Shown here: positions 1 through 64,000 of the stretch, one piece after another
Layout: the number at the start of each line of letters is the position of its first letter
Numbering within the stretch: the first letter of the stretch is position 1
Assembly: GCA_010094045.1 (NCBI GenBank)
Contig: ML986589.1
Location: forward strand, 1 to 64,000
Origin: Lojkania enalia
Lineage: Eukaryota; Ascomycota; Dothideomycetes; Pleosporales
DNA length: 64,000 bases
Direction: 5' to 3'
The notes under the pieces: generated by a model
What the model was told of the DNA's origin: nothing
The model's database searches: none
Seen by the model: only the letters and a program-made list of their open reading frames with translations
Made by a program: the position numbers and the translations under genes

Positions 1-835
1 AAAAAAAAGCTCTAGTGCTAGTTTTCTTTTTTTTTTATTTGCCATAATATCAAAATGTCACCGAAAATGCCGCTTTTGTATTAATGGAAGAAACGATTCA
101 GGGCCCGATTGCAGATGCTCATACGGAGGATCTCATTATGCCCCTCGTAATGGCGTAATTAGCGCTTCTAATGGGTGGATTTGAAAGTAGAAAAAAAGAG
201 AAAGATGCGATTAAAAGAAATAAACGGAATCTAACAACTGCGCTATAGCCTTAATTTAATGCATAATACGGGGCTTGAAATTGCGAACTAAAGCTCCTAG
301 CAAATGAATGTGTATCGAATATGAGACTTTATTTAAAGCTGGCCAAACATCAAAACAGAAAAACATGGACGTATCAAAATTACCTTGCTCTGAAGACGCA
401 GAAGAGTGAAATTTCAGAGCAGTGCGAGCTTCAAAGCGGGGGAAGTTGAGGGAAGACGGAGTAGTGTTTGGCGGCAGCGATTAGAGATCGATCGGCTTGT
501 CATTTCAAGATAACCAAGTTCCGATTTAGACACTATGGTCCAACACAACGCTAGTCACGACCACAATCGATTTTTTTTTTTACTCTAAAGGATCACTGGG
601 GATTATCGAAGTAGTGGCTCGTCTGCATTGTGCATTCCTTCATTCGAGATCACTTAATATAGATATATTTCTTTTCTGGCCTACTTTCCTCCTTGTCTTC
701 TAGGATTTACATGGCATAAGTAAATCCTTTCTGCTATCTTTTTGGTAATTCCTCAATTAAGAAATTTTCTTTCTGGTGGACGTATTGTCACGTTAGATAT
801 TCGGCTACTACGTCAGCTACATCCTGCCTATATAT

Positions 836-1062
836 TGTGATAGGGATTTGGCAAGTCTACTGAGTACGATTTCCTACTACCGTACGGGAGCAAGTTATCC
901 GGTTGTAGGTTGTATCGAATACCGTCGCACGATATCAAATCACGCTGGATATTAACTGATATACCCTTTCTTATATACATAAATATGGCCTGCTGGCCAT
1001 CCTCAATCAACCAGTTCAGCTCCTCATCTCCCTCCCTGAGACAAGATTCGCCTCTCACCACA
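836..1062. repeat. Solo LTR, family B (227 bp), copy 1
   Basis: The element begins TGTGATAGGG and ends CTCACCACA (5'-TG...CA-3'). It is flanked by a perfect 5-bp target-site duplication, tatat, at 831-835 and 1063-1067. It is the same length as the copy at 47977-48203 and differs from it at about eight positions counted by eye, all transitions, mostly toward A/T in this copy. The ends, the duplication and the lack of internal coding sequence indicate a solo LTR of an LTR retrotransposon. Strand is not assigned. Confidence 0.85.
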
Positions 1063-1508
1063 TATATAGACCCTCAATACCCCTCTATTCACACCACTTT
1101 TGGCTGCCACTTCTCCCCTCTGGCATCATGACACGTATTTATCTGTAATTTATCATATAAATTTAGACCTATAATGATCGTGCAATACGCAAGTCTCTTT
1201 CACGAATCTTACATGGAATAAGCCTCTAAATAGAAAAGCCCATCTATATATAATATTCATTTATTTTATATTTTAAACTATAGGGTATTGGTATTTCCTA
1301 TTCACATGATCTATATGCAAGAACTTCGAAGAGAATTAGTAAAGGCAACCTTTAACTAGCTAAACGTCTTCGTGACTAAGTTCACGCTCTCCAGTGCTTC
1401 ATTCAGCTTTATTATTTGAATACGTTGCAGTTTCACTCTTCATCCCTACTCCTTTCGTCTTCAATCTCTTGCACCTCCCTCTCTCCCTCTCCACTTCTTT
1501 ATCTCCAC

Positions 1509-1658
1509 TGTCACGTGTTTCTACTATCCTATTATAGTTGATCTGTTTTTCAAGCTTATACAGTCTCGCCACTGCCAGGCTCTGGCCAGGCAGGCCACTT
1601 ACCCTCCTTCAATACATCAATATTTGCCTCAGTAATTGACGCTACCTAATACGCGACA
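1509..1658. repeat. Solo LTR, family A (about 150 bp), copy 1
   Basis: The element begins TGTCACGTGTTTC and ends ACGCGACA. The flanking 5-mers are tccac (1504-1508) and tctac (1659-1663), a target-site duplication with one transition mismatch. It aligns end to end with the copy at 3890-4038. Nearly all differences are transitions, and this copy is richer in A/T, as expected for RIP or deamination. Confidence 0.8.
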
Positions 1659-3889
1659 TCTACTGCTAGACCTTTGTAGTGTAGCCTCAAACCTGACTCC
1701 TAGTGCAAATAATATGGCTACAGGCAATGCTACGCACATGCCTTCTAAATAAATCTATCAAGAGTAAGTTAAGGATGCTTAACCAGAGATTCATTACCTA
1801 ATACACGATTTCAAGCTTCCTCAATACCGACATGTTCTTGGATTTGACTATTGAGATCCCTGGGAGTCATTAGTTCAAAGTAAAATAGACTATCCCAATC
1901 CCGGAGCCTAAGCGGCTCTCCAAAATCTTTGCAGCTATCACCAATGTTTGTGATCATTCCATCATTCCATACGGTGCTAGGCTGATATATCATAGGGGGC
2001 AAGGAAGGTCTACCATAAGGACTTCGATGTCAATATTTTTTAATTAGCACTATATTTCTACTTCATCGGTGACTACAATGGTTGCTTTGGCATAAATAAA
2101 TCCGAGTTCTACCTTCATCAAATCAAGGTCCATAACCTTGGTATCGACTTTGAGATTCCTGGGCTTCTTGAATACTCTACAGGGCGCTTCAGAGGACGGA
2201 CCGAATAGATTTTGCCTCAGTGAATTTTGGATCCGTTGATGAACGCAACAAAAAATGCCCACAATATCACAAGATTGGACACGTCCAATCCTCTTGCTCG
2301 GACTGATGTAGACACCTTCGAGAAGTCCTTTGAATCTAAACTACCGAGGGCGCAACGGGAGACTATTTTGGGCGTAGAAAAGATCCCAGCACTAGCGGCA
2401 AAATACTTTAGTAAAATAGGTTTTGACTGCACACCTACCCAGTATCCAATTAATGGGAATGCATGGGTTGCGGTATTATTCTTCAATATGAACTAATCGC
2501 CTATACAAAACCTGGTCGCAACTACCGTTGTCTTTTCTGTCTCGACCAAAATGCGCCCAAAGGCTTCAAATAGAAAGGTGACTTCAAATTTGTAAGGTTA
2601 TATATATCGCACGATCCTTATTATGGATTAGCCCTGATATCGTGTGATACCTAGGATGGATAGTATAAATAGCCCTGATCCTCTATAGATATGAACCAAC
2701 ACAGTCTTTCCTCCTCATTTGGCCTGATGCTTTACAAAATTAAACAGAATTTCTAAGAAACATCGGGTTGGAATGCAAGCTACCCTATGGAAATTCTGCT
2801 TATGCAACAGAGTCAGGCAAGCCAATGTTGCGAGGCTTGAGTGGTTGAAACTTTCAACTTGTTCTTCCTACTCTTCGGAAGATGATGATTCGATAAGTAT
2901 ATGTGGAAAAGAATACAATGATCGGAAGTGCACGGGTGCGATATGGTTTGGATGATATATGCTGAACTATGTCAGCTATATCTTGAGTTGATATGTTGTA
3001 TACGATGTCCACGTGAAGGCCATTTGAAGAGGACACGTTCTCGGATATTGAGATTATTCTCAGCGGATCGAATCGGTTCGAAGTAGACAACATTATACTA
3101 ATTTCAAAGTCAGCATGGTCTGAGAAACACTGTCCAGACGAAGCAGAGCCCAAAATGAATAGCTCTGATTCACATATCACTGCGAAAATTCCATGAGCTG
3201 AACCTTGGTTGCAATGTGTTCCTAAGAATCCATCTCTTCAACGTCTTGCTTGAAGCGATTTGCGTTTACGGACATATTACGATACTACTCTATTTAGGAA
3301 TATCTGGATATTAATCCGGTTGGGCTGGACCTAGATGTGGATCCTTTGTATGACCCTACAGTAAATATCACTTCCATATCTTAATGAATCTTTTGGCAGA
3401 ATAATATGAGATCCGGGGCCTTTCCACCTATTCTGCTCAAGGTTCCCTCGCTGCAGCACATGAATTACGAGAAACAAGTAGTGAACGGCTGTAGCATCTG
3501 ATAAATGCCATTTATAACATTCCAAGGTTAACGGAAGACAGTCCACTACAAATCGCACCGTATGAGCAATGTTGTGAGCTCGAAGAAAACGTATTAGGCC
3601 CCATTAGGCCCATTTAGACGTCAAACACCGAAAGCGCTCCTCGACTGCCAGTATCGAATATCACATAAAGATGTCGAGAAGATGCAAATAGTGAGTACTA
3701 ATGCATTCGATGCAAAGCAAACCCTGACAAGGATGATCTTGCTAGAATCCGACCTCTGCTCAAAGTGTACTGAAGTTAAAGTTTATTATCCCAATCCAAT
3801 AGGCTATTCGGGTCTGCATCTCAGTATTTGGCAATGCTCAAAATGCCGCAAGCCCTTGCATTACGTGGGGAAGATAAAATAGGATAAAC

Positions 3890-4038
3890 TGTCACGTGTT
3901 TCTACTATCCTATTATAGTTGGCCTGTTTTCAGGCCTATATAGTCTCGCCATTGCTAGCCTCTAGCTAGGCAGGCCACTTACCCTCCTTCGATGCATCGA
4001 TATTTGCCTCGGCGATTGATGCTGCCTGATACGCGACA
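3890..4038. repeat. Solo LTR, family A (149 bp), copy 2
   Basis: Same ends as the copy at 1509-1658 (TGTCACG...GCGACA). It is flanked by a perfect 5-bp target-site duplication, taaac, at 3885-3889 and 4039-4043. It retains more C/G than copy 1 and so is closer to the ancestral sequence. No internal domain of an LTR element is seen nearby, so it is a solo LTR. Confidence 0.87.
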
Positions 4039-5486
4039 TAAACTATTTAAATGCTTGGTAAGCCCTCCTACTGAGAAACGACGCAAAATATCTAAGCATA
4101 TGAGTTTTAAATGCGCAAATTATCAGACAGAGTAGTTGACTTACTGTCCACAATACCAAACTCTGCCGGACTCAGTATTGAATTTGCTGTTCAGCTTCTA
4201 AATGGCACGAGTTGCGAAGAGGTGTTATGGAATTGTTTGAACACTTTCTCGATTCACACAGCCTACTACTCCCCAACGTCTATTCCTATGCTCTTAAAAA
4301 GGCTTCCTTGATGTTCTAGACCAATCTTTTCAAGTGTTCTACTCTAGGCTAGACTTAGTAGCACAACACATTACATTAGATTCTCTGAAGCCAACTTTCA
4401 GTATCCCTTTCCCCCCATCTACAAAGTTATTGATCTTAGATATGCAAAATCTACTCTACCCTTAGGTTTTAGACATTAATTGCCATTGGGACTTACTCTT
4501 TGCTGTACCTTAGCACCAGCATTATATATAAATGGACACTCGGTTCGATCAATTTTCTCCCAATTCAACACTTTATCAGCAATCGAAGACTTTCCACATC
4601 TACCTTCATATTCGTTTCTGCGGTCGGATTCATCGTCTTTAAAGGCATAAATGTGGCTTACACCCTTTTTACTATACCTATTCACTAGTTAGCTCAATAA
4701 TAAATCAATTGACCCCTATCTAAGAGCCAATGGCCTGTGTCCCGACGAATCCTTCAACTTTATTCCAAAAAAAAAAAAAAAAAAAAGGTAGCATGTAAAT
4801 CCTAAATTCGCGACGACGTTTAACTTTAAGGTCCACTGTGGTCAGATATTATCGAAAGATGAAATCTTATCATGATGCCGGGCCCTGTCTAATATAACAA
4901 CAGATTCTCAGAAAAGTCGCAAAACAAGTTCTGCATGTTCAGAATCCTTATCAACACCGATCCAACACTTCATGGCAATGGCGCCCCTGCGCCGACTCCG
5001 ATGTTCCTACCACGGTAATCACTAAAACCACAAACTGTTTATCCATCTGGATCTGGCAGTCAAAACTTGTCTAGAAGTGCTTCTCTTTTCGATTGGTCCA
5101 ATAAAATCCTAGGCTCGAATCTATCAACTAGCCCCTAATGACGATCAACCCTTGATGCTCACCGAAATGTGGTCTCGCATATAGCCTTGGGAAATATACA
5201 CGGTTGCGATTTGTTGAGAGCAAGACAGTGCCCCCAAGTTTTCCATATGCGGAGTGCTTTTGATTGGTTCATAAACTAGCGATTGATGGGAGTGAACTTA
5301 GTGCGCTGATAATTGGTCATGTAGATTACTTTCAAGCCAACCCCTACACGTAATGCGGCTCGGTTGCGGCGTCACTGTCGTCTCTATTAGGAAAGAGGAG
5401 AGTATTGCTCGCGCAGCATATGTAGGAAGGTATGTGGTCATCCGTAATTAACTTTCTTGAATTTTGGTGCTTGACTGGGAGTCTCG

Positions 5487-7312
5487 CTATTTCTTCCCTC
5501 TTCCCCTCGCATTGAATGTCTTGAGCGGATCCACCTTTCCTTTCCTATACACCTTCTTTCCTTTTCTTTTATCTCTTCTTACACCTTTCCGCTTCTCCTT
5601 CTCAAAACTAACCAACCCGAAATCCTTAGCCGGCAACTTACCTCCGGGTAGGAGATAGTCTGGAATATGTTTTAAGTGCTGCTGTATTCTGGCTGGATGG
5701 TTGAGGTTTTGGTCGTGTCGTAAGTGGGAGAGGGCAGTTGGGTTTTCTTCGAACTATAAATGACGTTAGAACGTACGACTCGGGGTAAATGATCACTGGA
5801 GCGAGCTCACATATCTGGACAGCTTCTCGCTCTTTAACAGTTCTTGCCTTAATTCCTTGATCTGTGCTTCTCTGATCGCAATTCTCGTCACCGCTCTCAA
5901 CGCATCGGTGAATCGATATCGGAAAGGCTCCAATCTCCGCATATCAAAGTCATAGTTCTCCAACTTCTGACCTTCCTTTTGATGCTTGGCAATCTTCCTT
6001 AGCACCTGTTCGTCGTTCTCAGAACCGGGGAAGGATGTCGGCTTATGCTTGCGGTAGTTGTCTTTCGGGATGAGGAATGAAATTGCAGTGCCCGATTTGC
6101 CAGCTCGAGCTGTACGGCCGATTCGGTGAAAATATGATTTATAGTTTGAAGGTAAGTCAAAGTTCAGCACACAGTTAACATTGATGAAGTCAATTCCTCT
6201 CGATACTCCAGAGTCCTTTGAATCTGTCTTGATCTTCTTGGGGTTCGCGCTGTCCTCGTTCCGTGTCCCTAATACTTCGTTCTCATCTGACGCAATGAGT
6301 ATGTTGTACATGTTTTTGTTGAACTCATCTACAATATGTAACCGGCTTGTGAGAGGTAGTTCCGAGTTTAGGACACAACTCTTTATACCAAACTGCTCGA
6401 GAAACAACTTCACACGATAGCTTCGATCCACATCGCCCACAAAGACGATAGTTTTGCCCTTGATTAACTTTAAGAGGAACATCGCGTATATCAGAAGGAA
6501 CTTCTCATCTTCCGCGCATTGTATGACGTATTGTTTGACCAATTGGGAGTCTTCAAGATCGTCGAGGTTAAGGATGACCGGGTCTCGGGCGAAGAGACCT
6601 TTAAGCGTGTCAAGCTCTGTATTGAGCGTTGCACTCATGAGACTATGGTCTGTTAGCGAATCGATTGAATGAGGTAGGACTAGTAAATGTACAAGATCTG
6701 CGTTCCCTTCGGCACGGTTTTCGCGATGCTATTAAGGTCTTTCTCGAATCCATATCCCATGACCAAATCTCCTTCATCCACAACCAAATGTGCCAAATGC
6801 TCCAGCGAGAAAGCGCCATTATTCAGGTTAAAGCTTGCCCGGGCGGGCGTCGCGACGACAATGTCAGGTAGATCTGCTAGCTTTGCTCGATGTACAACAT
6901 CCGATTCCTTCCCTGCAATATTCTGTACTCGGACATCTTGTCCACAGTGTGCGGCGAGCGATTGAGCGAGCCTGGTGACCTGTAGGGCGAGTTCCTTAGT
7001 GGGGACGAGGATGAGAGTCGAGATTTCTCGCTGGTTGTGTCGAATCGTCTTGTGAAGTATGGGAAGAAGATATGCGGCCGTCTTCCCCGTACCAGTCCCT
7101 GATCGTGCGAGTATGTCCTTGCCATTAAGTGCGAGGGGAATAGATTTGCTCTGCACAGTAGTTGGGGCAGACCATTTCTGGTCTCGTATGCCGCGGAGGA
7201 GTCGAGGTTCTAGGCCAAAGGAAGAGAAGGTAATTTCCTTGGTGGCGGAGTCGAGTGTTTTCGGCACTTCTGGCACATCGCTCTCGTTGAGTTTACGCTT
7301 CATGGCCGGCAT
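5487..7312 (-). CDS. DBP9: ATP-dependent RNA helicase DBP9 (DEAD-box)
   Basis: This is a nucleolar DEAD-box helicase of the Dbp9 family, which in yeast acts in 60S ribosomal subunit biogenesis. Three exons splice in frame: 7312-6693, 6642-5811 and 5753-5487, with introns of 50 and 57 bp, giving 572 codons. Visible motifs are the Q motif region ([17 protein letters not shown]), Walker [11 protein letters not shown], motif Ia PTKELA, motif III MSAT across the first intron, and motif [12 protein letters not shown]. The DEAD box reads VDEGD, the usual Dbp9 variation. The third exon carries the typical Dbp9 end, with FEENP, HLRHD and [11 protein letters not shown] followed by a Lys/Arg-rich tail. 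The in-frame stop at 5793 lies inside the second intron and is not the true end. The start could be Met4 (7303), which gives MKRKL as in other Dbp9 proteins. Confidence 0.93.
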
Positions 7313-8366
7313 TCTGGGCTATGGCAGTAAAGGTTGAACGGATGCACCGTAAGATTCTACTCGTAGAACTTTTCGGAGACGCCAAGATTTACACGCCTAT
7401 TAGGCTTAGCTCGCCCCTCACGGAGGAAATGACGGGCCGAGGCTCTGTCACTTCTACATCCCCATGATTCTACCTGTGGACACTATTGGCATAGCGCAGT
7501 GCTCTACCACTGACTTTTAGGTGCCGCCAGAGATCTTAGGCTGCTCGAAACCTCACATATGTCATGGTGCTTCAGCATGCCTACATCCTACGGTTTCTCT
7601 GAAAGTACGCTGCACACTTGATACCGGATAAATGCACAATGCATAAATCAGAACGAGCACATCGAGCAAAGGCCTCCAGTAGAAACAATTGGTAAAATTT
7701 TTGAAGGAGTGCCTGAATATTCTAGTTTGGCCTAGTTATGAATGAATGGTATTCTCAACTTGATCCGGTCTAATTTGAGGGTATAGCTCCAGTCCTCACC
7801 GCAGATAAAATCAGTGAGGACTTTGAGAAATAGCATAGAAGCCTTGTGGCTGGTTCACCACGTCCTTGATTTTAATTTATTTTCTAGGGCGAATACCATC
7901 TAAGATATTGCGTGTTGGTCACGTTAGAAAAATACCACCCACCAAATATATCAAGCTCATCTTTATGAACCAATGTGCGAAATTCAATGCTAGCGATATC
8001 ATTTGATTGAAGGGTGATTTTGTGCATTCAAAATTACTAATTATCCCTATGCTGTTCAATTTGTTTTGCCCTATCCAAACCACACTATCCATATCCCATT
8101 CTGCATTCCGAGAATTCTGCAATTTGGCGTAGCTACGTAGTAGTAAACCGAAACGGAAAGACATAAATCATTCAATAGAGAGATCATAATAGGAGAAGGA
8201 AATTAGTGACGAAGAAAGACGTATATCAACAGAAAGATAGAGAAGCAAACGTATTAAAGATTGCCTCGGGTGCAACGTGGTGTGTACTTAAGAAAACTAG
8301 GGTGTAAGCGTAAAGACATATCAACGTATATCGGATGGCTGTAGCGGATATAAATGGGGGTTGGCG
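7313..8366. other. Intergenic, no gene seen
   Basis: Probably the promoter of DBP9 on the right and the 3' region of the DUF6590 gene on the left. The small frame at 7919-8164 (-) has no family resemblance. A tRNA-like A-box on the minus strand near 7480-7515 does not fold into a cloverleaf. Confidence 0.6.
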
Positions 8367-10170
8367 TTAATCTCCGGCGTTTGACGCAACGTCCACAGAC
8401 TCTTCGATACCTTGTGATGTGAGATACCGGTTGACTTCTTTCCAGTACCCACGCAGAGTAGGAAGATGGCTCTTCCAAACGTCGCCAAGGTCCTTGACCT
8501 TGACGTTGTGTTGAATCGGGTGATGGATACCAAAGAAGATGCGGGACGCTGGGTCCAAAGGGTCTTCGCCATGATTCATTTCAATGCAGATGGGAATTTC
8601 CTTGAGTCCATCTTCACCACCCTGATTTTCCCCTGATACTAGAGTAGGCTTCGAGCCCGAGGAGAACGCGATTGCATGCTCCTTGGCGCTGATGCCTTTT
8701 TTGGTGGTTGCCTTGCCCCCATAGGTAAAGATCGGGCTAGGAACGGTCAGCTGGAGACTTGGCTTTAGGCAGGCTATCCTCACCAGGCGAAACAGAAGCC
8801 CCTCCTGTTCCTCATTACGATAAAGCGGCGTACTTGCGTAAACACACGCTCCTTATACTTCACGTAGGAGAAAGAGTCATTGTAGCAGGTGGCTGTCTGT
8901 CCAGCTGGCTCAGTGAAGAGGACAGAGAAGACCTTTGCGACTGTCAAATAATTCAATTAGACTTGGAGCTAACGGTCCTACCTTGCCTTCCTTGAAAAAG
9001 CTGGAAGGGTGCACGAAGAATGCTATAAATTCTTAGTAAGAATCTAGTTCCTTTCTGAAAAAAATAGAACACTTGATTGATGCTAGTACCTACATGGATC
9101 TAATTCTTCTTGGTCATAAATCTGCCTCTGTGGGCTCGATTCTCTTGCTTTGATTTCAGGGCCCTTTCTTGGCAGAGGTTGGGTTGCACTGGTCCCTGCG
9201 TGCGAACCGTAATGAATATGTCCTGACGAGATGTTAGCAAAACGTAGTCTCTTGTGATCAATTTACGCACCAACGTATTGGGTCGAAGGCCACGGTGTCA
9301 ATGGTTGACGATCCTGCGTATTGTAGAGATGCTGTGGCTGCCCCTGTGGCAGATCGTTGTTAAGTGCATAGCTTAGTTGGTGATATCTTTGATTGGGATG
9401 CCCAGATAGGATTGCAGGACTTGGCCTGGGAGTGTCGTGCGCATCCTCCTGCTGAAATGAGGTCTGGACTGCCTGCTCGGTTATCAGCTTGATATGGCTT
9501 GGCGAATGTAGCTCTCACGGACCGGTGGGTTGTTTGAATACGGAAAACAAGTTGAATTTTGGTTTGGGTATTGTCTGTACAGGTTGTTGGCAGGCGGATA
9601 TTGCTGCGTAGGTGAATAATAAACAGAATTCTCTGGATGATAGCCGTCTACGGTTGGATTACGCGAATCGGTATAGGACTGTGTCGGGGTTTGCTCTGGG
9701 CTCGGCGTTTGAGAGAAAGGATTAGAGTTCCGCGGCTCTGCAGCTGGCGAAGTTGCTGAGGCAACTGCATAGCCCGATTTCGACTGCGAATAAGCGGAGT
9801 CGTTGCGGCTGCGACGGCCGCTAGTTGAAGGGGTAACCGTTGCGTTGGAGTCGCTGCGGTTGGGAGGGTTGTAAGTTGAAGGGGTAACAGTTGCGCTGGA
9901 CTGGTAGATTTGAGAATTAGATGATGCAGGAGTGGCAGTGCTCCTAAAGGATTAGCGGTCTATCCCAGAATCATGTGACCGAGAATCGATAGGGGTAGTA
10001 CTCTTGAGCATTGTCGTCCCAAATGAGCTGCCATTGGTCTGTTTTGGTCAATCATCCAGTATCGGCAAAGTCTGCTACCACGTCACAGGGGACTCACTTG
10101 CTGCATCCAGTTCATGCCGATAGTATCTGCCATGTTCGGAACTCCAGTTCCATTGCGTCGGAGAAGACAT
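8367..10170 (-). CDS. DUF6590-domain protein, cassette 1 left (type A)
   Basis: Protein of unknown function, about 450 residues after splicing. I reconstructed it from exon 1 at 10170-10098 (MSSPTQWNWSSEHGRYY), exon 2 starting at 10038 (QWQLIWDDNAQ), a long Ser/Thr/Gln/Asn/Pro-rich part over about 9965-9300, and a C-terminal DUF6590 domain over about 9020-8400. Domain hallmarks are FFKEGKVFSVLF, RRFIVM, CPIFTYGGK, the SRIFF block and HNVKVKDLGDV. Junctions are GT-AG. The intron after exon 2 uses a poor donor (GTACTA) but has a good GCTAATC branch site. The first frame alone would suggest a short protein starting at 8783, which is only the last exon. It is divergent from the coiled-coil gene at 11123 and is the positional counterpart of 48724-49951. 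The function of DUF6590 is not known to me. Confidence 0.82.
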
Positions 10171-11122
10171 GGCTGCTGATCCGCAGCATGGCCCGTGGAA
10201 CTCCTAGCCAATGTTTGATGCCTCGCATTTTGGCTCGTGTCGGGGGGGGTATTTATGCGCTACTACAACAACTTGATGCAGCAGAGCCGCATCACTTGAG
10301 CGGAGGTGACTGCGATAGATGCGGAGTCATTCGAAAGCAATATGACTTTGGCGCCGACACGCATACCATCCTCACAGGCGGGATGCAGCTGTTGGCGGGA
10401 CCGGGGTCCTGACAGGCTGGAGAGGCGGCAGCTTGTCGTGCCGAGCAGGCGCTAGGGGTGCTCACGGAAACCCGTCGGCAGGGCCTATACCCGCCCACAC
10501 CCGTCCTGGCCGCCCACGCATCCCGCAAATGATCGCAGAAGTGGCTGCTTTAACCAGACGCGGCATGCATCGGGTCTTCATACGCGAGCCCTGTAAGACA
10601 CTCGTCAGGTCAGGCCGCATGCCATACATCGTGTCTGGTCTCGGTTGCGCTAGCACCCTGTCTCCTGTCTCATTCATCTACTGCAAGGCCGGAATTGCCT
10701 CCTTCCCTTGCGTAGCCCCCATATTGTAGCGTATTTACATCGTGCCATTCCTGGCACGTCTGGCCGTGGACCGCTAACTGACTTTGCTCTCATGCTCGAC
10801 CATGAATAGAGGTCACCTCGATGCAAGACCAAACCGCTACGTGGCCGGAAAGCGTCATATTGCGAGAAGGTTTGTGCAAGTGCCTGCGAGATACCACCAG
10901 GCAGCATTTGAGCGTACATGTTGGGGCTGACGCACCGTAGCACCGACTGCAGCTTGGTACAATGCTTCGGCCGCTGCCTCTTCCCAGGCTGCTGGGGCAG
11001 ACGGAGGGTATAGGGCGGTACATGATGATACAAAGGGGCCTTGGATTCCGACTAGTACAGAACCCCATGGACGGCCACCAACGTATGTCACCACAGCTTT
11101 TTCATTACCAACCAGCTCTATC
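10171..11122. promoter_or_regulatory. Shared divergent promoter region, cassette 1 pair A
   Basis: A 952-bp interval between two genes transcribed away from each other, so it must hold both promoters or a bidirectional one. It is GC-richer than its surroundings. Many overlapping frames on both strands (10433-10729, 10462-10677, 10674-11124) look like composition effects rather than genes. No specific site was identified. Confidence 0.5.
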
Positions 11123-12997
11123 ATGAGCCCAGGCAGAAACCCTTCGGGTCTGTATGTGGAGCCAATTTCAGAGGAGCAGAATCACAGGAGTACATCCAAT
11201 GATAGGGCTGCAAAGCAAGATAGGAACCAGGACCAGATTGATGGACTGGAACAGCAAGAGGAGGAACTCCGAGATTCAAGAGACAATCTTCTGGGTTCTC
11301 GTTTTGAACTGAAAACACGGCGAACTGCCTTCCGAGAGCTTCGTCGGAAAGAAGGCGTAGAGGTAGGGATAGTTGTTGACCATGTACGCCGATTGCTTCT
11401 AGAAATTGGCAGGGAGATCCCCCAATACCTTGAAAATGCATTTAATCAGCTCCTATCCCTTCGAGACCAGCTCGGCATTGTCGAGGATGAATACGAGCAA
11501 CTTGAAGAGGCATACAATATGCAAGAATGGGAATATACGGAGAAAGAAGTGGCGTTCATCGAGAATATCATGGGCGATGGCCCATCTTCTCGTGCACTAT
11601 CTGCTGCAGAGGAGAGGAATAACGAAATGGAGAACTTAACTCGCTATGCATTTGGGATTGAAGAGGCAAAAGAGGGGTCTAATCTTGAACCACCTAGAAC
11701 TCCTCAAGTGAATAGGAGTGTCAGTGCCGATGCATTTATTACACATTCGCAACCCTATATCGGTTCGCCCCATATTCCTCCGAGCGTATGGCCGCATGTA
11801 CCCTCTTTGCCTCACCAAAGTCCCCAGCTGCAACTCCCTCGCGATGATTATCCTCCACGTCAATATGGGGAAAAGCCTCTAGTTCATGCGTTTCAAAATT
11901 GGCCTGAGGCGGAAAAAAGCATGCACACATGGTCCATGGCCGTTAATCCTTCACGAGAATCTGTTGAACGGACTACAATAGGCACACTTCCGGGTCGACT
12001 TGGAACAAAAAGACATATCGACAAATGGTCGCTCGATGTTGTCGCTTGTTCTAATTTCGAGAAGTCTCACTTGAAGAATTGGGTGCCACAGGATGGCCTC
12101 GATGACGAACATTGGTGGCAATTGATTAAGAATCATTGGGATTCTGATAGCGCGGATAGTTATTTCCCTGACGCTGACCTTGATGATCAATCAGCGACAT
12201 CTCACGAAGTTGTAAGTGCTCCAACAACCGTCTCTCGGGCCAGCGTGTTCAGAGACACGGTGCCACACAACTACGTAGAGGTAAGTACTCCGGTCCAGAA
12301 GCCGCTCGATAATCGACTCTCTCCTACGACTATACCTACCATTATGGAACCCGATCATCTAGAAGACAAGCCATCCACAGATTTAAAGCATGCACACGGC
12401 ATAGAGGAAAGGGTCGATACGCCCAATATGTCAGTACAAAGCGATAACTCGAGGAGAAATAGCGTCAGAGAGAAGCAGGTCAAAGAATCGCCAAATACCG
12501 GCCCTTTAATAGGAGAAGACTTCCAGCAGCTCCCTATGCAAAGAATCAATAGGCCTATCGACAAATTGGAGGATGGTGGGAGTGGAAAGGATACAACTCA
12601 TAATGCACCTTCCCCGCAAAAGAACACCGCCCAAGAGGGAGACGATATAACACTGGCAAAAGTGGCAACGAAACGCCGCAAACAGACCATCCGTCTAGAG
12701 CCCGACTCTGTTGAGCAAATGAGTTTGGACCATAGCCACATATCTAGCAAATGTTATAGAGAAGTCATGAGGGGTCCCTTACCGGCCATTCGCCCGCCAA
12801 AAAATGGTAACGAGGTAGCGACAAGACGCAAGCCATCGTCTCCTTTGTTATCTCCACAAGGACTAGAGGGCAGATCTTTCAAGCCATCATCACGAATGCG
12901 CTCATATTCTATGTCTATGGATACGCGACTAAGAAACGGACATTCACCCATACGAAGCCGATATCGGCATGCAAAAAGTGATTGCGGACTGGTATGA
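11123..12997 (+). CDS. Coiled-coil protein CC-A, cassette 1
   Basis: A single-exon gene of 624 codons in no family I can name. Residues about 30-170 are rich in Glu/Arg/Leu/Gln with heptad-like spacing and are probably coiled coil. They contain the block RDQLGIVEDEYEQLEEAY, then EWEYTEKEVAF, which is matched at the same place in the paralogue at 50715-52343 (RDRLGTLEEDYLQMERSL, then EWEFMDKENDF). The rest is a long low-complexity Ser/Pro/Asp/Asn-rich tail with a basic patch (KRRKQ) near residue 515 that could be a nuclear signal. It is divergent from the DUF6590 gene at 8367-10170 and converges on the coiled-coil gene at 16149-17722. There is no signal peptide or membrane segment. Confidence 0.85.
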   Translation: MSPGRNPSGLYVEPISEEQNHRSTSNDRAAKQDRNQDQIDGLEQQEEELRDSRDNLLGSRFELKTRRTAFRELRRKEGVEVGIVVDHVRRLLLEIGREIPQYLENAFNQLLSLRDQLGIVEDEYEQLEEAYNMQEWEYTEKEVAFIENIMGDGPSSRALSAAEERNNEMENLTRYAFGIEEAKEGSNLEPPRTPQVNRSVSADAFITHSQPYIGSPHIPPSVWPHVPSLPHQSPQLQLPRDDYPPRQYGEKPLVHAFQNWPEAEKSMHTWSMAVNPSRESVERTTIGTLPGRLGTKRHIDKWSLDVVACSNFEKSHLKNWVPQDGLDDEHWWQLIKNHWDSDSADSYFPDADLDDQSATSHEVVSAPTTVSRASVFRDTVPHNYVEVSTPVQKPLDNRLSPTTIPTIMEPDHLEDKPSTDLKHAHGIEERVDTPNMSVQSDNSRRNSVREKQVKESPNTGPLIGEDFQQLPMQRINRPIDKLEDGGSGKDTTHNAPSPQKNTAQEGDDITLAKVATKRRKQTIRLEPDSVEQMSLDHSHISSKCYREVMRGPLPAIRPPKNGNEVATRRKPSSPLLSPQGLEGRSFKPSSRMRSYSMSMDTRLRNGHSPIRSRYRHAKSDCGLV

Positions 12998-15900
12998 GAT
13001 TTTCTTGGTTGTTTCCTATCTACAGGGCACATTTGGAGTTGATACTTGCCGCTAAACGCAACTAGGATATTGCTCTAAATTTGGTGGCCTTCTAACATTC
13101 GGATTCCTCTCTTCCTTCAATGGCGCATTACCCCTGATGGTTTCGACTGAACCGCGCTGCACGGAAGTCACGATATCTTTTTTTTCTTTTTATTCCCTTT
13201 ATTTTTGGATACCTGGAAGATCATTAGCATACAGTTTTCGATTACGGACCATGCATGACTAGGTATTATTTATTCGGGGGTATTTACCTGTTGCATATTA
13301 GCCTTGGAGCCTCGCATTCAGTTTGTATTGGAGCAGCTCAACCAGAGACCTTTGGAGCCTTGACCTATCCGTACTACTACTTGGATATTAGAATATGTCA
13401 TATTGGTAACAGAACCTTTCCCTTCGTGCAAAAATATGGGTGGGCTATAAAGATTGTTGATCCCACAAAAGACGAGGACCCAGAAATTGCGGAGGATGTG
13501 TTAGAGAACTGACATCCTGATTTGTGGGAAGTTATTTCCTACTCGCTGGCTAGCAAGAGCTTGGGATTTGTTACAGGAAGGGATAGGGTTTTGGAAGCTT
13601 CGATCTCGGTTCACTTTGCACGGGAGAGATTAGCAGGCAACAGCTTCTCCCAGGGTTTCTGCCTAGAATGTTATGATTCATGACATGAATATTTCTACTG
13701 TCTCACAGATTGCTTGGATGGAGGACAGTGGGAGAGGTAATAATCTGGGCTATCCCTGTATTTGGCGTATCTCGGCCAAAATTTGGTTCAAGGCCACTCA
13801 TCCGTGAGCCTCACTGCCTTCTTTCTCCTACCGTGGACGGATCATTTTTCTTGGTTGACTTTACGCCCTTGACTCATCCGCGGGATGTGTGATAACTCTA
13901 GGGACATGCATATCTGACACGTGTGGAGGATGGCTGGCCCCAATTATGTTTCTCCTTTTTTGGTTTACATCTCGGCCCAGTATCTGGTTTGACTCATTTC
14001 CACCAAGGCCCGCCGAAAACCCACAGCTCACTTTGACGGTAGGATTCCATTCAATTGCTACTGAATAGCCTCTCATCTCATTTGTCCATTGACTAGCCGG
14101 AAAAGCAGTAGTCTCGTTGATCGAGACTGACACAATCCATGCCACAACTTGAGTAGCAACGTCGCACATTACTCCCTAGGCGCTTCCCATATATTATTAC
14201 GACATTATTCTGCGACCGCAAACAGGTACCAAGACATGTGGTACCCTCCCATCCTTGTATGACTTCGATATTTAAGCCCCCTCACGAGGAAACAAGGCAA
14301 AAAGGCAAATCATCTGCACCATGCCGCTCCTTTTACTTTTTTCACCAGGGCTTATGCCGTCGAACCAGACTCCCGTAGTAAGGACTGCAGGTCTACAATT
14401 ACATGATTTGCACATGTCGAGTATACGCAAGTGTTCACACCATCGCCCTCTGACAGGATACGACGCAGTCAGCAGAGAGCATGCCTATAGGAATGCTGGA
14501 TGCCTAGAAAAATCAGCAAGCTCGGGTAAGACGGTGGGATGGGGGACGCTTATCGACAGGTCCAAGCGGCAGACAGTGGGCATTGAACGCCTGGACGTTT
14601 TGACTGGTCTTAGTGAGCTAGGATCGAAAGGAAGCGGCACATAGAGGATGGCCGCAGGCCCGGGGCGCAGAGCGAACGATCGCTTTTAGCGAGCTGGCTT
14701 TTTGATGCGGCGTGCCGGGCGCGTCCACAAATCGAGTGGGAAGTTGCGAGAAGCGGGTAATCTCGCTGCTCCGTCAGTGTCTGTCATTCATTTTTTTTTT
14801 TTATTTGGCTTGACGTGAAGATAAAGTTGGAGTTGTCGACTGCGGAGGACCAGGCGACTAACTCGATGCAGGAATTGGAAATTTCTGCTTCAATGTTGGG
14901 GCCGATTTGACAGTGGATTTCCGGCGCTGGTCCTTCACGCTACGATCGGACGATGGCCGCGTGGTTCCGCACGGCTAGCACGGGCACCCGCGCTTCCGCA
15001 GACATCCAATCCCAGCTCAACGGTCGACCCACTTGTGTCCTAGAGAGATGAGATGCGCCATACCCTTTCTTCTTGCAGCTGGGCATCTTTCCTCAACAGC
15101 CAAGGTTCCTAGAATCCTACAAACCCTGACTTTTCTGGGGTAAGCCCATAAAGCTGGGAAAAATAAATTTTCTCGCACTCCCTATTTGGCGACTAAATAC
15201 TCTAAGCGACAACCGAAAGCGGGGCGCTGGAGAGTATTACGGAATCACAGCCTTGTGGAGTACCGTCCGTCCATACGAAATACCTATCAGGCGTTCTGAC
15301 ATGTGCATGCGTGACTAGGCACACAGCACACCACTCCAGAGCGCGGAATCATCCACCCCAGCCGTGTCCCCGTGCCGTATAACCATGCAGGACTTCCCGT
15401 CCTGCCTATTCAATATTGTGTAAATGACCTTCTCGCTCTGGAGAGGTACACGGCGTTGACGGTTGCACTGGCCGCGGAGAGATAACACAATGTCCGTAAT
15501 CTGTGTTTTGGGAGCGGAATGCCGAGTCGGACAGGGGCTGCGCCTCGCAAGAAAGTGAGGCGGACGAACCAATCATTTTGGTACTCTAACGCGGTCAGGT
15601 TAACGCAGACAAAGCACAAGTGGAGATAGGATGCGAAAGGCCATTCATCTAAGTCGAATGAGTAGAGGGTGCGTTATTGGACGAGACATCCAGAGACGGG
15701 ATAATAGGAAGGGATAGCTGGTCGGATAAGGGCAACGAAGGGGTGTGGGCAGAACCCTATCGTATGGCTGCAGGATAATTAATTGATAAGGATTGTTGCA
15801 GGTGGAATGACGGGTGAATGGCTGTATGGATGATAGGGATGAGGCTCAACTGAATGACAACGCGCTGAGTTTCGGAACAACTACTAAACTTGGCTGAACA

Positions 15901-16148
15901 ACAGGCAAATGGAGGCCAAACATGACTGTGGGCTTCATGCAGAAAAGGCAGAGAGGCCGTTGGGCTAGTATTGTTGTTCGTGCTTTATTGGATATTGGTA
16001 ACCCAGGTGTCTTCAGCTACGACACCCACTAACTCAGGCCTTGAGACCGGAAATGGATGTCGAGAATAGCATCTCAAATCACATTGCTTACGCGAATTTG
16101 TAGGCGAGCTGAAATTTATGCATTAAGAGTAACAGGCTACAGACGCTT
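12998..16148. other. Spacer between convergent coiled-coil genes, cassette 1
   Basis: About 3.15 kb without a gene I can support. The 85-codon frame at 13255-13512 (+) starts with a hydrophobic stretch that could be a signal peptide, but its family is unknown and I give it low odds of being real. The frames around 14321-14644 and 15315-15619 lie in locally GC-rich sequence and look spurious. The corresponding spacer in cassette 2 (52344-55738) is of similar length, but I see no clear sequence match. Confidence 0.55.
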
Positions 16149-17722
16149 CTATAGGTCATAGTCACTTGCGCGTCGGCGGATACACCTTCCAAGAGGGCGA
16201 GGCATCAAGGAGGCTGGCCCAGGCTCAACTGACCATGAAGGCATACTCTGTAGGGCGTTTCTAATGTCTTGCATCGTGTTAGATGCAGAGTATGTTCCTT
16301 CTACGCTGCCGAGGAATGTCGGCGAGATGTTTGCAAATTGTTCGTTCTCGTCTGCTTCGGCCAGGGTGTCAGATCGTCTAAGCATTTTAGAACAACGCTC
16401 AAGAGTAGTGATAGCCAGAACTTACTTTTGGAGATTAGAGTTTCTCAAATGTCTATACATATCGGGGTCCAAGTCCTCTCCCAACCATTGCTTGACTCTG
16501 TGCCTGGTACTGTAATAATTGCTAATCACACTCGATGAACCGCTACGCTGACTAGGTGGCGGCTCAGGTGGAGGATTTTCACGGCGTCCAGATGTGGCTG
16601 TTGATGTCTCCGAGAGCATGGCTTCATATAGTGGCTCTGGAAATTGAACGTCTTCGAATCGAATCCCTCGATTCGTGCATATCTCTTTCAATCGATTCAC
16701 ATCCGATTGGACTTGCTTTACATCCTCCGCTATCCTTTCACGCTCCATCTTACGCTCTTCAAAAAGCTGCTCGTCTGCGCTGAGATTGACCTGCCCTACA
16801 GCGCGGAGTGCATCCCTTTCATCAAGCTCGCTTCGAAGTTCGAATTCAAAATCATTCAACCGATCCAGAAGTACACGCAAGTCCCCCATTCGAGAGTATA
16901 ATTCTTCCAAGGCAGAGTTGTCTGCGTTCCCATCCGACAAGGTCGTTGTTCTTGGCGTGTTAATCTCTCCACCTATATTTTGATTAGATCCATTCACCGA
17001 TCTATACTCTCTATCCAACTCTTGATATATATCTTCCTCGAGCTTATTGAGTTGATATTCGAGGTTAGACAGCTGATCTTCGACCGCGGTGCTCTTTTCC
17101 CTCTGAATCTTCAAGTCGTCACTGCATGTCCCTATCCTCCGCTTCAAATACTCTAGCTCATCTCTGCTAGACATGTATGTACCATTTGACGCGGCACTGT
17201 TGAGAACAAGCATGAAATCTCCCATGACGTTTTCTGTTACTTCTTCGAACTGACTGTAACGCGTTCTTTCTCGTTTCATGTCCATGCGAAGTGTGAGGAT
17301 GTGATTTCTTAATGCTGCAATACGTGGCCTTGCAGTCATCCATTCGTCAATGATGGCCAAGTGAGATGTGGATTCTGACTGTGGTCTCTGGTGGTCTCCG
17401 CCCAGGAGGCCGCTATGGGCTACAGCTTCATCATCAGGCGAAATTGTCGAAGACGGTGTTGTGATGCTTCGATCTCTTCCCAGGTCCTGTTCGAAATGTA
17501 CGACTGGGGGTTTGCGAAATGGAGCATCGTTCTGCCGCGATGAGTCGTCAAGCTGAGGGTCTAGGACAGAATATATTGGGCGTTTCCGCCGCAGTAATTC
17601 CTCAATGGTGCTGTGATGTTCAATACTAAGACAACTCAATGCTGCATACAAATAAAAGCTTACGTAGTTTGAGGGGCGGGGTCGGAAGCGGACGTGCGTC
17701 GATCATCTTCGACCACTGACAT
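16149..17722 (-). CDS. Coiled-coil protein CC-B, cassette 1
   Basis: Three exons join in frame: 17722-17664, 17610-16426 and 16377-16149 (introns of 53 and 48 bp), giving 490 residues. Residues about 90-300 are strongly coiled-coil-like. Key blocks are DQLSNLEYQLNKLEEDIYQE, ELYSRMGDLRVLLDRLNDFE, ELDERDALRAVGQ and NRGIRFEDVQF. Each has a close match in the gene at 55739-57358 (for example ELYSRIGDLRNFLELLNDFE and NQGIEFEDVHF). A C-terminal RVKQWLGEDL motif corresponds to RVRNWL and RVNEWL in the paralogues. It is divergent from the DUF6590 gene at 18119. Unknown function. Probably cytoplasmic or nuclear, since there is no targeting signal. Confidence 0.87.
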
Positions 17723-18118
17723 TGAATAGGAAGCAGCTGGCAGCGAAGACGCATGAGAATCTTTATACAAGATGTGGGTTCAATTTCGGTGAGGAGATGA
17801 TGAAGTGTGGTGTGCTGGTGCGAACCAAGAATATCTTGTACAGGCAGCCTTGTTGCCTCGCTAAGAGATCGGTAGAGATTGGTTGTCAGCCTGGCCCCGC
17901 ATGTCTTCTGGTTGCAGGAGTTGGTGCATGCCTGGCTAATTACAACGCCACCATTGAGGTCACGTATTGGGGGGTGGTAAGTAGCGCCGATATTGTCTAG
18001 GCTTGCATTTATGGAGCAATAAGGATCGCATTAGCAGCCGCACTCACGTGTAGACCGGTGAGTCCATGAGACCATTTAATAACCTGGTAGCCCACGCTTC
18101 TGAAGATGCTCCCCAGCG
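17723..18118. promoter_or_regulatory. Shared divergent promoter, cassette 1 pair B
   Basis: A 396-bp interval between the start codons of the coiled-coil gene (minus) and the DUF6590 gene (plus). Its size is close to the equivalent 352-bp interval at 57359-57710, which suggests a conserved bidirectional promoter. No individual regulatory site was identified. Confidence 0.55.
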
Positions 18119-19950
18119 ATGGCAAATGAAGAGAGATATTCAAAATGGCAGCCAGACCCTGGCCGCGATAACGAACAGTACTGCTATGACAGAATTGACA
18201 AATGCTACGTTTATGCGAGCGGCTTGAGAATTCCTTTACATCAAGTACATCCGGATACGCAAACAGAACCCCCACCGTATGCTACAGCTATTTACTTTCG
18301 TTACTTCAACAAGCTAATTAATGTCGTGCAATAGAACTTCCAATGCAAGCAAGGACGATACTCCCGAATCGACCGCCTCACCAGTTGGTTCACGTGAGAG
18401 AACTTTTAGCGATGCAAGCAACTATAGCATCAATAGCGCTATCTCCCAACTTTCCCTCGATAGCAAACCCTCCTCAACCACTCAGTCACAATATTTAGAG
18501 CACAATGCACAAGTGGAAAATCCGTCAAATCCATATCCCACTTGGGAAGGAGAAGGTCCTGGCAATTCCAACGCATACGGCCTGTCTACACTTACAGCAG
18601 CCCTAGCAACACCAAACATGGAATCGATTGGATTTTCGTATACACACACACCCATTACAAACGCATATACTACGTCGAGAAGATCAAGTGTTGGGCATTC
18701 TTGGCACGCTCCAAGTTATCGGCAGGCGGGAAACACCAACAGCCAAACAAGCAACCAGGAGCAGCCGGAGATTGAGCGCAATGTGGACTTCGGCCCCAGC
18801 ATCGCGAACACAGACAGAGAACTGTTGAAGTTAAAGCCTGACATCGCGGCTCGTGCACGCATTAAAGGTACCGCGGGTGATGCAGAAAGATTAGACCCTG
18901 GTAGGTCTGCTAACTTATTAATACAAAGGTAGGGCTGATGAATTAACAGACTTTAAAATACGCAAGCCTGGTCGGGATTTCTTCAGGAAGGGGCTTGTCT
19001 TCAAAGTCTTGTGGCCTGAATTAGCGGGAGATACCACACACAATATTACGATTGCAACGGGAATTGGTGTCGACGAAAGAGTGTATGCCAAAATTAGATG
19101 GTTCGTTGTGGTCAGAGAGGGCGATAATTGCTCAACTTGTTTGTAAGTCTTCACATGCAATAGATATATTAGCTTGATAGATGTGCAGTATCACCTATGC
19201 CCACTAACTGCAAGTCTGCCATGCAATTTTCTTCTCACCTTCAATTCTAAATAGAGTGCTGATTATACTAGATCAATCCAAACATACGGCCGAAGAGGAG
19301 TCCCTGACACCAAAGTAAAGGCTCATCATGCCATCATTTACACAAATGAATGCCCGGAACCTGAGGCTACAGAGTTACCAAAAGGGTCATGGGAGGCTCC
19401 TATGGGAGACCCAATCAAAGTACATCCGAATCGACCGTGGGAGAAGCTGGATCCGTTGAGTCGCGTCAATTTTCTAAAAATATACACCGTCGAGCACAAT
19501 GTGAAAGTGAAAGACTTCGGTTACGTCGACCAAAACGACGAATGGAAGCTTGTCACACAGTTTAACAAACATTGGGGTATTCCAGGGGAAAGCTATCTTC
19601 CATCGGCAGCAAAACCAGCGAATTCAACATATTACAATAATGCAAGCTCTTACAGTGGGGTACAGGCAAGCAATCAGCAAGGTGGGGAATATCTATCTTC
19701 CGAACCGTGGGAGGTTAGTGTCACTCCGAACAATATGTCGCGTACACCCCAGCAGAGCCCCCAGGACAACCTTATATACGTATCGTCACATACACATTAT
19801 GGTTCGGGCGGGCGCTGGTCAAATCTTGGAGATTCGATGAGCGCAATCCCAGAGTACATGCCAACAGGCCATCAGGAGAGGAAAGGAAAAGAAAAATACG
19901 GTAGAAATAGCCATAGTGGGGGACGCAAGCACAACAACGGATCCTATTGA
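18119..19950 (+). CDS. DUF6590-domain protein, cassette 1 right (type B)
   Basis: About 530 residues from four exons. Exon 1 (18119 to about 18277) encodes an aromatic start (WQPDPGRDNEQYCY, then YVYASGLRIPL). Exon 2 runs from about 18334 to 18901 and is Ser/Thr/Asn-rich. Exon 3 (from about 18952) begins DFKIRKPGRDFF and holds the first half of DUF6590 (GLVFKVLWPELAGD, then IRWFVVVREGDNCSTC). Exon 4 (to 19950) begins SIQTYGRRGVPDTKVKAHHA and continues with the SRVNFLKIYTVEHNVKVKDFG block. All junctions are GT-AG and keep frame. The C-terminal tail is low-complexity and ends in a basic KGKEKYGR/RKH segment. It matches 57711-60090 almost block for block. Function unknown. Confidence 0.86.
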
Positions 19951-20575
19951 ATGATTGCAATCAATACGGAATAGCTCTCCCGCATTGCGACTGAGCAATC
20001 TTACATTCGTCAGGGGCGAATGTTTACGTAACCACATTTCTTTTATGTTTTCCAATTTCTTCTAAATTCTGGAGACGCGAACGCTAGTCAACAAGATAAT
20101 CGCGCAATTCTTTTGGAGACTATTTAGTGCGTGGGATGGTAGATGACCGGACGGTTGGGCAAGACGTCTTTTGTTCCATCTTGATTTTCTTTCTTTCCAT
20201 CACATTCCCGACTCCTTTATCTCATTGGATTGCCCCATCTATTCGTATTTATCGTGTTGCGTGAATGTAGCGAGGTGAGGGAATTTCAGAACCGTGGGTA
20301 TGCTGAAGACTACTCGGCAGGGGCAATTTGAAAATAAGTCCGTGCGCAAGCCAAATTGTGGGACATCAACCAATGGGAACCATGGCAAGGGACGAGACTT
20401 ACGTGGATCAATGACTGAACGGCCAAATAAACAATGAATACATTCTCTAATAAATACAATGTGTAATACAAGCATAACAGTTCTTGAACATAACGGAGAA
20501 ATGAGAAGAACAACAGGAAAGCAACGAGACTTATCCGTTTCTAGCAACTAATAATTTAGCTTTAGCCTATCTACG
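19951..20575. other. 3' region, no gene seen
   Basis: Downstream of the DUF6590 gene. The first 100 bases resemble the region after its counterpart at 60091-60190 (shared ATTGCGACTGAGCAATC-like stretch), consistent with descent of a 3' untranslated region from the same duplication. The frames on the minus strand (20239-20547) are not supported. Confidence 0.5.
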
Positions 20576-22060
20576 CTATGCCTTTGCCATCGCTCCAATG
20601 GCTGTAGTCATAAATTCGACGACGATAGAGGTTATCGAGGTTGTATTATTATGTCTTTTTCTGCCGTGATTAGTTCCTTCGCTATCACGATTAGGGTTGC
20701 TTTGTGTGCAAAAGTCCCTCTTTAGGCGATCAACAATGATCCTTGCAATATTGGCGTGTCCGTTTTCTTTGGGGTGGAAGGGCCTAAGTGCTACTCCCGG
20801 CATGACGCCTTCCTTGGGGAAGCCTAGTCAAGGTATTTCCCAATTAGCGTGCACGTCTTCGAAGGAAATTTCATTGGCGTCCTCGGTAAATCGCCCTGTG
20901 GCGATCCATCTGTCGAACTCTTTTTGGGTTGGCTCTTCCGTGCGCACCCTGAATTCGCCATTGAGGTTTAAGATGATGCCTTGAGGTGAGATGTTTCACA
21001 AACGGATCTTGTTTCCGAAGTACTGGTTCCAAGCATTGTGACTTGGCTCGCAAAAGCGACCGCGATCAAAAGCCGGGGCGATATCAATATATTGAACTTT
21101 AGGGTTGTTGAATCTAGGCACCTGTTCTTCGATTTTGCGGTTTGCCTCTTCGAAGAGGGCGTTGATATCTCTACGGAGCTCCAGTTATTGCACCATGTGG
21201 ACTCCTCATTCATATTGAAAAAGTGTCCATATCCGAGGACATAAAGTCGAAATTCAGGATCACCAGAATGCGAAGGGTGATTGAGGACATCGTCGATGGT
21301 CCGCATCATATCGTACCCGAGCGCTCTAGTGAAAGGGTTTCCTTCTCTGTGAATGAAGTCGCGAACCATGTCAATGGCCTGTTTGCATCTACCGGCCGGA
21401 TCTGGGTAGAGTAGGGCCTAGTCCTCATCTTCAACATGGAATTGTAACAGCGGTTGGCTGAGCCCAGGACCTGCTTTCAAATATGGAGCCTTACTAGGCA
21501 GGGGATGGCTACATTGTAGAACCCTACATCGTTGCCGCCAGCTTGCATGAGAATAAGACCTGGGCGATTAACAGCATCCATTTGCTTGTACCCCTGGCGA
21601 GGCAAATTCACCATGTTTTGCTATAGTCGGTCAACCTCCATAGTGGTAAACATAACATTGAAAAATTGACTAGCAGACCATTCGGGCTCCAGAGCATGCT
21701 GAAAAATAATACTCTCCCGTTTTACCATTAGGGATCCACGACGGATCTGCAGCGACTTTAACGGAATAAGCGTGGCTAATCCGAAGACATTCGTCTTTGT
21801 TGCCATCATAATTGGATAATCCAAAAATATTGTAACTCACCCCCCTCTATTCTATGGTTAGAAGCGTCGCTTGAAGGAATGATGATTTATTCTCATGAGT
21901 ATCTACATACGGCCCATGAATCTCCAATACCACCCCAAACATATGTTCCGTCTTGCTTTTCAACCGTGGTATCGACAGCGGGTTTGATGTTTGGCAATCG
22001 AGGCTGCAATCGACGGCCCTCACATGTCACTCCATCGATAATGCTGCAACTACTCCTACT
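20576..22060 (-). pseudogene. Decayed SGNH/GDSL hydrolase
   Basis: Blocks of a fungal SGNH hydrolase occur in order on the minus strand. They are the block I sequence GGIGDSWA (about 21911-21945), the conserved C-R...YS then ACSGAR segment (about 21680-21820), block III QAGGNDVGFYNVA (about 21540), YVLGYGHFFN (about 21230), and the block V motif FHPKENGH (about 20780). Plausible introns join the first three blocks. The frame is then broken by a one-base shift near 21180 (WSS into the RDINALFEEANRK frame) and by two TGA stops, near 20995 (after NKIRL) and near 20835 (before LGFPKEG). The family hydrolyses ester bonds and is often secreted. This copy should be non-functional unless the breaks are sequencing errors. 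Confidence 0.72.
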
Positions 22061-22099
22061 TTTTACTTTAGTCCTTTAATCGTATGGACTCTTTCCTGC

Positions 22100-23150
22100 A
22101 GGAGATGCTAGCCGAATTAATATAGGTCTCGATCTCAAATACACATATGGAACCGCAGCAGTGTTGTCAGAAAACGGGACCTCTTTGGTAGTAGTGTGCG
22201 TCAACAGCACACCAGCGTTTCGCGAAACATTTAGAAGATTATCTCTCTTTTAGTCTGCAAATTTAGTGTAAATATACTCCATCTAGTTGAATTTTCATGA
22301 AACTATGTTATTGATGCCTTTCAGACCGCTGTACTCCACGCCCGCTGACCGTTGGCGAGACAAGCCTCGACAACTCGCGCGAGTCACACGCAAGGCAGTT
22401 GGCAAACCTGCCTCGAAAGACGTCTGTACACTTAATATACTTATATGAGCCCTCAAATGCAAGGTAGAAGAAGCACTCGGGAATGGGATCCAGATATATG
22501 CCGCCGCTGCATCCGTTCCGCATCTCCCTGCCCTCTACGATGAAGATGTTTATAATGCATTCGAATACACCGGAATGGATTACTTGCAGGTCATGAATGA
22601 AAGCTATCACCAGACATATTTGACGTACGAGACAAGTACTGCATTGGCGGGACACAATTTGTCCATGTGCAGCGTGTTTATTCCCCCCTGAATGCTGGAA
22701 AGAGGGTGACGAGATATATTATATCGTCAAATATACCGAGGGGAGCTTATTTGCCTACTATAGTAGGCACCTAGTGCTTACTTGGTCATAAATATGGTGG
22801 CTTACGACTTGGGGCTTGGGCGAACAGTGCGGAATAAGAATGTCAATGAGTTCTACTGGTATAGAGTCAGAAAAACTCTCCTAGATCCGTTGGTCTATCA
22901 TATCTCTCAGAAACCGAGCATGGTCATTGTAACTGGTGAGGCTGCAGCGGATATGGAATCCAGGAAGATGCTCAGGGGGGTTGTTAGAGATTGGTGGAAA
23001 GATGGAAAAAAACTGCAAGTGATTGATGATGATGTTGAGATTTTTCAGGCTAAAGGCGTTGCAGAGTTTGCTAGAAGAGCCAGAAATAGACCAAAGCCGG
23101 ATAGACCAGATATAATTAGACCAGAAAGATATGATAAGGTTGGATGGTAA
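22100..23150 (+). pseudogene. Decayed Hsp70-like (ASKHA-fold?) fungal protein
   Basis: Pieces in order on the plus strand resemble a common fungal family of about 400-residue Hsp70-like proteins. They are an N-terminal INIGLDLKYTYGTAAVL phosphate-loop-like segment (about 22115), YSTPADRWRDKP (about 22330), VEEALGNGIQIYAAAASVPH (about 22470), and the C-terminal frame 22782-23150 with VTGEAAADMESRKMLRGVV and GVAEFARRA. The frame is interrupted by a TGA near 22446 and by a shift at the C-run near 22682-22688, after SVF. The C-run shift could be a homopolymer error. The fold assignment is from resemblance only. It lies head to head with the SGNH pseudogene. Confidence 0.5.
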
Positions 23151-24302
23151 CAGAGTCTCCTACGGTTGCATCTATGCGGGAATGAATAGGCGGCGTTTAA
23201 TAAACGTATTTCTGGGTATCTACGCTACTAAAGCAATAAAGCGACCTAAACGCCGGCTAACAGGGGCATAAACGATACTATTCTACTATTTTCCTGGCCT
23301 ATCTGAACTTGATTCTCTGTTTTAGTCTTCTAACTCTATACCCGGCATCCAATCACTCGAAGTAATAAGAAGGGTCGTAAACTCTATCTTGAGAAACCAC
23401 TCACAAGTAGCGATATAGTTTCCTTGCACCGCACCACATATACCAAACAGACAATGAATCACCACCTCCCCCCTTCCGTACCCCCTCCCAAGCCCCTCAC
23501 AGCTAATAAAATAGCATAAAGCATCTCTGTACGCCGGACATACCTTGTGCAAGATTCCAAGTCGCACAAACTGAACACTAATATTCAGCCGTCCCACGCT
23601 TTCCGCTTCGCTATACCAAATCCGTCACCGCCAGCCCTACACGACAAGCGCTCATCTCGATTTCCGCTCGTTGCCTTATTTCTAGGGCCGTTTGCCTTAC
23701 GTCCACATAAGCCACATTCCCAACTCAATAAGGAGGACATTAAAAGCGGCGAGACATGATATCGGCTCCTGCTAGGCGAGATGATTGACAGGGGAGTGGG
23801 CGGAATGGCACGGGATAGGTCCCGGTTGAGAATGGTGTATTGTATAGAGAAACGATTGACGCACCCAGGCAAACCATTAACACTATTGTTTTTTGCCTGA
23901 TCCATGGATTTGGAAGAAAGCGAAAGGGGCTTGAGGAAGTTCCCGCGCTACAGTCCTCGAGGCTGCATAGATAGCGCTCGCCTAATGCCTCCCAGCCATT
24001 CTTGTTCACCGGCGTGATGTCGAGAGAGCCGCTCAACCTTTATCAAATGGATAATTTGTCGAACATCCAACTGTTAATTTAGTTATTCGCCCAACCATCT
24101 ATCGCAACCCAAGCTCTAACCACGGCGCTCGTCTTCCGGCCCAAAACAGAGGGTTTAGCGAGTGAGTGCTTAAATTCCCTGCATTAGCTGCCCCCACTTG
24201 CCGCATGGGAAATTGTCATGAATCATGTCATCGCATGTCACTGCCATCAAGGTCTTAAGACCACGTGGAAACTAGCGCTCAAGAAGATGGACCCTTGCCC
24301 AA
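23151..24302. other. Intergenic, no gene seen
   Basis: Only short overlapping frames on both strands (for example 23585-23905 and 23740-24036) without recognisable domains. Confidence 0.5.
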
Positions 24303-24453
24303 CGCCATGTACACAAACAGAGGGCCTGACAAGCATCTTGGTAACATTTGCGGCTATGTAGGAGCGTTGATATCTACGAGATCGAAGAAGCAAATAGAGA
24401 AGTTTCAGGTCGCGCCATTCGGGCACTTTTGGTTGGACCACACCATTTATCGT
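24303..24453 (+). repeat. Degenerate repeat flanking cassette 1 (copy 1)
   Basis: This segment aligns by eye with 63734-63880, including a shared GATCGAAGAAG core and a CTTTT..GATTGG/GGTTGG stretch, with many transition differences and small gaps. The frame 24265-24462 across it encodes 65 residues without a known domain. It lies about 4.35 kb after the right-hand DUF6590 gene, and its partner lies about 3.6 kb after the equivalent gene, in the same orientation. Confidence 0.6.
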
Positions 24454-24583
24454 CGAAGTTAGCCCGACTGATGATAAAGAAGGTAGTAACTGACGAGAAT
24501 TATGAATAGGCAGGGGAAATTGTTGCTGGGGAGGATCGCTAGTTGGGAACTAGCCAGCTCAGCCAAATATTTATTAAGAATTA

Positions 24584-24587
<4 letters not shown>

Positions 24588-24614
<27 letters not shown>
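24588..24614. repeat. Poly-T tract (27 T)
   Basis: An uninterrupted run of T. It could be the tail of an old retroposon on the minus strand or a simple homopolymer. No element body is recognised next to it. Confidence 0.6.
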
Positions 24615-24621
<7 letters not shown>

Positions 24622-24726
24622 GACTAACCATCAAAATCTCAACGATCCTAAAGGTCTGCAGAGATGTAAGTGACATAGCCTTATCAGATATCTTGTAACT
24701 TTGAAGTCGCATTTATTGCCTACTCT

Positions 24727-25134
24727 TCCACTTTTGACGAGGACATGAAGATGATGAGCAGCGACCCGCTTGTTGCTTTCTAAGTGTAAGCAATGCCAGC
24801 TCCGTCAGAATCACGACCTCATCCTTGGGTCAAAACGTAATCGGTTCGCTATGAGGTTGGAGGGTTGCTCTAAGGATTCAATGCATTCGACCTATAGGGG
24901 ATATCCAGCGAAGTCGTGCCCATATATCGCCGAGTGTAGGGGAGGTTAGAATAGATATATGTCATGAACCGTTAGCTTTAGCTACATAAGGTCATATGTT
25001 TTAATAAGATTCACTGGAACACTAGAACTTTGCTTACTCTTGTGATAGGGATTTGGCGAGTCTACTGAGTACGATTTCCTACTACCGTACGGGAGCAAGT
25101 TATCCGGTTGCAGGTTGTATCGGATACCGTCGCA
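24727..25134 (+). repeat. 408-bp end of contig 1, identical to start of contig 3
   Basis: Identical by eye to 47663-48070 over the full 408 bases. It ends at the first gap, and its partner starts at the second gap. It includes unique-looking sequence, then the left target-site duplication actct (25036-25040), then the first 94 bases of a family B solo LTR. This is the pattern of an unmerged contig overlap. Confidence 0.9.
25041..25134. repeat. Family B solo LTR, truncated by gap
   Basis: Starts TGTGATAGGG immediately after actct and is cut by the N-run. The same sequence continues to its natural end in the copy at 47977-48203, where the right-hand actct is present. Confidence 0.85.
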
Positions 25135-25144
25135 NNNNNNNNNN
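25135..25144. other. Assembly gap (10 N)
   Basis: Ten N between contig 1 and contig 2. A placeholder length, so the true distance is unknown. Confidence 0.99.
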
Positions 25145-25280
25145 CCCATTTTCGCAGCCCAGCTAAACAAACCCAAGAAAAAGAGAAAAACCATGCGACG
25201 TAAACATTAGCGGTTATTCAGCCGTGAACATGCCGTTGCATGCATGTCTTTTGATTAGTGCCCAATGCCTGTGAACCTTT

Positions 25281-26158
25281 TTAGTTACCGAACTCGATCT
25301 CGGAGCTGGGCGTGCCGATACCAATGGTGTCACCGCCATTGCCAGTGCTTCTATATCGAACTTTAGTACGTGGCAAGTCATTCGAATGTTCTATGGAGGG
25401 GGGCTTACCCTGGAGTGCAAGTCCTCCAGGCAACGTGCAACTGCTGAGTGAAAGCGACGGTGGCATCGTCGTTGGACATCTCACCAGATGCAGTCGGATC
25501 CTTCGAGGTGAGCGACAGACGGTTGTTGATGTTTAGAATACCGGTGGTGCCGCAAGGCGACCATACGGTGGCGGTGGTCTCGATCTTGTCTTGTTTGGTG
25601 TAGACCTGGCCCATCTCCAGGGCGCCACCACCTTGAGCCGTCATTCTGGTTGTGGACTGTGTCGATCAGTGTGTGTGTTCAGAAGGGGGACACGCATTAA
25701 CATACCGTCTTAGCAGCATCCTGGGAGAAGAAGTAGGTGGTCAGGAAAGTTCCCGTGATGCCCGCGTCCATGCGGGCAAAGCCGTGGTAGGTAGCATCGA
25801 CGACAGCGTACTGGAAGCCACCGGGGTACTTCAAGTTCAAATGGAGCTGGCAGTTCTTGGAGTGATCGGCGGGCTTGGTGTAGGGGCCGATGTAGGTCTG
25901 GAACGCATCGAAACCGTAGGTGATGACCTTTAGATTCGGTAAGATATATATTATAGAGCGTAAGTGGTACTTGTCACTTACGGTCTTGTCGGGGGAGGTG
26001 GTGGTAGACACTGATCCCTGGGGGCAGCCATTGCCAGAGTAAGAGCTGTCGAGGATGGAGATCTGCGCTGGATCCGGAGCCTCACCAGTACCTGCTTGAG
26101 GAACAGGGTTGGCCGCAGCAAGGATGGGGAGAATCAAAGCAGCAATCTTGGAATGCAT
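25281..26158 (-). CDS. DUF4360 secreted protein
   Basis: A small secreted protein of the DUF4360 family, common in filamentous fungi and of unknown function. The start at 26158 gives a signal peptide (MHSKIAALILPILAAANPVP). Exons join across introns at 25981-25928 (54 bp), one whose donor follows AKT near 25705 and whose acceptor is just before STTRMTAQGG, and a third whose donor follows TCTPG near 25410 and whose acceptor restores the frame to STGNGGDTIGIGTP. The protein ends with EIEFGN. Family features are the paired Cys residues (SGNGCP, NCQLHL, WSPCG, WRTC) and the closing W-R-x-C. The last small exon is my own reconstruction from splice sites. Confidence 0.87.
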
Positions 26159-27367
26159 TTTTGAAAGAAGGTATCAAATCAAGAGATTGATTTAAAGGAT
26201 TCGAAAACCGGGTATCTGTGAAGGCTGGAGGGAAGATTGAAACTGACGATCGATGATGATCCCCAACCTCAGCGGGAATCCCTATCCTTTATACCTGACA
26301 TATGGTAACCAAAACGATGCCGCGCTCTCACAATATTCCCAATCTATCTCCACACCCAATTTGCCTGTACTCCCACATCCTTCCAGCTTGGTTCCATCAC
26401 ATCTGGCCACTTCACCCATTGCAAATCGTCCATAGCAACGATACGAATCATCAACACCTCCAAATCGGCTAGTCCGCTGTTATTCTTAGCTCACATATAC
26501 CCCCTCCACAATTAAAACGCTCAGAGGCTGGTAGCTCGGCCTGAATCTTCGGTTCTCTTTGCGTAGGGCCGCGGATACCTAAATTGAGGGACAGGAGTCT
26601 AGGTGGTTAGACAATGGCTCTAGCCAGACCAGGTACCAGCCGATGACAACGAGAAATGATACAGACGTGCCCAGAAGATGATGATCGGCCCAGGGGTCTC
26701 AGAGACGCCAGTATTACTCTTCGGGAAAATCGCGGCACATGTGTGGTTGAGAGTGCCAATACGAAAAAGCTTGGGTGAGAAGGTTAATTTGATGGGCTGT
26801 CGTCCCCGCAATGTTTTTGCTAGGAGTGAGCCTTGCCCTAACCCATTACCCTCAATGGCAATCCTTCCTGCTGTTAATATTTCCAAAAATAACAGACGGG
26901 CGAGCCGTAAATATATTACGGGTACCGACATGAAATATATTACCGTCAGGTGACAGGTGGCAACAAGGTTGTGCGCTACGCTTGTGGTTACAGACCGCTC
27001 CTCGAGATAATTCCGATATCCGGGGAACTCGTGCTTACAGAACGAGTCGAGACCTGCATTTTGGTAATTTATGCGTGAATTTGATGGGGTCTTGGCAACG
27101 GTTGTATATTGTCGTGTCGCTTTGGGTAATATGCACATCTGGCAGTTAGCGCGGACTCGCCGGTTCCGATTGAGGCGCCAGGGGTAGGGCAGACCACGTT
27201 CTGCCCTGTACATTTCGCATATTATCTTGACAATGGAAAGCCGGATCATCGTATATGTTAAATATCACGAATCGTCTCCCACTTTCAATTTTGACGTGAT
27301 ATGGGATATTGAATGTACATTAACGAGACCCGCTCCATGACCCGCTCGATGCCCTAGCGACTTCGCC
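26159..27367. other. Intergenic with one unsupported long frame
   Basis: The left part is the DUF4360 promoter. The frame at 26620-27249 (-) is 209 codons long, but it has no domain I recognise and is opposed by a frame on the other strand. I treat it as doubtful. Confidence 0.45.
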
Positions 27368-29832
27368 TCACGCCTGGAGATTTCCGAATTCTGATCCAAT
27401 CTGGGTAATTCTTAATACGGTCTGAACGTGTTCCAAAGACAAGGCTCTGTCTTGCCCGCTGGCGAGTAATTGCGCCGCCTTAATCACGTTCTTAATTTCT
27501 CGTCCATTGGCTTTCTTCTGGGATAGGTATTCTAAGTCTGCATAATCTAGGCCCACACTTGATGGCGGCAAGAGATCAATCAAACTGCGCCAGACTCGCA
27601 GCCGGGCCGCCTGATCGAGCTCAGGATACGAGATCTTGAGATGGATACGCGATTCAAGGGCCTTGTCGAGGACAGTAACGCGATTGGTGGTGAGGAAAAG
27701 TACTCCGCGGTAGTACTCGAGCATGCGAAGAAAGACTACGGTTGTCAGTACCCGTGTCGAACAAGAATGGTAATCTAATGGGTCGAGAACGTACTGGATA
27801 CGAGTTTGTTTCTCTCCAGCCCGTCAATGGTACGTTGCTCAAGGAAAACTTCGGTTTCATCGAGGAGTAGGATCGCTTTCCACTTTGTTGTCATTTCCAA
27901 AATGTCACTCAGATTCTGCTCCACCTCATCGGAGTCAACACCCAGCTGGGCGGCACTCATTGAGTAAAGTGGAACTCGCATATGCTCAGCCACTAAATAT
28001 AGAACATAGGTTAGTTGTTGTCTCGACCAGGAATGCCTGGAATGGGACTCACCTGATTCGGCAGTCAATGTTTTGCCGACACCGGGCTCGCCGGTGAGTA
28101 GCATCACGATGCCTTGGCCTTAGCACCTTGTTAGTACATTTTTGGTCTTCACAAGGTGGTAGCTTCTTACCTTTCCCTTCGATCACATCGTCAAGCAACA
28201 CTTCACTAGAATTTTGATTCTTGGTGAATGATAGTATAAGGTCTTTGTAGCCTGGAGGAAGCACTAGACTCTCAAATGCGTGATCTTCCCACACAATTTC
28301 ATGAACTTTATCGACCTGAAACGTGGCTAATAGTTCACTGTTAGACGAGATACTTCAGAAATGTACACCTAGACGTACCGAAGTTTTTAGTCTTCAAGGA
28401 GTATCCTTTGAGGATTGGCGTGCATAATGGATAGAGCTCCTCCGGGAGAGTCATCACCCCTAGCTGCCGTTAGTAAGAAATGTCAAGCGGATAGTCAAGG
28501 GTCAATTCCATCTTACCCTGGCTTTGTGAATCTGGGGGTCCAGCCGGGGAATCCTGCATGTCGATGGAATTCTGCATGTGCCGCATGTGCGCGGGCAGGG
28601 GTGGAACGGGACCCGGAAATGGGAGAGGCGGTGGTGGATGGATTGATGAATCTACGTGTTGTGGCTCGGCTTCTGCAGGCAACACGGCAGCAAAAGAGGT
28701 CGATTCAAGGGAGTCGATTGGCATTACTTCGCTGGGATTGTAACGGTTGTACATATCGGCGTCGATGATGATACGGCCATTTACCTTTGCCAATGTCAGT
28801 CAGGAAAGGACAAGTTTTCTCCAAATGAATCTTTACCTCTCGGTGACGGCTAGCCACAGTTCGGTTCCCAAATTCCCCTGCAATCAGTTCAGCAATGCCG
28901 CGATACATTTTAAAGTGAAAGCCCTGAAGCTCTACAAATCTTTTTCCCCTTGCTATAAGCCTACTCTCAATAGCGGCAGCATCCGAGTCAAATTGGATTG
29001 GGTAGGCCGCTAGGTCCGTAATAGGTCTTGTGCCTTCAAACGGCTGCAGGATGAAGTTTTTGGATGCGTATCCGAAGAAATAACCGTCCCAGTCAACGTA
29101 TTTGGCATGTAGGGAGAATCCGCCAGACTCATAATCCGAGCTTTGTAACTTCATCATCATATCCTGGCCTTTGTATTGGCACAAGAGCAAGTCGCCTGGC
29201 TTGAACAAGGTCCAAAGATACTTGTACGTGATGACTCCGTGGCTCAACAGGTCGTGATATGTAGTGATAGTTTCGTCCAGTTCTTGAGAGAGCACTTCGT
29301 AAAGTAATTGTGCGTGAGTGCGGGTGGCTTCATCTTTTACTTCTTCAACCGCCTTCCTGAATCGCGCCCAACGATAGAAGAAAGGGGCGAAAGGTTTGGA
29401 GAAGACTAATTTCTTCAAACCGGCTGTGATACCCTCATAGCCCTCGAAGACCTCCTCTAACAATGGTTTAAGGAGAGGGCTTTGAACAACAATGGAGCTC
29501 ACCACCATTACCTTGTCCCCGCTTGAACCGCCATGGTTCTTCTTGTTTCGAACGATGAGAGCGTACCTTTGAACGGCTTCTGTCTCTTCTGGATTCGGTT
29601 TGATGTCGTCGTCAAGCTCCTCGACCCAGTTTATGCAACACAAACACTTTGACTTTCCCTCCCACAGATTCTTGACATCGCACAGCATACCAGTGTAGGG
29701 CAACTCGGCTTTGGTGTCTTTTCCCGAAGGAAGTGTGGTTGTAATCGAGTCAATGCTCTGCCCACCATCATCAGAGGCGGAGCTCGGGAGACTCTTGACG
29801 TCAAAGTCCATCTGGTCTAGTTTGGTCGCCAT
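27368..29832 (-). CDS. AAA+ ATPase with N-terminal DUF7025
   Basis: A typical fungal AAA ATPase of unknown client, built from about six exons. The first long exon starts at 29832 and carries the DUF7025-type N-terminal region (WTLFKPGDLLLC, then YVDWDGYFFGYASKNF). A proline-rich linker follows near 28580-28650. The ATPase domain has Walker A TGEPGVGKT (about 28090), Walker B AILLLDETEVFLE (about 27865), a sensor-1-like LTTNR (about 27690) and an arginine-finger segment ALESRIHLKISYP. The last exon ends at 27368. Walker B keeps the catalytic Asp-Glu but reads DETE rather than the common DEAD/DEAE. Probably an active cytoplasmic or nuclear ATPase. Confidence 0.88.
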
Positions 29833-32673
29833 GTTAATTGTCTTACTGATGAAAGGTCTCTCGTACTGTCATTGTATCTCTCTTGACATTTATGAAACTC
29901 AACTGGCTAGGCAGCAACCCCATTTCATTGACTCATTGACCGGTCAGCGGAGTGCAAATCCATTGGATACGATAATATTGGCATCCATGAGCACTGATAG
30001 CGCAGGGTGCGGGGCAACCTGCATTCGTGCATTTTTGCGCTTGGCACACGATAGAACAGCAGCGAATAAGGCTATAATTGGTAATGAGTGAGCGCGCGTT
30101 TACTCATGATGTAAGAGAAGCAGCACATTTTAATGATAGTTCTACGCTGCTTGAGAGAAGGAAAAGGATATAGACAGTTGCACTGAGTGGGTAGGGCATG
30201 AGCTATCTTTTTAGCTAGCTATATATGGTTAGCCTATTTCCTCCCGGCGCCTCTTTATGTCCCAGCGGCGAACAGATATCTCATCATGCTTCCGTAAAGC
30301 CCCGGGCTGAGCTTCGACGGCCGAAGCGAAAGCGTACAATCTGCGGCAGAAGAGGTGCGGGAATCAGCAACTGGGAGTATCCCACGGTGAAATGCTTGAG
30401 CGACAATGAAAGTTGAAGATGAACTACGTAGTTATACGGACTACGACTGCAAAGGCCCCAAAAGCATAAAAATATATCTAAATAATTACAAGAGAGATAC
30501 ACTGACACACGGGGATATTTTGTTTTATGGAATAGCTATAATAAGCTGGGAAGGAAGCCAACTTTCACAAAATCCTCGATCGCGAGCCTGCAAACTACAG
30601 GCATTAGCATACCTGTACTGAGAGATCCGTGATGATTTTCGGAGCATCTGCCCAATTGTACGCGATGACCACGTATATGCATTTTCATTTGAGGATCATC
30701 TTGCCCTAATTGTAAGCTTAGGGCTTACATATCTACACAGAACCCAATATGTCTCCGAGGAATCTCACCATGGCCCAATTCCCAAACGACGCAAATTGTC
30801 ACCCATTATGTGAGTACCTCAGGACCTGCTTGTAGAAAGCAAGGATGGCGGGGTTGGGGAGCATTGTCGCAAACATAATCGAGGTTTCAATGGCCTTGAC
30901 GTATTTGTTCTAGCGTATTATCGCTTATCGTAAGCTGTAAGACACACTGTGATAGGTCTGTTAGCAAGCCTAGTTTGTCGAAAGGATAACAACAATTGTC
31001 TCACTACTTTGGCCCATGTTGCCAAACTGATAGAATATATCTTTTAAAAACAAGTATTCAGCACCAGACTCTGCCGAGATTGAAATTTGGGAGATCACGA
31101 TTTCTTTTGCTATGAGCCTTGGCTCTAAAGGCAATGCTTTATCAAGGAGAGGAGGGAGTGCCTTGAATAGATACGTTTTAGCCTTTGCCTGGGTATTGCG
31201 AGAATCGGCCTTGGATAGGTTTTCTGTAACGCAGATAAATTCGATAATTATGGATAGTTTTGTGTTTATATCTCGTTCGTTCGTGCCAGTCAAGAGCTCT
31301 CTTCATTCTAAACGTTTTTATCAACATTCAGAAGCTCATGCTTTATAAGGCGTATAGAGCAGTGTCCATTCTCTTACACGAGTGCGTGCTCGGGTAAAAA
31401 CGGGAGCCGAGACTGAGAAGTCGAGGAAAATACCTCAGTTCGGAAGCATTGTGAGGCCACAATAGTACGACTGATGGATGCAATGGAGTGTTAGCCGATT
31501 CTCTAGGGTAATTACCAGCATTTTGATCCGGACGCATGGCCTCCTTTGCAATCTTTGCAAGCCGGGAGCTAGAATGCCTATGTACCTTAGGTGGCGCTTA
31601 TATCGTTCGGGACGCCGAGTAATCTCTGCCAATGATAGCGGGCACGTGACTAGCTCTTCCTAAGCAACAAACGGTACTGCATATTCGTTCGTGTGATAGA
31701 GGATAGCATTAAATAAATAGTAGCTCGTTGGAGTAGATATTCGGCCTTCAACTGTGTATCAGGACCGAGAGGGTCCCATCTCATCAGGTTATACATTGCA
31801 TAGTGCCTTTTCTGGGACGCCGTCTCATTGGACGCGGATGATAGGGTGCAGGCCATTGCGTGCATAACGAGATACATCCCGACGCCCGTCGATTCCAACG
31901 ACTCGGTAACTCTCACCTGAGCCTCCTGTTCCCTTTCTAATGCTCCAATGACGACACACGAATTTTGAGCCCGTTTCGGCGATGCAGTTGGCGCTAGAGA
32001 ATGATTGGGTGTCCAAGCTGTCAGAGCTGCGGCGTTGCTGTCATTAGCTTCCTGCAATGTTGACAATGGCAGATTGATATCCATATGAACATGTCGAACC
32101 AATTACTGGCGCGAAGAACTGACATTAAGCGGCCGCAAGATCAGACCGAGCCATCCTCTTCCGGCATGAAACGCAGCGTGCCCCACTCGACGATCGCCAC
32201 GACTCCCCGCACTCAGGTGACTCCCGTGCGATGCCGCCTTTTGGAATAATGCGGGCGAATCCGACGCTCAATAATCGACGATCAACAGCGGCCGCGCTGG
32301 TGACGATAGCCCCCTTCGACGGACCTGAGCTCCCAATTCGACGCGGCTGCACCTGGATGCGGGCTGTGAGGCTCCGGATAGACGCACGACTGGCCGTCAC
32401 GTTTCCCCGCACTCCAACCCCACACGATTCCAAAAGGAAGGTGACCGGCAAAACAGCAACGCGTGACGCAAGGGGAGCCTGGAAAAGCGCGGCCGAAAGG
32501 TACGCTGCCTTATGTACCTTTGATTCCGCAAACCGTGGCAGCTTCGAGGCTCTTCACTCTCCTCGCGACACCACCCTACCCCTGAGCCGTGTTCGCGCGG
32601 AACACAGCCAGCAGATGCGGGTTCCCGTGTCCTCTTCCTGCATGCCCACCACCGAGACAGGTCTCTGCCCAGC
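29833..32673. other. Intergenic, two weak frames
   Basis: The left end is the promoter of the AAA gene. The frames at 30970-31293 (-, 107 codons) and 31650-32102 (-, 150 codons) have protein-like composition but no domain I recognise and no convincing splice connection. They may be gene remnants. From about 32125 the sequence is GC-rich promoter and 5' region of the transhydrogenase, where long frames on both strands are composition artefacts. Confidence 0.5.
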
Positions 32674-35600
32674 ATGAGCTCAAAAAACTGCCTGGCGGGG
32701 TTTCGGGTAGCCGTCTTCCAGCCGCGGGCCAGCCCCAGCTGGAGGCTTCATGCCTCGACCTTTGCCCTGCGAGCTACGCCCATGGTTCGCCAGGAATTCA
32801 ACTCGGAGCGTCTCAAGCCACTGCAGCCAACACCAAGTGCCCGGAGCTTGTGCCGCCCTAGGCCATTGTCCCTGCAGGACTATGTTCCACCCGCGCCCTC
32901 CAAGGTTGCCCGCTATGCGTCCCTTGCGTCGGATCCGCATCATGAGGAGATTCCAACCACTCCGCCTTTCACCGCCGGCCCCTATTCGACCCTAACCGTC
33001 GGGATCCCCCGTGAGAGCTACCCCGGAGAGTGTCGCGTTGCCATTACGCCACAGAACGTGAAATTGTTGCTTAAAAAGGGATTCTCACGTGTCTTGATCG
33101 AGCGGGGAGCTGGGCTCGAAGCTCAGTTTACAGATGAAGCGTATGAGCAAGCTGGTGCCAAGACTGTGGATCGCAGAAGCGTCTTCTCTGAGAGCGACAT
33201 CCTCCTCAAAGTTCGAGCCCTAAGCATTGATGGAGCCGATAGCGAGGTTGATGCTATTCGTGAGGGCGCCACCGTCATTTCCTTCCTCTACCCAGTCCAG
33301 AACAAAGCCGTTGTAGAGCGAATTGCTTCTCGTAAAGCCACTGCTTTCGCTATGGACATGGTGCCGCGAATCTCTCGAGCCCAAGTATTCGACGCATTGA
33401 GGTAAATCTTGTATCAATTGCGCAAATTATAAAGGCAACTAACCGACCTTTAAGCTCAATGGCCAACATTGCTGGATACAAAGCTGTTTTGGAGGCATCG
33501 AATATCTTCGGCCGCTTCCTTACTGGCCAAGTTACTGCCGCTGGAAAGGTAGACCAAGAGTTATTTCGATCAAAAATTTCATTGCTAAGCCCCCCAGATT
33601 CCACCCTGCAAAGTCCTTGTCATTGGAGCTGGTGTAGCAGGTTTGAGCGCAATTGCTACGGTATGAGTAATCCATCCACTCGCTAAAGCCATAATTGATC
33701 GATGTTGAAGGCGCGGCGGATGGGCGCGATTGTGCGTGGCTTTGACACTCGTTCGGCAGCTAGAGAGCAAGTACAATCTCTTGGTGCAGAATTCATCGAA
33801 GTCGAGATTCAAGAGGAGGGATCAGGCACCGGAGGTTACGCAAAGGAAATGTCTAAGGAATTCATCGAGGCAGAAATGAAACTGTTCCATGAACAATGCC
33901 GAGAGGTCGACATTGTCATCACCACTGCTCTGATCCCTGGTAAACCTGCCCCAAAATTGATCACCAAAGCGGTATGTACAACATAATCCAGCCGCAGGAG
34001 CCACTTTCTTGACGTGATCTTCAGATGCTTGGAGCTATGAAACCCGGCTCTGTGGTAGTAGATCTTGCAGCCGAAGCTGGCGGGAATTGCGAAGCGACCG
34101 TGCCAGGCAAGCTTGCAAAATATCACGGCGTATCCATTATCGGTATGGCGGAGAGTTTGACGTCCAAAGAATCTATCGAGTAATATTGACTCCAGGTTAT
34201 ACTGACCTTCCATCGCGATTGCCAACTCAATCTTCAACGTTGTACTCGAACAACATTACTAAATTCTTGCTCTCGCTGGTACCTGCGGACAAGAAGGATA
34301 AATATTTTGATGTTGATCTCAACGATGAAGTGACCCGCGGTGCCATTGTCACGTACGACGGCAAAATACTTCCCCCAGCTCCTCGTCCGGCTCCACCACC
34401 AGCCCCAGCAGCCAAGGCACCTTCACCCGCCGACCAAGTTGCTAAAATTGTTCAACTCACTCCTTGGCAAAAGCAATCCCGCGAGGTTGCAACAGTCACG
34501 GCAGGAATGAGTACAGCTCTGGCTTTGGGAAAGATGACCGGGTATGTACTGGTGAAATTAGTTGCTCCAAGCACTAATTATTTGCAGGCCGCTTTTCATG
34601 AGCAACGCGTTCACCTTTGCTCTTGCTAGTCTTATTGGATATAGAGTTGTCTGGGGCGTTGCTCCAGCCCTTCACTCTCCTCTCATGAGTGTAACGAACG
34701 CCATCTCTGGTATGGTTGGTATCGGAGGATTTTTCGTTATGGGCGGCGGTTACCTGCCTGAAACTATCCCTCAAACTCTTGGAGCTCTATCTGTGCTTCT
34801 CGCTTTCGTCAACGTCTCCGGTGGGTTCGTTATCACCAAGCGCATGCTGGACATGTTTAGGCGACCTACGGATCCTCCAGAGTACCCATGGCTATACGCA
34901 ATACCCGCTCTGCTCTTTGGTGGAGGCTATGTCGCTGCAGCTAGTACAGGCATGGCCGGCCTTGTACAAGCTGGCTACCTCGTTAGCAGCGTTCTCTGTA
35001 TGAGTTCTCTATCCGGACTAGCGTCTCAGGCCACTGCCCGCCGCGGCAATCTCCTCGGGATTCTTGGAGTGTTCTCTGGTATCCTTGCATCTCTGCTTGC
35101 CGTCGGATTCTCGCCGGATGTCCTCGTACAATTCGGCGGGCTTGCTGCGGTTGGAACCATTGCTGGAATGTTTATTGGCCGAAGGATCACACCCACGTCA
35201 CTACCGCAAACCGTGGCCGCGTTACATTCCGTTGTCGGTCTCGCAGCTGTGCTCACAAGTATCGGAAGCGTCCTGGGCCATGGTGGTGATGTTTCCACGC
35301 TACACATGGTTAGCGCTTATCTTGGAGTTCTCATCGGAGGTGTAACTTTTACTGGTAGTATCGTAGCTTTCCTCAAGCTTGCTGCCAAGATGTCTTCGAA
35401 GCCACTTATACTTCCGGGTAAGTATTCATTTATATGGACCAGAATAGAATACTAATATTTGCACAATAGGACGACATATTATCAATACATCGCTTCTGGG
35501 AGCCAACATGGCTACTATGGGAGCATTCCTGACGGCAGCTCCAGGGGCGCCGCTTGTCGGCGCCGCATGTCTCACGGCTAACGCAGTTCTCAGCTTCATA

Positions 35601-36446
35601 AAGGGTTATACTACGACTGCTGCTATCGGCGGTGCCGATATGCCAGTAGTTATTACCGTGCTCAACGCATATTCTGGATTTGCTTTGGTGGCCGAGGGAT
35701 TCATGTTGGATAATTCTCTCCTAACCACAGTTGGTGCCCTCATTGGAGTCTCCGGATCCATCCTATCGTACATCATGTGCGTGGCAATGAATCGCTCATT
35801 GACAAATGTTCTCTTTGGTGGGATCGCGTCTACACCACAAGCGCAGGCCAAGATTGAAGGCGAGATTACAAAGACTACTGCTGAAGAGACGGCTGATTTA
35901 CTGTCAAATTCTGAAAACGTCATTATCGTTGTCGGCTACGGTATGGCTGTCGCAAAAGCCCAATACGCTATATCCGACTTTGTAAAACACCTTCGCTCCA
36001 AGGGCGTAAATGTCCGCTTCGCCATCCACCCGGTGGCAGGCCGCATGCCTGGTCAATGTAACGTTCTGCTGGCGGAAGCTAGTGTGCCTTACGACATCGT
36101 TTTGGAAATGGACGAAATTAATGACGACTTCGGGGACACTGACGTCACGCTCGTCATCGGTGCGAACGACACGGTCAATCCGATTGCGCTGGAACCTGGA
36201 TCTGCAATAGCGGGTATGCCCGTGCTGCATGCGTGGAAGAGTAAGAATGTGATTATTATGAAGCGGGGCATGGCAAGTGGCTATGCAGATGTGCCGAATC
36301 CAATGTTTTATATGGATAATACGAAGATGCTCTTCGGTGATGCTAATGATAGCTGCAATGGTAAGTTTTCACGGCCTAGTATTCAGTGGGAAACAATATA
36401 CTAATTGCCAACAGCTATCAAACGAGCTCTTGAAGAGAAGAAGTAA
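32674..36446 (+). CDS. NNT: NAD(P) transhydrogenase, mitochondrial
   Basis: Proton-translocating nicotinamide nucleotide transhydrogenase of the inner mitochondrial membrane. It transfers hydride between NADH and NADP+ coupled to proton flow. The protein is a single polypeptide of roughly 1,080-1,100 residues. In order it has a basic N-terminal presequence, the NAD-binding alpha domain ([40 protein letters not shown]), a Pro/Ala linker near 34380, the membrane domain with about a dozen helices (34590-35800), and the NADP-binding beta domain ([42 protein letters not shown]). Introns are short GT-AG. A tiny last exon ([10 protein letters not shown]) ends at 36446. Several in-frame Met codons lie near the start, so the exact start is uncertain. 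Confidence 0.95.
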
Positions 36447-37142
36447 TCGGAAATGGGGAGAATTCGGGTAGCTGATGGAAGGATAGAAACAGATGAGTTG
36501 ATTGGCGTCTTTCCTGGTTCATTTAGATTACTTTGAAACCCCCTTGAGGTACTTCGGTATCCTGCATAGACAATTGCTTAGTATATATCTATACTCGATA
36601 TTTAGCGGCATTGTAGACTGCAAGACGGATCTTCTTGGCCAATATTATCATACGCTCATCTCTATCCTTACGTTCCATATCAGTAAAGTGTGGCGTTTTC
36701 GGTATAGGAAAAAGCAAATCCCAACTAGACTTGCATGAACGCGAAAATCGCCTTAATACCTCTAATGCCTCAGGCACACGGCAAGACTCCATGTTCTGTG
36801 GATCGTACTCAATCAGCCAAACCCCTGCAACCCCGCTAAATCGCCGATCACAAGCATGGTATAGGCGACGCGAGGTGACGTACATGTGTCTCACGTATCC
36901 AGGAATCTCCCCCAGTCCACTCCACACGTAGATAATTAAATCCCAGTCTAACCATCTAATCCTCCATACTTACTCACGCGCACGCCCTGATCTCCCTCCC
37001 TACAATTGACCCAACAATCATCACAGGACCACTTACTCGAAATCTGCAAAAGGACTAGGCGATCACCAACGAAAACTTACACAGCAAAACGCTAATAAAC
37101 CAAAAAAAAAAAAAAAACCTAGAGGCAATTCATTAACCCACA
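36447..37142. other. Intergenic, one doubtful frame
   Basis: The 112-codon frame at 36589-36927 (-) has plausible composition (GVWLIEYDPQNMESCR) but no recognised domain. It may be a small gene or the 3' part of one. A 15-16 A tract lies near 37102-37117, just before the next gene. Confidence 0.4.
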
Positions 37143-37552
37143 ATGGCCCTGCCCCTCCTCTTCACCATCCCGCCCTCCAACCGCCACGAAATCATCCTGC
37201 TCGACACGTCCTCCAAACCCACCCTCAAATCGCTAAACAAGCAAATCACCACCACCATATCATCCAGTCCCAACTGCGCAGAATGTAGGTCTTTCGCGGT
37301 TTTTTCAGACAGTGATAAGCACTGTGGGCGAGTGCTAATGGACACGTGACAGTCATGGGCAAATACAAATCAAAAGACACTACCGAATCGATCCAAGAGA
37401 TGAAAATCCACTGGAGTGAGGCCGGACGCGATAGGAAAGTGTGGCCCGAGTACACCATCGTGACGGAGGAGAACTTGGCTGCCGTCATCGAACTACTGAA
37501 GCTCGGGGCTGGGAAGGACGTTTTGGAGATTAAGGTCGGGAAGGATGAGTAG
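37143..37552 (+). CDS. Small conserved-looking protein, 113 aa
   Basis: Two exons, 37143-37284 and 37353-37552, join in frame across a 68-bp GT-AG intron (NCAE then FMGKYKSKD) to give 113 residues. The protein is hydrophilic, with no signal peptide or membrane segment, and ends in a compact block, VTEENLAAVIELLKLGAGKD. The composition and a clean intron indicate a real gene. I do not recognise the family. Confidence 0.68.
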
Positions 37553-38186
37553 GGTGGATGTGGGGGATAAAAGGATAAGTAGAAGTTCGGGTGGAAGCGA
37601 GATAGTGAGCTGGTGAACGAGTATGGAAACGCGAGGATTATTGGCGGTGAAGAGAAATGGTGGGATGAGAACTTGTATGAGGTAATGTCTGTATATTTAA
37701 TTTGCCTTAGGCCTTTTGGAATAGTGATACAAACCCTTCCTTTCATGCTTGTAGAGCGGAAAAGTATATCTCTTAGCTAGGAAGTAAATGATTTTATTCG
37801 TATGATGCTCATAATACACGACCGAAGAGGTTTTGAATCCAAATCTAGCTGACCATCCAATTACAAATCCCAAGCCAGAGAATACTCGTCTCGGTTTCCC
37901 CAAATCCGGGAAACCCAAGATGGAGAAGAAAGGCATGAGTATGCTGATATGCTACTATCTTGTTCACCGTCGGTAGAGATGTGTTGCAACAGCGCCGTAA
38001 AGAGAAGCGGAGGGTATCCATATCAAGAATTAATCCGACTATCTTCCCACCCAAACGTAACGCCGGTAGCCAAAGTTCAATGCCCATGTTCATGCCAAAA
38101 TGATGGATTCAAAGGATGGTAAATGAAACAGTGTATCTGAAGACGTTGAAAATCGCACGAAGCGAACAAAGTGATGCGTACCACCA
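37553..38186. other. Convergent intergenic region
   Basis: 3' regions of the small gene (plus) and of CTI6 (minus). No gene is seen. Minus-strand frames here are short and unsupported. Confidence 0.6.
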
Positions 38187-40170
38187 CTACTTTTCTGTTT
38201 GTTCTGCAATCATGCGTTGCCAGTGCACAATCTCGCGACTAAGATCATCCATCATCTGCAGCGTGCTAAGCTTTTTGAACACTTCCACATCGTCTTCGTC
38301 AGGCTTCTGCCCATCAGGGCTCTCCCGACCGTGCTCGCCATTGACAGCGGCGGGCGATTGCACAAATGGCGCAGGAGACTTCTTCTCAACCGCCATTTCG
38401 ACCTGACGCTGAGCAATGTAGTTTTGCATAACTCCCGCCGGTCGCTTGATGTCATTCCAGGACAGTTTTTCAAGACGCCAGTTCTTGTTCTTTCCTGATT
38501 TATGCCCCGCCGCCCCATCGCTGCTATCATGCCCGTTGCCGGCACCATTCGTAATGCTTATTTGAGGAGAATTCGGCGTATCCTGGTTCGGAGCAGGTGA
38601 GGTTCCATTAGTTGCGGGTGTTGGAGCATCTCTTGTGTACTGGTTGCGGCCAAGCCGACCCGGACGCTTCTGTGGCGGTCGTCCCGACTTCCGTGGTGGA
38701 GGTGCGGGCTTCGGGTCCGCTGTAGGTGTGTCTGGCGGTGCTGACTCGGAGGCTGATGCGGCCATGGCCGGTTCCTCAGTCGGCGTTGGTTGTGACTCCT
38801 CTATGTCTGTCCAATTTAGCCTAGTATAGGTGGTTCGCAGCCTTCCTTCCTTACCTTCTCCTTTTCTTCGCTCAGCGCGTCCTTTGCGTCTGTTTGCGGC
38901 CTCGGCTCGTTCGCGTTCCTTGTCACGTTGCTCCTTCTCGCGCTGGCTCCTTGCTGCCGCTCCACGCGGCTTCTGTTTGGTTGCGGCTGTCTTTGAGCTT
39001 TCGTCTTCCGACTCAATCACTGGGGAATTGCTCGGGGACCTTGAGCTCGTGCGCTGTCGTTTGACTTCCAGTTTGTCTCTGTCATAATGCTTGTTAGCGT
39101 ATAACAAAAGCCAGCTTTGGTAGAGCAGTGGCAATGACTCACTCCTCACTCTCGTCACGGCTTCGCTTTTTGCGATTGCCATTCTCAGATTGTGCAGCAC
39201 CGCCCTCGTTCTTGCTTTCTTCCAACACCTTCCTGAGAACCTCATCTTCATCATATGCCGCCCTGCTATTCATTGTCGATCTTCGCTTGCTGAAAGACTC
39301 GGCACTTGCCCGGGCATTGCGGTCTTTGTCTTTCGCAGATCTATTATCGGTTTCCTTCGACACTGACGATTTCCGCGCGTTCTTTGCGTGAACAAGGTCG
39401 TAGACAGGGAGGTAGCGAGAGTATCTTTGCCTAAAATGAGAACCCGTAAGTATTTTGTGATCTATGGGATATCTTCAATTCGTTGTTGGAGACCAGAGCA
39501 ATCCGCTGGCTAGCGTATGCACTTAAGCTGGCGCTTGGCGTGCAGCTGCTGCGCAGACGGAAAGTTTCCCTTGCAGCGAATCCGTGTGAATAGCTGGATA
39601 TACGCACCCTTTTGGGCTTGTCATGACCTTATGCAGGTCTTTTCTGCACTCCTCGCAAAAGTATTCATCTGGGCTAGCAGCTTCGTCCATGATGCCGACG
39701 CAACCGCCATGCTGCCAAACTTTGCAAATGTCACATTGAATGAATAAACCGCCTGCTTCGTCATTCTGAATATCAGAGTCCATCAATGAGGAGGACTGGC
39801 CGCCTCTGGACTTGCCGGAATCCGACGGTGGACCCGGGTACTCCTGCTGACCACAGACACATCGCGTAATCTCTTCCTCCTCGGCAATATCGTCATCGAG
39901 CTCGTCGTCAAGTTTGGCGTCCTCTTCTTCGTCATTGTCCTGCTCGCGAGTTCGGCGCCGTGTCAGTGGCGGCTCCGCCTGAGCCTCAAGTTCCTCAGAC
40001 GAGAGCGAATGTGGGGTAGAAGATTTCTGAGGCGAGGATTGTTTGTGGTTCGACCTTGTCGCTCGTTCTGCGCGGGTCGATGAGCTGGAGGAAGAGGACG
40101 AACTATGGGCGGGAGCTGCGCTCGGGGTTAGCTGGGAGGTGCGAGCCCGCGACGAACGACGGGGTGACAT
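38187..40170 (-). CDS. CTI6: PHD-finger protein CTI6 (Rpd3L complex)
   Basis: A chromatin protein. In yeast Cti6 is a PHD-finger subunit of the Rpd3L histone deacetylase complex and binds methylated H3K4. The start at 40170 (MSPRRSSRARTSQ) is followed by a Ser-rich and then a very acidic region. The PHD finger follows (about residues 105-180), with CVCGQQ, FIQCDICKVWQHGGCV and FCEECRKDL giving the Cys4-His-Cys3 ligands. After an intron the next exon begins QRYSRYLPVYD. Later exons are Lys/Glu/Arg-rich and then Pro-rich. The C-terminal exon ends with LSREIVHWQRMIAEQTEK. At least three introns are needed. The long continuous frame at 38187-39254 includes two introns read through. Confidence 0.85.
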
Positions 40171-41203
40171 TGATCCGGGAGCTATTGCGTGTCAGCGGAG
40201 GAAGGCAAGCCCTGCAAGCGACGAACATTCGGTCTACAGCTCGATTCTTATTCGTGTGTCGGGACGACGCAAGCGGGCGAGTTGGGGGCTCAACACGCCG
40301 ACGACTCGGTGCAGCAAAATGTGCCCCCGGGCACTAAAAGCGCTGCTTTGCGAAGGTTTAACGCAAAGTAGTGGCGCCCGGAAGCGATGCCTTAAGAACG
40401 GCGCAATGAGCTGGCGTGGGGTGGTGAGAGGCGCTGGGTTGCAAATGCGGAGACTGCGGGACAAAAGCTTCACGGGGAGCTTCAAAGGGCGGCGGCTGTG
40501 CGGATTGGCAATCGAACGACGAAGGCGAGTTCTGGCAGGATCATGGTACCGGGCCGAGCGACAGTCCGGAGCGCTGAGCTTGGGCAATGGGGTGCGGAGT
40601 GACGAGTTGGAGGCGTGAGGGAGAGAAGAATCTCATCGAGTCCCACGAGGTGGGCAAGACGCGATAGAGCTGGTCTGTGTGGCCCGCCCTAGCGCCCGGC
40701 TGCCCACATGTGCCAGACGCGCAGCTTTGCCAGGCACTTCAGCGCCCTCGGCATCTCCCGACGACGCGTCGAGGCGCTTTGCGAGCCAACAGCGCAGGCG
40801 GCTGTGGCATCCATGGCTGGCGGAGCTTGCACCGGCTTCGACTAGAAGAATATTGAATGACTGTGGGTGAGGAGCAAAGCACGTCCTTGTTCCTGCTGTT
40901 GTGCTCCAGGCCGTGTGCCAAGCATCGTTAGCGGAGTTCCCGTGACCCGTGAGGGGTTTAATCTTGGTCGCGTTCCGAGTCGGCAAATCACCAGCTTGAG
41001 CCGGAACGCGACACCAGCAGCACATCAGTCGCAAACAGCACAATGGGTCGTATATTACATAGGGAACATCAAAGCGAATTATACTACGTCAAAGGTAGTA
41101 GATTCGATCCTCGTGGCCATCGCGCTGGCATGCGCTCAAGTATCGCTCAATGACTAATCAACCTCAATCGAGGTCTTTAATCTCCTACTAGCTCAAGTAC
41201 TTC
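40171..41203. other. CTI6 promoter and catalase 3' region
   Basis: Both neighbours are on the minus strand, so this holds the promoter of CTI6 and the 3' end region of the catalase gene. It is GC-rich, and the long frames on both strands (40043-40618 and 40633-41043) look like composition artefacts. Confidence 0.6.
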
Positions 41204-42892
41204 TCATATTCCCCGGTGCGTACCCGCTACAGGAGCGCCGTTGTTGTCCGTCGCGCTAAATCCGACCTTCTCTGTCATGCCGTTCGCCGCCCGTAGGCTG
41301 TCGTCCTTCGCCATGCCATTGTGAGAGCCATTGAACCGTGGGCTGGCAATGCCTGCGTAGCCCTTCACGCTCATCGCCTTCTCGAGCCGTGTCGCGAGAT
41401 CATCTGAGACCTCGCGGAAGATGCCGATCTGGCGCTTGATGATCTCCTTGTCTGAGCATTTGGCCATGTGTCCCGAAACATTACCAATGAAACGTTCCTT
41501 GGCACCATCGTCGAACACCTTTTCCCACAGAGCGCGCGGTGCGTTAAAGTCTTCTGGTCGAATCTCAGAGAGAAAAGTGATGGCATTACCGACGAAGGAA
41601 CCGTGGGTCTTATTGAGGTCTACAGACCTGTTACGGAAAGAGATGGGCTCGATCGACGACAGATAGTTGGGTCTGGCACCCTGGTTGAAGAACGCCATGC
41701 TTCCTGCTCGCTGGAAATTCCCCAATCTATATGGGACACGGGGTGCGTTTACTGGAAGCTGCTGATAGTTGACACCGACTCTGTGGCGGTGAGTATCGGG
41801 GTAGGAGAAGAGACGACTCTGGAGAACTGGGTCAGCAGAGGGCTCGATGCCCGGTACCATGTGAGATGGATTGAAGGCTATTTGCTCAATCTCGGCAAAG
41901 TAATTCTTGACGTTCTCATTTAAGAAGAACTCTCCGACCTTGCGCAGCGGGAATTGCTTCTGTGGCCAGATGTGAGTTAAGTCGAATACATTAATCTTCT
42001 GCCTCTCCCACAACTCCTCAGCCTCCTCCGACGTCATTGTCTGCACGAAAAGGTCCCATCCAGGATATTCACCTCGCTCAATAGCATAGTAAAGATCCTT
42101 CTGTGAATGATCTGGGGATTTGAGCGCCGAATCTGCCTGGGTAATGAACCTAGTTCCCTGCTTCGACTTCATGTGGAACTGGCAGTACACCCAACTACCC
42201 TCCTTGTTGATGAGCTTCATTGTGTGTCCGCTGTATCCATGCATGAAACGGTGGCCGTCTGGAATCCCTCGGTCTCCCATGAGAACCATCACCTGGTGGA
42301 TGGATTCGGGATTCTGCGATAGGTAGTCCCAGAACATTGTCGAGTCGTCAGCGCCACTCAGGTTAGTGGCAGGATGACGCTTTTGAGTATGAATAAAGTG
42401 TGGGAATTTAGCCGGATCCCTTAAGAAGAAGACAGGAGTGTTGTTGGCAACCATATCCCAATTACCCTCGTCTGTCCTAAACTTTACAGCGAAACCTCGA
42501 GGGTCACGGGCGCAGTCGTGTGAGCCAGATTCACCACCGACGGTGGAGAATCGAATGGTAATGGGACATTGCTTGCCCTCCTTGAAGATGTCTGCCAGAG
42601 AGAGATCTTCGAGAGAATTTGTGGTCTTGTAGTAGCCATGAGCGCCACTACCCTTGGCGTGGACGACGCGCTCTGGGATCCGCTCACGGTCAAAATGTGA
42701 GAGGAGGTCAATCAGGTGGAAGTCCTGAAGCAGCAGAGGACCATTCTCGCCAGCTCGCTGTGTCTCATACGGATGTGGGTATGGAACGCCATTGCTTGTG
42801 CAGTAAAGAGTATCCTGTGCCTTTGCATTGCGGTCGTCGACGTAGTCGCGGTAGAGGTCGCCGTTCTTCCCTCCTGTGCTTGGAAATGTCAT
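41204..42892 (-). CDS. Catalase (heme, small-subunit type)
   Basis: A single-exon gene of 562 residues that breaks down hydrogen peroxide to water and oxygen. The active-site signature is FDRERIPERVVHAKGSGAHG, with the catalytic His, and the distal Asn lies in DPRGFAVKFRTDEGNWDMVANNTP. The proximal heme-ligand signature is RLFSYPDTHRHRVG. Length fits small-subunit catalases. It starts MTFPSTGGKNGDLYRDY without a signal peptide. It does not end in a classical SKL-type peroxisomal signal (last residues THRGI), so cytosolic or peroxisomal location is open. Confidence 0.95.
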   Translation of the reverse strand: MTFPSTGGKNGDLYRDYVDDRNAKAQDTLYCTSNGVPYPHPYETQRAGENGPLLLQDFHLIDLLSHFDRERIPERVVHAKGSGAHGYYKTTNSLEDLSLADIFKEGKQCPITIRFSTVGGESGSHDCARDPRGFAVKFRTDEGNWDMVANNTPVFFLRDPAKFPHFIHTQKRHPATNLSGADDSTMFWDYLSQNPESIHQVMVLMGDRGIPDGHRFMHGYSGHTMKLINKEGSWVYCQFHMKSKQGTRFITQADSALKSPDHSQKDLYYAIERGEYPGWDLFVQTMTSEEAEELWERQKINVFDLTHIWPQKQFPLRKVGEFFLNENVKNYFAEIEQIAFNPSHMVPGIEPSADPVLQSRLFSYPDTHRHRVGVNYQQLPVNAPRVPYRLGNFQRAGSMAFFNQGARPNYLSSIEPISFRNRSVDLNKTHGSFVGNAITFLSEIRPEDFNAPRALWEKVFDDGAKERFIGNVSGHMAKCSDKEIIKRQIGIFREVSDDLATRLEKAMSVKGYAGIASPRFNGSHNGMAKDDSLRAANGMTEKVGFSATDNNGAPVAGTHRGI

Positions 42893-44600
42893 TATCTAGA
42901 ACCTGTTGCTAATGTCGGGTATAGAGGGGCAGTTGTAGAATAGCGATCGAAGTTAGTGTTTCAATTCAGGCAAGATGACTTGGGGGTTAATATAAGGGTG
43001 GTTTGTTCAGCGGCGTTCTTCGGCGTCATGCGGGCAAGATGATTGGCCTCGCCAGTATGCTGGAGGTGTGGCGGCTTCATTTCATGACGACTTCCACGAA
43101 GGCCGCCGCGAGAAGCCCCGATCCCGCCAAATAGCTTATTCAAGATGGCGGCCAGAGCTGGATATTGCTAATCTACTGCGATGGCCCTCCACCTTTTTTT
43201 CCACGCGCGGTTGCTAATCTCGCCCTGCGTCATTGGATAACCATCGGCCCTACCGTCGTTTGTGCCACCTGATTTCCATTTTCGCTTGCTCTGATGCGCT
43301 AGTATCCGTTCCTATTGCCAGCCAGACGCACCGAATTACAAAGAGGAGGGCGTGATAGTTGCCGAAACCGGGCTATTCCGCGAGTCGCTGACACTACGAC
43401 ATGCTAGGAGCGTCCGCGGCTTGAGCTGCTCGATGACTTTCCACAGCAACGTGGGCAAATTTGCCTTCTTTGGTATAGCAAACCGGCTCCGCCAAGATAC
43501 ATCTACTATCTAAACAACATTCGTACCGAATGTAATCCTGTGCGAGTTTTGAAATATTTCTCGTCGGCAGTGACAGGCGACGTGATCCCTTATTGCAAGT
43601 ACTCTCTACAGCGTGCTTCTTCACCATGTAAAAGCTTACTAGTCCCCTCAGCTACCTATGATATCATCACGTTTAGTAGGCGCCTTCAACTATCGTATGG
43701 CCCAAAGCAAGGCCAGAGTAGACAGAATCCATTAGCGTAATAATATTAATAGAATCTTAGGCGTCGAGTTCTTCTCTTCCCTTTTCGGCTCCGGGTTTCC
43801 TCCGCGAACATGGTCCGTCAAGAGTACAACACGGTAGCCGGTCACGTTGTACCCTAAGAGCGGATCCGATACGGGACCGCACTCCACAATAACACGGCTA
43901 TAGACTGTTTTCGGCTGTACCGCCACAGCGGGTTCAGCTCCAATCGATAAGTGAAAGGAGGGCCCCAGTTGATAGCTGCCAAGCCACATCGTAGCCTGGT
44001 CTGTCTGGTGTGTTCTGATTGGCCAGGCTGACGTTCCTCATTTGGATGATACCCATTTATCACTTGCAGAACCTAGGTACCATTTCTCCTGTCTATTTCA
44101 TTTCCCACAGCAGGCGCCCTTGTCCATCAATCTTTCTGCAATGTTTTTGATGGTCATCGCGTCTCGTATTGGGCTTGCGAGCCATGGTTCGTCATGTCTC
44201 AACACCTGATGTTCATCAGAACTCCCCGTCCGTACGAGTCCTTCCAGTTCCAGGTTCGAATTTCATAGGGTGCGGCACGCACAGACTTGGCCATATCTGG
44301 TAAAATCATAGCTTGAATAAAATATTTTACATTTCATTGCTCCCTCCCGTGTTTCCGATACTAGCGCCGCCTTGGAATTTATGAGTACAATTCATATTTA
44401 GCCACTCCAGCCTCCCTATTAGCAAAGATGCTTATTATAAGACCAGACTTAATGCTGTAGAGTGTCGGCAGGGCCCTCAGTTTCAAATTGAGCAAAATGG
44501 ACATGTTGCCGAGCAAATCATCATATTCTTTCGCTAATGATAGTACCATCAAAGTTTCACCAACTGCTCCTCCTACGATCAACAGCCAATTGAAGAGGCA
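42893..44600. other. Intergenic, no gene seen
   Basis: Catalase promoter on the left. Elsewhere only short frames without domains (43394-43627 and 43732-43989, both minus). A GGTTCGAAT B-box-like sequence near 44254 is not part of a foldable tRNA. Confidence 0.55.
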
Positions 44601-45356
44601 ATGCTGTGCAAAGCCCCTACAAACCCCGGCCTCTTATATGACTGCGGGTCTCAAAAAGTGAGGCACATGAGTGTTTGCTTTGGACTAAGGCTGATTTGCA
44701 CAAGGCTCTTTGACAACGCCCGATTCTCGGATCTCGTTGTACGATGTAGAGATGACGAGTATCACGTCCATCGCGTGATAATGAGTAGTCACTCTTACTG
44801 GTTTGGGAAGGTTTGCGCTGAAAGCCCTACAATGGTTTGTCTTCTCGAGCCGGAATAAAAGGTGACAATCGTTGAAAAGTGATAGGATAAGACAACGCTG
44901 AGCGTGGACTTGAGTGCAGATAATCCTGATGCTGTAGATGCCATGCTACAATACTGCTATCAACTCGACTACGCCGATAAATTCCTTGGTTTAAGTAGTG
45001 TGGGCTACACGATCTACACATTAACTCCTCACATCGATATCTACTTGTTGGCGGAGCGATACAGTATACCCGGTCTAAAAAAGCTTGCCGTTGATAAATT
45101 TGAATTCCGAGCCGCGGTACTATCCCGCGTTGATGTTGACAAGGAGAAGTTTTTCCAGGCTATCCGAATTATATACGCCTCCACCCCACCAGGCAACAAT
45201 GACCTTCGCAAGGTGGTAATAAGGCTGTGTGCGGATCATGCAGAGAATTACATTCTACATGGAGGTAAAACAGCTGCAAGAGTATTCAGATTGATGGACG
45301 AGATTCCCGCATTTCGAATAGACTTCATTAAAGAATTAGCATTTAGGATTAAGTGA
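44601..45356 (+). CDS. BTB/POZ domain protein
   Basis: A small fungal BTB protein. Exon 1 encodes the start of the BTB fold: LFDNARFSDLVVRC, then YHVHRVIMSSHSYWFGKVCAES. A GT-AG intron from about 44834 to 44892 removes in-frame stops, and exon 2 continues with TTLSVDLSADNPDAVDAMLQ and YCYQLDY. The C-terminal part (DIYLLAERYSIPGLKKLAVDKF) is the usual helical BTB back region of fungal members. The protein is about 230 residues if it starts at 44601, or about 22 fewer from the ATG at 44667. BTB domains mediate dimerisation and often Cul3 binding, but this lone-BTB type has no fixed function. The frame is intact after splicing. Confidence 0.78.
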
Positions 45357-45762
45357 TCTGAGGTGGCGGTATGACAGTGGTGCTTATAGTGTTGTGTACT
45401 TTTCATTTTCCCTTATTTGTAATCATGAAATTCCTGAGGGCGTCAGTAAATACGTAGGCTAAGGTTGGCGGCTCACCTGGTTTCTGTCACTCACTTCCAC
45501 CAAGTCTTTCACTTTGCCTTCTCACCACATTTTTCACTGTACATCCTATTCTTATCACCTATTTCATTATGTTTATTATCTAGGGCGTCTTGCACCTCAC
45601 CTATAAACCGCTTAAGTGAAATTTGTGCCTGTTGCGGACACTCTTCACTCACATATGCGCAACCACTTCCTCTCCAACACAATATCGCTTCGCTTCGCCA
45701 CCTCCGCGATCAACTCCAACTGTACCTATCTTCCAATAAGTTCCCGTAAAGGTGACAGCACT

Positions 45763-46965
45763 ATGAATCCTCCGAACTCCTCGGTCTTCCATTCACCATA
45801 CCCTTCCGTTGGCGATGACACACCCTCAATGGCGCCCGGGGTAACGGAAAACGACTACGTCCCATTCACACCGATCGGGAGCCAGGCCTATTATGAGGGG
45901 GACTCGTTCGATCGGCAATATGTGAAAATTGCGCCACGTTCCTCTATATTGGAGCCTGCAATCGCGGTGTCTCACCCTCAACATCTATCGCCAATTGAAC
46001 ATGATGAGATATAGGGCAACTTCGAGAACAACTGAAGTGCGGTTCACAGTGGAAGCCAAACGGAAATTCCTTTCTCAGCGCCTTTTCACCAAGCTCATGG
46101 CGTCGTGCGGCAAGCATATTCTCTAAATGCTTTCTCGACGATCCCTTCAGGCGCAGCGGATCCGTTTCATGATGATCAAGACGCACATACGAGAAGCTCT
46201 GGGCACCGTGTTCGTGCGTGCGATGAGTATACTATCGATCCGCGCTGTCGTCGTTAAACACCAGATTCGCAGATCATCAGGATTGAGAGCCCAACTCCTC
46301 ACGTCGAGGATCCTAGTGTGTATCCCTTTCAAGGTGTCGGCAGCGGACTCCAAGCAGACACACGGAATGCAGTTCAATCCGATAACCTATGGCTCCCTGA
46401 TTCTCTGGATTCAAGGTATCTTCAGCTTGCTAGCCTGCAGTATCCTTTCCCTAGCTACGACAGTAATCAGTACGCAATTGCCTTCCCGGTCCCGGGCGCT
46501 CCTCGCTCTCCGGGCTTCAGCACCTTTCAATTTCGTTAGGCTCGAGTAGCTTAATTCGTTAACTCATAGTTATAGTTTGAGCGGGCGTGCGGAACCAATG
46601 CCACGCATCCTCCAAATTATTGTCAATCCCTGCCCCCAAGCTAGACTGGACAACTCTCATATTTCGAAGATCCGGATCCGCATTTGGAGCCGCTTCCAAT
46701 CTATCCTACTATGCAACCATTTCTCGTCAGAAATTCCTCCCCGCCGTTTCCTATCAAACGCTCTTTTCAGCAATCTCCAATCCATAGTCCGGACAGGCCG
46801 CGTGCCGGTAATATAGAGTACCACTACATACCCACGAACCACCAACCGGGCTGTAGCCACAAAATACCGGGCATATGTTTGCTCTTATCAAGTGCAGATG
46901 GCAATGGTCTTCTAGCAGGCGATACTTCGATCAATATTCTTTGGTACAATACAATATTTCTGTGA
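45763..46965 (+). pseudogene. Unidentified gene with many nonsense codons
   Basis: One reading frame stays in register for about 1.2 kb and carries three long open segments (45763-46014, 46318-46539 and 46684-46965). It is broken only by stop codons (TAG at 46012, a nearby TGA, a TAA near 46255, TAG at 46537 and several more to 46650). No frameshift is needed. The product is Ser/Pro/Gln/Tyr-rich with no recognised domain. Stops without indels are what C-to-T changes at CAG, CAA or CGA would give, so RIP-like inactivation is likely. An upstream in-frame Met at 45616 is possible. It could alternatively be several small genes, which I think less likely. Confidence 0.5.
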
Positions 46966-47652
46966 TGCTAGACTGCCAGGTACTTCCCACGTTTAGGAAT
47001 TTCGGATTCTCTGGGACAGCTAATTTTTCATATTCTCCTGTAAGCCATTTTTTTTGGTTTAAATATGGGGGTGAGTTACTTATAAATAGATACCATCATT
47101 CAAATTACGAAATATAGTTCTGAGTAGTTGGGTTTCACCGCTTCTCTCTCTATATTAGAATACTGTTGTTGTGAGAACCTCTCCATCTCCTTTACGCCAA
47201 TCCCAAAAGCCTTGTCACGCTATAAGCCCGAAACCAGGTGGTAGCTCCAGTATGACACGCGCAGAATCCCCAGGAATGACAGCTGGAGCCAAAATGCCTT
47301 CAAAAGCATTTATGTTAGAATAAGATATCCATGTATCTCTCAATGACGCCAGCTAAAGTAACTCAATAAATTCTTCGGAACCGGATACCTCTTAGGCATC
47401 ACCATCAAGATTGGCAAAGTTGAGATCATAGCCCACAAAAGCGTTCTGGAGTCTTAGCTCTAGTTAAAGAATGATAACTCTCTCAGTGCCCTCTTTTTAT
47501 TTTTAGTTGCATTATTAATTCTGTCCAAAAGAGAGTCGATCTTTGATGCGTCTGAAAGTCAAGTCGAGCGTCTTAAGACTGCGGTACGCTTATGCTATAC
47601 AGGAGAGTGCCCCGATCCAGCCTCAGCCCGATCAATTCTAAAAGATCCAAAT
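46966..47652. other. Contig end, no gene seen
   Basis: AT-rich sequence up to the second gap with no frame of note. Confidence 0.55.
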
Positions 47653-47662
47653 NNNNNNNNNN
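47653..47662. other. Assembly gap (10 N)
   Basis: Ten N between contig 2 and contig 3. A placeholder length. Confidence 0.99.
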
Positions 47663-48070
47663 TCCACTTTTGACGAGGACATGAAGATGATGAGCAGCGA
47701 CCCGCTTGTTGCTTTCTAAGTGTAAGCAATGCCAGCTCCGTCAGAATCACGACCTCATCCTTGGGTCAAAACGTAATCGGTTCGCTATGAGGTTGGAGGG
47801 TTGCTCTAAGGATTCAATGCATTCGACCTATAGGGGATATCCAGCGAAGTCGTGCCCATATATCGCCGAGTGTAGGGGAGGTTAGAATAGATATATGTCA
47901 TGAACCGTTAGCTTTAGCTACATAAGGTCATATGTTTTAATAAGATTCACTGGAACACTAGAACTTTGCTTACTCTTGTGATAGGGATTTGGCGAGTCTA
48001 CTGAGTACGATTTCCTACTACCGTACGGGAGCAAGTTATCCGGTTGCAGGTTGTATCGGATACCGTCGCA
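47663..48070 (+). repeat. 408-bp start of contig 3, identical to end of contig 1
   Basis: The same 408 bases as 24727-25134, beginning at the gap edge. Contig 3 continues past the point where contig 1 stops, through the rest of the solo LTR. Confidence 0.9.
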
Positions 48071-48203
48071 CGATATCAAATCACGCTGGACATCAGCTGA
48101 TATACCCTTCCTTATATACATAAATATGGCCTGCTGGCCATCCTCAATCAATCAGTTCAGCTCCTCATCTCCCTCCCTGAGACAAGATTCGCCTCTCACC
48201 ACA
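47977..48203. repeat. Solo LTR, family B (227 bp), copy 2
   Basis: TGTGATAGGG...CTCACCACA, flanked by perfect 5-bp target-site duplications actct at 47972-47976 and 48204-48208. Same length as copy 1 at 836-1062, with transition-only differences. Confidence 0.87.
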
Positions 48204-48208
48204 ACTCT

Positions 48209-48723
48209 GAGTTCGGCATGATTCTCGAGTTGAGATATCAGACAAAGGTGTCCATTCTACAATGTGAGGTGAGAAAGAGTAGCTCTGATACGGGAGTGCA
48301 GGCTCTAATTGAAATAGTAGGCAGCAGCACGCAATAGGAGGGCGACGAGGCTGCAATTTATTAGGATATGTGTGGGGGACTTAGAAGCAATTTGGTCTCA
48401 AATTACATTCCCATTAGCGAATAAAGACGTATTGAAGTGTGTTGATCCAAACGAAAACCAGCATGACGCTAATGAGTCCATACACATATCTTCAGAAGGC
48501 AGTCTGAATGGTTATATCCTTCAAAGCAATTTGGTTCTCTCCGTATCATGATGACTCGTGTTCGTAGACTGAGAAATGAATGGAAGCCGTCGTTTGGATG
48601 GAGAACATAAATTTCTCAAGACAATTAAAATGGAAAAATTCCATTAATAAAATGAGATACAGCGAGGGTGATGGTAGGGTAAACGTATAGAAAGAGCTAG
48701 ATGAAAACGTATATGTCGCAGTT
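48209..48723. other. Intergenic, no gene seen
   Basis: AT-rich sequence between the solo LTR and the 3' end of the DUF6590 gene. No supported frame. Confidence 0.55.
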
Positions 48724-49951
48724 TTATTCTGAATCATCCAATCTGTCTTCGTCTTTCCAGTACCTAACTAATCTGCTCATATGCTCTGGTATGACTCTCC
48801 CGATATCCTTGACTTTAACATTCCATTCAATAGAATATGTTTTGCCAAGTCGCAGTCGGGACGCCGATTCCATTTGCAAGCTAGGATTGGCCGGTTCGAT
48901 CTCAATTGGTTCTTTAGTAATTCCATATTCACCTTGGAGGGGTACGGGTGATTCGCCAGTAAAGTAAACAATTACGTGCTCTGAGGGATTGCAGCCTGAC
49001 TTTGTCGTCCCTCTGTGAGAGTATGTGGATATCGCACTGCTCTGTTAGAACTTGGAGAGAAGGAAAGTCGACTGACATACCATGCGTACACAAAATTCCT
49101 CTTTACCTTGACGATAACAAATCTGCGGATTTGCGAATACACACGTTCGCCAAACTTTGCAACAGTTATGGCGTCGTTGTCTGCGCCGTTTCGTGCTAAC
49201 GTTTCGCTGGCGGCTTCGGAATATAGCATCGAGAAGACCTAATTCCAATGTTAGGAACGTTTCAGGAGCGAAATCCTCGGCAAAGCAAGAATACGTACTC
49301 TCCCTTTCTTGAAGAAGTCACGCGCTTCTGTTCCGGTCCTCATTCTGTAACCTAGCCCAAGTCAGGTCCTGGAGTGATTTCTGCACTCGTTACTTACTTG
49401 AGTCTAAGCGTTCAAGCCATCCACGATCCGGCGTTCCGGGAAAGAAATTGGGCAACCTTACACGCACCTCGGGGGGTACTGTTCCAACTGGGTTAGGTGA
49501 TGTAGCATGAAAACTAGCCTTGTATTTTACATACCCTGCTCGGGCATACTAGGGTCAACATATCCATGGTATGAAGTAGCCACGCTTGGTCCAGTCGTAT
49601 ACGGGAATATAGGGTTTGAGTAGGACGAGAGCGAACTGCGCAGATAAGTCCCTGAATCGATTCGATTACGCCTAGGAAATTTTCAAAATTATACTGGTCG
49701 CGAGGTTCTCGAGGCCCATACCTCTGTGGCACGCTGTTGTTGACCAGCTGATTATCCGATTCTTCTGGCGAAGTGTCTGTGACCGCATGCTGGATCTGTT
49801 TATACCAATGGTAAACGGGTTTTTCTAATGGATTTCAGCTATTGGGCAGAGCCGGTCTTCCGGATGGAAGATTACCTTGCTCGTACGTGACATAGTAGTA
49901 ATCCTGATGAGTCTCGCTCCAGATCCATTGTGGGCTGGCGTCTGAAGACAT
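48724..49951 (-). CDS. DUF6590-domain protein, cassette 2 left (type A)
   Basis: Counterpart of 8367-10170. The start at 49951 encodes MSSDASPQWIWSETHQDYYY, matching the opening of the cassette 1 protein. A short intron leads into DTSPEESDNQ, then Tyr/Pro/Ser-rich sequence (about 49620-49550). The DUF6590 domain covers about 49240-48760 with VFSMLYSEAA, RRFVIV, a GT-AG intron inside YAC/AISTYSHRGTTKSG, and then the EWNVKVKDIGRV block. The end is RYWKDEDRLDDSE, similar to RGYWKEVNR in cassette 1. The upstream exon boundaries are partly tentative, but I saw no disabling change in the domain. Divergent from 50715-52343. Function unknown. Confidence 0.82.
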
Positions 49952-50714
49952 TATGTTTGATATATTATGAAGCATGTTTCATTCGGGACGCCTTTGGCGC
50001 TAATATATATACGCATTGAAGCTCGGTTATCTAGCAATGCGGCTCTGCGAATTACTCGATGAGGACATTCATGGAAAAGAGGTGTGCTTGGTGGGGTTGG
50101 CGTGATTGCGTGGTTATTTACGGGTTCTCCACCTCGACAATTTGGCTGCATATGCACTATTAGCACATTCGAATAGCTAGAGAATGCGACCGTACGACAA
50201 GAGCTTGGTCGGTGTGGTGGATCATTCTGCGCCAAGCCGACTTAGGCCTTGAGTCCGAAAGAGGCGTTGCTCCGTGCTACTACCCCTCAACCGGGATAAC
50301 TGTCACAAGCGCATGTCGCAGGCAAAAGCCCGAGTAGGCTGACGATAAGACACCCAGGGCCAGGGTTTGGCTTCCATGGGATCCTTTGATTTACCTTGCC
50401 ACTCAAAAAGCACATAACTTGGGCTAGTGGCCGCGCTCTCTCCACATCTCGCGCCATCAGCCCATTCGGCTAACATTGCACCAGCTCTTGACCCTTGGCT
50501 AGAAGCATTCCTCATCCTGGGCCATTCCAAATACGCGTATGTATACTGGAACTTGAATCAGCCCGCTATTTGGATGGTCCACCTCCTGGAGCCTGTGATC
50601 CTCGCTGTTTCTTTTTTCCCGCAAGGTCTCTCCAACTTGTCTTTTTAACTCTTCCATCAGAGGGCAGCTTTCAAGAGTTGTCAACGCGTCTAACCTCACA
50701 CAAGATCTTGAGCC
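49952..50714. promoter_or_regulatory. Shared divergent promoter region, cassette 2 pair A
   Basis: A 763-bp interval between divergent start codons, equivalent to the 952-bp interval of cassette 1. Frames inside it (50303-50530 and 50427-50648) are unsupported. No specific site was identified. Confidence 0.5.
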
Positions 50715-52343
50715 ATGCCCGTAGGTACCGACTATTTAGATCATGGAACCAAGGAGGACATAAACAGCCTTCAGTCCAAGCGCCCTTTCTCGCCAGCTTG
50801 GTCGCTGGTAGTAGACATTCGGGGTCAAATTACGAAAGCATTATCAAAACAAGAAGCGCTAGCCGAAGAAAGAGAAAGGCTTTTAGTGAAACGAGAAGAA
50901 TGGAGGTCTTTTGGAAGAGCGGTTCATGTACAGCGAGTGGAAACTGGAGATGCCGAGGCCGCTTTCATGAGCGCTGCTCGTGATTTCTTCAATGAATATG
51001 GAAAATCGATTCCGGATGTACTAGAGACTACTTACCGAAGGGTCCAGGATGCGCGAGATAGACTTGGCACCTTGGAAGAAGATTATCTTCAAATGGAACG
51101 GTCGCTGGGAGGCTCTGAATGGGAATTCATGGATAAGGAAAATGACTTCTACCAGTTTACACTCCAGGAACTCTTTTCGAATGCCTATTTTGACCACCTA
51201 GCAATACACCCGGAATTAGTGGCTCCACTCGCGCACCCACCACCACCACCGTCTCCGCCGCCCCCGCCGCCCCCGCCGCCCCCGCCGCCACCGTTCTTAC
51301 ACCAGGATCCTTACGATCTTTCAAAGATCGTTTGGCGGGAATATCAAGACGCATTAACTGAACTTGACTCACTCCGAAGACAATTTAATGATTTAACTCG
51401 GGACAGAGCCAGATACCTCAATGAAGACCTAGCTCCAAGACCAAAAGGATTGGATCGGCCCCATAAAGCCCAAGAAACTCTGGAATCCCCGATCGGAGAT
51501 AATGGCTTGATAGATCAAGTAACTGTAAGTCAGATTAAAGTGCAAAAATTCAAGCAACTGTCAATGCGGTGCCAGAGCCTGGCCATGCATCGTCGATACT
51601 CCGAGCCAATTTATTCCATCACTCGGCTAGCAATGCCGTCTAGAAAATTAACCAGAGCTAGACCGGAGAGCGATATTCCAACATTTCACCACAGCCCCAC
51701 AACTACAGGCCGTGTAAACGAATGGCTATCTGAATACTTGAATTCCAATCCAATAGCAAGAGTGCATAATTCTGCACATCTTGTCGCTCGTGACTTTTTC
51801 GATGATCAATCCAGGGAACCAAATCGCTTCCCCCAGAGCTCCCAGTCAAGGACAACATCTCCCTACGGACTGCAAAGTTCAATGCCTGAAATATCACCGC
51901 TGTGGCAAGAATCGGACCCGGGCAACTTTCCTACTGTATTGGACGGCACAAAAGGGGACATTCCGATCAATATCACGAATGAGACTAAGGATGGACCCCA
52001 TTCCAATGAAATTACCAAGCAGCCGGATATATTGCCACTGGAAAGTAATAACGTCGTGGAAGTAGAAGGACCTAGCCCAGATGATATTCCGTTGCTTATG
52101 ATGAGTTCTAAACCTTACGCTCCTAGGGGTCCGCATTTCGGATCACCAAATCCAGCCCTTGTTTCTTCTCTCTCTGCCACTCCTATTCCTTTCCAAGCAA
52201 TAGGCGCTTCGTCTACACAAGGACTTCTACCAGCAACCCAGAGAAATCATCTTGAACCTCCTTCGACTCCAAGATATGATAGTTGCCATAATTCAGATAC
52301 GTCAGGGCTAGAGATGATGACGATGTCCCACGGCTGCAGCTAA
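50715..52343 (+). CDS. Coiled-coil protein CC-A, cassette 2
   Basis: A single exon of 542 codons. The coiled-coil-like region (residues about 40-160) has LSKQEALAEERERLLVKREE, RDRLGTLEEDYLQMERSL and EWEFMDKENDFYQF, aligning with the gene at 11123-12997. A proline run (51237-51293, five Pro, Ser, thirteen Pro) follows and is absent from the paralogue. Next come a short second helical segment (EYQDALTELDSLRRQFNDL) and a low-complexity tail containing GRVNEWLSEYL, which resembles the RV-x-x-WL motif of the CC-B proteins. It has no targeting signal and unknown function. Divergent partner: 48724-49951. Confidence 0.85.
   Translation: MPVGTDYLDHGTKEDINSLQSKRPFSPAWSLVVDIRGQITKALSKQEALAEERERLLVKREEWRSFGRAVHVQRVETGDAEAAFMSAARDFFNEYGKSIPDVLETTYRRVQDARDRLGTLEEDYLQMERSLGGSEWEFMDKENDFYQFTLQELFSNAYFDHLAIHPELVAPLAHPPPPPSPPPPPPPPPPPPPFLHQDPYDLSKIVWREYQDALTELDSLRRQFNDLTRDRARYLNEDLAPRPKGLDRPHKAQETLESPIGDNGLIDQVTVSQIKVQKFKQLSMRCQSLAMHRRYSEPIYSITRLAMPSRKLTRARPESDIPTFHHSPTTTGRVNEWLSEYLNSNPIARVHNSAHLVARDFFDDQSREPNRFPQSSQSRTTSPYGLQSSMPEISPLWQESDPGNFPTVLDGTKGDIPINITNETKDGPHSNEITKQPDILPLESNNVVEVEGPSPDDIPLLMMSSKPYAPRGPHFGSPNPALVSSLSATPIPFQAIGASSTQGLLPATQRNHLEPPSTPRYDSCHNSDTSGLEMMTMSHGCS
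51237..51293 (+). repeat. In-frame poly-proline repeat
   Basis: Nineteen codons, mainly CCG and CCC in a ccgccgccc-like pattern, encoding Pro5-Ser-Pro13. The period and purity suggest expansion by slippage. It may vary in length between strains. Confidence 0.85.
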
Positions 52344-55300
52344 TCCCGTTCGAAATTCTTTATCGACCGGAAGTCGATACTGAAATTGAGTATTTCCTAA
52401 TCGATGGGGACACTGTTCATACGCAAAGCCATGCCACGTGCCCAGGCATACTAAGTAGGCATTTTCCTCGGATGGACTGCTAATACAAAGCAAAGACCGA
52501 AGGGCAAAATTAGATTCAAATATTGATCGGTCCCTAGGGTTTTGACGGTATGAAGCCAATGTATATGTAAGCCCCTACTTCTAACAAACTTCCTCTCACC
52601 TAACAATAAGGAGCATTAAGCTGCTATAAGGCAGGTCTCCGAGCTCAGGATACCTTGGAGAACCCCTCGTCTATCCACAGCACTACCAATCAGCTCATCA
52701 ATTCGTCATACCTCTAATTGGTTTCTTGGAATTCTTTATCCTAGTGTCTTTGCTCATTCTCAGTCTATGCTATCATATGGAGTGGGGAATCCATATATAT
52801 CAAGCTTATTTAACCATTATTATGGGCAGCAAATATTTCAGGCATGCCATCTAGTGAGTCACTGAATGCGGCTCTGGCGATCATGGCTAATATTCCGTTC
52901 CCCAAGTACGGACGAATGATGTTTGTATCACATACACCCTCAAAGACTACCTATCAGCATGCACGCACACAGATATTACATTTATTGTACAATACATTGA
53001 TTCGGGGCAATGTTAGACCGTCTGGCAGCATTACAGAACCAGCACACGCGTCCTCCTAGGAAAGGTCCTTCGAAGGAACATGTTTTACTGTGGAACTCTC
53101 GTGTCAGCAAGTCTCACCTTCCCACAATTTAGAATGCTCAGCCACAAAGGTTACGCCGCTCTATGTAGACACCCGCTTGCCTAAACCAGAATTTCCCGCG
53201 CCGCGTTGGAATTTATCTGCCCTTCGGAAATCCCTAAACGTAATCCTTAGGCCTTTGTCGTTCCTTTCATTTCATGTGTTAGGGGCTACCTCTCTAATTG
53301 CATATTAAGTTTTGGTTTAGAAGGCCACCAATTCTATTATACTATTGGATCTACCTTAATTTTTGGAGCTACGATCTTCTTAATATTCTGAGAGACTTAT
53401 CTGATATGGATCTCGTATCTCGAATGGGTTTAGCTTATAGGATTAAGCTGCAACGACAATTGTGCAGTTTGATATGAATTTCGGACGATAAAATCCTTTG
53501 CCAGGATTTTTGATGGGCCCTTAAATCTCGTGCCATCTCTCGTTGACGCATTAAATGCGACTTTGAAGCATACGGCCGACCCGGTTGTCCAGGATATCGA
53601 TTCAACGCCCTTGGACGAGCATGAAAGTCGTACCTGTAGCCTGCTTTGTCACACTTATTGGAAACCATGTGGACAACCGCATCATCCCCAGTCCTAGTCA
53701 ATTACCGGAGTATAATTTAGCAGGTAACCTAGGAATCGCCAATCTGCATGTTGTGGCGATTGGCTCAAGTCTGTACACGCCCGTAACGCCCACTCACCCT
53801 CAGCTAGGCAGAATCTAGCATTTGTTTAATTTGAGGCTCAAAATATCTGGAACGATATTGCTAGTAATTACAGCTGACGCTCTGCAGTTAGCCGGAGGCT
53901 TCAAGCGCCCCAATAAAATCAAACTACGTATCGAGCGTGGGCAGAGTGTATTTCTGTATCTGACCGAGAGTAGATGATAATGCCCTTGTGGGCTTGATCG
54001 GTATCGAGTGCACATGATTCCATAATCTCGATTACGGCGTAGATGAAACCCGAAACGAACACCATTTCTGCCGATAGCCAAAGAAACACAGATCTCATTG
54101 CGCTTTAGAAGGATGCTTTTTTTGGACGCAAAGGATCAATGCGGCCGGAAGCCGTATCTCATGCAGCGCACTTGCTCGGACTTGACACCTCGGCCTTCAT
54201 CGCTGAGTGATACGTCCTTCTATAGACAAAGAAGAAATGCTTGAGCAGTGCTTCCATGTGTCATGACTTTTTCGTCCTACGAATCATCTGTGTCACCGGG
54301 TGAATTAACTTTCGGTCCGCAGGTAATTTCCATGCCTGCATCGCCTAAAGGCATCATCGATTGATATTAGGCTCCATCCTAGAAGCTGATTGTATCCCTT
54401 TCGTTGCCGTCTACCCACGTAGTGAACCATTATTCTTCAAACTCTAAATGATTTATCCACTACGAATCTCTACGAGTCTCCCAAACAAGGATTAGGCTAT
54501 GCTACGATCCCTGTCAGTCCGTCAACAGCCACAGCCGCCTTTGACCCACAACACGGCCCAAGGACCCGCCCCTTTGGTTCCATACACTTTTTATTTCTTT
54601 TGTGCGCCTCTTGAAAATCCTGCATATCTCAGGCCCTATAGGGCTGATTGGAACGCGTGGAATCTTGCTCTTCCACGGCGCGATTGACACTACGATGAAT
54701 AGTCCCCGCAATGCGGGGAGAAGAGCTGCAAACCGAAGCTATCGGTCCGGAGTAAGGCGCACGCTGCGAAGCGCAGGCAGAAAAGGCCATGTGACCCTAT
54801 AGAATCAGGCAATCAATATACCACCTGACATCCTATTGATTGTGTCCGATCAGAAAGACTTGTGCCTCGCTGTGCGTTGCCCAGTCGCACGCGTGCAACC
54901 CGTCCGCCTTTCTTCCAATCTACCGACCTAATGGTTTGAGCTTTGTCCAATATTCCACCTTCAGCTGCTGATCTGTATTGTCTCGAGTTGGCGACTAGAG
55001 TTGAGACTTCGGAATGTTAGAGTCATCGCGTGGTCAACCGTGTTCTACGAGTTGCGAGCCGTCTAACAACGCATGTCCGATGCATTGATCGCCCTACAGC
55101 TTGAGAGTCTTGTGCTCCGCTAATCAAAAAGTGAAGCAACCAATAGCTTGTCACATTGCCGAATACCATTCGGCGGCGGCCTCCTTGGTCAGTGCTAGTG
55201 GATATAGCCATATATAATTAGGAGATTACTCATTGCCGTGGGATTGGGTACACGAGGCGGGTAATTGCAGGGTTAGAGCATATTCTGAGACGCAAGCGGA

Positions 55301-55738
55301 AAGTTAAGCCTATACCGCGTATTGGAAGTGCGTATTGCATGGTTAATAGGCAGGAGATTATGTCTTAAGCACCAGGTAGAAATGCTCGATAGCGTCGATG
55401 CACGACGCTCGCCTCTGACTGGATTTCTTATAGTCAACTAAACTTGCGTCGATGGAAGCATGGAGTGGGAATGGGCCAGGCTGTTGAGGTTGGGTATCCC
55501 TTTAGTATGTCATAGATACCGTCTACCTAATATCTGAAAAGGACGGGAACGGTAAACGAAGTGGTGTCATACATACATGATGCAAGCTCTGCATGGTGGA
55601 CCGAGCTTACAACCGTGAAGATCGTAATGAGGCAGAATATAAGCTACATAACCAATGAGATAGAGGCTGCTAGTAACAACCTAAGATTCTATTCAAAGAA
55701 TGGGCGAAGATCTGTTTACAATGGTGGTCTCGTATGTG
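52344..55738. other. Spacer between convergent coiled-coil genes, cassette 2
   Basis: About 3.4 kb. Only short unsupported frames (52844-53059 +, 53435-53701 -, 53815-54081 -, 54499-54687 +). Length is close to the 3.15-kb spacer of cassette 1. No domain, RNA gene or element was recognised. Confidence 0.55.
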
Positions 55739-57358
55739 CTAGGCAGTCTTTGGCCTTGGTTCATCCCTCTCAGGAGGACGGTCTACCGGTAAAGGTTCTT
55801 CGGATGCGCAACCATCTGCACATCGAATTTTTGGTTGCTGCACTTCTGATGCTTGGGTTTCTCGTGGTTGTAAAGTTGCTGCTGCTGATTCAAGCAAAAG
55901 AGCTTGAATTTCAGGAGAGCCCGCTGGAGGACCGAAATTCCACTCTGGTGGACCCCTCAGGGGGTAATCATTGCCTATAGTCTTTACTGATGAAGGACGT
56001 CGAGAATTACAAGGATTGGTCGGAATTTCCCACGCGTCTGACCGAGACTCACTTGGCTCCAAACCAGCCGTGCCAGTATGTGGCTCTTGGGAATTATCAG
56101 ACAGCTTCAGCCAATTTCTAACCCTCTCTCTAGCGTTTACAAATGTGTTGTAGATACTAGATTGGCTGCTCCCAAGCCTTGAATCCGGATCCACTAGTAG
56201 TGATGTTGACGGCACTATCTCTGTATCTACCTTTTGCTGTAGGTTAGAGAAATGAACGTCCTCAAACTCTATGCCTTGATTTTTGCAGAGATCTTTGAGC
56301 CGATTCACGTCTCTTTTTGCTTTCTCCAGCTCCCTTTCTATCCTGTCCCTTTCAACTTTTGCTCCTTCAAAGAATTGCTCATCGCTAGTCATATCTGTCT
56401 GACCAGTTGCTCGCAATAGATCTCGTTCATCTAATTCTTGTCTCAGGTCATATTCGAAGTCATTGAGAAGCTCCAAGAAGTTGCGCAGGTCCCCTATTCT
56501 CGAATAGAGCTCATCCAGGAGGTTTAAGTTCGCCTCGGACTCCACTACTGGATTTCCAGATAAAACTGGGCCCTCTGAAGGGGAATATGAATGAGAAATA
56601 TCTGATGTGTGTGCTTTTAATTGTGATCGAAGCTCCGCATCCAACTCAGAGTATATTTCTTTTTCAAGTTCCGTGAGCTTATACTCTTGGTTAGAAAGAC
56701 TATCCTCGAACACAGCTCGCTTTTCGCTGACGCGTCTAAGATCATCTCTAGCAAGGGTGATCTGCCTTGCTAGATTGCCCAACTCTTCTGTTCGCTGGAA
56801 GTATGATCCTTGCTGCCTTACTGCCTCCAATGTAGCTATGAATGCATTCACGAGTCTTTCGAACAACTCTTCCTGCTGCTTACATCGTGCTCTTTCTCTT
56901 ATGACATCGACCCGACCCACAAGTATCAAGCTTCGGAGTGGGGCAATGCGTTGCTGCGCTGGCATCCATATCTGAACGATAGGATTTAAATCTGTAGTGT
57001 CACGTATGTCCATTGCTTTTAGGAGAGGTACAGAGCTCTGAGTAGAGCGGGGAGGATTGGAGTCCAAGTCAGAATCTGGGAACGCAGCTTGTGATCTGGC
57101 TGGCGGTTTAGAAGAAGTTTTCAAATGTGAGCTAACAGTGGCGTTATATTGAGGCGTAGAGTAAGCATTGTGAGACGGAACAGTAACACCGCCTCCTGTA
57201 GATGATTTAGAATTTCCTTCCGAGGAACTAATAGAGTTAATTGTATGAAAAGTAAAGGAGTCCGAGATGTACGCATCTGAGATCTTGACCTACCGAGTTG
57301 TCGGAAGCGGCGTTGGCGAATCGAACAGGTCGGGATGTGGATCGACGGACTCAGACAT
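55739..57358 (-). CDS. Coiled-coil protein CC-B, cassette 2
   Basis: Two exons, 57358-57294 and 57227-55739 (66-bp intron), join in frame to 517 residues. The short first exon (MSESVDPHPDLFDSPTPLPTT) parallels the first exon of the paralogue at 17722. The main body has coiled-coil-like segments with LSNQEYKLTELEKEIYSEL, ELYSRIGDLRNFLELLNDFE, ELDERDLLRATGQ and NQGIEFEDVHF, matching 16149-17722 throughout. RVRNWLKL follows, then a polar tail. The third exon seen in cassette 1 is not needed here. No signal peptide or membrane segment. Unknown function. Divergent from 57711-60090. Confidence 0.88.
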
Positions 57359-57710
57359 AGTGTTTGAACGTTAACTTAAGTCCTTACTAGACGTGGGATA
57401 GAAAAGTGTGTCAAAGAAGGGGCATGGGGCGCATGAGCTAGCGGTGGGTTAACGTTCGCAGCACATAATTTAGCGCTAGCAGGGGGAGTGATATGCAAGG
57501 TATCTTGTATGCGACTGCGCCAAGATTATGGTAGGCCTAGATTAAGACGCCACTGCTCCTACTCTCTGCAGGATGGATTCAGCTGCGACCAGTATCTCGC
57601 TACAGAATCGCTTCAATTAGAAGACAGGAAAAGAGCCGCGTCACGTGTCAGTTGGGCGGGGGAAATTATTTAATAGTGTCAGCTGAAGAACTAGTGCAAC
57701 ATGCGACGCC
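57359..57710. promoter_or_regulatory. Shared divergent promoter, cassette 2 pair B
   Basis: A 352-bp interval between divergent start codons, matching the 396-bp interval in cassette 1. Likely a bidirectional promoter. No individual site was identified. Confidence 0.55.
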
Positions 57711-60090
57711 ATGGGTTTTACCGGATGGCAGTGGGATGATATTCAGCAAGAATACTATTATTTTGACCCTGACCAAAATTCTTGCGTCTATAAGAATAGA
57801 ACCATAGTCCCCCCCGAACTTGAGAAAGACACGTAAGTCTTCTTACGCTATAATTGCGGAGCCTCCTAACAATTCCGAGTAAGGAAAGCGACTACAAGGA
57901 AGCAGGCGCCCAGCACTACGAACCACATGAATCAACACCTAAAAATTTAAACTCTTCTCCGATTAGTGGCAAACAAAGCGAATGGAATGGCGATCGAAGT
58001 CTCACCAATGAGTTCTCAAAAATCTCAATCCGCAGCGAGAATAGGCCAGTCGTAAACGCTCATCCAGAAAAAGGTCATATTCGTGAAGACTCAGGAGCAT
58101 CGATCATAACGGGCTCGGTCGATGCTTCTCGTCATGAATCAACCACCCAGGAACATAATCAGAGTATTCATGCAAGTTATGCAACAGCACCAATGATCTC
58201 ACAAAGTATGCTGAGGCCCAGTGTGCCTGCTTTCACATATTCTAAACATGCAGCCATTGGTGGGCAACAGAATAATAGTGGTCATCTTCCTTTGGGAGCT
58301 TATCCTTCGCAACAAGTGTACAGTGGTTTCAGGAGGGATCAAACTCAGGACGCACACCAGGGATTGGCTCCGTATGACCAGGAATGGGCTCCGTATGGCC
58401 AGGGATGGGCTCCGTATGGCCAGCAAGGTGGATATCAACAGGCGCCTCTGCAGCAACCACAATATCAGAATCAACCTTCAGGATTCACAGCGTATGATAA
58501 TCCAAGAGCGAATATCTATAGTCCGAACCAAGGGGTGGAAGCAACGCCAAGCCTCAACATGCGAAACTGTAGTGACGACGAGGTGCTTGAACAAGTTGGT
58601 CGAAATTTAGTAATGCAGCCCACTTTACATCCCGAGCTCCAGAAATTGGGAATTAACGTCCCGCCCCACAGGGTGCTTAGAGGAACTCCGACGGAGAGAG
58701 AAAGGTTGGATGACAGTAAGCAGTTGTGTATTTATAATAGACTATCCGTTGACTTCATCAGATTTCAAAATTCTCAAACCAGGATATAAATATTTTAAAC
58801 CGGGGCTGGTGTTTCGAGTCCTCTGGCCAGAGCTCGCGGGTGATATAAACGATCAAAACATGACGCTCGTGACGACTTCACGATTCGAGAACGAGAAAAT
58901 TTTCGCCAAAATTCGTTGGTTTGTTGTGGTCCGGGAAGGCAATGACTGTTGCACGTGTTTGTAAGTCTTCGAATTTCGTCTGCTTGGATGGCATTGGGGA
59001 GTTCAAGGAACCTCAGAAAAAATACTATAAAGAGGAGTTTAGCCTTCTATAAGTTAATAGTGATGAGAACAGGTCCATTCAAACCTACAGTAGAAGAGGC
59101 GTCCCAGAAAACAAGGTTAAGGACCACCATGCTATCATGTACACTGGAAACAAGCCTCCAGCCCCTCTGGAGGGTGAGCAGCCTCGCGGAGCATGGGAAC
59201 TGCCTATGGGACCTCCAATTCGCATCATCGGAAAGAAGCCTTGGGATAAAATGCTTCCTAGTTCCCGAGTAAATTTTCTCAAGATTTATACTATAGAGCA
59301 CAATGTCAAGGTTCATGAGTTTGGAAATGTAGCCTCGGATGATCATTGGAAGTTCATCAGCCAGTTTCATTCGCATTGGAGCATTTCGGCGGATAGTCCT
59401 CTTCATCCTGCAACGCGGCCAACAGCCCCCAGGATATCTGCTGCTACCATGATGCCACAACAAAGTTATCAGCCTTCGCACCCGGCTCACCTGGATCGAG
59501 GCTCCGTTGGCTGGCCGCAATCCGGAAATCAGGACTTAACCTCCGACTGGGCCAGTACCCATCAAATGCCAGATATTGCTGAGGATTCTGTCGCTGGTTA
59601 CGATAACAGAGACAACAATACACTTCAAGAAAGCTCAAACCTAACATATGGGGGTATAGGCGCTTCATTCGGACAGCATCCGACCCAGAATATTACGACG
59701 CAATTACATTCGGCTCAACCAAACACGGCTCTCCAATATGTGTTTCAGCAATACACCCTGGATCAATATCCACAGTCGCTCCCTCAAGGACCATTGCTTC
59801 TAAATTCCATAGAACAAGCCCAAACAAGTGCGACCGGGGGGCTTTCGGTATCGACCGTAGTTCAATACACAACAGAAGGTAATGACCATGAAGAGAACCT
59901 TGGAATAACTATAGAGCCGGAAGACCCTTGCGAAGACGAAGTTGCTTCTGCTATGGATGTAGAGGATTACCCGCCACCTTCCATCCCCGGGCCACCTACC
60001 GCCACTAGACCTAGCGACGGCAGCAGTCACCAGCGGAAGAAGAGCTCCGGAGAATTGCATAGGCCATCAGGCCATAGAAGGAAGAAGTAG
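57711..60090 (+). CDS. DUF6590-domain protein, cassette 2 right (type B)
   Basis: About 715 residues from four exons. Exon 1 (57711 to about 57832) encodes GWQWDDIQQEYYYF and CVYKNRTIVPPE. The intron acceptor before KESDYKEAG keeps frame. Exon 2 is Gln/Tyr/Pro/Ser-rich and includes a three-unit 21-bp repeat. Exon 3 starts DFKILKPGYKYFKPG and holds GLVFRVLWPELAGD and IRWFVVVREGNDCCTC. Exon 4 starts SIQTYSRRGVPENKVKDHHA, continues with SRVNFLKIYTIEHNVKVHEFG and ends in a polar tail with a basic terminus (RPSGHRRKK). It is the counterpart of 18119-19950. The first ATG in this area (57701) is out of frame, which is why I chose 57711. Confidence 0.88.
58361..58423 (+). repeat. Three-unit 21-bp in-frame tandem repeat
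   Basis: Units at 58361-58381, 58382-58402 and 58403-58423 encode GLAPYDQ, EWAPYGQ and GWAPYGQ. It lies inside the Gln/Tyr-rich part of the DUF6590 protein and is a candidate length-variable tract. Confidence 0.88.
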
Positions 60091-61439
60091 GGATTTTTAC
60101 TTGCGAAATCAATACGTCTCATGGACTCTCGCCATTTGCGATTGAACGATACTGCACATCTCCAACGAGACGCAGTAATAACGTGTTTCTATTACGTCTT
60201 CTCTTAGTTTTCCCTCACTCAGCGTTTCTTCTATCTTTCTCCTAGGAATGATTAACGGATACGAATGACTTTTCTTTTAAAATACGTCGGCTGGCGTTCT
60301 CACGTGCGTCGATGTTCGCGTCTACTTGACGCACGATCTTTGTTGGCTCTTTTGTCTCATTTTCGCCCTAGTTCCATCTTATATTCAATGCCAATTCGCT
60401 GCAACTTTCGGATATTGTGAGTGTTGCATAGCGAAAGGGTGAATGGGGGAAGGGGGAAGATAAAGTCATAAACTTCACACCTGTGCTGGCGCCTTGGCAT
60501 TTTGAAGGACTATTGCAGTATCAGCCTTCCAAGGTTGTTGGCACTAATCGCAGTAACTTGACTATACTAATAAGTAATTGTATTTCGAAATTCTTCACTC
60601 AATCCATGAACTCTTCTTTCGCTCTGCGTCGCAAAAGAGCATAAGCTCTGTTTTCGTTCGTTGATATTCTCAATATTCGGCGACCACAGCCTCGCCGGGT
60701 TGCATCTCGTCGTATTTTGACTGCGAAATCCGGCGGCCCCCCCCCCCGGGGGGGGGGCAACCGTGCATGAGATCCCAATTGATTGCTTTCTCGGAATTGC
60801 CGAAGCGCCTATGGCATTCTCGGATTCGGTTTCGACATCCCAAAATCTACCTTCAATCCTCAGCCTTCAGTCTATCCCAACAAGGCTGAAAAAAAGGCGT
60901 CCCGGCCCGTCCATTCCCCATCACAAATCAATGCACGCTTCTCGCCCGCCGCACAGCCCAACCATCGAATCTTAAAACACGAAAACTAATCCTCCCAATC
61001 CACCCACGTTTTCGACTGAGCCCTGCTTTTGGTCATACATAGTACACCCTTCTACCCGCTCATCCCTGCATCTCGCTCCACCATGGCGCCCAACTCACTC
61101 CATCCTTCCGCCCTCCCCCCTTCTAACTGAGCCCACGGCCACAGACTCCGTTGCCTTCTTTTGGGCCGCCAGCTGCCTTTTTTGGGGGGGGGAGGGAGGT
61201 GTTATCTGCTCTTCGTCGACGCATTTGAGCAACTAATATCTCTTTGATAGACCTAGATTGCGAACTTTCGGGTCATTAATGTTGTTAAAGCTCAGTGTGT
61301 TCGGCTGGGAGTGTGTGCCACACGTCAAGCCACAGCATGTAGGATACATGTAGCCGCGGAGCGTAAGAATGCGCGGTTATTGAAGGTAGGATTTTGCGTT
61401 GAGTGTAGATGTCTAGACCGCTTCTGTTTAACCCTACTA
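60091..61439. other. Intergenic, no gene seen
   Basis: Downstream of the last cassette gene. It contains a C11G10 perfect palindrome (60737-60757) and G-rich runs near 61181-61198. The frames at 60763-60989 are short and unsupported. Confidence 0.55.
60737..60757. repeat. C11-G10 homopolymer palindrome
   Basis: Eleven C followed directly by ten G, a perfect inverted repeat with no loop. It could be a real hairpin-forming site or an artefact of joining two reads through homopolymers. Confidence 0.85.
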
Positions 61440-62740
61440 GCATCTTGATATTTCAAACCAGAATTTCCACATCCTATTAATAGCTTAGGAACTTTATTAA
61501 GTAAATAAATAGCTTTAAAATATAATTTAATTAACTATATATTATTAGAGAGCTTTATATAAAAATCTTAAAATTATTAGAATCTAGTTTAAACTTATAG
61601 CACGTATAAAAGCTATATATAGTATCTATAATAAGAATATCTATAATTTTAATAAAGCTAGCTTTATAATAAGTAAAATATTACTTAAACTAGTTATTAC
61701 TAGCTTAGAAAGATATAGTCGGCTAAAAGCTATATAGCTAGGGAATTATAAGTAGGTTATAGTAATCTAGGGAATTAATACTGCTAGGTAGACGATCCCG
61801 CCTTTTATCATCTTTACTAGCTAATACTACCTATCTACCTAGTACGAGGGTGATGATATACCTATAAATTAGGCTATTAGACTAAGCAATAATAGATGGA
61901 TAACTAATAATCTTAGAGTTAAATAGCTAAAGCTTTTTATTATATATATAAAGGACCGTCGAATAGGTATATAGTAACTACTTATTCTTAATAGCTATAA
62001 GAGCTATAACTTGCTCGAATTCTAGGCAATCTATAAAGAGAATAAAATTTATACTCTCTATATACTGTTGTACTTATTATACCTCTTATAGCCTTTTAAT
62101 ATTGGTTACTTCTTGCTGTTAAAGCGAGTATATAGCTGTTAAATTAAGAGCCTAATCCGCGACTATATTAATTATATTATAAAGCTTAAGTTCCTTCCAG
62201 CTTTCTGTACTACCTATTAGTAATTAACTATAAAGGATAATATCTGCGTAAGGTTTTAAGGGGCTGGTTTAGTCCTATATAATCTAGAAGTGGTAATATT
62301 AAAGCTCGATGTGAAGCTTTGTACGCTAATACCACCTGCGCTAGAGGTTCTTATATAGGAAGCTAAAACACTAAGCAACCAGCGCGAATTAGAGGTTTAA
62401 TTAATATTAATTAGCGATTGGATTCGAAGGTATAAAAGCTCATCACCTGCCTCTATTACTGAAGGGTCGAGTCGCTGGCCTTGAGAAAGCAAATAAGGCC
62501 GCCACAACGCGTAAACAGCGTAAAAAGAAGCGGATTCAGAAGCGAGGCACCTTATCAAAAGCAGAGGGAGAGGAGATTATTGCTCAAATGGCGGTTAAGC
62601 AGCAGCTAGAGGGCGAAATACGTCAAGGTAAGGCGCGATTAGGTGCGAGTCGGCAGGCTTCTATACGCTGCAGTTGCTGCAGAGAGACTGGGCATAACTT
62701 ACGTACGTGCGAGAAGGGTGCTATAGATACTACTTAATCG
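61440..62740 (+). mobile_element. RIP-mutated pogo/Fot1-type DNA transposon remnant
   Basis: A DDE transposase of the Tc1/mariner-pogo (Fot1) type is readable on the plus strand through heavy mutation. At about 61625 the expected DEDIYNFDETGF block appears as NKNIYNFNKASF, with Asp to Asn, Glu to Lys and Gly to Ser. The GNREWV...IPPFIIF region follows at about 61741-61810 with Trp codons changed to TAG. The C-terminal part (about 62470-62737) is much less mutated, ends at a TAA at 62735-62737 and carries a CX2CX4HX4C knuckle (RCSCCRETGHNLRTC), typical of these transposases. The very high TA content and G-to-A bias on the coding strand indicate RIP. Terminal inverted repeats were not located, so the edges are approximate. 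Confidence 0.85.
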
Positions 62741-63733
62741 AGGATATATATTATATTTGTAGTATTTTAATACGTTGTGAAAATATATCGCTAGAATGGT
62801 CGAAAAAGTTGATAAGGTGGCGCGCTCGCTTACAACTTACGTTAACGCTTTTTTAAGCAATCAGATGTAGGGCGCTATTTTATACATCTGAAGACTCTAT
62901 CGTAGAGAACCCGAGACCGGATTGGTGACGTGGGAATAGCGTAAGTCTATACCCCATTCGCTGTTCCAGTCCTAGTACTCAACCCAAACAACCAGGAGGA
63001 TTCTAGCAAAGAATATCCTTCTTTGAGTCACTGTCACGATTGGTCCTTCGGCTGGAAGTAGCTATATAGGCGAGCATACCATCAGATCACTTACATTAGC
63101 CCCCCGACCCGATATCCCGGGGCGCTAAGCACCTGTTTTCCATCCTAAATTAGACCCTTGTTGTAACGAGGGGTGGTGAATATCATGACTCTATTTTAGT
63201 ATTTGGATTTAGCGTAATATGAAAATGACAGATATAAAATTTGGGCTATATGGTAATCGGCCATGAAAAGATGTTAAGTGAATGTAGAATTTTCATCGAT
63301 TGTAGCTGTAATATGCAAAAATTCGACGAATGGAAAACCAATAGATCCTTTGCCGCCATCCTCCAATAGACCGTTCAACACTTGAATCTGAAGGGTTACT
63401 TTCGAATCACCAACTACCCTAAATCCCAAGTATAAAAATTGTAGAAAAATAGATCGCTGTCTAGTTGATGCTCCTGTGGTCCCTGCTGGCGCTTAGTCCA
63501 GCATTGCGCTAAGAGCGAGGAAATATTTATCCATACTGAGACCAAATTGGATGCTTCAGAACGATATAGAAGATGGTTCTTCGAAGAATTGTTGTCTTAA
63601 GAGGATTTACAAGCCCAACGCTTGCCTGAAATATACGTCCAGCAAATGCATGTGCTCCACAGTATACGACTTACCAAAACTCACTTGAGATTCAGGTTCC
63701 AATTATTCGTCTTTGACAGCGTATATGCAAATT
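62741..63733. other. Intergenic, no gene seen
   Basis: Mixed AT-rich sequence after the transposon. A TGTCACG start near 63032 could begin another LTR, but no matching end with a target-site duplication was found. Confidence 0.5.
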
Positions 63734-63880
63734 CGCCATATACATAAACAAAAGGCATGGTAGGCATTATCATACGATTTACAAGCATTCAGGTACGTTG
63801 ATCTCTATAGGATCGAAGAAGTAAAAAAGTCTACAGGTTGCAACATTTGGATACTTTTAGATTGGCCATGCTATTTAACG
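63734..63880 (+). repeat. Degenerate repeat flanking cassette 2 (copy 2)
   Basis: Aligns by eye with 24303-24453 in the same orientation, with many transitions and small gaps. This copy is more AT-rich and its frame is broken. Confidence 0.58.
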
Positions 63881-64000
63881 CTGACCTAACTAAAGACAAG
63901 GAATACAGGGGCAGCTAATTGAAATCGTAAATGAGTAAGGGAATTCGTTACTGGAGAATGTGGGTGCGATCATAACTCCTCACTAAAAAAAAACACCTAA

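Follow-up and report, generated by a model that had tools for sequence, protein, structure and literature searches.

A tandem array of divergent DUF6590 and coiled-coil gene pairs in Lojkania enalia

All five coiled-coil genes that we found in the Lojkania enalia genome lie head-to-head with a DUF6590 gene (5/5: A1/B1, C1/D1, A2/B2, C2/D2 and A3/B3), and these coiled-coil genes are confined to a single array. Four of the pairs fall within the window – the whole 64,000-nucleotide stretch analyzed – where they make up two blocks (Table 1). The pairing, order and relatedness of the array genes are matters of observation. Our preferred, though tentative, reading is that head-to-head pairs multiplied here long ago by tandem expansion and that their products may form a complex that handles RNA or a similar ligand.

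Table 1. Genes and divergent intergenic regions of the two blocks within the window
Feature	Positions	Strand	Remarks
A1, DUF6590 gene, multi-exon	8367..10170	-	PF20233 E 5.2e-27 on last exon; 5' half uncertain
A1/B1 divergent intergenic region, 952 bp	10171..11122	.	
B1, coiled-coil gene, single exon, 624 aa, = P0003	11123..12997	+	Homologue of B2, B3
C1, coiled-coil gene, 3 exons, 490 aa	16149..17722	-	
C1/D1 divergent intergenic region, 396 bp	17723..18118	.	TCACGTG at -75, TTTAATA at -44 from D1 start
D1, DUF6590 gene, 4 exons, 531 aa, = P0004	18119..19950	+	AlphaFold model
A2, DUF6590 gene, several small exons	48724..49951	-	PF20233 99.7 bits
A2/B2 divergent intergenic region, 763 bp	49952..50714	.	
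B2, coiled-coil gene with poly-proline tract, 542 aa	50715..52343	+	
C2, coiled-coil gene, 2 exons, 517 aa, = P0001	55739..57358	-	AlphaFold model
C2/D2 divergent intergenic region, 352 bp	57359..57710	.	TCACGTG at -70, TTTAATA at -42 from D2 start
D2, DUF6590 gene, 4 exons, 724 aa in database (P0007)	57711..60090	+	

The original prediction described two collinear copies of a four-gene cassette. Its spans, strands, order and gaps (952/763, 3151/3395 and 396/352 bp) were confirmed, and gene models agree that order and orientation are common to both blocks, but a count of two leaves out the further A3/B3 pair, which lies outside the window. The assignment of the A and D genes to DUF6590 also held: against PF20233 (gathering cut-off of 27 bits), A1, A2, D1 and D2 scored 95.1, 99.7, 140.1 and 140.3 bits, and A3 scored 93.2 bits. 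All five are thus family members above the curated cut-off, though the copies here differ in standing in a dense array with coiled-coil partners. Our models of C2, D1 and B1 reproduce the database proteins P0001, P0004 and P0003 exactly; that of D2 lacks six residues relative to P0007, the difference lying at one splice acceptor. That all eight genes are open after splicing requires qualification, as the 5' half of A1 needs a weak splice donor and the upstream exons of A2 depend on the settings used. The accompanying claim that nearby genes are decayed failed for the DEAD-box helicase, transhydrogenase, PHD and catalase reading frames, which match their own Pfam domains, and for a DUF7025/AAA gene, which gives a stop-free 710-aa model; the stretch from 43 to 48.6 kb contains only weak gene scores.

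Position-matched proteins are similar, as predicted, with identities of 45% over 244 aa (C1/C2), 57% over 121 aa (D1/D2), 29% over 113 aa (B1/B2) and 37.5% over 104 aa (A1/A2). The C, D and B pairs are mutual best matches among the sequences compared. These relationships, together with the shared order, strands and gap lengths, would fit a four-gene A-B-C-D cassette that underwent block duplication and has been maintained as a functional unit. Sister relationships were tested for A and D, as B and C provided too few sequences. A1 and A2 are apart in the best tree, yet their sisterhood was not rejected (p=0.47); that of D1 and D2 withstood testing on the domain alone (p=0.129) but was rejected on full-length proteins (p=0.0017). 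D1 instead grouped with Lophiotrema in two trees (support 93/91 and 83/88, both short of the starred level). The nearest relative of A2 is not A1 but a DUF6590 gene on contig C103 (55% over 101 aa; grouped with support of 94/87), and a grouping of A1, A2 and A3 was rejected (p=0.016). With the additional A3/B3 pair also speaking against it, we consider a cassette kept as a unit rather unlikely. An ancient block duplication followed by dispersal of A copies is compatible with these data.

A recent segmental duplication can be ruled out, because a blastn comparison of the contig's first 84 kb with itself found a single between-block match, of 66 bp within a D exon. This lone match also counts against the cassette, and an old duplication is supported. 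The association of coiled-coil and DUF6590 genes stands from the original prediction, though the unit looks like a divergent pair repeated five times rather than a four-gene cassette repeated twice.

The 3.2- and 3.4-kb gaps separating B and C genes hold just low-scoring ORFs of ~100 aa or less, which argues against a hidden gene or RNA, and the window contained no tRNAs and no Rfam matches. A shared promoter code was likewise rejected, as the 8- to 10-mers common to the five divergent regions are mostly near the simulated-sequence background. The CACGTG/TTTAATA pair present in both C/D intergenic regions is only suggestive of a shared element.

The coiled-coil partners combine long helices and disordered ends with a short R/H-V/I-x-x-W motif, which was defined after it had been seen. 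An AlphaFold model of C2 is that of a long coiled-coil protein. No Pfam family was found over cut-off in B1, B2, C1 or C2, or at E <= 0.01 in B3. Among the matches listed, a protein search with C2 returned P0002 (42% over 69%) besides itself, and one with B1 returned nothing besides itself; C1, a 43% relative of C2, is absent from the C2 matches listed and so was either missed or outside that database. Other genome matches to the coiled-coil searches were a poly-Pro/Gly stretch on C52 (E 4e-9) and two short ones (E 0.019 and 1.15). Comparisons using hhalign are prone to false matches on coiled coils.

To the DUF6590 domain, modeling assigns a predicted MazF-type fold. In the AlphaFold model of D1 (one model of one protein), a small WW-like sheet at the N terminus and a disordered linker accompany a barrel resembling MazF/PemK; block confidence falls to 52–66 at residues 261–290, inside the domain. 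MazF-type or CcdB structures account for 49 of the 50 Foldseek PDB matches listed for this model and for all 50 VIA matches listed, though the VIA rows represent one much-solved superfamily and are hence non-independent. Foldseek gave no D1 match at E <= 0.001 (best 4.6e-3), a viral fold library gave no useful match to the model, and a sequence search of PDB chains gave none at E <= 10. The PemK family PF02452 matched neither D1 nor D2 at E <= 1 and had no matches at that threshold in the L. enalia genome; 3 of 14 control genomes were positive.

Five polar residues, R291, T310, H325, R370 and K384 in D1 numbering, are nearly invariant in DUF6590, while A1 and A2 have lost some other conserved residues. 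The conserved Arg (51/51) and Thr (50/51) fall in or just after successive strands of the model. This arrangement, with Arg in one strand and Thr right after the next, may correspond to that of PemK homologues, for which PMC11130411 names an Arg in beta2 and a Thr in beta3. DUF6590 differs from the MazF/PemK/CcdB superfamily in lacking a sequence-family match, in its N-terminal WW-like segment and disordered arms, and in having as partner a long coiled-coil protein without a Pfam family. A weak profile alignment with MazF covers 12 columns (P 0.0078; score equalled by 1 of 200 column shuffles) and places the Thr of DUF6590 one position beyond Thr52 of MazF.

The fold match, the conserved Arg and Thr and the paired genes together raise the prospect of a fungal toxin/antidote-like module, with DUF6590 an active MazF-type RNase that the coiled-coil protein restrains. 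We regard this as improbable given the offset Thr, the weak MazF profile match, partners without a Pfam family over cut-off and the existence of DUF6590 genes that have no coiled-coil partner. Pfam searches of B1–B3, C1 and C2 did not find the adjacent antitoxin of known family expected of a type II toxin-antitoxin pair. Doc and ParE lists in one paper from the MazF/Ascomycota literature include eukaryotic and Ascomycota sequences.

The barrel could alternatively be a mere protein-binding fold, making the module an adaptor that does not act on RNA. We view this as a possibility, if a doubtful one: related proteins with DUF6590 domains fused to kinase and SH3 domains, the WW-like N terminus and the disordered arms are all in its favor, but the near-invariant polar set is more suggestive of a catalytic or ligand-binding pocket. 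The N terminus has short strands and a W / YYY / VY spacing resembling the WW consensus, though the Pfam WW family was not matched at E up to 1 in five DUF6590 proteins. WW-to-poly-proline docking was rejected as a general rule, since only B2 and B3 among the coiled-coil proteins carry long Pro runs. One fusion is encoded in the same genome: P0033, on contig C8, has a DUF6590 domain like the array proteins and an N-terminal W.W...FYF motif of the same type, but is fused to a protein kinase, with no coiled-coil gene found nearby.

The L. enalia genome has no fewer than 13 DUF6590 loci. Incomplete or degraded copies (C4, C41, C36), fragments resembling A3 at 24.6 and 47.7 kb and the partnerless DUF6590 genes elsewhere are what a birth-and-death family would leave if two neighbors had been carried along by tandem duplication with no functional pairing. 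We judge this explanation unlikely, however, as 5/5 coiled-coil genes found remain paired despite divergence of the proteins to 18–45% identity, and head-to-head geometry is retained in all pairs.

Other genes were observed near DUF6590 loci. Those beside the C58 and C357 DUF6590 genes encode TPR repeats; the two stretches scanned had no NB-ARC or NACHT match that would identify them as NLRs, and two genome-wide lists name neither locus. With 150 of 270 candidates scored, five HET matches, one of them carrying seven stops, lie within ~15 kb of 4/8 contig loci – a weak association (Poisson estimate 0.014 or 0.0012, according to the density assumed) that involves hand-set windows and a clustered family.

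Returning to the paired array, the shared intergenic region would co-express each DUF6590 protein with its coiled-coil partner, and the two would form one complex. Within it, the barrel would bind or process RNA or a similar ligand and the coiled coil would assemble or restrain the barrel. Because kinase and SH3 fusions occur among related DUF6590 domains, the module is probably used in signaling or self/non-self responses. At the far, and improbable, end of what these data could mean, DUF6590 would be a branch of the MazF fold that is widespread in fungi and still acts on RNA, with each array copy controlled by its head-to-head coiled-coil partner – a eukaryotic chromosomal analogue of a toxin/antidote or allorecognition pair, expanded and diversified in the manner of immune genes. 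DUF6590 is a multi-copy fungal family, and the terms DUF6590, PF20233 and Lojkania enalia are absent from the papers in the literature searched. The predicted MazF-type fold, near-invariant polar set, coiled-coil pairing and kinase/SH3 fusions lead to testable ideas, namely that DUF6590 binds or cleaves RNA and that the neighboring gene controls it, and the array thereby makes an unexplained fungal protein family testable.

The DUF6590/coiled-coil gene arrangement continues shortly past the window, where we identified another pair, A3/B3 (table). The contig thus carries five head-to-head pairs in the order A1/B1, C1/D1, A2/B2, C2/D2 and A3/B3, with the DUF6590 gene (A or D) alternating between left and right and the coiled-coil gene (B or C) opposite.

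Additional head-to-head pair on the window's contig, C12 (C12:64287-68530, L009)
Feature	Location	Strand	Description
A3	C12 64,287-65,531	minus	DUF6590 gene, past window end
B3	C12 66,443-68,530	plus	Coiled-coil gene paired head-to-head with A3

The window is the beginning of a 677,501-bp contig in a 58-Mb genome of 400 contigs, and proteins encoded in it match database entries for the pleosporalean fungus Lojkania enalia residue for residue; since the database contig measures 680,090 bp versus 677,501 bp, the assembly behind those proteins is slightly different from the one analysed. Models rebuilt with a simple splice-aware predictor reproduced the gene spans, strands and gaps of the original prediction. 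The C2, B1 and D1 models are identical to P0001, P0003 and P0004, respectively, and the D2 model has six residues fewer than P0007 at one acceptor; the 5' half of the A1 model depends on a weak donor, and the first exons of A2 are uncertain. Pfam searches identified DUF6590 in A and D proteins and found no family above cut-off in B and C proteins.

Sequence comparison indicates that B and C proteins are probably a single family. Their profiles match over 99 columns (E 6.5e-4), with a probability of only 27.5% and scores of a kind that coiled coils tend to inflate. A [RHK][VI]xxW[LVSIM] motif, a pattern defined post hoc after it was noticed in these proteins, lies downstream of the main helices in all six coiled-coil proteins (five from the array and P0002), and shuffles match it in 1-4% of trials per protein.

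Our own grouping of 20 matches puts the number of DUF6590 loci in the genome at 13 or more, with five in the array, two on contig C58 and one each on C357, C103, C8, C4, C41 and C36. Genome searches with C2, B2, B1 and B3 recovered these genes, C1 (not itself a query) and three further matches – a poly-Pro/Gly stretch on C52 (E 4e-9) and two short matches (E 0.019 and 1.15). Around the DUF6590 loci outside the array, stretches of 17-20 kb gave no match to coiled-coil profiles at E <= 1. The coiled-coil genes found thus adjoin DUF6590 genes only. DUF6590 clustering may recur in Lineolata rhizophorae and Venturia effusa, as paired matches (P0017/P0019 and P0021/P0035) report equal longest-contig sizes.

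Within the first 84 kb of the contig, blastn showed that the two four-gene blocks share only 66 bp, inside a D exon. A 64-row DUF6590 tree (seven hand-spliced Lojkania domains and 57 database proteins; bootstrap not entirely settled; degraded or partial C4, C41 and C36 copies excluded) unites A1, A2, C58b and C103 in a single clade (100/99), with A2 closest to C103 (94/87) and A3 outside, and groups D1 with Lophiotrema and Amniculicola (93/91), not with D2. D1 also joins Lophiotrema in a 17-row full-length D tree with several long branches (83/88). On the domain, AU tests did not reject A1+A2 (0.47) or D1+D2 (0.129) and rejected A1+A2+A3 (0.016); on the 17 full-length D proteins, D1+D2 was rejected (0.0017). 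The duplication therefore probably predates the Lojkania/Lophiotrema split, and we regard an old duplication as supported. These data fit a single ancient duplication of the whole block, with A copies spreading afterwards, and they equally fit a stepwise duplication of pairs.

Birth and death of DUF6590 genes is suggested by decayed copies on C4, C41 and C36 and by A3-like fragments near 24.6 and 47.7 kb. A 408-bp repeat (24727-25134 and 47663-48070) is 100% identical, and adjacent sequence (24645-24833) has 76% identity to part of A3 (contig 64858-65046). Recent copying of a decayed DUF6590 fragment therefore seems likely; related pieces occur at 829-1065 and contig 77283-77521. An inverted repeat of 88-92% identity (61479-62844 and contig 71918-73343) flanks A3/B3, and contig 72-74 kb shows a dinucleotide shift resembling repeat-induced point mutation. 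A RelA/SpoT-like gene on C58 (27.8 bits versus a cut-off of 27) is related to one adjoining the C36 remnant.

These analyses demonstrate the pairing, the relatedness of the genes and the conserved polar residues of DUF6590, for which modelling of D1 predicts a MazF/PemK-like barrel. The shared intergenic region would co-express the paired genes, whose proteins may form a complex in which the coiled-coil partner controls a DUF6590 protein that binds RNA or a similar ligand. A toxin/antidote-like version, in which the partner restrains the DUF6590 protein, is also possible; we do not favour it, since some DUF6590 genes have no coiled-coil neighbour. A W/YYY/Y spacing pattern is present in the first 70 residues of 16 of 57 database matches (several lack the N terminus because they start within the domain) versus 0 of 60 shuffled proteins. 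Pfam did not call this segment WW; its docking onto partner proline runs is an attractive idea for B2 and B3 only. The PubMed Central literature leaves DUF6590 and PF20233 unnamed, though an earlier fold assignment may sit in subscription journals or database notes, mostly outside that coverage; the available portions of its texts on MazF in Ascomycota do not treat the pairing or fold.

Fusions and neighbours provide further context. P0033 (C8, about 56.4-58.8 kb) combines a protein kinase and DUF6590, a kinase reading frame precedes DUF6590 on the same strand of C103, and two Venturia effusa DUF6590 proteins contain SH3 domains. TPR genes, related to each other (23% over 468 aa), adjoin DUF6590 genes on C58 and C357, and HET-domain matches lie close to four of eight DUF6590 contig loci, a weak excess. 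These fusions and neighbours hint at a DUF6590 role in signalling or recognition.
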